Source of the DNA: Trebouxia sp. TZW2008
Lineage: Eukaryota > Chlorophyta > Trebouxiophyceae > Trebouxiales > Trebouxiaceae
Direction: 5' to 3'
Assembly (NCBI GenBank): GCA_002118135.1
Contig: BDIU01000151.1
Coordinates: forward strand, 62,358 to 126,357
DNA: 64,000 nt
Shown here: positions 1-64,000 of the stretch, piece by piece
Position numbering within the stretch: the stretch's first letter is position 1
How the letters are laid out: every line of letters starts with the position of its first letter
Notes under the pieces: generated by a model
The model's database searches: none
What the model was told of the DNA's origin: nothing
Seen by the model: the letters and a program-made list of their open reading frames with translations, nothing else
Made by a program: the position numbers and the translations under genes

Positions 1-129
1 GCATCTGTTGCAACATCAGTCCCTTTTTCTGCAAGTACTTTTCAGACCAGGACCTGATGGCTGCCTAGATGTGAATCAACACTCAGAAAGATTCAAGCTG
101 AGTCATAGTGACTGGTTTGTGCTGTTCAG

Positions 130-484
130 GGTACCGGATAACAGCTTGTGCTGCCACAGACGATCAATGTGCATTTGTTTTGAGTCAGCCTAGGAAGATT
201 TTGCCAGATGAGACGCAAGAGACCCTGAGAACGTCCCAGTTCCCTTCACAACATGTCAAGGTACACACTGCATGCCTTGAATTGTGCATTGCTTTGTTAC
301 CTTGCACACTGCACCAGATCTGTGCTGGAGATATTGATTGTCAATGTCTTGTCTGGGCAGGCACAGGCAATTGTCAGTTGCCCAGTCATCAGGATTGTCT
401 GACAACAAGCATCTGTTACTGCAGGAAAAGTGGGAGAAAGAGTTGTACATTGCATCTGTGTGCTATGGACGAACAGTTAGCTAG
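130..484 (+). CDS. MUT9-like protein kinase, C-terminal end (5' part outside window)
   Basis: Two terminal exons are visible: 130-260 (enters in phase with one base carried over, ends AAG before gtacac) and 425-484 (after ctgcag, stop TAG). Together they encode about 63 residues that match the conserved C-terminal tail of the MUT9p/MLK (PPK) casein-kinase-1-related family: a YRITA start, DETQETLRTS, FPSQHVK, and a closing YIASVCYGRTVS. Members of this plant and algal family are nuclear kinases that phosphorylate histone H3 and light-signalling proteins; the Chlamydomonas founder acts in silencing. The catalytic domain lies left of the window. Bases 1-129 look like intron. The tail resemblance is strong; kinase identity rests on the tail alone. 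Confidence 0.85.
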
Positions 485-1500
485 AGCGAATCCGAGAGAC
501 AAGGACCACATCAGCAAGATTCAGCACTTTGTTCAGTCTGCCCGAATTCCTGGGCGATACCATGCTGTCTGGATTGAGCTGATTGTAGTGTGACTGTGTA
601 GAATGATAGACTCTAGTGGTAGCTTAGAAAGTCCTCTTTCATTCTGGTTCTCAGTGTAGCGTGTAGCTAGATTGCGTCAAGCAGGCTGCTAATTAGTGCC
701 TTGCAGCTTCAATGGTTTGACACTTCGTTATGCACTGTCTAGCCCTCAGCAACCATTTATTCAGGCTCCAAATGGGCAACCATCACTCCTGCTGCCCGAG
801 GCACCTGATCTTGAGATAGAGTGCTAAGGTTTGGACACAGGTGTTTTCACATCTGGCAGCATTGCCTTGTGCAGACTTGGGCATGTGCAGAGTCCACGTT
901 AGATGCAGATCCTGCAAAGTCTGTCACCAATCAAATCAAAAGCCTTCACCGTCTCTGTGAACGTCTTTGGCGCAATCTCAAAGAGTATTCAACGCCATAT
1001 GTCAGCACAGCTCTGACACCTGTTGTAGGCTGCACATGCACTGTGACAACTTATGCAGGAAAGGCTTGTCTCCCCAGCATGCAGTCGCAGCATCCAATCA
1101 GACCCCCAACAGATTGACATGAAATGGGGATTAGTGTAGAAACAAATAGCAAACTCACTACTTATTCAGGAAGACTTGAAAGACTGCTCTGGCTGGCTCA
1201 TGCGTTTGGCACGCAGTTCATGCGTTCAGTCGGCTCTGGACTATGGCATAAGCAGTAACTTGATAAGCCTGCAACTCAATGCAAATACAGGAACTAAAAG
1301 TGCAAGACACCATTTACTTTAAGACATCCTGGATAATCTGCAACTTCACATGTACCTAGCAGTATACAATGCTTGTACTACGCACTAGCGCAGTGCAATC
1401 ATACAGGTCTGGCTAAAGGGCCCACTCATTGGCTGAAAACAAAGAAGTTCTGCTTGGAACTTGCTATAATCTTGACAGCTTCTGCATTCTGGATACTGGT
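485..1500. other. Intergenic, convergent 3' flanks
   Basis: This stretch holds the 3' flanks of the MUT9-like kinase (+) and the thioredoxin gene (-). The open frame at 821-1117 has no recognisable domain, and I see no conserved splice-compatible coding. Confidence 0.5.
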
Positions 1501-2687
1501 TCAGTGACAGCCAGGGGTCAGACATTCCTTGCAGTCTGATATTGCCCGCTTAAGATAGCTGACTTTGTGCAAGTTTGCCGTAAAGTTCTTGGCCAACTGT
1601 CCATGGGTGTACATATGAAAGTACGGTAGCTTTGTGACGCCCATGCTTGCAGCAACAACACGCATTGTCTCATCAGCTGCATTGACCTGAAGCAGGACAA
1701 GAAGTTGTCATTGATTGCAGGGTGTTATAATGAAAAGATTGTAGACTTGCTAGAGACCAAACTGGTTGGAGACAGTGTATTGCTCCTGTGCATACATAGC
1801 TAGGCCCCGTATGATAGATGGGCCCCCTGCACCTGCCTTGCATGGGTTCTTAACAAATGAATGCATGACAAGGTGCGGATGTATTGACTTGCACAGCCCA
1901 CAGTACAGCTTGCTTGCAAGCGGTAAGCTGCTGCATCAGTAGGCAGAATACTGAGACACGGTGTCTACCTTTACAAAAGTGACATCAGGATTTTGCGTCG
2001 CAAGCTGTATCCACTTAGGATACAAAGCCTTGCATGCTTGGCACCAAGGCGCAAAGAATTTCACCGCCACCAGTCTGCCTGCCATGTTTCCTTGCTGAAC
2101 AGTCTCAGCGAGCATTTCATTCGTTGAAGCCAACATCAAATTCTCTGGACCATTTGCTTCCCACCTATGCAAAAGCAGAGTTGCAAGCTGGAGCACAAGT
2201 TGGGCAGCGCCCATTTCTGCATTCCAAGTTTGCTGTTGTTATCACAGCATGGAAGGGTCTCTTACCAGCTGTTGGTCTTTGCAAGAACAATGTCGGCCTC
2301 TCTGGCCAAACGCCTGCACAAAGTTGCAAACGCTGATGCTTGTGCACATCAACACCGGGGAGCACACAGCAGGTGGGTGCTGATAGATCGAAGATTTGTT
2401 GCATACCTGGCTTCCCTTTCCTTCTCTCGTCTGAGGGCATCCGGATGTGGGCTGATGCCACGATCTGACGGTTGATCGACAGGATCGGCTACTCTAGTCG
2501 ATGCAACTATGCTCGCTATCGCCAGCGTGGCGCTGGCTGTACACGAAACGGAGCGTTCTACAGGACGGACAAATTTGCGATCTGCAATCGAGACGTTCCG
2601 ATGTGTTGCCACCAGGGGTCTGCTGGCCGCCAATCGCAGCCGGTAACTGCCGCAAAGCGGGCTTGAAGCGTTGATTGCTACAAACAT
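1501..2687 (-). CDS. ACHT-like chloroplast thioredoxin
   Basis: Three exons (5' to 3'): 2687-2407, 2164-1969, 1686-1501; about 220 aa. The N-terminal ~90 residues are rich in Ala, Ser, Arg and Val and read as a plastid transit peptide. An RWEANG segment leads into the thioredoxin fold. The active site is WCQAC inside FFAPWCQACKALYPKW, followed by NPDVTFVKV and the cis-proline loop KLPYFHMY. KALxPK followed by NPDV is characteristic of atypical Cys/His-rich thioredoxins (ACHT), which carry oxidising signals from 2-Cys peroxiredoxin to chloroplast targets. The CQAC active site differs from classical CGPC. An in-frame upstream ATG at 2750 is an alternative start. The C-terminus has extra cysteines (CKECLTPGCH). 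It converges on the kinase gene. Confidence 0.85.
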
Positions 2688-3033
2688 AGTAGCAAAGATT
2701 GCTTCTGCGCCGAAAAACGGCTCAAATTTCTGACAGAAACTTCCATGCACGTTGTGAGGCTTGAGTACACACTTTACTCGAGGCGATGGGCTTGCGCTCG
2801 ATCGGGCAGTGCATGCCGCTGCCAGATGTGGGATGGGTCAAAGTGGCCCTTTTGCATGCAGCTGCACACCGTTCCTTGGACCAATCCGCTTTAATTTAAT
2901 TTTATTACTAAAATTGTGGTTGCCACACTTGGCAAGCGAATGCATTCCAGTCCCGACGATCAAAGCGTCCCTAGCAGCAGAACTTGCTTGCCGGAGTCAA
3001 CCTTGGCGATGCTGTAGAGCGATTTTTGCGCAC

Positions 3034-4015
3034 ATGCTCGTTCAGCTAATCTATGGCTTGAGTGCAAGCGTTACCTTCACGCTCGCTGTTTTCGTTTTTG
3101 ATGGCTCCCTCTTCGCCTGGCATCCAGTCTTCATGTCCTTTGGCTTTGTTGGACTCATGACTCTTGGTGTTGTCAGATCAATCACCTTTCGGAAACTCGA
3201 GGGAAAAGCGCGGGTCAAGGCAATTCAAATCCATGGCTTCATCCAGGCCCTTGCGCTGAGCTGCATGTTCGCAGGACTTGGTTGCATAGTGCAAAATAAG
3301 GTCAGCTCACAAAAACAAGCAGATCAAGCATAAATGCTGGGTTGTTACGAAACATCCAGCTGCATGCAAAGACAGCAACAGGTGCTGCGTGCAATGCAGA
3401 TTCTGCACAGCAGACCCCACTTGACAGGCGTTCATGCCAAGGTACTTAGCTGTTGTGACAAGTGCACACATTGATCGCCCAAGCTACTAACAAGAGCTTG
3501 AGCCACAGTTTGGAGCGACCACATCTTTGATAGCACTGTCAGCTGTTGCTGGAGGCATCGTATCTTTCAAGAGACTTGGCCTTATCTTCTTCTTCCCAGA
3601 AAAGCTACATGGCAAGCTAAAGTGGCTACACAGAAATGTATGGTATGCAATCTGCTGACACTCTTTGCCAGTGCCAGGGTCACTTGCATAACCCATTGTG
3701 TTGCTGCAGCTTGGACTGATAACATACTTGCTGGGACTTACAACAATAGAGCTAGCAATCTCACACCCTGCAGTGTACAAGGTGGGCCAGATTTGTTCAA
3801 CATGTTGCATCTTGTTGGGTCTGCTCATGATGAAAGGCAAAACTGCACCATTCATTGCGACCGCCATGCAGGCGTTTTGGAGTCAGTTGTGGCAGTTTTT
3901 GATTGCCATGCTGGCTGTGGCCATCCTAATGTTGGCATTGCAGAAGGACAACAGCAAGCTGCCTGTTTATTCTGGAACAGCATCTAATGGCTTGCACCCT
4001 GGTAAACTCCAATAG
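3034..4015 (+). CDS. Cytochrome b561-domain membrane protein
   Basis: Four exons: 3034-3300, 3400-3441, 3509-3637, 3710-4015; about 247 aa. Exon 2 is only 42 bp but supplies a conserved segment (RPHLTGVHAKFG across the junction). Intron 2 carries a textbook branch site, ctactaac, just before its acceptor. The candidate haem-ligand histidines are all present: HPVFM, IHGFIQ, the VHAKFG His and the LHRNLG His. Hydrophobic helices alternate with short loops as in the CYB561D/b561 ferric-reductase family, which moves electrons across membranes from ascorbate or similar donors. The start Met at 3034 opens directly into the first helix. A TGTAA signal follows the stop. The tail after the last helix is short and polar. 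Confidence 0.85.
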
Positions 4016-4034
4016 CATAGATGCAACCTATCAT

Positions 4035-4039
4035 TGTAA
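4035..4039 (+). terminator. TGTAA poly(A) signal, cytochrome b561 gene
   Basis: TGTAA lies 19 bp after the stop codon. TGTAA is the usual 3'-end signal in green algae. The short distance is unusual, so this could be chance. Confidence 0.35.
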
Positions 4040-4074
4040 GCCTTCATGATTCCTCTGGGCTCAATTAGGGCAAT

Positions 4075-7000
4075 TCAGCGCTGACTAGGACTCCTTGTGT
4101 TGTAGTCATGATCACTGCTGACTGATGCAGAACCAGAACCAGGCTGAAATCTTTCTGACGCATCAGTGAATGATTGACCGGGTTCCATGTCACCTTCACT
4201 CAAAGCACCGCTAGCGCCATATACAAGGCTTTGACTCTCATCATCGCTTCCTCCAATGATGACGTCACGCAATTGACTCGCAACAGATCCAACTTCATCG
4301 TAGTCCTCTCCCTGCATTGCAAACAGCCTGATGAAGTAATCCAGCGCTTTGTTTCAAGCATATGCGGGCAGCAGGTCCATGACAACAGCTCTTCTGATTG
4401 CATCTTTTGCCACGCCTCCATGATGTCTCATCTCACTTGCATCATGAGCATCTGCTCTTGTCCACTTGACAGGATGGCCAATGCTGCCAATCAGTACAAT
4501 GACCACATGCATTGTTCCTATGTTGGAGACCCATGCTGCTGTTGCACTGACCTGATGGCGGGTGCTTCTGCTCGGCTTCATGACGCGGCCTAGACCAGTG
4601 CCACGGAAGGCTGAAGACAGGCGCTCTCTCTGCCCGTATGACACCCTGATGCGGCCCACAATACGCCTGATCCCCTTGCTCACAAACTTGAAAGCCTGCA
4701 TTCAAAGTGACATTCAATGGCAAAGGGTTCTTCTTACAGGGTTATGACAGGATTTGTGCAACAACGTAGTTGTGCAGTTTTTGCAAAAGGTGTAGCAGCT
4801 GATGTGGGATATCATGTGCATGTGCCTCATGCAGAACTGATGGCAGCTCAGTTGCGCATGCCGCATAGGGACTGGGGCAGAGCGCCTGCGAGCATGGCCA
4901 GCTGGGTTGTGTTGCGTATGACTATGTGCAAGACAGGACGCAAGCAGCACAAATTTATGCTGCACTTATCATCTGGCTGCATAAGCAATAGCAACTTCAC
5001 GTACTCACCTGGATGACCCGGCCTTGCACCCAGTGTTCAACACCCGAGCCAGCACATGATGATGGACAAGACAGCACCACCATTGCAATGCAGCATTCAG
5101 CACAGTACAGACTGCGTTTCATCATTTGGCTGCCTAGGCAAGACAAGAACAGAAGCCTCTGCAAGTAGACAAAGTCCAGGCTTGGCAACAATTTGCACAC
5201 TCACTCGGATGGTCTGGCCTTGCACCCCATGCTTCACCCAGAGCCCGGCCATGCTGCATGTGACCATCAACAACAAAGGAAAGCCTGTACGTGAGTAGCA
5301 CAGCACAGCTTTTGGCCCTCTGAACTGCTTAGGCAACAACAGCTTGGCACTCACCCGTATTGTTTGGCCTTGCACCCAGTGCTCAACTCCAGAGCCTGCA
5401 GAAGCCTTAGGTAAAATCTTCTCGCTGCACAGCCTGTGCTGTCTGTCCATGATGTTCAGCACTGCCAGGTAGACTGAGCCGGCCACTGCAATGCAGGTTG
5501 TTGCCGCTATCAGGAACATGATCATGATCTGATACCTGGCAGCCTGCAACAGGAACATCACAGTCGTACAGGATTGAACACACACAGTACCCCCAAGAAA
5601 TGCCTGTGCTGCCTGTCCATCATGTTCAGCACTGCCAGGTACACTGACCCCGGCACTGCAATTTGTATTGTTGCCGCAATGTAGGAACATGATCATGATC
5701 TGATACCTGGCAGCCTGCAGCAACAACAAAGTCATTCAGGAAAATTGTTTCTGATGTCAAGCACTGCCAGAGAACAATTTGTCACTGTATGCCTGGCATA
5801 CAGAATAGTGGGTGGAAACAACATCGCGTGCTAACAGTGGCACCATCAATCGAAAGAACAATCATCACTACAGTGATGAGAACATCAATGGAATACACAT
5901 CCTGGCTCAGGTGCTAGGTGTGTGTCCTGTAAGTCCTAGCATGATCAAGCCAGCTTGGCAAGACAGGAGTTGTGCCACACACACCTAGCAGATGTGCTAC
6001 AAATGTGAAATTTGATTGCTATCAATGTTGTTGTCATGATTGTAACTGCTATTACTACTTTTACTGTTGAAGTTGTTGTCACCGTCATACAACTGGGTAG
6101 CTGCAGACCTGAGAGGGCACAGTGCCACCCAGAATTTGGCCTGTCATCATGCCAGGGATTGACACCACCCCCATCACGCTCATCTGGTTCAGCACAGGGG
6201 TGAGGGCAAGCACCAGGCAGCGCTGCAATGTCTCTCTGGTTGCCTCCATGCGCGACGCTCCAACTGCCAGCAGCAGCTCAATGCGCCCCTTGCCTGCACA
6301 TCAACTGCACAATGGGTGCCAAATCTTGGCCAGGGCAATATTTTTTGGCTCATCATGGCAAGCACAGCATTTGGCATGCTCAGTGCCCTGATGCTTGAGG
6401 CAACAAACGCAGGGAAATCAACAACAATCTGGCGGGCACAGATTACGCTGCGTAGCCTCTCATGCCGCACCACCAACAGCTCCTGCAGCAGCCTTTAGCC
6501 TCTGCTGTGAGGGAAACAAAAAGGAAACGTCTATGCGGTAAGGCATGTGTAGAAGGCCTTGCACAAACTGTGGCAGCCCTTCTTGCTCTTCAAGCACAGG
6601 CAACAGCAGATCGCATGTCTACAGTGGCCTGAACAGCCACCCTGTTGTACCATTTGCATCTGCTACAAAGGCACTGGCACAACAATTGCACAAACATGTG
6701 CATCAGTAGGCACAGTAGATTTGTTGCTGACATGCTTTTCAATCTTGACATCATTGTGTGCAGCTTTAACTGCGGATTGCTGTGCTTCTGATCATGATGC
6801 TTTTCCGCATGATGCTGTGAGACTTTCAAGCCAGTCTTTGCCTCCTGCAAACACCATTGCAGGAAGCACGGACTTGCTTTTGAGAGGCACAGCATCATCA
6901 AAGCCAGCCTTATGATCAAAAACTGAGAGATCTAGGCTGAGAGATCGCAACCTTCAGCCTCCTGACATGCTATGTATACAGCTCCTGTTTTGTCCTGTAC

Positions 7001-8898
7001 ACTTGTATGTGCCTTTGAATACAATTAGGCTGCATCTTTCTGTCTGATGCATGCTTGGCAACGTGGTTGACCTCACAGCCTGGATCTCACTCTGACAGAT
7101 GGCCCAGACAAGCAAAACAGCCCTGAAATGAACTAAGTAAGGCTTTGCTTGCAGTGGCTGTCAACAGAGCATTGCCGATGAACAAAGCAGTGCCTGTCAT
7201 CAGACCAGTGGCTTCTGCCACAGTGCAGACCTGTCGTGAGGTTTTCCATGACTGCTGACAGGCCAACACTGACTACACCACTGCAGTTACCCAGCAGCAT
7301 GCCCAGCGTGGGTATGAAGTGCTGAGCATTACCCTGACGGACTATGCAAACAAGCAGCATGGCCCACGCCCTGAACTAGATTGTGGGAGGCTTTGATTAC
7401 AGGGCAGACCTGTTGTGAGCTCTTCCATGACTGCTGACAGGCCGACGCTGACTCCACCAATGCAATTGCCCAGCAGCATGCCCAGCGTAGGAATGAAGTA
7501 TTGAGCATGCCACCAGGGCTTCACTCTGACAATCAGCAGCATGGCATAACAGATGACTCCCCCTGATGCTCCTCCCACCATGCCCAGTGTGTTGATCAGC
7601 ATGCCCTGCAGCCAAAGTTTGCTAGTCAGTCATTATGCCCAGTGTATCAGGCAAAATTGCAGCCAAAGCTTGATGATCAGTCAGCCAGTTGGGCTGCAAA
7701 TGCAGTCTGGTTGTCAGTGCTGACATGCATAGGTATACTCATAAATATACTCATGCGCCTCGTCAAGCAAAAGCGTGGCAGGCAAGAGCTGAACTCGAGC
7801 TGAGTCTCAGCAATGACCTCACCAACATTGCAAACTATGCTCAAATCCCCAGCTTTGCTTGAAACATCAATTGCAAAGCTGTTGCAAACACAACATGTCT
7901 TTCATATGCCTCACAGGCTGACCTGCACCCTTGAAGACGATGCCCTTTTCTACAATGCAGCCTACTTGATCTCGCTATGCTTCTGAGCAGGACACATGGT
8001 CTCACCAGAACTGTTAATTTCATGCATTCAAGTTGAATATCAGGTTAAAAGCGTGAGCTTACATGGTAGACAGCTGAGGGGCGGGAGACTGCTTCGGCGC
8101 CTGCAATGGTGATCATGAAGCCAGCATACAGCAGCACCAGCCACCATCGATCATATGAGAAGATTGGGACCAGAATGTAGCCTAGGATGGTCAGTTGAAT
8201 TGTACACCTGCATGCTTTGCAGGTGTTTCGCCAAGCACATAGTCTGTCCTAATTGTACATCAACATATACGATGCAATATGACATGCAATGACTGCATTG
8301 GCCATGCTTGCTGCACAATCTGATGCAACCATACTGCTGCATGCAATCATAGCAAGGACTGTGACCACATGCAGCAGGAGTGCTGCATAAGCTTGCTCCA
8401 GCATGCCAAAGCAGCGTTGCTTGGTGCAGCTCAGGAGCCTTGAGATCCCGCTGTTGCTTCATGCTTGTTGCTTGATGAGCAGCAAAATGGTGAAAGCAAA
8501 CAGAGGACAACCATACTGGCTAAGGCAAGTGGGTTTTACAACAAACCTATGAGGCGACCGGGCATTGGTGTGGTCACAGGCAAATTGCAACAGACAGTCA
8601 GTAGCACAAAAAGCATTATGTTGGCAGAAGGCACCTGCCTGACAGCCGCAATACCCAGAGTCTTGTGCAGGCCCAGGGAGAGGTACACAGACAGCAGCCC
8701 GTTCACCAGCAGCAACAAGGCAGCTAGGCCAAGAGCCAATGGACTAAGGTAAACTACATCTTCGTCTCCATCTGGCCTGGCGTCTGCACCCAACTGTTCC
8801 AAAAGACTGTGCTGGCTAAACACTGCTTGTTGAAGGTGCAGATGATTGAGATTGTCTACCGGATGTGCCAAAGTGCTTCCAGCCAGTGACGCAAACAT
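4075..8898 (-). CDS. UPF0014-family ABC permease, STAR2/ALS3/FetB type
   Basis: Seven exons: 8898-8639, 8207-8063, 7605-7410, 6293-6109, 5543-5355, 4695-4552, 4311-4075; about 451 aa, all phases closed. Conserved UPF0014 features appear in order: LGIAAVRCTIQL, LGYILVPIF, the IPTLGMLLGN loop, ELLLAVGASRMEA, PGMMTGQILGG and the AARYQIMIMFL helix. Bacterial FetB and plant STAR2/ALS3 are membrane partners of a small ATPase, linked to metal (iron) homeostasis and aluminium tolerance. The ~190-residue hydrophilic, Ser/Asp-rich C-terminal tail is far longer than in FetB. The ATPase gene ends about 300 bp upstream on the same strand. Intron 1 is best read with a GC donor (AG|GCAGGT), which restores the AVRCTIQL motif. 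Decayed extra copies of exons 3 and 5 lie in the introns. Confidence 0.9.
5006..5265 (-). repeat. Two decayed copies of the STAR2-like exon-5 3' end
   Basis: Exon 5 ends with a segment reading GSGVEHWVQGQTIR before gtgagt (5355-5400). Related segments at about 5208-5265 (GLWVKHGVQGQTIR) and 5006-5056 (GSGVEHWVQGRVIQ) each retain a gtgagt donor in the same phase. The 5006 copy has lost an acceptor AG; the 5208 copy has diverged. Most likely non-functional, but alternative use of the 5208 copy cannot be excluded. Confidence 0.7.
5595..5714 (-). repeat. Decayed upstream copy of STAR2-like exon 5
   Basis: Begins after ctgcag with the same AARYQIMIMFL coding as exon 5 (5543-5355). It carries a one-base insertion right after that motif; beyond the insertion, the shifted frame again resembles exon 5 (VYLAVLNMMDRQHR). 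A frameshifted duplicated exon. Confidence 0.8.
7229..7375 (-). repeat. Decayed downstream copy of STAR2-like exon 3
   Basis: Encodes FIPTLGMLLGN and VGLSAVMENLTTG followed by gtctgc, mirroring the end of exon 3 (7605-7410) and its donor. The 5' half of the exon is missing, and in the phase needed for splicing it meets a stop. Confidence 0.75.
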
Positions 8899-8943
8899 AG
8901 GGCTGGGAGTGGGTGGGGAATGGGAGGTATGGATTCAGATGGC

Positions 8944-9166
8944 AAACAGCTGACTGAGCTGTCTAGAGGAGGTGCGCGTAGTTCTGCTACTCTTTGTTGG
9001 ATGTGGATGTGAGCTTGGATGTGTCAATTCAGCAGCAAGCAGCTGATGTTTGGAAGAGGTGTGCGTGTATGTGCTACTCTTTGTCTGAAGGTGGCTCCAA
9101 CTCGGAGCTAGCTTCTAGACCGTTGTGGCTGATTCTAGGGGGCGTCAGCAACTGCTCAATAGCAAG
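8944..9166 (-). repeat. Duplicated C-terminal tail of the STAR1-like gene in its 3' flank
   Basis: The segment that encodes the end of the ATPase and its stop (9300-9207, residues near PRISHDGLEASPELE) recurs at about 9163-9033 (PRISHNGLEASSELE, also ending in a stop) and more weakly at about 9032-8944. The unit is about 130 bp. The copies lie downstream of the functional stop, before the permease gene. Confidence 0.75.
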
Positions 9167-9206
9167 CAGCTGACTGCAATATCTAGAAGATGTGTGGGTG
9201 TTTGTA

Positions 9207-10311
9207 CTACTCTTTGCCGTTTGAAGGTGTTTCTAACTCGGGGCTAGCTTCTAGACCGTCGTGGCTGATTCTAGGAGATGTCAGCAGCTGCTCAACAGCC
9301 ATTTCTGTGCCCAATGGAAGCTGCAAGATTCTGCCTCCAACCCTTGCTGGCTGTGAATCATCATGCGTCACCCAGATCAGTGCTGCTCCAGAACTTTTTA
9401 GCACCTTCTCGGTTTTGAGGGCAGACTCAATGTCTAGTGCACTTGTGACCTCGTCCAGCAGCACAAACTGAGGCTTCAATGCAAGCGTCACAGCAAGCAA
9501 TGTTCGCTGAGCTTCGCCACCCTGCATGCAGGCACTTTACTCTTGCTGCTGCTGATGATGATCATCATCATCATCAGTATTGGCATGATGCATATTTGGT
9601 GGTAGTGCGGATTTTGTGCTATACTTGTTTTGTTTTGGGTGCAAGACATGTCAGTGGAAACGTCTTGACAAGACGGTCACAGTGAAGCGTCTGTAAGCGA
9701 TGCTTATGAGAGCAGACACAATGGGGAGCATTGCATACACACCGATAACTCAGACCACTGTTGATTGAGCACGCCTTGCTGAAGACCAAGCTCGTGCACC
9801 AAAGCTGGCAGGTCGCCTCTGGGCCGTCCCTTCTGAGCTGCAAAACGCTGCAACCACATCCTTTTGTTTGCTTTGCTTTCTTTTGTGTGACTCCAGCTGA
9901 GCCGACCTTATGGGGTCTGCAATCACCTGTGCAGTGAAGTAGAGCTCTGAGGGTGTGCCCTTTAACTGCACTCGAGCCTGCGGCACGTATGTGACCAGAG
10001 CGCGCCAATTGGGAACGCCGAGTTGACGCGGTGATCTCTCGTCCAAGGTGATAGTGCCGCCCTGCAGACGACAAGTCACACCGTTCAACAGACCAGCGAT
10101 TGCCGGAGAGCCTCCAACCCCGCGATGTGCTTGCCTCAAACGGATCCAAACAAGCTAGCACTCGCAGGAGAAGGCTTTTGCCGACTCCGCTAGCGCCACG
10201 TATGAACAAGACGTCTCCCGGGCTTCGAACCGAAAAATTGAGGTTCGTGATGATCACACGTCCATCTACGACTCTCTTCAGGTTGCGCACCTCAAGAACG
10301 CTCGACGACAT
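9207..10311 (-). CDS. ABC transporter ATPase, STAR1/FetA type
   Basis: Four exons: 10311-10135, 10061-9927, 9847-9743, 9521-9207; about 243 aa, a normal length for a single ATP-binding subunit. Visible motifs: Walker A GASGVGKS, Q-loop YVPQ, signature LSGGEAQR, Walker B VLLDEVTSALD and the H-loop WVTHD. The GTITLDE and GVPNWRALVTYVPQ segments are typical of the FetA/STAR1 branch that pairs with UPF0014 permeases. Intron 1 has a GC donor (GAG|GCAAGC, matching the AG|GCAAG consensus of GC-AG introns). Its permease partner is the next gene downstream on the same strand. No transmembrane segment or transit peptide is seen, so it is probably a peripheral membrane subunit. It is divergent from the peroxin gene. 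Confidence 0.92.
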
Positions 10312-10729
10312 AAACCTATTGACATACTACAGGGCGATCGCTGCAGCTCAGTCCAGTGCTTCAGTGCTGGCTTGCAAGCACTGTGAAGCTGACTAGGTCT
10401 GGCAGTGCTGCTGGGTGCGCACGACTAGCGCACGCCGTCGCGTTCACGCGGGTTTACGCGACGGTTACGCTGCTCGTTCGTCGCACTGGCCATGCTGGAC
10501 GCACGTGACCGTGACCTGGCATGTCTCACCCCTTTCGGTTTGAGTTTTGGTCCGTGAAGAGTCTTGTGACAGCGGCAGCAGTGCATACCGTTCTGACATA
10601 TAGAATCGCTTGACTGCGGGACTTTCGTGTAGCGCAACCCGGAGGAGTAAGCAAGCCGCAAGTGCGTTATAACAACTTTGATCTTCAGCTTCGAAATAGC
10701 TTGCTGTAGCTCAATACTTGATAGGTGCA
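10312..10729. promoter_or_regulatory. Shared divergent promoter region
   Basis: The 418 bp between the ATPase start (-) and the PEX11 start (+) must hold both promoters. It contains a GC-rich patch near 10420-10500 with several CGCG and ACGC steps. No clear TATA box is seen. Confidence 0.5.
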
Positions 10730-12474
10730 ATGGCTGGCATCACCACTGACCCCAAGGAGCATCTGAAGGTCAGCTTGAATTGCACCTTTCTTGCCGCAGC
10801 ATGATGCGGTACACACAGCCGATGCTCAAGTGTAGTTGTCAGACTCTACTTTGATTGCAGGCCCTGACTGGCTTTCTCAAGCAATCCGATGGTCGCGACA
10901 AGCTGACAGCAGCTGTTCAGGTGAGCGTGCAAGCATTGAATATGCTGACTCTTCCTGTGTAACAGCAAGTGACTCAGCTGGCAGCGCTTTACTGCAGTAT
11001 GCTGCTATGTTTGTTTCTGCTGGGGAAGCAGGAGATGCCAAGAAGGTTCAGATATCTGTGGCTGCTGCCAGGAAAGTCTTCAGGATATTCAGGGTAATCC
11101 AATAGTGCTTCACAATTCACGCAACAGATCAAGCGCTTCTTATGCTCAAGAGCTCTCCCCTGTGTCTGCCTCAGCTGCATGCATGGTCAGATATACCTTC
11201 TGGTGTTGGCATGCCTGCGTTGATGGTTTGCATCTGACATTCCTGATGTTTGCAGCCGCTAGAAGCTGCCTCACCGGTGCTGCTGAACCCTGCACTGAAC
11301 CCCAAGAAGCCGCTGATCATAGAGCTCATCAACAAGGTAAGAAAGCCTGCTGACTGCAAATTGCAAAATGCTCAAGCTGCAACAAGGACACTCTGAGAAT
11401 GTTTTCTGCTTGCTTGCAGCTCAAATCTGTTCTGATGGCTATCTACTTTGCTGGTGACCATGTGGTTTGGGCAAGTCAGGCTGGCATATATACAGACAAG
11501 GAGGGCACAGAGAAGTGTGTCCCCATGCATGCTTGGTCTCAAACCACAGAAAGTCCCATGCACTAGCACAACTTGTCTTTGCACACAAGTCTTGCAGCGC
11601 GCTTTGGTCTATGCGCAATCATCAACCATCTGTATCATCTGTACGTGGTATGTAAGCTCGAGCACTAGATGTTGCACTGTTTGAGATCGCTCTATGCAGG
11701 GCATTGGTGCTGCAAGTCTTTGCGGCAATCCTGCTTGCCACCTGTGACCTGCACGCCGCCTGCTGATTCTATACGCTTGCTGCAGAGCTCAGAAGACTTC
11801 GCTGTGGGGCTGGGCTCTGGGATCAGTGTGTACAGTGGTGAGTGAGTGCTATGAGGTGCTGCAGCTGTCCAAGCCTCCCAGCACCAAGGAAGGCCAGGAA
11901 GCCTGGGAGATCAAGAGAATGAAGGCACAGCAGGAGATCAACACCCGCTTGATCACTCTCATCCATGCCTTGTTCCAGGTCAGCAAGACTCAGCAGTCAC
12001 TGCCATCACTGAGAAAGTCGACTGCTGCTTGTCTTGCGCTGTAGCATTGACTCAAGCACAGCGTAGGCACTGCTGTTGTCTGGGTGCTCTACACCTGTGC
12101 AATCTACTCATCATCCTGCCTGATTTTGTTTGGCGCAGATGCTTGCTGCTTGCTGCTGAAGCTGCTCACAAGCTTGATCTGGTGATCTCATCAGTGACAT
12201 CAGCGGTCTTTTGTGCTCAATTTTACACACAGTGTCCCTTGCCAGTCTGACCTTGACACTGTTTTATGTGCAGACACTGCTAGCAGTGGGGCTGCTGCAG
12301 CTGCGCCCCATGAAGCCACGCACTGTGGGCCTGATTGGTGTCATTGCATCTGTGATGAACTGCTACATGCTTTACCCAAAGCTGCCACCTCCAGCTCTCA
12401 CACCACCCAGGAGCTATGCAGAGGCCGCATCAACACAACAGCAGCCGCCAAAGGTGGAGCTGAAAAAGGCTTAG
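10730..12474 (+). CDS. PEX11: Peroxisomal membrane protein PEX11
   Basis: Seven exons: 10730-10768, 10861-10920, 10998-11093, 11256-11336, 11420-11514, 11786-11978, 12274-12474; about 254 aa, the usual PEX11 length. PEX11 proteins insert in the peroxisomal membrane and drive elongation and proliferation. Recognisable pieces: FLKQSDGRDKL and QYAAMF at the N-terminus, ARKVFRIFR, DHVVWASQAG, SLWGWALGSVCT and the C-terminal GLLQLRPMKPRTVG with LPP near the end. The 295-bp last intron contains an attractive but frame-incompatible stretch near 12140-12185; direct joining of exons 6 and 7 gives the better family match. A TGTAA signal follows. Confidence 0.9.
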
Positions 12475-12519
12475 GACAGCAGATACACGTGTATACATAG
12501 TTGCTATACAGTTGCTCTG

Positions 12520-12524
12520 TGTAA
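12520..12524 (+). terminator. TGTAA poly(A) signal, PEX11 gene
   Basis: TGTAA lies 45 bp after the stop codon, a plausible green-algal polyadenylation signal. Confidence 0.4.
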
Positions 12525-13062
12525 TCAGGTCATGGCACACCCCACCTTGCATGCTTCAAGACAGCTTTTGATGTGTTGTTGCCATGTTTGGTAGCATCAT
12601 GAGCATATTGCTGCGTGGAGCTCTTCTCTATGCACTGCTGAGTGGCTTAGCTTTAGCTTGCGACAAAATCGCTTATGTGCTGCAGTCTTGTCCCGTACGC
12701 CATATGCACAAGTGTCTAAAGTGTATAGGTTGTTGCTCCAAGCTATGTCCCTGATCTTCGATTTCTTAGGCTAGTCAAACTTTTGGTGCACGTTCTGGTA
12801 AGCAAAAAGGTATCTTGTTGCTCAAGTAGGAACTGATCGACCTTTTGTTGCTGTAAATGCGACATAATAACGCATACACATATGGATCCATAAGGGTATT
12901 GCAGCTGGTGCGTTTATTTGTCAGTCTAAAGACTGTCTACTTCAATACAGCAATGTAGAGCGCAGTATGCTACACACTGCAAGGCTAACAAATCTAGAGA
13001 TCTCAATGTGCTTAACATAAGCCTAGGAGCGCAAAAAGTACAGGTCTATCACTGTATTGGGG
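12525..13062. other. Intergenic, convergent 3' flanks
   Basis: Lies between the PEX11 3' end (+) and the nucleoside transporter 3' end (-). It is AT-richer than its neighbours, and I see no coding or structural feature. Confidence 0.5.
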
Positions 13063-16000
13063 CTAGACATCCACCACACCGCCAAACAATATTGAGGCCA
13101 AGATGACAGCAAACAACAACCCCGCGCAATGTGATACTTGAGAGGTGATAGCCATCAGGCCTGCTGCGTTTGCTTTGTGGTTGGCTGCCACACAGGTCGG
13201 TGCAACCATGTAGGAGCAAGTATTCAGATAGCCTCCCAAAGCCCACAGCACTGTGACATAAGCTGCATCACCCAGCTTTAATTAATGCTTTTAAGTCAGA
13301 ATGATCTCAAGCCTTTTGCATGTCAACAACGGCTCGCTCACTTTGCAGTTTAACACCAAGGTGATCATGCTGCATTAAAGCTCACATTGACTATGCTGAA
13401 TACAGCACACAGGTGCTTGTCCATGCATGCTGATGCCGGTACTGTACTTTGCATGAAGCAGGTGCAAGGGGTATGTATATGAGCTTGCGACCAAATGCCA
13501 GCACATCATGAGAAGCAGTCATGCCTAGGTCACAGGCGCTGATGCAGCAACTGCAGCGTCCCCTGACATGCAAAAGTCATGCTGCACTTACCAGTTGCGG
13601 CCGCATCACTGTGCCACTGATCTCCACTTTTGAGGTAGACAAAGCAGACAGGGGCTGCAGCAAGCTTGACAAAGCCTAGGTACATGAGAATGTTGGGTGA
13701 CTCAATGGCAAACATTTTCCACTTTGGTAATGTTCTGCCAACTAGGTTGGCAATTATTGTGCCAAAGAAGAGAACCTGCAGGCAACACGATGTCAGTCAA
13801 CAAATTGTCAGTACATATGTTTGACAATGGCACAGGGTTGAGAGGAAGGCCATTTGAGCCCAAGTTGATTGGGCAACATTAACATTCCTTGCCATGTATT
13901 GCCCATCCAAGCCAGTTCAATGCTGCATGTAAGTAACACAGCTTTGCAAAGCTGCTGCTGACAATGCAAAAGCTCTCACACTGTGCCTTGTGACAAGCAG
14001 ATTTACAAAGCTGCAAACACCTCACCTTAGGCAACAAATCATTTAGCCAGCCAGACGATGGCACATAGGTGAAGAAGGGAAACACCATGATTCCCACCAC
14101 TCCACTTAGAAACAGGGAAATCATGACTGGCCAGATGTCCTTGACAACCTCCATCGTCACAGAACCTTCCCTATGAAGTCCAACAGGGGAGTTCGCAAAA
14201 GGAGATGTTGGGGAATGGGTGCCCACTTGGTGTTGGGGCGGACTACTCAGGGGACCTGAATAGACACACTCAGCAGCTAACTCTCGCAAGCGACATTGCA
14301 TGATTCTGGACGTAGTCTACAGGCAACCGCCATGACCAAACATGAACTGCAATGAACATGAACTGCAATGAAAATGATAACACCCCGCTGTCATGAGCGT
14401 TGTCACCACGGCAATGATCATGTCCAGTCTGTCAGAACATGAGAGAGGGATTGTTTGTTAGGTAAGCTGCTTGGCACCATGTTACATGACGTGCAATGAC
14501 AGCATTGACCATGCTGACAATCAAGTCCTGGGAATGCAAGGAGCTGGTGAGCAGGAACACAGCAGGACACAAATGGGTGGCCTGGGAGCTGACCAGAGGT
14601 GACGGGAAAGGGGGAGTAGGCACTGCTGGGGGGAGAGCCTGGGTGGGCGGCAATCTGCTCATGCTCTGCAATAGCTCCCAGTGATGGCGCTGCATCACAC
14701 TTGAAGTTACAATCAATTGGGCACAGCAGACCACAACACACATGCATCTAGACACACATGCATCTAGTCAACTGAGAGAGTTGTGATGCAAAATGATGGG
14801 GCATGATTTGTAATGGGCCTTAGTGATGGCTCTGCAGCAGAATTATGATGCAATTGGCTTGAGACGATTGTTACACATGCATGTATAAGATGAAAGGGTT
14901 GTGTTGCAAAATGTTGGATGGTTGGGGGACTATGCTCTGCAATGGCTGCCATTGATGGTGCTGCACCACAGCCATGTCACAACAACTTTGAGCATCAATA
15001 GCAAACCATCAGACACATGCATCTAGGGCAATGGAAGGCAGCATGCTGCAAAATGGCTGTCTTGCTCCCTAAAGACAGCAGCTTGATGAAAAGTTGGATG
15101 AAATGGTTTTCTATCAATACCCATTGTTACGCAGCACTTTGTGCTGAGATGAGGCAAAGCCTCGACCACTGCCCCATCAGTGATCACACATGGCACACAT
15201 GTCAACGCGCTCACACTGGCCATGCATGTGCAGCAGCCAGGTCAAGTACAGCAAGCTACTGACATGAGTACACTTGATACAAGGACACTGTTGTTGTCTT
15301 GAAACTGCAATTTGGAACCGGTCAATGCGTCGTGACTGAATTGACGCTGCGGGGCAACCATGACCTGCTGTGAGGGTTTGTAGAAGCAAAAGCACTCCTC
15401 ACATCAAGAGACTGCTTCACCTGCAACAGCAGCTCTGGAGGCGCCTGTGACTTTGGCATGATAGGCAAGGGGCGCTGTATCTCTGGAGGTGGAGGTGACG
15501 GGCACTGAGATGGTGCGCCTGAGGCTGCTGCGCTGAGGACTGCTGCCGGTATGGGCAGCTGCTGCAGCTGCATCAGCCGGCCTGAAGGTGAAGGTTGCTC
15601 CACGCCGCAGAGCTGGCTTGCCTGCAATGCAGCAGTAAGGAGGTTGACAACAGTGATAGCACCTGTTGAATGATGTGGCGGGGACTGCTGTTCGTGTGTG
15701 CGGTCGCTGCAACAGCATTGGCGGGCCTGAATGTGAAGGTTGCTCCTTGCTATAGAGCTGGCTTGCCTGCAATGCAGTGAGAGTGATGCAAAGCAGGGTG
15801 AGAAGGTCTGTTGGGTGCTTTGGACAATGACAGCATGGGCAGCCGCTGCTGCTAGATCAGCTGGCCTGAATGGCAATGGCAACGACAACTGCTGTAACAA
15901 TCACATTGGCAATCATGACGTCAGTCACAACGACAATGTTGAGATGACAACCAGGACAATGGCGACAGTAGTGATGGTAGATGTCATGAAATACAAGTTC

Positions 16001-18131
16001 TAGCATGGTTCCACTGCTTGAAAGCAGGCCAGGGTGTACCTGTGGGGAGGGCCATGTGGCCTTCAACCAGGTTCTCCCCCTCAGACACAGTCTCAAAGAA
16101 GCCCAGGGGGGTGAAGCCCATCATGTGGGTGGTGGACAGGCTGCGGATGATGCTGCGACGGGGCATGCGCCTAGGCAGCCCTGCCTCTCCGCCCTCGCCC
16201 CCAACTGCCCTGCCCTCCTCCTGCCAGCATAAGTCAGGCACTAAAATTTTCACATCTTCTCAAAAGACAAAGCAACAAAAAGGTGTTGAGGAGCCAGCTG
16301 GCAGGCTGGGTGCTGAGCCAGGGCATGCGCCTAAATAGCCCTGCCTCTCCAGCCTTTCACCCAACCACCCTGCCCTCCTCCTGTCAGCACAGGCAATATG
16401 ACCAACATGTGCTAGGTGGGTGTGGTCTTGTTTTGCCGGGTCAATTATCTCAAGCATCGCGATAAGGACATCTCAAATATAGAAAGAGAAATTTAGGGTT
16501 GAGCTGGCAATATATGAAGCAGTAACAGACGTCTGCTGTATGGCCTTCTGTGTATAAGCTGCTATGCCATTCATTTGGCTACAATGGCTGCTTCAGCTTT
16601 CAGCGTGGCAGCAACAAAGCTTGAAGCAGCTTTGTAAAGGACTGACCTGCAGTCACAGACACCTCAAAGAGGTGACATGCACTAACAGACACCATGCAGA
16701 GTTGTGGTACGACAGCAAACACCGCAAAGACTTGAGATGCAGTAGCAACAATACCTGCAAAAGAGGAGCTGTGATGTCTTCTGGAGGCTCAAGCTGGTGG
16801 TACTTCTCAATGGCACTCCAATGCCGTAGCAGCAGGGAGAAAGCTGCTACAAAGCCTACCATGATGACACCTGCAGCAAACAAGTCATACCTTGTTGCTG
16901 CAACAGCTATGTATGTGTTTTATGCATGCAGGGCCAATGCATAGTGGTGTGACTTGGCCACGCAACAAGCTGATGCATTCAGCTGAGTGCTGTTTGATAG
17001 CTTGGCTGCAGTTGCATTGTGACTGCAGGTCAAAGCAGCTGTTGAATGTGAGCTGCCGTGTTCGAGCTTCATCAGGCAATTCAGTGACAGAGAAAGGATG
17101 ACCACGCAATACGTATTACATGCAACTGGCGTAAGTTGATACAAAAAATAGTACAACACTTTCAAATCCATTGCAGTTCTGCAGTGCAAAGTGCAGACAT
17201 CTGTTGCAGTAGTCAACACCTGCTGCAACTTCAAACAGGATGATGAAGCTGGTTCTGGTTGGTTTTGGTCCAACAGACAAGACCAACTCCAAGCCCAGTG
17301 CTAGAAGGCCACTGCCGACGCAGCCAAGACCCAGACTGATTGTGTTCTTGTTGGCAAAGCGTGCTACCATTTGGTAAGCAGCACTGAAAGCTATGCCGTG
17401 CATAACGCCAAGAACGATGACGGATGCAAGCAGCCACCTGCAACACACAGGAAACACTGGCACATCTGAGCGTGGCAAGACTTGTGCCACTCACCTAGCA
17501 CTGTACTTGAAAGTGTATTGACTATTGTTGTCATTGGTACATGAGCGTGAGGATTACTTAGGTGTCTCTGGCATAAACACAACTTTGCGTTGTCCAGGTG
17601 ACGGCCGCTGTAGCTGCATGAAGTGAGTTTTGAGCATCACCTGAGATTTGTTGGCTCAAATGGAATTGCAGCGCAAATGAAAGCACATCCTCCAAGCCCT
17701 ATCAGAAGTCTGACCAGGATTGTCCTGGCAACGCCTATGTAGACAGTGAACTGTGAATTGCTTTGTCAGCGCACCTGTCAGCACGCAGAAATATTGCCAA
17801 AAACCTCACCAAACTTCTGGTCAAGCTTTTCGTCATATTGACTTGACAGTCCTAGTAGAGGGATGCTGGGTAAAAAGTATGCTATATTCATTTGCAACAA
17901 TACTTGAGGCCCATACAAAATTTTGTAGTACCCCAGCTGTGAAATTATCGTCATCCATGCCATGGTGAATGCGAGCTGCACAGAAAAACTGACTGTGATT
18001 GAAAGAAGCGGCCTTGGCCGAGCTTGGCACCATGTAGGGCGTACCGAAATCGAGAAGAACTTGGCTACAGTCCATTTGCCACCCTTGATCTTGTTCGGGT
18101 TGGTGTTGGCGAAACCGCCCCCCCCAGACAT
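13063..18131 (-). CDS. Equilibrative nucleoside transporter (ENT/SLC29-like)
   Basis: Eleven exons: 18131-18045, 17975-17810, 17734-17641, 17437-17220, 16870-16755, 16220-16040, 15621-15421, 14665-14594, 14255-14026, 13775-13592, 13262-13063; about 582 aa with all phases compatible. The first half carries about six membrane helices (QLGYYKILYGP, ASVIVLGVMHGIAFSA, IMVGFVAAFSLLLRHW). A large hydrophilic loop rich in Arg, Ser and Pro is encoded by exons 6-9, then the second helix group (PVMISLFLSGVVGIMVFP, ANLVGRTLP) and the ENT C-terminal signature GGYLNTCSYMVAP. ENTs move nucleosides or bases across plasma or vacuolar membranes. The loop is longer than in typical ENTs. Decayed copies of exons 6 and 7 occur upstream of each. 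Confidence 0.85.
15690..15880 (-). repeat. Two decayed copies of ENT exon 7
   Basis: The start of exon 7 (15621, GCAAGCCAGCTC after ctgcattgcag) recurs near 15770 with a TAG a few codons in. Its TTCAGGCC...GCTGATxxAGCAGCAG section recurs again near 15870-15830. Both lie in the intron upstream of the intact exon. Confidence 0.7.
16318..16398 (-). repeat. Decayed copy of ENT exon 6
   Basis: Shares CAGGAGGAGGGCAGGG, GGAGAGGCAGGGCT and AGGCGCATGCCC with the start of exon 6 (16220) but has in-frame TGA and TAG. Located in the upstream intron. Confidence 0.75.
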
Positions 18132-18806
18132 GGCAATCACAGTCTGGACGCTTGCTACCAGGACATAGCACTGGTCACATTTGCAACATTGTGCGACGTG
18201 TTATTGGCGCTATATGAAGCGGACAAGACGAGCTGGCTGCATGCGTGGCGAGGCGGCCAGACCTAACGCATCATTCATCGCTAGTACGTCAAGATTGCGC
18301 CTACGCGGCGCAGGCGACAGCATCAACTGCAGCTGGCGCAACACATGAGTGAAGTTGCATGCGAAGTGCTGCTCAAAACGGAATATGGCGAGAGGTCAAC
18401 GACTCAAACTTGTGTCACTTTGAGCCTTCTTCTTCGCTTTGCAAGTCCTTGGCAATCAGAAGGCTTCCTCGCTGAACGCTGCACACTGGGCATCTGAGAC
18501 TGTGCTGAGGCGTGAGGTGTCAGATCTCTGGATCGCGAAGTCGTTCTGCAGCTGAACACAACCTGCCAGGGAGACCAGCTGGGCACTGCAGAACGCCCAA
18601 TTATCAGCCTGATACAGAGTCAGCATCACTACTGTCAACAGATCGATCAGAAGTTTGCATTACTCTCAGCAGAAAGCAGGTCTTGTGCAACGTAGCAAAT
18701 AAGCACAGCCGGGACCTTTCCACCTCAGAGCATAGTGTGTTAGTCAAACACCACCAAGACTCCTGAAGTTCAGAGCAGCGTCCCTCCTTGATTGCAAACC
18801 AGTCTG
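18132..18806. promoter_or_regulatory. Divergent intergenic region, ENT / methyltransferase
   Basis: 675 bp between two divergent starts. No domain-bearing frame; presumed to hold both promoters and 5' UTRs. Confidence 0.4.
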
Positions 18807-20236
18807 ATGAAGCGAAAAAAGGCCCGACCGCGTGCCATAGTTAAGCCTGTGATCAAATCCATGAAGCAAGCTCGCAAAATAACGTCAGGGTTTCACAAGG
18901 CTACTCAGCAGGTCAGCTATGAGCCAGTGATTTCACTTCTTGACCAGCGCCTGTCAACAGCCTTTACACCTCAGAGGTGCTACATCCTGCAATTGCGCCC
19001 TGGCTATCCAAATCATGCAAATGTCATATGCATGCAATTGCAGCTGCATGGATCCTCTAAGCTTTTTACAAGTATAAATAAACCTGCTTCTCTTGTAGCT
19101 TGAAGCGGCAACAGCTAACGGTGATGAAGCCAGCAAGGCAGCAGCAGAGGCTGAGCTGTCGGCGCTTGGCGGCAGAGCATCTTATCAGGCTGCCTCAGAG
19201 TTGACAACCTCGCGGCATCGCACAAGCAAATGGATGTTTTCCTTGCTTACGGAAATGGGGCTCAGGCCTACCAAGGGTCAGCCGCCACTCAAGGTCTTAG
19301 AGGTATGTGCTTGTGTGCACACTTGAGCTGAAACGCATCAAGCTTGCATGTACATCCAACCCTGAAGGCATTGCACGGATGCTCATTGCTTGCATGCGGT
19401 TGCACTGGGTGGAGCACAAGCTTGCACAAATCAGCTGATTGTGCTGCATGAATGCAGTTGTGCACGACCTATTTGCCAGTTTGCACGCTTGCAAAGCTGT
19501 TGAGGCAACAGCAGCTGGTCTGGTTTGCAGATCGGTGCGGTCAATACTCAACTTTTGAGCATCCCTTGGATGTCAGTCAGGGCGATTGATCTGCGGCCAT
19601 GTCTACCCAGCATTGAGCAAGCTGATTTCCTCAAGTTGGAACCATCAGCTGCTTTTGATGTGATGGTCTGCGCCATGGTGTTGAACTGCGTCCCAAATGC
19701 AAAAGGCAGAGGACAAATGCTGCTGCAAATGCGTGATCATCTGAGACCTGGAGGTCATGCGTTTGTAGTCATTCCCTTGCGGTGTCTCCAGGACTCGCCA
19801 CATATGACCCCAAAGCATTTTCAAGATGCTCTTGTTGCTGCTGGCTTCAAGGTGAATAAAGTCTGCAAGCTCAACAGTACTGCCTGGCTGCCTTGTGTAT
19901 CAGCGTGCAGCAGCCACCGTATTTGATGTCATGTATCACAGATGTTGCCGTCAACAAGGCTATGCCGGGCAGAATGTCGTAGGCTGGCAGCATACTGCAG
20001 CTCGCTAGTGCATGTCTCAGGGTTGCCTGCTGATACTGCTCTGAGGCTTGGCCGCTGAGATTCTTGTGCATACGCAGGTGAAGCGGAAGAAAGTGTCACC
20101 TAAGTTGGCCTTCTTCTTTTTGGAAGCCTCTAGCAGATCCGAAGCAGCTCTAAGCAAGTTTGATGATCCTGACAAAGTGATTGCTCGGGGTCATAAAACA
20201 AATGAGTTTGCACTGTGCTTTGATGCCAAACTCTGA
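18807..20236 (+). CDS. BMT2: BMT2/SAMTOR-family SAM-dependent methyltransferase
   Basis: Four exons: 18807-18911, 19099-19302, 19531-19851, 20078-20236; about 262 aa. In yeast the family methylates adenine N1 in 25S rRNA; the animal homologue is the SAM sensor SAMTOR. Visible family marks: a basic N-terminus with RKITSGFHK, LGGRASYQAAS followed by TSKWM, the VLEIGAVN SAM loop, IDLRP then PSIEQADFL, VMVCAMVLNCVPN, and a late PLRCLQDS. The C-terminus is basic (VKRKKVSPKLAFFFLE) as in nucleolar members. The first ATG is at 18807; no other upstream ATG is in frame. Intron 3 is 226 bp. Whether it modifies rRNA or senses SAM cannot be told from sequence; rRNA modification is more likely outside animals. 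Confidence 0.88.
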
Positions 20237-20912
20237 ACATTGGTTCGGACAGCGGAGCAGTAGGGCATCCCAAGCATCAACGGGATGTACATCATCAAGT
20301 TCAGCAACAATTGTTTCAACTGTCCCAGGCTCCTGCTACAACGCCTAGCGGCATACACTTTTCTTTTTTGTTTTCTGTTCTTTCAACTGACATTTTGGTC
20401 AATAAGATCATTGCCAAATCTAGATCTGCAGGTGTTTAGCATCAGTAGCTGTGCTGGTGCATGGCGGTTACAGCAGCTTGTGGATCACAGACATCTAGCC
20501 ATTTCTTGCAGTGATACACTAGGCTGTCTGTAGTCCATAGAGTCTAGCTCATGCTGTTTCTGTGCAATTGTTTTCACTTCGTGCCTTTACAAGCAGGCAT
20601 ATACCGAAACGGCAATGTGTACAATGTGAACACAATCCATCCACGTTTGTGCAGGGTTAAGAAACATTTGGCAGGCTGGGGACAGGCAAGCAGTGTCAGA
20701 CAGTGTCCAGTGCAAAGGTGTTGTGACTAACTATAAGATGCACGCTGAGTATGTTGAGAACACGGTCTCTTGAGCGCTCTGCCAACTTTACGGGACGCGG
20801 CGACTTGACCATGGATGCGGCGCAGTCGCAGTTGAATTCATTTGAGCAAATTGATAGAGCTCGTCATTGCGACGCGCGCCATTGACTCATGTCGTCCAGA
20901 TGAGCTGCATGT
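20237..20912. other. Intergenic, tandem genes
   Basis: 3' flank of the methyltransferase and promoter of the WrbA-like gene, both on +. No recognisable coding. T-rich near 20350-20400. Confidence 0.5.
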
Positions 20913-22957
20913 ATGGGCTTCAAAGTAGCGGTTGTCTACTTCAGTAGACGAGGCCGTTTGGTGGTGCTCGCCAACGTCATTGCTGCCGGAGCGAGACAGG
21001 TCCGATGTCAAAGCAGCTTCAGCGTCGCACAGTCGCACTCTTGTCTAGCTTTGCAGCTATGCTAAGCCTTAAGCAGCCTCCATCCGCGCTGGGCTCAAAA
21101 CGTGTGTCGACTTCTGGTCACGTTTGTGAACTTATCGCTGCAAAGGCGTGTGACATTAGGCTAGCCCGCCAGCATAGCGCAAAGAGCTCTACAGTAAAGC
21201 ACTTTGACATAGCTTGTCGTGCAGGTGCCTGGGGCTGAAGTGAAAGTGTTCAGAGTGACAGATCCTGTGCATGGTGACGACCCAATACAATTTGAGGAGG
21301 GTGTGCTAGACGCACCGCCCATCACAGAGCAAGTAAGCCCTGTCAATCCTGTTGCTTGCATATAGCGTCCATATATTCTTTCCTGTAGCATGCGTTTTGG
21401 ATGCGTCCTAAACTGCAAACAGCCCCTTGTATGTTGCAACATGTCAGTCAAGGTCTGCTTCTACCATTGTACATGCACGGAACTTGCCTGGCATGCATGT
21501 GAACAAATTTCACTGCTTTGCATGTCTGGAACTTGCTTTGCATGCGTGTCAATGTTTGAGTGCAGTTGCATGCTTTATATCTTGAGCAACAGGACGCCTG
21601 GGGATACCAAACAATGTCACAGTAGATGCATATGAATGTGGATTTCCATTGCAGGCTATTCTTGAGGCTGATGCAATTATCCTGGGTGCCCCTGGGAGGC
21701 AGGGCGGCATGTGTGGGGAAATGCGTTTGTTCCTTGACTCATGGGCAAAGCACCAGGCAGCGCAACAGATTGGCTATGGGGCTCTGAAGGTCAGGATGTC
21801 ACTCTGTTGTGTCAGTCTTGCAAGAAAAAGCAATGGCAAGACAAGGAAAGGAAAGCAAAGGCATAGACAAGAAATTGAAAGAGGTAGAAAAGAACAAAAA
21901 TGTCTAAGCCATTAGACATCACAACAAGAGGTTCTGTGAGTAAGCTCAGGATTGCTGTTCCAGAGGCAGCCATTAGCAGATAGTTGACCAATGCTGCGTC
22001 AGCCACCCCGTCCCCCCCGTTCCCTGCCTGCATCACTCTAAGTGTCCAAAAGTGGCCTGAGCTACGTGACGTCACGCCTTGACAGTGGATTGGAATGTCT
22101 ATACTAGCCCTTGATGTTCTGGCAAATGCCTGCTGCCCATGTCTCCTCACAATTTGGTTGTCGTGTTGCAGGGCAAGGTGGGAAGCGCTTTCACAAGCGT
22201 AGGTGGACATGAAAGAGGCTTCGGCGGTCATGAAGCTATACTGCAATCTTTCCATGCCACCTTCCTGCAACACGGCATGGTGTGCATCATTCCTGCATTT
22301 GCCTTGTCTTCAACGAAACGGAATCAAAGCAACCTGCCTGGTGCAAGTATCAATTGTGTAGCGTGCCTGACAATGTGCAGAATGCACAGCTGCATACTAG
22401 TTTGCCAGTAATGTCTGGAAGGTCGAAAGACAGCTCATATTGTTATCAACCAGCAAGAGCCAGCTCGTATTCTGCTTCCAGCACGCAATCACACCAGTCT
22501 GGCTTCATAAGCGAGCTAGTGATCGCATCCAGCATCTTGACAGGATTCTCCACCCTGCTGTCATGAGACTAGTAGGGTGAGACTAGTAGGATGTTTTCAC
22601 AATGCTGTCGTACATTTGACTATCTCACTGTGACTTATGTCAACAGGGTGCTGTGATGTGCAGATAGTTGTGGGCAACCCTCCCAGCAGCCTGATGGAAG
22701 ACACAATGATGGCCTCACCATTTGGAGTGGTCATTGCTGGTAAAGATTGGACCACCAGTCATCCCTCCTTGAGTGCTTCAGAGGTGAAGCTGGCCTACAG
22801 CATGGGCGGCTGGACTGCTCAAATTAGCCGAATGCTGCATGATGCTGATGTTGATAAGCTAGACACCAACATTTCTCCACCTGCTTCTTTGCCCATTGCC
22901 ATCAGCAGAAGTGATAGAACTAATGCAGCTGGTTATGCGGCGAGTTATCCTCACTGA
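20913..22957 (+). CDS. WrbA-like flavodoxin-fold NAD(P)H:quinone oxidoreductase
   Basis: Five exons: 20913-20999, 21225-21332, 21655-21789, 22172-22279, 22664-22957; about 243 aa. The FMN phosphate loop is VYFSRRGRLVVLANV near the N-terminus, a departure from the usual YYSxxGHT. ADAIILGAPGRQGGM is the second flavin-binding strand-loop. LKGKVGSAFTSVGGHERG and the HATFLQHGM segment are strongly WrbA-like, and SPFG...IAG with a later PSLSASE follows the family pattern. WrbA-type enzymes reduce quinones by two electrons, protecting against semiquinone radicals. The C-terminal ~45 residues extend beyond bacterial WrbA. The R/RL replacement in the P-loop could change FMN affinity. Confidence 0.82.
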
Positions 22958-23645
22958 GACATGCTCACAATAATGAGTGAACGATGGGTCCATGCTCCAT
23001 GCTCACCTTTCTTGCCAGTTGTTAGCAAAAGTGACAGAAATAAAGCATTTTTTTTTGGACATCACATCTGACATCTGGTGAACTTCCTTGTGGCATGCAA
23101 TCAGCATGCAACTCAAGTGATAACAATAGTGCAGCTGGTTATGCTGCAGCCCACCCCTCATGAAAACCACTAAGCTGCAGCCATTGGCTTCGATCTTTCG
23201 GTATGGTATAGAGTAGTTGACCAGCTGAGGGTGCGCTTGCATGGGCATTATAATTATATATGCAATCTTGCAAGCTACTTTGTTGACAGGCCAAGTGACT
23301 GTGATCAAGCTTACATTTGACTGGTGACAAATGACTGGACAAATTAAATGAAGGACATATCTGGAGCATCTGTTCAGGCATGCGTTGTAAACAAGCAGAG
23401 GACCTGGTGCATTTGTTGCAATGCAGGACGTGCAGCACAATAACTGAAAGCATGTTCTACGTTGCTGTACAAAATAAAGGTACTGGTATGCCATCTCCTG
23501 CTAGTTGCCAAAAAACTAAAACAGCAACCTACTAAAGCGTAGCTGTTACACCTGCAGTATGATGTGAAAGCTGTACATCTATCAATACGGTTGATGTCTA
23601 AGAATGCCATCATATGTGTGACATCGTTGTTGGCCTGAACACCAT
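22958..23645. other. Intergenic, convergent 3' flanks
   Basis: Lies between the WrbA-like gene (+) and beta-tubulin (-). Several long open frames on the minus strand here show no domain and are not splice-linked to either gene. Confidence 0.5.
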
Positions 23646-28335
<4,690 letters not shown>

Positions 28336-29619
28336 TTACTTCTTCTTGCCAGCAATCGATTTGACTTTGCCCTTCCTTGTTCGTGCATTAGTTTTTGTCC
28401 TCTGGCCACGTACAGGTAGTCCCTGCAGCCAGCATGTCCACTGATCAGACGCATACTCAGCACATTACATATGCACAGTCAAACACATGTCGCCCTGTAT
28501 GCACAACGCATGTAGCAGGAATGCATCTTCAAGGCAAAAGCATGTAGCACAACCTGCATGCGATAGCTCGTCATGCAACCAGCATGTGTCAGCAACCCGG
28601 CAGGCGCATGCTGAGAAGACCTGATCACAGCAGGGACATGCACAAAGCGCTTGACTTGAAGAGCTGACACAGCACTGGGGACGCATACAAGCAAAGCGTG
28701 CAAAGCAGGCAGCAGCATCCAAGGCAAACGTCAATACTAGACTCTGTCTGGAAGCGTGCAGCATTTGCATCAGCTGAGGTGTGAGCTGTGTCACAGATGC
28801 TCTTGTGCCCAGGTGACCAGAAGAAAGAGATCAAGAAAAGTCTATGTCAATAGGCGTCATAACAGTAGCCTCTGTCAGCAGAGGCAGCCTGGGCGACCAT
28901 TGAGTCTCAAAGCACACTGCAACCAAAGCATACCTCTGTATGCCGTCTGCCCCTATGGCAGCCAATGTCTCTGAGCCTCTTGATGTTCAGAGAATTGAAT
29001 CTGCGGAGGTCTCCCTCAATGGTGTATTTGTCAACCTCCTCACGCAGGATAGTAAGCTCTTCTTCATTCAAATCCCGTACTCTCTTGCGTTCAATGCCCT
29101 GCACAATGACACGACACAGCACTGATGCCTGCTGAGAATGAGACTTGATGCAGATTTGCAGCTTCACGGTAGCCATTTGCAGCTTCCTTGCTTGAATCAC
29201 TTACCGTTTCAAGCAGAATGGCCTTTGCGGTGGTGTGGCCTATGCCAAATATGTACTGTAGCGAGAACTCAGCATATTTCTGGTTTGGGATCTCTACACC
29301 TCCAACACGAGCGGCTTGGATGCGCAGGGGAGTGCGACCCTTCACAAGCTGCATATCGGTGGTCTCAGCTAAGCAACCCCAGTGCACACATCTGCAAAAT
29401 GGCAAGCAAAATTCTCACCTGTGTAGCTTGTCTGAAAGCCTGGACAGCTTGTCTTGGCGCTGCAGGTTTAGCGCCTTGAAAATATCTCAGCGTCTGCAAA
29501 GCATTGACAAGTCAGCCATTTCCTAAGGCACCAGAGTGCAAGCAGTGTAGTCGACGTACCACTGCGGGTGTGCGCACAGCCTGCACGTTGGCCGCGCCCC
29601 CAAGCACAAGCGCCGGCAT
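28336..29619 (-). CDS. Plastid-type 30S ribosomal protein uS13
   Basis: Five exons: 29619-29560, 29493-29419, 29348-29205, 29098-28934, 28422-28336; about 176 aa. The mature part starts near [16 protein letters not shown], followed by [16 protein letters not shown], the [15 protein letters not shown] segment, [17 protein letters not shown] and the C-terminal [19 protein letters not shown]. The CHRGRRH...GLPVRGQ form resembles chloroplast rather than mitochondrial S13. About 55 N-terminal residues, rich in Ala, Val, Gln and Arg, serve as a presumed transit peptide. uS13 sits in the small-subunit head and contacts tRNA and bridge B1. The long frame upstream of 29619 lacks an ATG, which sets the start. 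A short retroelement-like insertion lies in the last intron. Confidence 0.93.
28819..28906 (-). mobile_element. Short retroelement 3'-end fragment in a uS13 intron
   Basis: About 88 bp similar to the 3' end of the retroelement at 61551-61645: both share a TAGGCGTC core, the hairpin GCCTCTG-loop-CAGAGGC (28868-28885) and an A/T-rich tail. It is read on the minus strand as a 5'-truncated insertion or a SINE-like derivative. Confidence 0.55.
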
Positions 29620-29992
29620 CACTTGCGTAGCAGGTTGAACACCCCTGACGTCGCAAGTCTCGCTGCGTTCACACACTGCACGCAGAGCCCACACCAGGCC
29701 AGCGCACTAGATAACCGATAGGTCAAGGAAAGGGTTTTGACAAATTCGTCGAGAGCACTAGCCTGCCCTCTGTCATGCTGCGAGGTCACGGAGTCTACGA
29801 GCCATGCGTCCCACTGACAACTTTAGCATACAATCTCTGACCGAGTCGTGCAGAAGAGCTGAAACATGTGGTTCACGCGCCGTACTTTTCTACTGATGAC
29901 AAGCTGATCAACCATGCAATCTGCGTCGGTCACTCCAGCACCCGGCAACCTGTAACTCGAAGCACTTCTGGAAATCGCATGCATACGCAGCA
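29620..29992. promoter_or_regulatory. Divergent promoter region, uS13 / exportin-7
   Basis: The 373 bp between two divergent start codons presumably carry both promoters. No distinct motif was recognised. Confidence 0.45.
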
Positions 29993-32900
29993 ATGGCGAG
30001 CCAGGTCGTCGAGCAGTTGCAGCAGCTCGAGTCCTTGTGCGAGCGTCTATACCTGTCTCAGGTCAGGCCTGCTTTTAGCTGCTGCCAGACAGTGGGACAC
30101 AGTGTGCGGCAGCTTCTGAGAAGCAGACGGGACGCGTTACATTAACGTTACGCAGGTCCACCAAGAACGCTCTCAAGCTGAGCAGTACCTCAGAGTATTT
30201 GTCCAATCAGCAGAGTCTGTGTCTATGTGCAAGGTATTAGCAGTTACCGCTTGCTTGCATATCAGTGTGCCGTTGGCCAAAGCGTGTCTGTGCTCTGTAG
30301 GCAGTTTTGGACAACTCAAGGTCCCCTTATGCTCAATTGTTTGCATCTTCCAGCCTCATCAGGCTGGTGACTGAGCAGGCAATTAGGTCAGCATTTCACA
30401 AGGTTGATAGCTTGAGTTTGTTCAGCACTTGCTTCATAACAATTGTTTGTCATTGTTGCAGCTCGGCTGTGAAGTCAGACATGAGGCAGTACCTCTTGCA
30501 GTACCTTGAGAGGTACGGTGCAAAGATCATCATCTGAGTCTTTTATTACAAAGAGCATACTTGAATCAGCGAACTTTTACTCCAAAACAGCAAACTCTGC
30601 CATGCTAGCGTCACAACATCCTTCTGCTTGGAAACACGACAGCTTTTTGAGACACTGGGACACAGGAGTGAAGTCAGACATCAGCATAGACAAGTCGTCA
30701 TTCTCGATACATGTCTGCAGTCGAGGGGCAGGGCTTGAGCCATATGTGACCACAAGCTTGGTGCAGCTGCTTTGCCGCATGACAAAGCTGTGTTGGTACG
30801 ATGAGGATCAGTATCGTAAGATAGTGGATGACGCCTCACAATGGCTAGAGAAAGGGGCTGCAGGACAGCCAGGCCTGTACCTTCTAGGGCTGAAGCTTCT
30901 CAGCATGCTAGTCTCAGAAATGAACCAGCCCACTCCTGGTCGAACCCTGACTCAGCATCGCAAGATTGCAGTAGCTTTCAGGAATCAGTCTCTGCTCAAG
31001 ACATTCCAGCTGTCCTTGTCTGCACTGAAACAGCTACAAGGGGCTGGAATGGCGGACATCAAACTGAAAGAACAGGCGAGCCTGCCTTCTGCATGGCCTG
31101 AAAGCTTCTGCAATCAGCCCCTTCTGGTAGTGTAGCTCTATGCGGGGAGTTGCATGTGGGCATGCTCGACTCATATGTCTCGATACTGACGCTGTCTGCA
31201 GGACTCCCTGCTGGGTCCTTATGACAGAACAGGAGTCACTGAGTAATTGGCCACTTGACTTGTCTGAATGCAGGCTGTAGCCTTAGCTTTGGCTTGTCTA
31301 TCTTATGACTTTGTGGGAACTTCAATGGATGATTCTGCTGAAGATCTTGGGACAATACAGGTCAGTCTGTGTCACAGGACACATCATATATTGTCAGGCT
31401 GCTGACAGCATGCATGCCAGCACACTGATCAGCACGTGTATTGATCAATGCTTTGTGTCCCCAAGCTGCTGCAAGCAGTACATCACCATACTCTTCAGCT
31501 CAGTGATTGATACTGTAAAACACTTGTGTCTTAAGGATGACGTATTGGACCCAACGTATTGCGTATTTCACAATTTGCACTGCATGTCAGTGATTCATAC
31601 TTCCAAATACTGCGCATTGCGTTTTACGTATTGCGTATTGAGTGTTATGTAATGATTGTGCTGGCAGCCATGCATGCAAGATTGCTAACCTCATGTGTTT
31701 GGCGGCCAGGTTCCATCACCCTGGCGCTCACAGATAGAGGACTTCAGCAACTTGCAGCTGATGTTTGACTTCTACAGCTCCACATCACCTCCTTTGTCAA
31801 GCATGGCTCTAGAATGCTTGGTGAGCGTTCTGGTCTCTTCTCAAGCTCCACGTGCAAGCTACAGCAGAAGCTAGCAATCATGCAGTATGATGTCAGGCTA
31901 GCAGTGGCATGATCTTGTCATGATTTGGCATGTGCAATCAGCTGATTGGCTGGCTGAGCACCAAAAACCTTTTCTTTGCAGGTGCGTTTTGCATCAGTTC
32001 GCCGCTCATTGTTCACAACAGAGGCAGAGCGGTCCAAGTTCCTGGCTCAGCTGGTAGCAGGCACCAGGGACATTCTCAAGCAGCAGCAGGGGCTGTCTGA
32101 ACACGGCAACTACCATGAGTTCTGCAGAATGCTAGGCAGGCTCAAGACCAACTACCAGCTCTGTGAATTGGTAAGCACCCATAACTTCGATGTGCAGCGC
32201 CTGTGCTGCAGCATGGCATTGCTGATCTAGCCAGCGGAAGTCTTCAGTATTGTGGCCAAAACAGTCTTGCTTGTGTGAACTGACTTTACTCTGCTGGGTA
32301 TAGGGCGCATGTAATCACTGCATGCTGTATCATATACCTCATCTGATGTCAAGGGTACAAGTATTGCACAGTCAAGGGTACATTGTCGCTGTCAGACAAT
32401 CAACAACAGAACACACAATCTAGCACAGGCTGCTACATGTGTAACCCAGGTCACCCATACTGATGTCTTCAGTGTTGCAGTCATGAGTTACGAGCAATGT
32501 TGCCTGTCCTTCAAGCATGTTGACAGTCATTCATCTTCAGTGTGTGCTAGACAGGCTCAGCAGGCCCAGCTAGGTACGTACTGGAGCAAAAACTGTCTTC
32601 CGTGTCAACATCGCATGTTAATACAACTCTGCTTGCAGGTCAGCGTCGAGAGCTATCCAGAATGGATACAGCTTGTTGCAGACTTCACTATCAAGTCGCT
32701 GAACTCATGGCAATGGGCATCAGCCAGCATCTTCTACCTTATGGGTTTGTGGTCACGCCTTGTATCAAGCATGCCATACCTCAAGGGAGATGCGCCATCA
32801 TATATGGAGACTTGCGTACCAAAAATTGCCAGGGCATATGTCACTTCAAGGTACACTGCTACTGAAACGCTGCCTTGAATGATTGCATGCCACCTGTGAT

Positions 32901-35900
32901 TGCATATTGAGGTGATGGCATGCCTTGTGCGCCATTTGTGACACAGTTTTGGGTTTGTAGCATGCGACCTTCATTCTTTGCACCCTCCTTCTTAGTAGAT
33001 GCACACTGTTCATGCCCAACTCCATCTGCAGGTCCTGATTCAGTATCAGCAGTCATGGCAACCTGTGATACACATGACACTGATTTCACTTGCAGGTTAG
33101 ATTCAGTATCAACAGTCATTGCAAACCGCAACATAGATGACCCTCTAGAGAATGCCCAGCAGCTTGCTGATCAGATGGAGAGTCTGCCCTTCATCTTCCG
33201 CTTTGAGTATGAAAGCATGAGCACCTACTTCTGCTCGGTGATGGACCCTATCATCACAGCATACAGCCAGGCATCTGCTTCAGGCACGTGCTGCCTTCTA
33301 GCCAATGCCTCATCTCTAGACTGTCTGGTTATTCAGCATTATCTCTTGCAACAAGTGATCCCAGCCTCAGTTTGTCGCGAGCTATCATCACAGCATACAC
33401 CCAGGCATCTGCTTGAAGCACGTGCTGCCTCCCAACCGTTGTTTGACTTTCTAGATTGTCTGGTTATTGAGCATTGTGTCTTGCAACAAGTTTTTACTGC
33501 CTCAATTTGTCATGAGACATCATCACAGCATACATGCAGGCATTCTGCTTCAGGCGCCTCCCATCCATTGCCTGACTTTCTAGAATGTCTGGTCTTTGAG
33601 CATTGTGTCTTGCAAAAAGTGTTTACTGCCTCAGTTTGTCATGCACCCCATCAGCATGCTGTCTGTGCTTCAGAACACAGGCAACAGGTCTACTGCATCA
33701 GAGGGAATGTGCACAGCTGTTGCTTTACTGTGTCATGGGGCATGTGAGAACTGAATCTCAGATGGTTCGACAGCAACACATGCTGCTTGCTGTCTGCATG
33801 ACAGCTCACATGCTCTGTCACATTTGCCATTGTGTCTTTCAAACACTGTCAACAGCAATCAAATTGTTGGATGGCATGCGTGAGGCAGTGCCGGCGGGAA
33901 TGCTATCCGGCTGGAGGTGTTGGAAGGACAGCTGACCTGACTAGTACGCTTCATTGAGATCAGCAAGCTTGTGATTTGTGTCTTCCATGCATTGTTGGGC
34001 ATATCAGAGCTGCATCACAGAATGTTTGTAAGCATCAACATGCATCAACACGCATCAACACATTGGATGGCATGCATGCGGCAGTGCAGGCGGGGATGCT
34101 ATGAAGTTGGAGGTGTTGGAAGGTCAACTGACATGGCTGGTGCACATCATTGGGGCTGTGATCAGTGGCAGGCTGTCCACTAGCACCGCGGAATCCCAGG
34201 AGACCATTGACGGGGACTTGACAGCACGTGCGTTTGGACTGCTTCAGATCATTGATAGTGGGTATGCTGCTGATGCAAGCATGCTGTCTCCAGCCGCAAC
34301 GAAGCACTTCCCGGCTTACATAGTGTATCTGCACATTGGCAGCAACATTCCTTTGCTGAGTTGCATGTGATGGCTTATTTCAGCAGATGATCAGGTTCTG
34401 TAAGCATCATTGAGGTCGTCTGACAGGCGCGTTCAGATGAGATGCTGTTTGCAGGTATCATGCCACGCGCTGTGATCAGTTGTCGCGGCAGCGGCTAGAT
34501 ATTGCGTTGCTCAGTGTGTTCCAAGGCTTCAGGAAAGTGTACATTGGGGAGCAAGTCGTTCACTCATCCAAGGTGAATCCCTGAAGCAACTCTGCTGAAG
34601 ACTACATGCATATATGCTGAAGTACATAGCATCAGGGGCAGCCAAGCCAGGAAATAGCATAGCATCCAAGCAGTACAACTCTGATACGCAAAGGCCTGTC
34701 TGCAGCTTGTTGCTTACAGCAATTCACAACCTCAACGGGTGTGATGCGCACAAGCGTACTGGCACACAATGCCTCAGATGCAAGTACTGCGCATTCTTGT
34801 TTCAAATATGGCTTGAAGCCAGCATCTTATTGTACGACACTGTGAAATGGCTGTACTCTGCTAGCAAGTGGCCGCAGCTCTCTACCAGCACCTTACCTGG
34901 CATCAATCCCGTGCAACAGCTTTCTGCCATGACCTCATCTTGAGCAATCCTGTGTTTGTATACGCAGATCTACGTCAGGCTGGGGGAGCGACTAGGGCTG
35001 AAGGACCACTTGATGGTACTGACTGTCATGCTGACCAAGATCTGCACCAACCTCAAGGTCTTTGGCTCAGCAGATGATGTCATCCAAGACACACTCACCC
35101 TGTTCTCGGTCAGTCTTCAACCTCCAATACTTTTAAGCAGTTGCTGTGGATTGTGCCTATTGTCATGAAGCACCCGTGCTTGCTGCATAAGTCAATATGT
35201 GTTACGCTGCAGCCAAAATACACCATGCAGTCAACCCACGTCGCCTGAGTGTCGAGGCGCGACAGGCCGCCCAGATAGTCATTCATGAGCGCCTCAGGCA
35301 GATCCGCCAGTTTCTTGTTCAGACCACAACTGTGTCTTGCACAACATTGCAAAGCTTGCTTGTATGCCTTGCTATAAGCGCAGCATCATCAAGGAGGTAA
35401 ATTGCAACCATGCTGCGATATAGCATGGCCCCGATAAGCTTCGTATTGCTGAGTCTGCTTAACATCAATGACGATCTGCTCAGGACTTAGCCTCAGGCTA
35501 CATGAGTGGCAAGCTTCTGCAAAAGCTGGAGTCAGTCCACTTCATGCTCGCAAACCACACCAGCGATCACTTTGGCTTCCTGAAGGAGCACAGCCGCAAC
35601 AGGACCACTTTCTACTACACCCTTGCTAGGCTGCTGTTCATGGAAGATACCCCAGCGAACTTCAAGTCCTTTGTCGCACCCCTGCAGCAGGTCAGTACAG
35701 CAGCAGTGCTGCGTAATTTGCGTTTCAAGCTTTTGCTGCTAGTGCAAACGGACAGAATGAATGGTCACCGCTCTATTTTCGATACCTCATGTGGATCACC
35801 ACCAGTGATCCAGGCAATGCTGAGTCAGGGCTGCGTAACAGCCAAAACCTGCAACAGCTGCACATGATCCATGCAAGCTGCCTGCTGCCATGAAGCCGAT

Positions 35901-38900
35901 TTGCATGGCCAAGCCTGCTGTATGGCATTGAGACACCACATCTGGCCATGCACATGCAACAACGTCCCTGTCATCAGCAGGTCAGAACAGTCATGAGCGA
36001 GCACAGGCAACAAGCCAATGCATGAGGTATGCCTTCAGATGCTTACAGCTGCAGTGTCAATGCAGAGCCATCTCATCTTGTGCAGGTTGTCATCGGCTTT
36101 CAGATGCTTGCAGCTGCAGTGTCAATGCAAAGCCATCTCATCTTGTGCAGGTCCTCATCGGCTTGGCCAATGCAAGCAGTTCTGCCACGGATGCAGCAGC
36201 ATTGCGGCGGTCTGTCCCTGAAGACACAGTTGTTGGCGTCTTCCGTGACTTGAGAGGCATAGTCATGGCCACAAACAGCAGAAGAACTTATGGTGGGTCT
36301 GTCCCATAATGCATGCAACAGCGTCTGCAACATATTGGTGGTGCTTAGAGTTTGTCATACTTGAGCATGTCTCATGCCAGCGTCAGCCACTGCCAGCTCC
36401 CAGTCTGACTCCCTCGCATACGCTTCTTCACCTTGCACGTCTGGGGCCTTGCCTGAGTAGGGCTGCTGTTGTGCCTTTCACCGGCTGTGCTCAAGACGCT
36501 TTTCTGTGATCTGCCAGCTCGGTGCTTTATATGAAATTGTTGCTTGGCCACGATTGTTGTGCTTGTGCTCTACAGGCTTTGTGTTTCACTGGCAAAACCC
36601 AAGATGCTTCCCTGTGATTTGCCTCTGTCTGTAAGCCTAATTGCTGCGCTTGTGCTGTATAGGCTTGGTGTTTGACTGGCTTGATTCAAAGCTTGGGCAA
36701 CCCTCTGTTGTGCTTGTGCTCTACAGGCTTGAGCTTTGACTGGCTAGGTCCAGACACTTTGCTGTGATTTCGTCTCTGTCTGGAAGCCTGAGTGTTGTGC
36801 TTGTGCTGTACAGGCTTGGTGTTTGATTGGCTGTATCCAAGACACTTCCCTGTGATCTGCCTTTGTCTAGAGGCCTGGGCAGACACCCCAGAAGTCACCA
36901 CAGCCATGCTCAAGTTCATAGCTGAGTTTGTCATGAACAAGCAGACACGCCTGGCCTTTGACTCTTCCTCACCAAACGGCATTCTCCTGTTCAGAGAAGT
37001 CTCAAAGGTGAGGATGTGAGGCAGCTTTGCCTTGCAGGCATCAGCAGCATGACGCCTGAGGAGCATTGATCACGAATGATGTTGGGAAACGCAGTCACGC
37101 CTCGAGCATTGTCTTTAGGAGTGCTCTTGCAAACCCAGCTCAGATGCTGGCAGGGACTAGCACAAAGCCTTTGCACAAATATCGATCCTCATGTAGGCCT
37201 CCTGACTGACCTGCAATCTGCTATCCAGGCAGCAAAGAAAGTTGCCATTCAATATGCTCATGCAGGTGCTGACTATATATGGACGGTATGCTCTGCAACT
37301 TGGACAGACCTCCAGTCCATATGCAGAGAAGTACAAGGGCATCTGGCTGAGCATGACCATCTTGACGCGAGCTCTCAGTGGCAACTATGTCAACTTTGGC
37401 GTCTTTGATCTCTACGGAGACCCTGCGCTCAAGGTACCCTCTGCTATGTCTCTGCTGAGTGTTCAATGTAAATGGTTTAGGTTAGCACAGGGCCAAACTG
37501 GTTGTAGACAGTTGCTTGCTCCAGTGCGTACCTAGCTGGGTCTGCTGAGCCTGTTGAGCCTGTCTTGCATGCAATTTTGAATGAAATGAATGGATCTGCT
37601 GATGCTTCCTTCACAAATGATGTTCAGTGTTGCTTAGCAGTTGCATGCAGGCTTGCTCAAACCAGACGTCGCTGGAATTTTGGTCTTACAATGATGTGCT
37701 GACATCAGCTCTGACTCACAGGTGCATCCCTATTGATGTATTTGTGCTCATGTGCATGCGTCAAGCCAATGGGATTTATACAAATGACAATTTCTGATCA
37801 GCTGCATACCGTGTGAGATATGTTACCACTGCTATAAGCAAAGTTGTGATGTTGTAGTAAGACATACCAGAATGGCTCTTGACATTGTCTGTGTGAAACC
37901 CCCTGTTGGGTCCTCAAGACAGTGAAAATTGACGGAATAATTATTGATTGTGTACCCTTAAGGGACATTGTCAGGCATTGTGCCAGCATGCCTGATGTGT
38001 CAGCTTGGAGATTTGGCCATTGTCACATTGTCTAGCTTAAACAGTTGATGCCTACAATGCCACAGTTGCCTCAAATCAAAGCTGCATTCCTGCTGAGGTG
38101 CGGAACGTCAGATGGTCAGCAGTTTGCTTCCATGCAATTCTAAGGTTGAGCTTGCAGGAAGGCAAACTGCTGCCCATCTGCCCCGCTTTTGGCTTGTGAA
38201 CACGTCATGATGTCTGTCAACTCCATGATGTGGTCATTTGCACCTGCACAGCCAGATCTGGTGGCAAATCGCTGACAACCCAAACCAAATGCATTGCAGC
38301 CATTTCTTCCTGCACTGACTGCCTGCTACCGCCTGTACAGTTCAGTCAGCATATTGCACCCAAACAGCAGGCTAGAGATTTGAGACAAAGTCTAGCCTGC
38401 TGTTTGTGGCCAACAGCATCAAGTCTGCCTCTTGCATGTCATGGTCTGCTGACAGTCTGCTGACAGCACCCCAGCACTGCATGACACAGTTTAATGTGGT
38501 AATGCCTGGCTTGGCATCAGCATCAGCAGTTTGGTGTTGCCTGACACATCAAAGACCATGTTGACGTGCATCACAAACACGATGTTGGCTGGCAGCCTTT
38601 TTGGTCTGTTGGGGGTCCTGGCGCTTTTCAATGAACACTATAACATGGGTTAAAATTTGATGGACATACTATCATTCCCAATTGATGGCATGCAAGTGGA
38701 CTTTGGCCTGGCTTAAGCATGGAAACACACCTCTCTCTCTCTCTTATACCACACTGATGCCTGGAAGACTGCATGCAGGATGCTCTGAATGTAAAAGTCA
38801 AGATGGCCCTGTCTACTTGCTCAGCAGACATCATGACCTATAAGAAAGCGGCCAAGGCGCATCTGGCCTTGCTGGACGTGTTGTGTCACAGTCACTTCAG

Positions 38901-40892
38901 CGCTGTCTAGCACAGTACAGCAGAATGCTGCGGTGATGCCTGGGTGAACGTGTGCAGGATGCTTTGGATGTGACCTTCAAGATGGCTCTGTCCATTCCCC
39001 TAGCAGATATCATGGCCTATCAGAAGGCGGCCAAGGCGTATTTTGCCTTGCTGGATGTGTTGTGCGACGGTCACTTCAACACTGCCTAGCACAGTACCGC
39101 ACAGCACAGCACAGTCATGCCTGGATGAATATCTGCAGGATGCTTTGGATGTCACAGTCAAGTTGGCTCTGTCCATTCCCTTAGCAGACATCATGGCCGA
39201 TCAGAAGGTGGCCAAGGCGTATTTTGCCTTGCTGGATGTGTTGAGCAATGGTCACTTCAACATTGCCTAGCACAATACAGCACAGCACAGCACAGTGAAG
39301 CCTGGATGGATGCATGCAGGATGCTCTGGATGTAACAGTCAAGATGGCTCTGTCCATTCCCTTAGCAGACATCATGGCCGATCAGAACGTGGCCAAGGCA
39401 TATGTTGCCTTGCTGGAGGTGTTGTGCGACAATCGTTTCAATGATGACTAGCACAGTACAGTACAGTGATGCAGTGATGCCTGGGTGAATGCATGCAGGA
39501 TGCTCTGGATGTAACAGTGAAGATGGCCCTGTCTGTTCCCCTAGCAGACATCATGGCCTATCAGAAGGTGGCCAAGGCGTATTTTGCCTTGCTGGATGTC
39601 TTATGTAATGGCCACTTCAATGTCATTGCCGCATGTGACACAGCCACCTTCACCTTCCTGCTGACTTCCCTGGATACTGGCCTGAAGTCGCTGGATTCCT
39701 CAGTCAGCTCAGTGTGCGCTGCAGCAATAGATAATCTAGCTGGGCAATACTTCAAAGGCCTCCAGGCTGCAGATGATAAGCCAAACCGAGCTGCTCAGGT
39801 ATGACCTTTATGTATGTGCTGCTGCTGCTTAGAGCCTGTGGACAGTTGGACCATTACGTACCTAGCTGGGCCTACTGAGCCTGTCTAGCATACGTTTAGA
39901 ATGACGATCATTGAATGAATGAATGTGGCTCTCGGTACACCTGGTGTGCATGTTGCCTCATTCAACAAGCATTGCTTGATGCAGCTACCTGATTAGTACC
40001 ATGCTGCTATGAACTCCATGGCATGTTTGGCGCTGGACTGGTTGAAGCAACTGTTGAAACACACTCTGGCATTTAGGGCAGCTCATTCAAAATTGCAGAA
40101 CCTACTGACCCCTGCTGCATATTGGATTCAGCAGTGGCTGCTTATGTTGGTGGCATTGTGGGGCATCATCCTTTGCAGCAAGAGCTGACGAACTCATGTG
40201 CTGTGTCTGCATGCCATCAACAGTAGCAACAATCATCATTATCGTCCTTGCATAGATTGTGGTCGTGATCTGCAGGCCATTGGTGAGCATTTGCGGCAGC
40301 GCCCAGAGCTGTTGCCTCAGACCCTGTCCACGCTCTTTGAGATTGTGTTGTTTGAGGATTGCGCCAATCAGTGGAGCATGAGCAGGCCCATGCTCAGCCT
40401 GATACTTCTAAATGAGCAGATCTACAATGGACTCAAGCACAGAATCATTGCCAGCCAACCGGTGAGACATCTTTGATTATCATCATGGCCCAGAGTAACA
40501 AGCACTTGTCTTCTGGAGGGATGGGTATGCGTCTGCCATGTTTACAACTGCTGCAGATAGCATGTGTTTTGACGTTCAAGAAAGGGGCACCACATGAGTT
40601 GCTGAGGCCTGTACATGTTGGACGCTGCAGGCCGACAAGCAGATGCATCTGTCAGGGTGTTTGGAAAAGCTAATGACTGATGTCCACCGCAACCTTGAGC
40701 CCAGGAATCGTGACAAATTCACTCAGGTGAGCTGATTGAAGGGCTAAAGTGGTGTAGCGCAGCAGATTGCTATGCCTCCATGTTGCTTATGTGTCAGAAA
40801 GTTGTAATGACTACATTGGGAAGAAATGACAATGATGTCGTGGCATGCAGAACTTGACCATTGTGCGTCATGACTTCCGAGCCAAAGCATGA
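29993..40892 (+). CDS. XPO7: Exportin-7 (Ran-binding protein 16) homologue
   Basis: Twenty-one exons: 29993-30061, 30156-30233, 30301-30386, 30462-30512, 30721-31075, 31274-31360, 31710-31820, 31982-32170, 32639-32850, 33096-33283, 34090-34261, 34455-34572, 34968-35108, 35484-35690, 36151-36292, 36814-37007, 37266-37433, 39499-39798, 40276-40461, 40631-40726, 40851-40892. The sum is 1063 aa, close to the 1087 of human XPO7, with every phase closed. It is an importin-beta-family nuclear transport receptor built of HEAT repeats. Matching segments include LTQHRK...FRNQSLL, CLSYDFVGTS, NYHEFCRMLGRLK, GQLTWLVHIIGAVISGR, FMLANHTSDHF, FDSSSPNGILLFRE, SGNYVNFGVFDLYGD and EDCANQWSMSRP. Introns 5 and 10 are best read with GC donors. 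At least five exons are flanked by decayed tandem copies of their own borders. Confidence 0.95.
33032..33065 (+). repeat. Partial copy of the exportin exon 10 acceptor end
   Basis: After ctgcag, GATTCAGTATCA and CAGTCAT repeat the start of exon 10 (33096) about 64 bp upstream. In intron 9. Confidence 0.6.
33249..33680 (+). repeat. Three-copy tandem array of the exportin exon 10 donor end
   Basis: The unit starts with ATCATCACAGCATACA and carries the exon 10 end, its GC donor and about 100 bp of intron. Copies begin near 33250, 33387 and 33522 (about 136-bp period). The first is the functional exon end; the second has TGA in the coding part and the third a shifted frame. Confidence 0.85.
33868..33945 (+). 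repeat. Decayed copy of the exportin exon 11 acceptor end
   Basis: Shares GGATGGCATGC and GGAGGTGTTGGAAGG with exon 11 (34090). The acceptor cag is changed to ccg and the frame has stops. About 200 bp upstream of the functional exon. Confidence 0.8.
36030..36165 (+). repeat. Two-copy tandem repeat across the exportin exon 15 acceptor
   Basis: A unit of about 66 bp (TTCAGATGCTT, CAGCTGCAGTGTCAATGCA, CATCTCATCTTGTGCAG, then GTxxTCATCGGCTT) occurs twice. The second copy provides the functional acceptor at 36150; the first provides a near-identical decoy acceptor at about 36084. Confidence 0.85.
36572..36813 (+). repeat. Decoy copies of the exportin exon 16 acceptor end
   Basis: CTxTACAGGCTTxGxxTTTxACTGGCT-like starts occur near 36572, 36658 and 36722 before the functional one at 36806-36830. 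Spacing is about 65-90 bp. Each decoy keeps an AG acceptor but loses the reading frame or conserved residues. Confidence 0.8.
37480..37600 (+). repeat. Intron 17 segment repeated in intron 18
   Basis: GTACCTAGCTGGG, CTGAGCCTGT and the GAATGAAATGAATG-like end recur at about 39855-39935, each just downstream of an exon. Part of a larger duplication of exon 3' flank. Confidence 0.6.
38779..39451 (+). repeat. Four upstream open copies of the 5' part of exportin exon 18
   Basis: Copies at 38779-38910, 38958-39089, 39139-39270 and 39320-39451 (period 179-181 bp) precede the functional exon at 39499. Each follows a GCAG acceptor, is exactly 132 bp, has no indel, encodes a DALDVT...PLADIM...LLDVL-like peptide and ends at the same in-frame TAG. 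If included in mRNA they would truncate exportin-7 or trigger decay. Confidence 0.9.
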
Positions 40893-41628
40893 GCCTAGCA
40901 GATCAAACGAATCAAGAAGAGCAATGTGCTCTCGCTCCATGTATTCATCTTGACATATCAGCCAACATTACTGGCAGCGTCTCAGAGTTTGCAGTATACG
41001 CGGCTTGAAATTTTAGCATGCTGCATGACATTGAGATGTCTGCATTTCGAGAGAATAGTGTTTCATTGAACCCTTTGCATAAAAGGTATACAAGTTTTGG
41101 TCCTGACTTCACTTGAAACTGTGGACGTTTGTTGACTTATGCAATCTTGCTACACACATCCTCTTTTGTGTGCGTCGCGTGGTCAGATGCTGCTGTACGC
41201 CAGATTGCATCAAAGCGTTGATACAAGGGGTTGTCTGTACATCCGTGGTTGTTTTTTCAGGTCAGGTTTCAGGTCCAATGCTGTACTCAAGCGAAAACGT
41301 CTAATGCATGAAAAGGGCAGAGGGTTGACCGAACTGGGGTCAACACGCTTTTGCTGCACAGGTTTCGGAGTAGGACTTGGACGAAGCGAACTTACAACGT
41401 CTGCGTCAATCTTGACCGCATGTATCGCAGCCACAGCAAAACAGCACAGTCTAAACATATTGCTTGTCGCCCCCAGCCAAGCAGGTCTCACTCAGGTCGA
41501 AGGCCTTCGATCCTGCAGGTGGCGTTTCGAAAGTGAACTTGCCAAGAGCTCATCACTTTACTGCCAGTGTGACTGTGAACATCAGGCATCCTTGATCTGA
41601 TTTAATTCAGCGCCAAAACAAGCAGCCA
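40893..41628. promoter_or_regulatory. Intergenic, tandem genes
   Basis: 3' flank of exportin-7 and presumed promoter of the prolyl hydroxylase gene, both +. No coding recognised. Confidence 0.4.
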
Positions 41629-44600
41629 ATGCGACAATCACTTTCGCTGTCGGCCTTGATCACTCTGCTTGTCAGCTGTAGCACAGCGGTGAACGGTACG
41701 CCCATGTGCAAAGATCAGCTCGGAGACTTAAACCTATCAAGCAAATGGATCTGCCTCAAGCTGAGTTCCATCCGCAGGCACGGTTGCACTGCCATTGAGC
41801 AAGACAAGTGTAACAAGTTTCGCTTATAAATCCCAACCTCAACAGTCTCAGGTGGGTGTTGTCTGTGTTCAATGCAGAGAACACCAAGAATTGCTCTTTA
41901 TTGCTCTTGCCACATGCCCTGCAGAGTACACGACAATTGACAGGCGACCATCTGCTGCCCTGGTAAGCACTTGGTTTAAGCATGCTTGGATTCCTTGCAA
42001 AGTGAAACACCATAGCCTCGTCTATTCAAGCTTCAAGACTCTGTGCTGGATTCAGGGCAGAGCAGATCTCCACAGCACCCAGAGCATATGTGTATCACAA
42101 CTTCCTCTCACCTGAGGAATGCGATCACATTGTAGCGATGGCAAAGCCACGAGTGAGTGCGACTTGTTATCATTGCAGCTTCAATCCCTTTCAGCAAAAC
42201 CTCTGAACTGAAGCTGTCTTTGATTTGGCAGATGAAAAGGAGCACGGTAGTTGGCAAAGGGGGTCAAAGCACAGAAGACAACATCAGAACTAGCTATGGC
42301 ACATTTCTGAGGTGGGAATCTGCACATCTTTGCACACAAACCCATATCTATGCAGCCCACTGGCAGCGTAAAATTACCAACCTCACTTATACGCTCAGCC
42401 TAAGCCCTCATGTGCTGATGCTTGCCGCAAAGCCAGAACTGCAGAATGTTTTGTCACTTGTGCAGCCCTAGTCACCTTGGACTGTACCATTGTTGCTTGG
42501 TCCATAGGCGCTTGGCGGATCCAGTGATTACAGCCGTACAGCAATGGCTGGCAACCTGGGCCCACTTCAACATGAGCTATCAAACACTACTGTTGACTTT
42601 ATTTGCTATGCTAAACTGCAGGCGTGCAGCGGATCCTGTAATCACATAGCGCTGGCACCTTGGACTTTCTTTGAACACAAGTCATCAGTACCCACTGCTA
42701 ATGCTTCTTTTCATGCGGGCCTATAGGCGTTTAGCGGATCCTGTAATCACAGATGTAGAGCAACGGCTGGCGACCTGGACCCACCTCAACATCAGCCATC
42801 AAGAGGACATGCAGATCTTGCGATATGGCTTAGGCCAGAAGTATGGCGCCCATTATGACTCTCTGGTCGAGGGCTCCCCTAGAGTGGCAACTGTGCTGCT
42901 GTACCTTGCCAACACCACCCAGGAAGGAGGAGAGACAGCGTTCCCAGCTGTAAGTGAGTCACTGCCAGAAGGGTTTACTTTTGCATTCACTTTCTCTCTC
43001 AATCTGCGTTTTGTTTGCGAGAAGAGGCATATTGGCTGATTTTAGTTGTGGTGAAGTCATTGCTTTCTGTAGCATCAGTGTCTGTTGTTCTGGGCAGCTG
43101 TTGTCTGGCAGCACTGCATCTCTTGATCGTGTTGTGGTTGCAAGCAGTTGTCGAAGTGTCAGGGCTAGCAGTTTTCTCCTGATATGAATCAGTGCAGAAA
43201 GCAACTGGTCATCCTGATTAATGCTTGGTAGCCAGCTTGATGCTAAAGGGCATCCCCTTTGGCGTTGACTTGAGCTGATTGCTTTTGGCATGTGTATGTA
43301 CATAACTGTCAGAATTTTGGAAACTGTATCACTTTGGACAGGACGCAAAGCGCTGTCTGGCTGACTGCTACAGCAAGACTTGCTCAACTGACATGCAAAA
43401 TCAAAAGGTCCAGCACCACCTGTTGACTGCATGAAACCATGTAGAAAGCGGCTCAGCACTCACCAACCACTTTGTGGTGCAGGCCTCTCAATGGCTTGAT
43501 CCAGATATGAAAGCACGCTTTGGGCCCTTTTCAGAGTGTGCGGCGCAGCACGTAGCTGTTAGGCCCCAGAAAGGTATGAGCACTGTTGCTTTTGTCAATG
43601 ACTGGCCTACATGCAACGGTGATATTGTCATGGGTCATGCTGTTGATTTTCAGCATGTTGAGAAGAGCATGCTTCCTCACCAAAATTGTGTGTAGGTTTG
43701 TTTGTGGGTCACGGGCACAGTTAAGAGCTATACAAGATTTTGTGTGATCAGGCGTCATACCAGGAGCCTGTGCTCTCAAATGCCCTAGACTGTGGAAACA
43801 CAGCAGTGTGTATACAGTACATTCCCACCTTGTGTGCGCACACTCATGGCGTTTCTGTTCATCAGCTTGCATCCACACACAACAATGTGCATCTTGACAC
43901 ATTGCGTGTATGTTCAGCATGGTGCTGTTGTGCTACAACTGGCACCCATTGGACAGCAATGAGTGTGTTGGCACATCAGGTGTGTGAACACGGCATGGCA
44001 TTACTGTTCTACAGCTTGCACCCAGCTGGTAGCAATGACCACGCATCACTGCACACTGACAGCACCATCAGTGGCAGTGTCATGTGCCACTGAGTGGACT
44101 GCAAAGAGCATGTTGACACATCAGTTGTATGTGCAGGCATGGTGCTGCTGTGATACAGCTTGCACCCAGATGGTAGCAACGATCATGCATCACTGCACAC
44201 TGGCTGCCCCATCATTGGTGGCGTCAAGTGGACTGCCACCAAACAGACTTACACCAAGCTGTTCAGAGCAGATAGTTGGACTCACAGGCATTTGTACATG
44301 GTCACGCATTTGTATGTATGCAGGCATGGCGTTGCTCTTCTACAGCTTGCACCCAGACGGTAGCAATGACCATGCATCACTGCACACTGGCTGCCCCATC
44401 ATTGGCGGTGTCAAATGGACTGCCACCAAGTGGATCCACACCAAGCCTTTCAGGCCAGAAGCTCTACTGAATGATCCTGAGGTGTGGCAGTGCTGCTTTG
44501 CCAAACACATTTCTGACTCATGTTGACCAACTTTCATAGGTAGTGTCGTCTCGAGTATATTGCACACAACCATAATAAGATTGGTCGTGAGGCACTGAAC

Positions 44601-44921
44601 AGCTTCTGTGTACACCTAGCAGCGTCATGAAACCTTGCTAGCAAGTGTGTAAATTATTACGATGATTGTCTTGATAATACCGTATGTACCATGCAGGTTT
44701 TCCATGACCCTGAAGAGTGTGAGGATGGTCACAAGCTTTGCAAAAGCTGGGCTGCATCTGGGGAATGTGACTCAAACCCCAAGTACATGAGAGGGGATGA
44801 TTCCTCCCTGGGCATGTGTAGACAAAGCTGTCAGGAGTGTACTGCTTGCTCGGCAGGCAACTTGACCTGTCGATCAGAAAACCGGATACGAGCTGGCTAT
44901 CTGCCAATTCTTGACCTGTGA
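41629..44921 (+). CDS. Prolyl 4-hydroxylase with C-terminal ShKT domain
   Basis: Seven exons: 41629-41695, 42061-42152, 42232-42311, 42727-42949, 43483-43573, 44324-44481, 44697-44921; about 311 aa. The N-terminus is a signal peptide (SALITLLVSCSTAV). The catalytic fold shows PRAYVYHNFLSPEECD, the Fe(II) ligands HYD in YGAHYDSL and the distal His in SLHTGCP, and the 2-oxoglutarate Lys in GGVKWTATKW. The last exon is a six-Cys ShKT module starting CEDGHKLCKSW. Such enzymes hydroxylate proline in cell-wall glycoproteins in the ER/Golgi using 2-oxoglutarate, O2 and ascorbate. The join between exon 1 and the next is the least certain: a small exon near 41925 with other acceptors is possible. Exons 4 and 6 have decayed upstream copies. 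Confidence 0.9.
42505..42665 (+). repeat. Two decayed copies of P4H exon 4 (start at 42727)
   Basis: GGCGCTTGGCGGATCCAGTG near 42509 and GGCGTGCAGCGGATCCTGTA near 42621 mirror the exon start GGCGTTTAGCGGATCCTGTA at 42726. The first also keeps CAATGGCTGGCAACCTGG. Spacing is about 105-110 bp. Confidence 0.85.
43915..44275 (+). repeat. Three decayed copies of P4H exon 6 (start at 44324)
   Basis: Copies near 43917, 43993 and 44134 retain the GGCATGG...CTACAGCTTGCACCCA core. The last two also keep GATCATGCATCACTGCACAC-like sequence. They carry frameshifts or a TGA. The third is most similar, including most of the catalytic segment. Confidence 0.85.
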
Positions 44922-45509
44922 TACTGTCTGCAACATGACCAGTGTCAACAATTTGCCAGTCTCCATGTCAGGTCAATAGCCCTGCTCAGCTCTACTCTCA
45001 AACGCTGCGCAGTTGGCACAGATAGTCTCATGCCCAATTGACCTTCGGGATCAATTGTAGGATCGCTTCAGCGCCATGATCAGCTCTGTTATGATAATCA
45101 TGCTGCTGCAGCGCCAATCTGCAATACGTTAAGCTCGTACTCCGCAACATGCCCTCAGATAGACCGTACAAAGCAAAGGAGCTCATTGACAAGCAGCACA
45201 ATCAACAAGCCACATATACAGCTGTTGAACATGCTTGCAGAATATCTTACAAGCAACTGTGTTTCCAAACAGCTTCACAGCATTGCACCATGGCAAATGC
45301 TTGCATATTCCGCAGCACAGACGGTCACTGCCCAAAGTATACAACTAGCTGCTACACCTGTGCAAGTATCACTGCCTGAACAGAGCTACACTGAGATCTC
45401 ATGCTGCGAGTGCGTCACTGTAAGCTGCAGGACTGGCAGTTCTGTAACAGAAATTCTGGACCTGATCTATAATACAGAGCAAAATTTCAGCAGAACTCTA
45501 GTGGGCAAA
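44922..45509. other. Intergenic, convergent 3' flanks
   Basis: Between the P4H stop (+) and the chromatin-factor stop (-). Nothing recognised. Confidence 0.5.
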
Positions 45510-48500
45510 TCAACGTCTTCTATTGCGCTTGCCTTTGGGCACTTTGACAACAATATCAGGGTTGAGAACATCAATCACAGGGGCAGCTAAATCAGCAAAA
45601 AGTAAGGTACAATATGCAACACGAGAAGCTGTGGCAGCTTGGGTGATGTCATTTCGCCACACTGTGCGCTCCCTGATGTTTCGCCATAGCTTCCCAAAAT
45701 TTCCTGCAAATCAGGTGTGGAGTCAGCGCATGAGCAGGAGAAAGAGCATTAGTCACAGCATGGCAAGACATAAGCAACAGCACGACAAATCCTTACATGC
45801 TGCAAGATAAGCATTAAGACGCCAGTCAAGCAAAGCTCGAAACATCTCAGCAAGAGCAGACAACAACCTCTCTGCAACGCTAGTCTCAGCGAGACAGAAG
45901 TCAAAGCCCAGCAAGTAGCTCGGTACTGCTGCTTAAGAATATATAGGTTGCTACAAATTGGCACGTTTCAGCAACACATGAACCTAACGAGCATTTACCA
46001 GCAGCAAAGCCTCCCAGGGGTTCAGAGCATAGCATTCCTAGTATTGCTCATGACGACACATCAGTCATGGTGTCACATTCCTGGCACAACATGTCAAAGG
46101 GTATTGCAAGATACCCACAGACCAGCAGGAAAGCCTCCCAGGGGTTCAGTGCCCTAGTAGATCAAGCATGACATCACTAAATCAACATATATATGTTTAC
46201 ACACATTGCTGTGATAATTGAGATTGTGACTGATACCCTATACATGTGCTGTACACGCATTCCTGACTCACCAGCAGCATTGCCTCCCAGGGGTCCAGTG
46301 CCCTGCCAGATTAAGCATGCAGTCCACTACATATTCACATAGAATGATGTGATCATTATGCTTGTTACTGATACGCTGTATGTGTGATGCATACTCCAAC
46401 TCACCAGCAGCAGTGCCTCACAGGGTTTCAGAGCTTAGCAGCCCAGTACTGCTCATGAAAACAGACCAATCGTCGTGTCACTGTCATGTAGCACCTTTCT
46501 GTGGGTCCTGCGAAACATTCACTGACCGGCAGGAAAGCCTCGCAGGGGTCCTGTACCCAGCCAGATTAAGCATGGAGTGGATATCATGAAGTCAACTACA
46601 TATTCACATAGATTGAGGTGATCATTATGCTTGTTACTGATACGCTGTACATGTCATACATACTATTACTCACCAGCAGCAGTGCCTCCCAGGGGTTCAG
46701 TGCCCTCCCAGGTCTCTGCCCTCTCCTGCTGGTCTTCACCACCATCCCCATCCCCCTCCCCTCTTTCCTTCAGGGGGGTCACGGGCCCAGCCGCCATTGC
46801 CATCATCTGTACACCCAGGATGCTATGTGAATAATCCCTCAACAGTGTGAGGTCTACAGTTGGTCGAAAACGCACCGTCAAGACAACCTGATCATGGCAG
46901 CTGGCAAATTTGACATCTGCACAACTCAGAATTTGGGCAGTGATTTCAGCATCATAATGCAATGCAGACTCTGTCCGTCAGTCTGTGCAATGTTGACACG
47001 CATGCCACAATGGTGCTACACACTTGAGGGGCCATCACACACAGCAAGGTTCATAGGGATGCCCATAGCAGTGTTCACAGCAGCGGGCAAAGCAGTGCTC
47101 ACAGCAGCGCTGACAGCAGCGTTTGCAGCAGTGTTGATCGGGGCTACAAGAGGGCTGAACTCCCGTCTGCAGGTGTTGAGGGACTTCTTGAGATAGAGCA
47201 TGGCTCATGTTACGGCAGGAGCAAAGATCCTTTGTGCAATGCAATGGGATGCAATGCGATGCCAGAAACCTATCAGAAATGACCAACATGCTATAACAGG
47301 AATGCTAAAGGGACTGACCTCATCTCGGCGGGTTTTGCAGGGTTTCTTGAGGTGGGGGTTTAGGCAGGTGTGGCAGTACCCGCACCGGTCCTCCTTGCGG
47401 ATCTTTGGCAGCTCCTTCATCCATGGCCGAGCTGCACGCCAAATCAACAAACTCATGACTGCTATCATGATTATGATCTATACCTCAACACAAGAGCAAC
47501 TCAGTCCAAACTCAAGCTCAATACCTTGAAACAATCACAACCCCAGCCTGTCTCAATTTGAAATGGTTTTGCTTCCCAGCAGATTACCAGCAGCTAGTCA
47601 TCCTGAATGAACGTCAATCATGCTTGCAATGCCATGCTATGCAACAGTGCAACCGTTTAAAGCTGAGTCAGGCTATCAGATGAAGTTGGGTACCTGTCTC
47701 AAGGGCTTCTGGCTCTTCAGGGGCGTCTGCTTGTCCTGAAGCGCTGAACAACAGCTCCTCACACTCCAGCACCCGCGCCCGGACATACTGCTGCAGCTCT
47801 GCCAACAGGCCGCCTGCAGTTGAAGACACAGTGAAGTTAAGTCTCAACGTGTTCCAGCATATACTGCTAGGGATGTGTGGCACAAGTCCTATCTCGCCAG
47901 GCAGGCTTGTCTTGAGCGCCGCGATATGGACGCCTGATGTTCAACTGTTGAAAGTCAGACAATTATGTAGAGCTATGCAGCATAGCACAGCTGCTGTAGA
48001 CAGAGGCAAGTGAAACCAGCTGCTCACACTCCAGCACTCAAGCTTGCACCTCTGCAGGGCTGTCTGCAGTAACTTCTCTTTGCAAGGACACTTGCAAGGA
48101 CACTTGATGGAGATTTGGAGAAAGGACAATGCAATAAGTAGACAGCCACTGCATTCTGACTGCAGTGGCACCTCTGAGTAAGGACAATTTGATGTAAGGA
48201 CAAATCTCTTGGGAACCAAAGCAATCATCACAAAGAGAATTCACTGCATTGTGAGGCTTTTTCGTTTCAGTTGACGTGACGTGACATGACTGACATGACA
48301 TGACTGGCATGAACACTAAGGCAGACCACGGGCGTTGATCAGTAACTGTACAGGTAGTGGCAGGTACCAAAGCTGCGGCCCCCAGGGCTGCTCCCCAGGG
48401 GGTCCAGCTTTGGAAGTGATTGACTTTGCAATGATGCAATCGACGCATCTTGCAGAAGTTTCAGGTATGGACACAGAGACAGCTGTTGTGATACCTATGG

Positions 48501-51500
48501 AGGTGTCAGCTGGGGCTGTGTCAAACTGCCCCAGGGCTGCTGCAGCCAGGGCTGTCCCCCAAGGGCCCCAGCCCTCAGTGGGGCCTGCTATACCTGCCCT
48601 GCCTGCATTCTGCTGTGTGACCAACAAGGCATCCACTGCCGACGCCATGGCTGCTCCCTCTATACCTTCTGCTAACTGCAACAGGATTGAAAACAATTGT
48701 CAACGCTCTTGATGTTAGTGATACTGACAGCAGTAAGTGACCAGAAGGGCATCCACTGCTGACGCCATGACTGCTCCCTCTATGCCTTCTGCCAAGTGCA
48801 ACAGGTGAAAAAGCGCCCTTGATGTATTGAGTATATTCTGTGTTCCTGTACTTTCGACAACCTGGTATGTTCCAGCTAGCCTGACATTGAGCTAGCAAGT
48901 GAGTAAACTGATGCTGCGATCATTTCAATGAAGGATGCTCTAGGTCTGAATTTCAGCTGCAACCTCGGTGCAATGTGTAACCGCAGGCATGAGTGTCCAC
49001 ACAGAATTTTGGGTGCTCGACCTTGTGACAACTTTTGAAAATGGGGTTTCTGTTGACGCTCAGGTGACAGAATACGTACACACACAATGCAGAGCATGCA
49101 GACAACATGTACAATCAACCAAACAGTCAGTCAGTCAGTGAGCCAACCTGCCAAGCAACAATCAACACGGTTATGAAGTGCAGGGTGTAGCTGACACAGC
49201 AGGCTTCACGCATACATGCAAACGCAGAGCATGCAGACAAGACAAACCTGAGGCGTAGCAGGACTGGGCGCTCTGAGGGCAGGTTGCATTTTGAGGGCTT
49301 CCTTGGCAGGGCTGAACGGGTCAACGGCCTGCTGCTGGCGGCTGCTGTGACGCAATACCGGGGGCTCAGGGGGTGGGAGGCAGCCAGACCCCCCTGGGGC
49401 CTTGGGAGGGTCCACAGCCCCAGCGGCCCCCGGCTTCATGGCCAGTGCTATCGAGCTGCAAAGCATGTTATGGATCAGTACCAGCAAGCAGAATCGGTGT
49501 TGGGGTTGAGGGTTGCAGGCACCCACTGAAAGGCACAGGGGGTTCATAGCCTCAGTGCCTGCCTGCTTCATGGCCCAGGCTATTGAGCTGCAGAGCAATG
49601 TATGCGTCAGCACCGGAAATGAGCTCCCGCAAGCCCTGTCTATCTGGAAAGCTGCCACAGCCTCCATACACTATGAACCGGTATCGCAGTATGAGCTTGA
49701 GCATTGCAAACCAGCATGTGTCTGGCAGCAACACTTAGGAGCTTTGATGATGCATGACTTACTTGTATGCTTTGTCCAGGGCAGTGGAGAGGGCCAATTC
49801 CCGCAAGCCCCTTCTATCCAGGGCAGCTGCAACAGCCTCCACATCTTCTATGTGACTCATCATGCCCACTCGGCCTTGAAAGTCCTCCACATACACTACT
49901 CCCCTTTGACCTGCCACACCCCACCTGAACAAGAAACAGACAGGTTGGCTGTGGGCACTGCCACTGATATGTCTGGTGTCATTGCGTGTTATGGCAAGTA
50001 CACATGCTGAGTATTGCATGAGCATGTTGTAGCCTGTAGCCCTACAAACAGTGGTGGCAGTTCACAGAGAGCAACTAGCACAGAAAAAGCAGTGGAATGA
50101 TCACAAGCCACAAAGGCGATACATCGGGATGACACATCAATGGGATGACCACAAAGCAATGAAGACATGCAAGGACCAAGAAGAGGTTCAGACCAGTAGA
50201 AGCGGTGGTGGCGGTCCATGCCCAGCGGGTTGCGCCGCACTGACAGCTTCTCCAGCTCCTTCTCGTAAGCTTCCTGCCGCCTGCAGCATGACAAATCAGG
50301 GCCCTCAGCATTACAATGTGTCCTTGATGCCACAAATGCGTTTGCTTCAAAGAGTGTTGTGCTTGCTCACAAGTGATAATGCAGTCTGACTGCAGTTATG
50401 CCTTCCCAGTTGTGTTGTACTTACAATGACTTGTCTCGCAAGTAATCTGACACTGCTGTATTACTGTGAATGCCTTGCATTCTGTGTGAAGCTGAAGTTG
50501 TGCAACTTGAAGTCAGGTGTCTGCATGTCTTTTGTGTATACTCAAGGTATACTCAAGTGCAAGAAGTAGCACTGGTAAACAAACAGTACAGACGAAAGCC
50601 ATGCCATCACCTGATCACACATGTTGACGGATCATGAGCAAAGAGGAATTTGGCCTTTCTGGCATGGCCCATCAGCATTGCATGCGTCGATTGCTCATGG
50701 TCACATGTGGTGTTTGTCTTGCAATTGTGTATATTTACGCTTTGTTGATTGAAGTGATTGACAGGTGTTGCTTAAGTAAGTTTTGGACATGCACCATCAG
50801 CACTGCGTGCTTAGGTTGCCTGCTGCCACAACCGTGCAGTAAACAAGATTACTAAGATGCAACTGAAAGGTCCTTGATCACAGCAAATGCTACCTCTGCA
50901 AGACTGTGCAAGCTTTCCTGGCACGTTTAATCAGCACTACGTGTCTATGTTGCCTGCTGCCTCAGCCATGCAGAGAACGAGATTGCTATGAGTCAGGTCA
51001 CAGGCCGTTGATCATACCAAGCTCTATCTCTGCTAGGCTGTGCAAGCTGGCATGCCATATGCGGGTGCTCTGAGGCAGATGACGACATAGATAATGTGTG
51101 AATTTGTCAGCACATGTGCTAGATGGTTGTGGCACAAATCTCGGCTGTATGTGATGCAGATGATAACACCTGTAGCTTCTAGAGGTCTGGCCTTCTGTGA
51201 TGCATATGTGCAGGGTGAGCTGACCAGAGCCATCAAGGCATATCCCACCTGACTGACAGCTCCTCAGTGTCAACCTTCTCCCGCGTCTTGGCCTTTTCAG
51301 CTTCAGCAGCGGCGCGCCTCTCAGCATCCCGCGCTTTGCTTTTTCGGCGTGTCTCGGCCTGCCAGCGCGTGCGTAGCCCATCCAGCCGTTGCCTCTCAGC
51401 CGTTTGGGCTTGACGGAAAAGCAGTTGTGCTTTGCGGTCACCGGGATTGCCGCTGTACTCTTGCAGTTCTGGCGGCAGCTCCCAGTCTGGCTCCTCTTCT

Positions 51501-54500
51501 TCAGGCTCTTGCACACCCAAGCTGCCAGCTCGGCTGCTAGACCTGCACACAATTGAACAACGAATTTTCAGGCGTTCACTCAGGAGTTTTGCTGTTTCTT
51601 GAGTTGCAGAAGTGTACAGCATGCTTGCTGTCAATAAGCAAAGTGCACCAGCCAGATAGCCTCAACCAAGATACGTGCAGGCTGCCAGTTCAGCTGCTGA
51701 ACCTGCATGTTTTTGGGATATTGCCGTGTAAAGGACTACTGATGATGCTAGTACATGCATCTTTGAACCATTCATGACTTTTGCCATCACTGGGGAAACT
51801 TGTGCAGGTCAATGTTTGTATGCACAGCTGCCTAGGTGCTGTGCAAGACTGCAGCTGAGCATACCTCTCATCAAGGCCTGACAGCTGGGCCTCCAGAGGG
51901 GCGACCCCATCAGTGTCAAGGGGTCCAGAGGGACCAGCCTCGTCCTCCTCTTTCACTTTCTTTGAGCCCTCTTCCCGCCGAAGGCGCCGTTCCTCTTTCT
52001 CTTGTATCTCTAGCTCCTGCACAAAGCCCCTCGTCAATTGCTTTGCATTTATCGCTCAACGCTACTAGGGTGGATAGGACCAAGCCTACATGACATTGCT
52101 GGCCAAAGAGTCACCATGCAGAATTCATCCATGACTGTCCTGTACGCCTGCTCTAAACAGCAATGTGCATCAGCAATTGTTTGTCAGGGCAACAAACATG
52201 ATAGTCTGCAGCAAGAAATGCAACTGCCGGTTGTCAGGCAAAATTTGGCCTTCAAGCAGCGTGACACCAAGCACAAAGTGACAGGAAAAGGGCCCAGCAC
52301 GTGACAGTTATGACTACAGCACATGACACTTATGACTACAGCACATGACAATTATGACCATCTGCAATGCATTGGATATGCTGTGTATGATCAGCTGAGC
52401 TTACCTTCAGTTTGCGCTTGTCCTCTGCAATGTCTTCCCTCATCTCCTTCTTCACCTCCTCTGCCCCATCCACCCTCTGGCTCAGGGCTTCCCTGAGTGC
52501 CTCTGTGTCTAGTGCCTCATCACATAAATACCTGAACGGGAAAATTGGCGTACTCAATGTTTGATCAGACGTGATTGCCTTGCACAACAGGGCAATCCCA
52601 TGGATGTGTTGACAGGCACTCACATTGCACACATATCTGGATAGGCCACTTGCGCAATTAACATTTGCTGAGTGCCGACATTGCCGTAACATACTGGAAA
52701 GCTGCAAAAAACAGCAATGCTACAAGTGTGTTGACTGAGCCATTGCGGGGCAGTGCACGTGGTAAAGGCACAATCAGCTTGTTCAAAGCAGCAAGAATAG
52801 TCTTTCTGCTACACATCACGACTCGAATTCCACTGCACTTCTTGCGTCCAATATTGACGTGAGCAAGGAAAGATGCTGCTGTGGTTTCAAGGCAGTGGCA
52901 GTCTGAGACGCCAGCACAGCCGCAGCAGAGTTAGCGGTGGGGCATGGTGGCAATGCTGCTTTGCACGCTGAGCCAATTTCAAATTCAAGCGGGGTTGGCT
53001 TCTCACCTGAGCAGGCTGAGATGCTGCTGTGGTTTCAAAGCAGTGGCAGTCTGAGATGCCAGCAAGGCAGCAGCAGCGCTGACTCTGCTGTTGACCAGGC
53101 AGTGGGATATGGTTGCAATGCTGCTTTGCACGCTGGGCCAATTCAAATTTCAAGCGGGATTGACTTCTCACCTGAGCAGGCTGAGATGCTGCTGGGGTTT
53201 CAACGCAGTGGCAGTCTGAGACGCCAGCAAGGCCGCAGCTGAGCTGACCCTGCTGTTGACCAAGCGATGTGGCATGGTTGCGATGCTGCGGGACAGCACA
53301 TAGCGGCGCAAAATCTCAGGCCAGGTACCAGCAGTGTTGAGGACCGCCCATCGGTATTCAATGGGACTTGGTGACCCCTGCACGACAGCAGCAGCCTGAT
53401 GGTGATATTGGCTGACTCAGCATGCTGCTGGGATTGGCTGATATTACAACGCAACAAGCAGAATTTCTTTCTACGCAATATCAACGACCATGCACAGATG
53501 TGCAGCAGAAATGGCAGACACCCAAGATGCAGTCACTGACTATGTTGCAGGTAGAATGCAACAGTGCTTTGAACGAGTCAAATAGCAAAGTGCAGAGGCT
53601 TGATGACAGAAATGATGCGTACTTGCTGCCATAGCACGATCAAAGCTGTGCCTGCAAGCGATCTATATGGTTTGCATGACAAGAGGGGACTACATGAGGA
53701 ATGCCAGGGGCTGCTTAGCATGCACAATGCTCACATGGACAAATGCAAAGATTACTGCAAAGGCAGAGGCACTAACAGATGACAATGGAACAAACCTGCA
53801 GCAGGAACTGCAACAAGCCCCTGTACAGCTCAAAAAGCCCTTCATTGGCTGCAGCCACTTCTTCTTCACCGCTGCTGAGACCATTGGCAACACCGCTGGG
53901 AGCTGTGCTGCTGACAACAGGGCCATTTGGTACTGGACCTGCTGCAGCCGTCCCATTGGGCACTGCAGCTGTTGCCGGCGCCCTACCAGAGGCGCCCACA
54001 GCGGCAGAGCGGGCGGCCCCAGTTGTGGCGCGGAGGGCAGCAGGGTCCAGGAGGGTGTCTGGGGGTATGGCGGGGTGGAGGAAGGATGCCAGCTCTTGGA
54101 ATGCGATGGGCTTGATGGCTAGCACATTGGTGAATTGTGTGAGGAAATCAGCCACATATAGCATGGAAGCGACGTGGTCTGACTGCTTGACTGATTGCAA
54201 AGGAGGGATTGGCACATCAAAGCGGCCTGCATTGCAAACGAGCAGAGTCAGCATGGTCAGGAATATGCATGATGGGATCGATCACCCTTATTGAGTAAAG
54301 AACAGCAACTGCAGATTATAGACGGGATGTTCAGCAAAGCATCTTGATTTGATACGACTGGTGAGTGAACAGCTGCAGCATGATGTTCACAGCTATGCAC
54401 TGGCAAACTCAAAGCTGTGTCTGCTCCTTCTGCAACCCTCAGCAAGCAGCTGCAGTTCAACAGCGCAACCTGCCCATCACGCTGGACAGCACCAGACTGT

Positions 54501-57500
54501 CACTAAAGGTGCCTTGACTTGAACACCATCTGAAAAGTACTGACTGGCAGATCCAGAGCTGCAGCTGCCTCTTCTGTGCTGCTCAGCAACAAGTTCCAGC
54601 TCGTCATTGGCGCACTTCTTAGCATGCAGGACCTGAGTGACGTGTCAACAATACAGTCACAGCTACTCACTGGCAGATCCAGAGCTGTAACCACTCCTTC
54701 TGCGCTGCTCAGCCACCAACTCCAAATCGTCAATGGGATACTTCTTGGCTTGAACTGCCTCGAGGCGCCTCCTGTCACGCTCCTCCCTTTCAATGGCCCT
54801 CACCTTGTCTCTCTCGTCCCTCTCACGGTTCCGCCTGCTGTTGCTGTCAGCCCGGTTGTACTCCCTGCACAAATCACAAAGCATACCGGTGTGCTTGTTT
54901 CTATTCTGATGGCTGTTATGGTCAAATGAGTCCACTGCCCACACAGCTACAGGCCTGTGAAGGCGCTTCTGCTCAGCTTGTGGGTGGTCCAAGAAGCAAT
55001 GAGGCATGCATGTGCTTGAGTCTTGCTCAGTAGACATTGCGCAGACAACATGTTGCGTTCAGTTGCACATTCCTTACGACTGGGCTCTTACATGACTTTA
55101 CATGGCCTTATATGCATGACGCAGAGCAAGCAATGTTGAGTCCGCAATGGGGATGCAGCAATGTGCACCTGTTGAGAGCCTTGTCAGCATCAGCAGCTGC
55201 CTTCTCGGCAGCTGCCAGGCTGGCTCTTGTAGCTTCCAGCTCTTCTTGAGCCTCCTGCAGCTTCGCACGTGCACTCTCTGTCTCCTTGAAGCCGTCAGAC
55301 ATGGTACTGTTGCGCTTTAGGGTCTGCTCACGCATCCACTCATCCTGCAGTGCAATGCAGCATAGGCAAATTAGTTGCAAATAACAGCTCACCAACCGGT
55401 GTTGTTTTGCAAGAGGCAAACAGATTCTGAGCAGCCAAGGAACAGGATTGCATGTTTGCGTCCATGTTGACAATACCTGCCGGCCTGCCTACCTGCCTAC
55501 TCGCCAGCCATGCAGCCAGAAGGCAAAGATGCAATGAAAGCTGCGTCTCTACAGCGTAGCTGCTGTCCTACTGACAGACAGGCAAGCAATCAGGCAGGCA
55601 GAGCCAATTGGATAAATAAACAGGGTTTGTCAAGATACCTACGACTGGACCTTGAGCTCAGCAAGATGCCTCTATAGTCTCACAGCTACACTCAAGACAG
55701 ACAAGCAGGCAATCACAGGGCACAGTTTATGGACACACAGTATACCTCCTTGCACTGCAGCTGGAGCTCAAGCTGGGCAAGATGCCTCTTGCATTCACAC
55801 TCAAGACAGGCAAGCAGGCAATCAGAGGTCACAGATTATGGGTACACAGTATACCTTCTTGCACTGCAGCTGAAGCTCAAGCTGGGCAAGATGCCTCTTG
55901 CGTCTACACTCAAGACAGACAAGCAAGCAAACAGCGGGCACAGATTATGGGTACACAGTATACCTTCTTGCACTGCAGCTGAAGCTCAAGCTGGGCAAGG
56001 TGCTTGCGGTGGGAGGCTAGGTCCTTCTTGTTGGCGGGGTCTCCTCTGTACTCTGCCTCCCCATCCCCCACCCGGAAGTCAGGCATCTCAGCTGCATGAC
56101 ACCAAATGTCTCAACAACTACACATCAATTGATGAATGCAGTTTTGACGTCTAACAAGCCAGCAGGGTCACACCTAGACAACGTCAATGCAGCATGTGCA
56201 TGACATGCGTCTTCACATGTGTTGATTGTGCAAGCAGGAAAAACTTTTGGCTTGCTGACAAATTTCAGAAGGCATGTTGCAAGCATTGTAAACCCAGGTG
56301 TCCTGGCTGCAGCATAGCATCAGGCTGAGACATTCAGCATAGATACCAAGATGTGCTGTTGCCGTGACATTGCATTACTTAAGCAAGCTGCGTTTTGCTC
56401 ACCCATCTCTCCGTCTGTGAGCCCAGCGCGTCGCTTCAAGGGGCTCTTGTTTCGAGCTTCAGCCTGGGACACCTGCTCCATCAAGCTGTCCACATCTGCC
56501 TCAGCCTGCAACCAGATCACTTCCTCTGAGCCTTTGCTTTTGAGCCAGTTATTCAGCAACGAAAAGCCATTTCCTTCACAACTGTCTGACATGTTTGCAG
56601 ACCTTGATTCATTTGGTCATCACACACAAAGTCTCACAGAATGCGCTCATCGGCATAGCACTAAGTTTCAACGTGCCCAATGTGCACACAGAGAGTGCAA
56701 GTCGGGCTGGCATGCAATCTCTGCCATGGGCAGTCAGACAACAGCACCACAGCATGCAGTGCTGAAGCATCCATGCAAAGGCCACTAACTCCTCTGCACA
56801 CAGCACTCATCAAGAGCCTCACATACATGGCAAAGATTTTGTACCTGCTCAATCTTGCGCATGAGGTCGCCAACAGCCTGGCGTGCCGCGTCTGCCACCA
56901 CCTCAGCTCGTGCAATGTCGTCATCCCTCAGGCTGGCTCTGCTGCCTAGGTCTGAACCAGCACTGCCCTCCCTGCTGCCAAACAGCCCGCATCAAAGCAT
57001 GGACACTCACGCTGATACTGTTATTGACATATTGATACTGACCGCTGTTAGCGTGCGCAATCCCCAGTGCCTGCTGCGCTGCCCAAGTGATCTGTGAGAG
57101 TTCTGCGTAATAATGCTGAGCATGCAGCGCTCACAAGTCCTGTCCGGCTGCCCAAATGGCCCCAGGCATCAAGTGATTTGTATTGGCATTGTCAGCATAC
57201 AAAATGCATGAGGGAGATTAGGCTGCCCAACAGCCTTTGTTCATACGCATCTAACACTGCAACTATTAGCGTGTAAGGCAGGGTCTAAAGCGGCTGCCAA
57301 GCAGGCGTCATGCATATGCATTGTCATCTACCTGCATGGCACCTGTCAGCATCAAAATGGCTCAATGACCCACTTTGTTGCTCACTAGCTTCTATCCAAT
57401 ATCTCGTATTGCATTGGGCGAATCACTGTGGGCTTTGTGACCAATAAGTCCATCACAGCTGTTCACCTTAACTTGGGCTGGTACGGTCAACGCATACCTG

Positions 57501-60500
57501 TAAGAGCCCCTGTGGTCCAGGCTAATCACATACAGTGGTGATGAGTGCAGGCATGCACCACTTTGTTATAGCTGTTACATCTTGCAAGGTGTAAGCATAC
57601 CTGTAAGAGTCCCTGTGGTCCAGGCCACGTCCAAATTGCCCCCGGCTGCCCTTGGGGGTGTTGTGTGGCACTGGCCCCACATTGCCTGCAAGTGCCCTCA
57701 GGGCATATACGCCCTTTCGCACCCTCACAAACGCTGCATCATTGGACAAAGCCTGCACAGACAGCAGATCCACCTTACAAGACACATCCTTACAAACGCT
57801 GCACTGTTGGACAAAGCCTGCACAGACAATAAAAGCAGGCAGTGAGCCAAATCTGACATGTATTTGGGTACAAACTGCAGCCATAGCAGCATATGCAAAC
57901 GTTGTACGCTGCTATCTTCATGGCTGCTTCTGATTTTGTGCAGCTGCAGCCCTTGGCAGCATGCAGCCAATGTAAAGAGAAACAGTTTTATGCAGAGATG
58001 GCTGTATTACAGCCCGTGTCCAAAACAGGATAACGCAGTCTCCTGTCATGTTCGACATGACTGCTGAGAGCAAAGCTTAGACAGGTGCTGGCGCACAACT
58101 GGTGTGAAATCTGTGCCGAGATGGCAAAGTGCAGATGCACATATGAGCATATAGGAATTGGCAAATTGAGACCGTCTGATAACAGACTTGACATGGCGAA
58201 GCCTGTCTTGAAGGAGCCATCCGAGAAATCGGTGAGTAACCAATTGCAGAATGTGTTTCCCTCTTGACAACAGCAGAGAGTGATGGCTGACAGCTACAGA
58301 ATGCATTCAGCTCCCAGCATGCCAGACATAGAGGACCTGCAAACTGCAAGATGCTTTTACCTCCCAGCAATGAATGATGGCTGACGAACTGCAAAATGCG
58401 TTTGGCTCCCAACTTCAGCATAGATTCACAACTTACAAACTGCAGAATACGCTTGGCTCCGGGCTCCCACTCTTTGAGGCCGCGCTCCTGTGACACAGCC
58501 ATGATGTCACCCAGTGACATGCCATCCACTCCCGCATCTTTCAGCACTTGTAATGACACGGCCTTGTTGGTGCCTGGCCGGAAGCGCTCCTCTTCTTCCT
58601 GCAATCCGTATACACATGATCATGATCACGCGACCAACATACACATGATCATGCAACCAACGTACACATGAGCAAGACCATGCAAGCTAGGTGCAAGATT
58701 TCTTCAGCAATTGCAACAACACTGCCTTGTGGCTGTCTGGCTGCAAACCTTCTTCTTCCTCCAGCGCCAAATACACACGTGATTGTGATCATGCAAGCTG
58801 GGCATGGCGTGGTCATCATCATGTTTGTACAGGACACTATGGGAGTGCAGTCATGCAAGCTGTGCACACATGACCCTGCGCATTTGCAACCTTCTTGGTG
58901 TCTGTCCAAACATGGCAAAGGGCACAAAGTGCACATTTCTAAGTTTCTAAAGCCATCTTCAGGCAGACTGAGTCGTTGTGATGCTGTGTCTCATGGTCAA
59001 CCCCCAATCAGTATCTCTTCAGTGTGACAAGCTTGCAGGCTGCAAGTCTGTCATTGTCTTGAAAGCTGAGCATTGTTTGACCCAAACACACCGCAATGCA
59101 TGCCATGCACAACTCAAGACCCCCCTCCCGCCCTTCCCACCCCCACCTTCCCTGCCCCTCGCCCCCCCTTCTTTTGGAGTCTATGAGTAAGCCTTTTACA
59201 TCACATGATTTTCCGCATGATTTTCCGCTGGTCAACTTTCTTTTCCTTTGTCTTCCTGCTCACCTCCAAGGTTCTGATGCCATCTTCAGGCAGGCTTGAG
59301 CCGTTGTGATGCTGTGTCTCATCATCATGGCCAAAATGGTATCTCTCCACAGCCTCATCATCATCATCTTCATCGTCAAAGACCCACTCCTCTGAGTTGT
59401 AGGCCCCCCGGGCATAGGGGGGGTTGCTGGCCCTCTTGCTGAAAGGGGGAGGGTCACTGTCAATTTCTAGCTTCATACGCTTCTCTGGCCTAGGTGCTGC
59501 ACTCCCTGCAGATTGCAAACGATGCACATCAATTGAAAGCTTTGCAGCTCAGCGCATGTTGCCAAGTGGCAAAGCTGACATGTCATTCTGCGTTTTGGTC
59601 CTTTGCAGCAACACTCTGCGTTCTGTTCTTTCTCAGGTCTATTGTCCTTCACTTGTGCATGTAAGCGTGAGAGGTGCAGATGGTCTGCACAATGTTCGTC
59701 AAGCTTTTCCATAAAAGGGACACTCATGTGACTTCAGCTGCAGAGCACGGCAGTAACTTGGCCATGTGATTGACCTGTTGTACATGCTGTGCCGTGCACA
59801 AGTCTCAGCTGCAGTCTTGCAAGGCGCATAAGCAGCCATCCGTGTTTTGCGCTGGTGTAAACATGATGTGGTCGCGCTGCTGCTGTCCTGCAGCTGTATG
59901 CTGAAGAGCCTATCTACAAAGTCCCTTGCTGATCGGGTCAAATTTTAGCAGTTCGACCTGAACAGCCTGTCAGAACAGCTGTCAGAGACCTGAGCTCCAC
60001 AATCCTGCTGCAGCTTGGTGACGTTCTGTGGCTTCACACTTCCAGTCCAGCGTTGTGCTCAAGGACATGCCCCAGCAGTGTTGCAGACAACTGCCAGGTA
60101 TGACAGTCTGAAATGCTGAGATGTACATTTGCCGCTGCATCATTACATGTTGACATCATTCAAGTATCACAGCAGCCATCAGAATTGTCTGAGATGCTGA
60201 TTGCAAGAGAATGTGCATAAAGATGTGCATGACAACACAATCAGATGCTGAACGGCAGCGAGACTGACTTGCAGAAGTTGTGCGTGGTTACCCATCCAGA
60301 TGCTTGTGGGCATGAAGACTCACTTGCAGAACGCTTCCCCTTTGTGGGAATGGGCACTGGGGGCGGAGGGGGGGCTGCCAGCCAATCCAGCACATCCTGA
60401 GGCACCTCAGATGGCAGATTATAGCGCTGCTGGACTTCTGGCCGTGCTACCCATACCATACCGCCAACCACCTCCTGCTGCTCAGCCACCTACAGCAGGG

Positions 60501-61087
60501 ATCACTCGCTTGATCAGTACAACAGAGCTGGTTAGGTCATGCTGTAAACGGTTGGGCCGGCAAAGACGGGTGCTACGAAGGTGTGACAGGGGCTTACTTC
60601 TTGCAACCAGGCTTTGACCACAACTTTAGAGACAGAATGCTTGCTTCCCGGCTCGTAGGCTCGTTTGCCGTACGGGTTAAACTTCTCCTGTATGGTGTTG
60701 ACCAGCTCGTCCACCCGCAAGGGACTGTGGTGCACAATGTGGATTGCATCATCTCCCACATCGGGCGGAAACTGCAACGCAAGCAGCTCCCAGAGTCACA
60801 GACTGCATGCGTCGCAGCGTTTGCAAGCTGATGTGAGCTGAGCTGACCTTCTCGGCAAGGGACTTGTTTTTGTCCTCCTCCTTCGCTGCCTCAGCAAATG
60901 TTAAGCCGGTTTTGCCAGTTACAGTCGCCCACTTTTTACAGCGGTATAGCTTGTGGAGCTCGGTATATCTCTGAAAGTCGCTGACTATTTCCCCAGTTGT
61001 CTGCAAAACGAAGACTTGCTCGTCGGGCCGAAAGCTGAGCGGAGTCGCTGTGCTGAGGAGATGCGGTTTGCCGTCCAAAAGTGGCAT
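45510..61087 (-). CDS. WAC / HARE-HTH / DDT / WHIM chromatin-remodelling subunit (ACF1/RLT-like)
   Basis: About 25 exons, ~1430 aa: 61087-60848, 60771-60598, 60489-60324, 59505-59264, 58598-58437, 57752-57601, 56941-56845, 56505-56403, 56091-55964, 55344-55169, 54864-54671, 54226-53796, 53377-53172, 52531-52405, 52016-51865, 51542-51249, 50280-50194, 49924-49763, 49455-49248, 48675-48495, 47813-47694, 47431-47319, 46806-46674, 45871-45821 (uncertain), 45703-45510. Domains in order: WAC (1-175; MPLLDGKP, TGKTGLTFAEA), acidic stretch, HARE-HTH (275-355; AFVRVRKGVYAL), charged helices with KYPIDDLEL, DDT (612-665), WHIM1-like (RRYVLSRS, YLCDEALDTEALREAL), WHIM2 (RNPLGMDRHHRFYWW), a Cys cluster (CGYCHTCLNP...C) and TASRVAY. 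Such proteins partner ISWI ATPases in nucleosome spacing. Every phase closes, arguing for one gene. An in-frame ATG at 61138 is an alternative start. Confidence 0.85.
45995..46575 (-). repeat. Five decayed copies of the chromatin-factor exon 23 donor end
   Basis: The exon end (46674-46710: CACCAGCAGCAGTGCCTCCCAGGGGTTCAG on +, shown in part) recurs near 46000, 46122, 46265, 46402 and 46526, every 120-145 bp. Several keep the donor (ctcacc on +). Together with the functional copy they form a six-copy array. Confidence 0.85.
48015..48070 (-). repeat. Decayed copy of chromatin-factor exon 21
   Basis: CTCACACTCCAGCACxC and CTGCAG blocks match exon 21 (47748-47813) in the upstream intron; frame lost. 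Confidence 0.6.
48362..48815 (-). repeat. Flanking copies of chromatin-factor exon 20
   Basis: 48735-48815 repeats the exon start (TTxGCAGAAGGxATAGAGGGAGCA on the minus strand) with its acceptor changed from cag to cac. 48380-48412 repeats the mid-exon GGGGACAGCCCTGG-like block. The functional exon 48675-48495 lies between them. Confidence 0.7.
49500..49700 (-). repeat. Copy spanning the exon 18 end and exon 19 start
   Basis: On the minus strand GATAGACAGGGCTTGCGGGA (exon 18-like) is followed, without the long intron, by CTCTGCAGCTCAATAGCC and GGGCCATGAAGC (exon 19-like). Frames are broken. Confidence 0.7.
52297..52362. repeat. 22-bp minisatellite, three copies
   Basis: The unit GCACATGACAxTTATGACTA(CA) is repeated three times head to tail within an intron of the chromatin-factor gene. 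Confidence 0.85.
52866..53171 (-). repeat. Two decayed copies of the exon 13 donor end
   Basis: The block CTCACCTGAGCAGGCTGAGA / GATGCTGCTG / TTTCAAxGCAGTGGCAGTCTGAGA (on +) occurs at about 53168, 53005 and, partially, 52870, roughly every 150 bp. The first is the functional exon end. Confidence 0.85.
54390..54625 (-). repeat. Two decayed copies of the exon 11 donor end
   Basis: The exon 11 end (DLELVAEQRRRSG...SGSA, 54671-54740) recurs at about 54541-54625 (ELELVAEQHRR-like, still mostly readable) and at about 54405-54460. Period is about 130 bp. Both lie in the downstream intron. Confidence 0.8.
55640..55945 (-). repeat. Tandem copies of the exon 9 donor end
   Basis: GTATACCTTCTTGCACTGCAGCT plus AAGCTCAAGCTGGGCAAG (on +, each block under 24 bp) occurs at 55850 and, as the functional end, at 55963. 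A closer variant is at 55738 and a weaker one near 55635. The period is 113 bp; the copies are well preserved and keep the donor. Confidence 0.9.
57490..57830 (-). repeat. Copies of both ends of chromatin-factor exon 6
   Basis: Downstream, 57495-57525 repeats the exon end (GCATACCTGTAAGAG...CTGTGGTCCAGGC on +). Upstream, 57782-57825 repeats the exon start (ACAAACGCTGCA...TTGGACAAAGCCTGCACAGAC on +). The functional exon is 57752-57601. Confidence 0.8.
58225..58436 (-). repeat. Array of the exon 5 donor end
   Basis: The exon 5 end GAKRILQF recurs downstream as GAKRILQFVS near 58420-58375 and in increasingly degraded forms near 58355-58340, 58310-58290 and 58260-58235. The unit is about 60 bp, the shortest in the window. 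Confidence 0.75.
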
Positions 61088-61550
61088 ATTTGCCCTCAGC
61101 CTAGCCTCACGGGTAGGGGCTCTGCAGGTTGCCTCCAAGTGCTGAAGACTGACAGATCATATTCCGTAAACTATCAATAACACCGTGCGGGTGTTGGTTG
61201 CGGATCGCCGAAGGATGCGCGAGTCCGCAATTGAAGCCTCCGGCGCGTAACCAGCGCAAAGTTCATCCGTACTTTGGAGCCGCACTGAGCTTTGGTAGTC
61301 AATTAGTCGGGGCGAGTTGCGTGAGCTCTGAGTGCAATTTGCATCACTCACGTGGGAGTTGAGCTGAGCTCGATTTGAGAGTCACTTCAGAATCCCTCGT
61401 GCTGTGCAGCCTCTGTTGCTGAATTGCTGTGTAGACGTCAACATCTTGAATGTTGAGCCAGATCAAGACATCATTTTGCTGTGCAGATGCTGCATTGTCA
61501 CCCCTTGTCCTGTGTCCATCTCAATTTGAACTTGCCTGATCAAGGCCGTG
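61088..61550. promoter_or_regulatory. Upstream region of the chromatin-factor gene
   Basis: Presumed promoter of the minus-strand gene, bordered on the right by a retroelement fragment. No distinct motif recognised. Confidence 0.4.
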
Positions 61551-62700
61551 ATAGAAAAGAAAACGGAAAAAAAATCTACGCCGTTAGGCGTCAAAACATG
61601 TCCTGTACAGGAGCCTCTGTTTATAGAGGCAGCCCGGGATTGATTGGTCCTACCTTTGAGAATCTTCTAAAATCCTCCTGGGCTTGTTGATACTGTGAGC
61701 ACTTTCGCAGAGTGTTCATGCCCATTTTGAGTCAGCTTATTTGCTGCAGCTTGCATGACGCCCAGCGACTTCAGGGTCTGTCTGTTGCTGGTGTATGTCG
61801 AGCCATAAAAAGCTAGAATGTAAGCCAGGACTGCAATTTTGTGTCCATAAATTTTCAGTGCTCTTTCCAGGGCAGCGTGTTGTATCTTCTTTTCCTCTAG
61901 CTTTTTCAGGTATGACAAGTCGCTGCAGTATCCCACCTCCACAATGTGGATTTTCCGTGCTTTCCCATGTGGCAGCTTGGCTGGCAGACTTGGCAACGCT
62001 TGCCCGGGCCAGTGTTGGCATCATGAGGCAAGTATCAATTTCTCTCGTCATTAATTGTCTCAACTTGGGCCTCATCTTGTCTCTGATCTGTGTCTGTGTC
62101 AGGGCTGAGCCCTTGCATGGCAAGGCAGCTCTGCAATCTTCACTACTCTGATTGTCTGTTGGGACATGGGAGTCTGGCTAAACAAAGCTTAAAACCCTCG
62201 TGCTGTGTATGCTCTCCAGTTCCTTCAGCTCCTCTACCTTGCCAAAATCCCCAATCATGTAATCTCCTCCATGCTTTGCCTTGATCACAGCACTGAATAG
62301 CATTCTTGCTGTCTGGTCATGTCTAGCTATATACTGCTTCTTCATATCTGGGTTTCACAGCCCTCTGATCTGGGCTACGGGGTCCTCTAAAGAGCAGCTC
62401 GGGCAGGTCGTGTGGTTCACTATTCCCATTTTGTGAAGCCGCCTGTTGTTTCTCAAAGTGCCAGTTCTGCATTAATCTATAGTGACCTCCATTCTGTCAG
62501 TGATACTTGGCATACTCCTGCTGTGTTTGCTATCCATGTAGGGCAGTAAGTTCTTCCAGTCACTGTCAGTACATGTGTCTGCTTGAGCTACCTTCATGCC
62601 ATGCTTGCAGCACCTTGCTTGCATTCCAATCTTGATCTGCAAGGCAGTTATATTTGGCAATGCTAGTGACGCTGTGGCACACAGGTAGATTCAGCCTGAG
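61551..62700 (-). mobile_element. Degenerate non-LTR retrotransposon, 3' end
   Basis: Broken minus-strand frames carry the C-terminal part of a LINE-type ORF. Near 62420-62330 a zinc-knuckle-like GIVNHTTCPSCSLED is followed by an in-frame stop, then RHDQTARMLFSAVIKAKHGG, QIRDKMRPKLRQLM and, at 61990-61750, HIVEVGYCSDLSYLKKLEEKK, QHAALERAL and LKSLGV. This order is familiar from post-reverse-transcriptase regions of plant and algal LINEs. The 3' end (61645-61551) has three potential hairpins: 61613-61630, the palindrome 61601-61612, and 61578-61591, before a T-rich tail on the minus strand. The reverse transcriptase domain is not visible; stops and frameshifts show it is dead. Confidence 0.7.
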
Positions 62701-63295
62701 CATGAATGAATACGAAATCCGGCTCTATGAACGGCAGCAAAGGCATGCAAATTGCACTGCTCAGCTTCTCGCCTGACCGCCAAGTACAGATCGTGACCCG
62801 CGTCCGTTTGCGAGCAGATGGAAAGCGCCTGCAACGCTAAGACGTGTCAATACCCGGCGTGCAAAGGGGCTCATCGGCGGTTCTGCTAAGTCCAAGTTCA
62901 AGCCGACAAAGCTGTGCAGATCTAGCTGTCTGCGCAGCTGCTGCAGCTGTCTCCTGCATATACTCGAAACCCATGACTCCCTCCTAGCCTCCTCTATACC
63001 TGCCTTTACAGAGTCTGTCTCCTCCTGCAGTGCAATTTTAACACACTGCTCAGGATCGGATCGTCATAGGAACAGGACAACCTGGGTTTTCAGCACTTGC
63101 AGCACTTGACTTGCCAATGAGAAAGCAGTAAGCTTCACAAATTGCAGCTGACCCAGTGCTGCTGTGTTGCTACGTGTTTTGCCAGACAACTGTTGATATG
63201 TGACATTGTTTGTCATGCGCAAAATGATTTATCAAGCCTTGCAAGGCGCTCAAGCCAGGCTCGACCAGCTGCAGAGGCAATGTGATTAAGCCTTC
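62701..63295. other. Unassigned
   Basis: No recognisable coding, repeat or RNA. Probably flank of the retroelement and the next gene. Confidence 0.4.
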
Positions 63296-63960
63296 ATGGC
63301 CTACGATGCCCACCCCTCTAATGCACTGAAGAAAGAGCATTACAAAGACCTGAAGGCAGCACCACACAAGGCAGAAGATGTTGTGATGAGCTTGGCAGTA
63401 GCAGCTGGTGCTGCAAATGCCTCAGGTGCAAAGCTTTAGAATGCCTTGTACACCCCAGCCTGCATATACTTTTGCAATTTCAGCTCCTGCATTCTTGACA
63501 AGATTTTCAATTGGCCTTATCTTGTCTCTCTGGTCTGATCCTATACCATTTTCTCACCTTTACCTTGGGTCTGACATCTTGCGTTTAACAAGCTTGCAGC
63601 TTTTTGCTGCAATCACAGTCTCTTCACTTCCTCCCATACTTTTACATCTCCTACAATTAGCTGAGCAATCAGGTCTTGCATCAACAGACGCAGGTCAATA
63701 TGTAAGAAGGTGTTGATGAAGCTGAAGGCTACTGTTGTTGTCATATAAAGTCATCCTGATTTTGTGCAAGTATTGTTGTGTAGCAGGATAAATATTAACT
63801 TTGTCTTGCAGAGGGGCTTGGTGCAAACAACTTGGATAGATTTCAGCTACAGATACAAGAGCACCATCAACAATTGCTCACACTGCTGGAGAGCCAGACA
63901 GCTTCCAAGCCGCAAACGGCATCTCCAATGTTGGATCTGCAGAAGCCGACACTATTCTGA
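63296..63960 (+). CDS. Possible small two-exon gene, unrecognised
   Basis: Exon 63296-63425 (ATG to TCA G|gtgcaa) and exon 63812-63960 (after tcttgcag, stop TGA) join in phase to give about 92 aa. The first exon is hydrophilic and helical (ALKKEHYKDLKAAPHKAED, then VVMSLAVAAGAANAS). The second is Gln/Leu-rich (FQLQIQEHHQQLLTLL), coiled-coil-like. No family is recognised. An in-frame TAA lies just upstream of the ATG. The model rests on frame and splice consistency only and could be a remnant of a mobile element. Confidence 0.25.
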
Positions 63961-64000
63961 ACAAGCTGGAAATTGAACAAGAGGGTGGCAACTTGGCATG

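Follow-up and report, generated by a model that had tools for sequence, protein, structure and literature searches.

Exon-end duplications in the green alga Trebouxia sp. TZW2008 look mostly like local duplication sorted by selection, with a subset ending at splice signals

Local direct duplications reaching across exon ends are dense in the genome of Trebouxia sp. TZW2008, and most of the exon-end copies look like ordinary local duplication sorted by selection; in about one third of cases the likeness between copies halts at the splice signal, which is beyond what duplication and decay alone explain. An initial annotation of a 64,000-nt stretch of contig BDIU01000151.1 (GCA_002118135.1), hereafter the window, had proposed that exon-intron boundaries are recurrently duplicated in a series of unrelated genes and that this is a genome-wide habit. 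Both proposals were borne out: clusters of copies lie in all of the genes named, with 25 clusters in the window and none in two dinucleotide shuffles of it, and 98 clusters were called in a genome sample of 270 kb, window included, or approximately one per 2.8 kb.

Self-BLASTN of the window returned 46 repeat pairs, comprising 41 local direct pairs and 5 long-range pairs that are short stretches; within the window this is not the recurrence of one sequence at unrelated loci expected of introner-like or dispersed elements. Duplications were then called at a threshold of 48 bits and offsets of 35 to 1000 bp and grouped into clusters; low-complexity pairs, offsets below 35 or above 1000 bp, and pairs under 48 bits were excluded from the counts. 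At this threshold, the window holds 40 direct pairs and a single local inverted pair, and the 26 loci counted hold 213 direct and 11 inverted local pairs. Locus L001 was left out because it overlaps the window, and L005, L014, L024, L025, and L026 were left out for low GC (L005 also contains N); these five low-GC loci carry 15 of the 113 clusters called in all. The duplications span roughly 60 to 400 bp, with 52 of 98 clusters having periods of 120 to 200 bp and a median period of 165 bp among 66 boundary pairs. Multiples of three are not favored (remainders 0, 1, and 2 in 35, 30, and 33 clusters), and the period is a multiple of three in all four duplications that lie wholly within one predicted exon. 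Gene models were predicted ab initio with a finder trained on 38 long non-overlapping ORFs of the sample and fixed length priors, and chance expectations for boundary hits were obtained by rotating cluster positions.

Pfam matches support the STAR1/STAR2 pair (ABC_tran and UPF0014), beta-tubulin (Tubulin), the prolyl hydroxylase-like gene (P4H; 2OG-FeII_Oxy_3), and the chromatin factor (WAC_Acf1_DNA_bd and HARE-HTH), while the Nucleoside_tran match of ENT falls below the cut-off. Clusters number four in STAR1/STAR2, three in ENT, one in beta-tubulin, five in exportin-7, two in P4H, and ten in the chromatin factor; none was found in the PEX11 model (10730-12474), the FMN-reductase/Bmt2 model (18861-23216), or the ribosomal-S13-like exons (about 27977-29619; Pfam match below cut-off). 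On the minus strand, STAR2 exon 5355-5543 is flanked by two clusters (4977-5741), one at its donor end (4977-5054 and 5325-5400) and one at its acceptor end (5432-5573 and 5602-5741; 84.6% identity). A further STAR2 donor-end pair (7220-7508, minus strand) consists of the used copy at 7399-7508 (exon 7410-7605) and a decoy at 7220-7329, which are 87.3% identical over 110 bp, share 11 bp of intron, and are separated by an unrelated 69-bp spacer. Also on the minus strand are an adjacent tandem copy of the donor end of STAR1 exon 9257-9521 (9034-9299; 80.6%), a donor-end copy of beta-tubulin exon 24587-24846 (24401-24610; 82.8%), and the ENT clusters (14661-16389), located at 14661-15026, 15537-15777, and 16151-16389, the second and third at acceptor ends, where 11 and 9 bp of intron, respectively, are common to the copies.

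The chromatin factor, likewise on the minus strand, has a degenerate multi-copy cluster running into its predicted last exon 46666-46887 (45997-46711; 71.3 to 93.8%). Local repeat search gave clusters at 48617-48811, 49408-49614, and 50796-51048 (together 48617-51048), an array at the donor end of exon 53172-53377 (52857-53289), and, at donor ends within 54538-56003, a pair (54538-54752) and a three-copy array (55645-56003). Exon 57601-57752 has a decoy past each end (57492-57828), on the donor side at 57492-57522 (96.8% over 31 bp) and on the acceptor side at 57785-57828 (88.6% over 44 bp), and exon 59264-59496 has a donor-end pair with 7 bp of common intron (58930-59349; 78.5%). On the plus strand, P4H carries an acceptor-end pair at exon 42727-42949 (42504-42802; 82.5%, 4 bp of common intron) and a multi-copy cluster, found by local repeat search, around the acceptor of exon 44324-44481 (43883-44459).

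Exportin-7, also on the plus strand and supported by homologues at approximately 60% identity (the query sequence being partly approximate), has a donor-end array of three copies (33248-33643) and an acceptor-end pair (33849-34152) within 33248-34152, and within 36031-36877 an adjacent tandem pair of 65 bp (36031-36164) where exon 36151-36292 has its acceptor, and an acceptor-end array (36552-36877). The clearest case of all is its acceptor-end array of five 181-bp copies at 38750-39630, in which four intronic copies start at 38779, 38958, 39139, and 39320 and the used copy runs from 39499. We compared the array peptide with 8 homologues out of at least 120 listed. In a Marchantia homologue the peptide is single and then continues, and only the last copy, from 39499, matches into the remaining exon; a Nelumbo homologue terminates within the peptide, and the five algal-like homologues stop before it.

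A copy spans a predicted splice site in 23 of the 25 window clusters (14.1 expected), in 72 of 98 clusters of the whole sample (56.5 expected), and in 49 of 73 when the window is removed (42.4 expected; P = 0.04). The predicted excess at boundaries is therefore present, and it is modest because random placement alone would bring approximately 58% of such duplications into contact with a boundary (56.5 of 98). Copies lie outward only in 57 clusters, inward only in 4, in both directions in 9, and in neither in 28; the proposed position upstream of acceptors and downstream of donors follows almost inevitably from geometry, as only a copy contiguous with the remaining exon can be the used one. The 16 simple adjacent tandem pairs occupy chance positions: boundary, 10 (8.9 expected); intron, 4 (3.7); exon, 2 (1.6); and intergenic, 0 (1.8). 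Boundary duplication as such is accordingly not supported as the process, as had originally been suggested; the clear excess lies with pairs separated by a spacer.

The copies had been described as head-to-tail, which holds for 52 of the 98 clusters but not for the other 46, in which at least 25 bp lies between copies; in 37 of these 46, the spacer resembles neither flank at a z of at least 3. Among pairs at least 20 bp apart, any leftover resemblance of the spacer to its matching flank is absent in 30 of 36 (P > 0.05), and in 10 of 11 when identity is at least 87%. Single-pair spaced clusters (n = 33) touch exon ends 27 times (15.2 expected), and only 1 is confined to an intron (8.2 expected). 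In 17 of these 33 the likeness ends 2 to 12 bp into the intron, against 2.6 expected and a maximum of 7 in 100 rotations; among spaced pairs of at least 85% identity the count is 10 of 15 (1.2 expected, maximum 4), and among spaced pairs with one copy that the models leave entirely non-coding it is 13 of 24 (2.1 expected). A held-out set, in which up to three already seen pairs may remain, gave 10 of 33 (2.6 expected, 0 of 500 rotations). Adjacent multi-copy arrays end in the same way in 10 of 36 clusters (2.8 expected, maximum 8 in 100 rotations). Selection against copies with full splice signals was considered and rejected, as ends at positions -50 to -3 in the exon are rarer than expected (10 against 16.4 in the spaced class). 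Under a branch-point scoring too weak to distinguish the native flank in acceptor cases, a motif lies upstream of the used and decoy sites in 54% and 38% of 13 spaced acceptor cases and in 71% and 41% of 17 adjacent ones, with equal T content.

We simulated uniform duplication and decay with uniform ages. By itself this produces a rise in ends 4 to 11 bp into introns, at 118 of 859 (13.7%) against 33 of 129 seen, and it yields 427 of 840 boundary clusters against 72 of 98. It does not reproduce the share of spaced pairs (178 of 840 simulated, 46 of 98 seen; spaced pairs have longer periods by definition), above all at identities of at least 85% (23 of 339 simulated, 15 of 24 seen). Best pairs of at least 95% identity number 75 of 858 in the simulation and 1 of 98 in the data, and none of the 98 reaches 97%; the description of the process as ongoing consequently found no support, although collapse of young copies in the assembly may contribute to the deficit. 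Outside the best pairs, two more short ones of 40 and 34 bp are 95% and 100% identical.

Our favored explanation, which we hold to be probable by a small measure, is random local duplication combined with selection for intact reading frames, with likeness persisting where one copy is constrained. Dense local direct duplication in an intron-rich genome would be blind to gene structure, and a duplication would survive selection only if a single exon can still be read without interruption. At an exon end, the copy contiguous with the body of the exon would remain in use while the other would lie outward in the intron and decay; likeness would outlast that elsewhere over the exon and the few bases of splice consensus where one copy is still constrained, so that boundary-spanning copies would make up an inflated share of those that can be detected, with visible ends tending to fall just inside the intron. 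This account takes in the observed density and positions of the clusters, the near-neutral decay of the extra copies, and the chance placement of simple tandem pairs. The duplications may originate by break repair or template switching, and the sharp-ended spaced pairs would call for homogenization of exon parts, for example by gene conversion; between extra copies belonging to the same array, exon-derived parts differ by 0.186 and the adjoining 40 bp of intron by 0.313, which is what such homogenization would predict. Counting against this explanation are the simulation shortfalls, the sharp ends in arrays, and the unrelated spacers. Nor does the clustering of differences establish gene conversion, being marked among adjacent pairs (combined P = 1.5e-6; 8 of 29 below 0.05) but weak in spaced pairs (combined P = 0.026; 3 of 28).

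An unlikely but not negligible alternative for those spaced pairs is a second process, active now or in the past, that copies an exon end with its splice consensus and little else and pastes it approximately 100 to 350 bp away on the outward side, in the adjacent intron, with an unrelated spacer left between; DNA breakage or polymerase stalling at splice sites could be the trigger, as could priming at recurrent TGCAG or GTRAGT motifs. The sharp ends just inside introns, their recurrence in the held-out set and where one copy is fully non-coding, and the rarity of intron-only single spaced pairs all favor it, but such ends fall at the limit of the zone in which the used copy is constrained, as differential survival of likeness would also predict. 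Moreover, the pattern was first noticed on 16 of the pairs tested, and the sole new sample (34 kb) has a splice-consensus end in 1 of 4 spaced clusters (P = 0.25) and in 0 of 2 single pairs. We know of no mechanism that explains an outward-only direction, which also counts against it.

Rather improbable, in our view, is that the extra copies are kept through use as alternative splice sites or as alternative or poison exons. In exon duplication with alternative splicing, a second exon copy with a splice site lies in an intron; the Trebouxia copies, in contrast, are often partial exons with decaying reading frames, and as a set the 66 copies do not combine open frames with constraint as mutually exclusive or tandem duplicated exons do, which single loci may. 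The extra copies decay near-neutrally, as non-coding DNA. They contain 16 stops in 1,586 codons (23.0 ± 4.9 in simulations that put all divergence in the extra copy), net frame shifts in 14 of 66, and 361 non-synonymous against 259 synonymous codon changes, and differences by codon position (210/188/363) fit one neutral and one constrained copy. Use is favored by the lower divergence of exon-derived parts than of adjoining intron, by the gene finder calling about half of the extra copies exons, and by retention of splice dinucleotides in 56 of 66 copies, other dinucleotides being retained at 0.67 (z = 3.0 once alignment edges are corrected for). Decoy splice sites had been anticipated, and they are indeed retained, but only little above prediction: constraint on the used copy alone predicts approximately 0.8, by estimate rather than simulation, against 48 of 56 away from alignment edges, and we set the excess aside on that account. 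The lack of a multiple-of-three bias in periods and the Marchantia exportin-7 homologue, which has no counterpart of the extra copies, also argue against use. The suggestion that copies lengthen introns was supported. In 1 of 66 cases an extra copy stops no more than 15 bp from the far end of the intron, 34 of 66 being uninformative because the copy extends past the predicted intron and is mostly itself called exon; the Rogers intron-gain model was rejected. An assembly or annotation artefact is very improbable. The models are ab initio and self-trained, and extra copies called exons add their own predicted boundaries; on the other hand, all but one of the 98 best pairs fall short of 95% identity, which bears out the earlier view that the copies are diverged rather than assembly echoes, the models recover known domains, the exportin-7 exon junction agrees with the homologue, and the edge signal persists where the models place one copy entirely in non-coding DNA.

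Internal gene duplication, in which segments spanning exons and introns are duplicated in place, is described as commonly observed in the portion of PMC4974935 consulted, citing Gao and Lynch (2009). The Trebouxia copies resemble it in being local, direct, and in-place duplicates of exon-intron segments, but often have an unrelated spacer and ends at the splice consensus, at a density of about one detectable cluster per 2.8 kb. The same excerpt reports a potato RdRp gene in which tandem genomic duplication of intron-exon structure created a new spliced intron; the duplication over an intron end and following exon is alike, whereas the Trebouxia copies sit within lengthened introns. DNA break repair generates small tandem duplications, introduced as short (<100 bp) insertions in the part of PMC8355091 available to us, which cites the rice work of Vaughn and Bennetzen (2014). 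These are direct, local, and short and thus a plausible source of the adjacent class, but the Trebouxia median period is longer, and splice anchoring is no part of that text. Nothing like such exon-end copies is described in the sections consulted of the Coccomyxa genome paper (PMC3446292), and among the open-access matches listed, in the text they display, there were no exon-end copies of this kind in green algae.

If the spaced class does reflect splice-anchored copying, mutation would be coupled to splice sites, and decoy sites and longer introns would arise from it directly; the machinery of splicing or transcription would then leave a mutational mark, seeding introns with exon fragments that bear splice sites. 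On the ordinary reading too, 72 boundary-spanning clusters per 270 kb, extrapolated to 68.5 Mb, imply on the order of 18,000 boundary-spanning duplications genome-wide, at each of which the spliceosome has to tell a used site from a decoy of common origin; nature would thereby provide a large experiment on the features that make a splice site real.

Within the window (G000:C147:62358-126357), 40 local direct duplication pairs (offsets of 35 to 1000 bp, 48-bit threshold) were detected, forming 25 clusters, together with a single local inverted pair; two shuffles of the window yielded no local direct pairs, and the genes and coordinates at which the initial annotation placed duplications hold. 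A copy crosses a predicted splice site in 23 of the 25 clusters. Many extra copies have themselves been called exons, adding to the predicted boundaries. The window survey found no clusters in the PEX11 model, the FMN-reductase/Bmt2 model, or the ribosomal-S13-like exons. Gene models came from an ab initio finder written for this analysis and trained on the sample itself; it reached a donor consensus of CAG/GTRAGY and an acceptor consensus of TGCAG/G, with median introns of 243 bp and exons of 113 bp. Pfam recognized most of the genes named in the initial annotation, with the ENT match falling below the cutoff. The models are imperfect, adjacent genes at times being fused: tubulin with the ribosomal-S13-like exons, and STAR1 with STAR2, where a STAR1-like ABC ATPase adjoins a STAR2-like UPF0014 membrane protein on the minus strand (1750-10311). 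The predicted exportin-7 exon at 37651-37737 is probably a false call, because a Marchantia homologue, after the exon that ends at 37433, continues with the peptide of the copy that begins at 39499. Among the matches listed, the nearest exportin-7 homologues, including an Apatococcus protein, show about 60% identity, and a Coccomyxa homologue shows 64% over partial length; these matches make a trebouxiophyte green alga the most likely source.

Other repeats were also seen. A stretch of about 55 bp at 5946-5998 and 47856-47909 is a dispersed element, found in both orientations at at least 41 other places in the genome. Short long-range matches, most of them inverted, connect exportin-7 introns (32542-32598, 37506-37592, and 39851-39925) and are perhaps another such element. 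No Rfam family attained its gathering score within the window.

From the genome (527 contigs, 68.5 Mb), 26 loci totaling 270 kb, window included, were sampled and gave 98 clusters; five loci that were low in GC or contained N, and that carried another 15 clusters, were left out. Four low-GC loci (L014, L024, L025, and L026; GC, 0.39 to 0.44) have no predicted genes, are rich in local direct and inverted repeats, and in three cases contain tRNA genes; they are likely organelle or foreign DNA within the assembly. When repeats were rotated against the annotation, 56.5 ± 4.2 boundary-spanning clusters were expected versus 72 seen (49 of 73 versus 42.4 with the window excluded; P = 0.04). Intron-only (9 versus 19.2) and intergenic (2 versus 7.9) clusters fell below expectation, and the two exon classes matched it (12 versus 11.5 and 3 versus 3.0). 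The apparent targeting of exon-intron boundaries is therefore mostly geometry, with a modest true excess. Four duplications lie within single predicted exons (L016, L021, L029, and L031), all with periods divisible by three.

Copies are adjacent or overlapping in 52 clusters and spaced by at least 25 bp in 46. Adjacent single pairs (n = 16) showed no departure from chance placement, and adjacent multicopy arrays (n = 36) were near chance in class (boundary, 30 versus 26.5 expected; P = 0.09). Spaced single pairs (n = 33) were clearly off chance, with 27 at boundaries versus 15.2 expected and 1 intron only versus 8.2. About a third of all clusters (32/98) have an end 2 to 12 bp inside an intron: 19 of 46 spaced, 3 of 16 adjacent single, and 10 of 36 arrays (2.8 expected for arrays; maximum of 8 in 100 rotations). 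Such ends occur in 17 of the 33 spaced single pairs versus 2.6 expected, and in 10 of the 15 spaced pairs whose identity is 85% or more versus 1.2. The pattern was first noticed in alignments of the 16 highest-identity spaced boundary pairs, many of which comprise exon plus about 3 to 11 intron bases and then no likeness, although some have 18 to 30 bp of intron in common and one has 133 bp. After removal of these discovery pairs (13 of the 16, owing to cluster bookkeeping), 10 of the 33 remaining spaced pairs still had sharp ends versus 2.6 expected. Where one copy is fully noncoding, sharp ends were found in 13 of 24 spaced pairs versus 2.1 expected and in 3 of 9 adjacent pairs versus 0.9. 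A small further sample of 34 kb contained 10 clusters, and of the 4 that were spaced one had such an end (P = 0.25).

Extra copies, lying in the adjacent intron, differ from the used copy joined to the exon body by 0.155 in the exon part and 0.183 in the aligned intron part. Their differences by codon position (210/188/363), 16 stops in 1,586 codons, and net frameshifts in 14 of 66 are the signature of one constrained and one neutral copy. Splice dinucleotides are retained in 56 of 66 extra copies (z = 3.0 when corrected for alignment edges); for those lying at least 6 bp from such an edge, the figure is 48 of 56. We estimate that constraint on the used copy would itself give a retention of about 0.8.

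To model decay, 1,500 tandem duplications were placed uniformly on the real annotation; the used copy evolved under constraint and the rest neutrally, and detection thresholds were those applied to the data. Duplications confined to one exon, or whose two ends both fell in exons, were omitted. Decay did raise the share of ends 4 to 11 bp inside introns (118/859, 13.7%), short of the observed 33/129. Boundary-spanning pairs made up 427 of 840 detected versus 72 of 98 observed, and spaced pairs 178 of 840 versus 46 of 98 (at 85% identity or more, 23/339 versus 15/24). In the data, most spacers bear no relation to the matching flank (P < 0.05 in 6 of 36 and P < 0.01 in 2; median P, 0.57). When the extra copies within an array are compared with one another, third positions account for 0.429 of the differences (352/278/473). 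Divergence is lower in the exon-derived part than in the adjoining intron (0.186 versus 0.313; gaps, 2.4% versus 14.1%), a contrast partly owed to pairs whose intron part was never common and drawn from copies detected via their exon part; this lower difference favors homogenization or constraint. The simulation results and the excess of sharp ends in multicopy arrays count against random local duplication with selection and decay, which is still the favored reading, at somewhat better than even odds. Simple decay is insufficient, and either homogenization of exon parts or copying begun at splice signals is needed in addition.

Best-pair identities fell within 70 to 90% in 89 of 98 clusters; only 1 of 98 reached 95% and none 97%, versus 75 of 858 at 95% or more under simulated uniform age, leaving unproven the suggestion that duplication is ongoing. 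Either the burst is over or young copies were collapsed during assembly. Internal duplications and intron gain through tandem duplication are established (PMC3443670 and PMC4974935), including, in potato, tandem duplication of an intron-exon structure, and short tandem duplications are described as arising from break repair (PMC8355091). The outline and searched passages of the Coccomyxa genome paper (PMC3446292) contain nothing of this kind. A splice-anchored copying process, which we regard as rather unlikely, would be the candidate new element beyond the known kinds of duplication.
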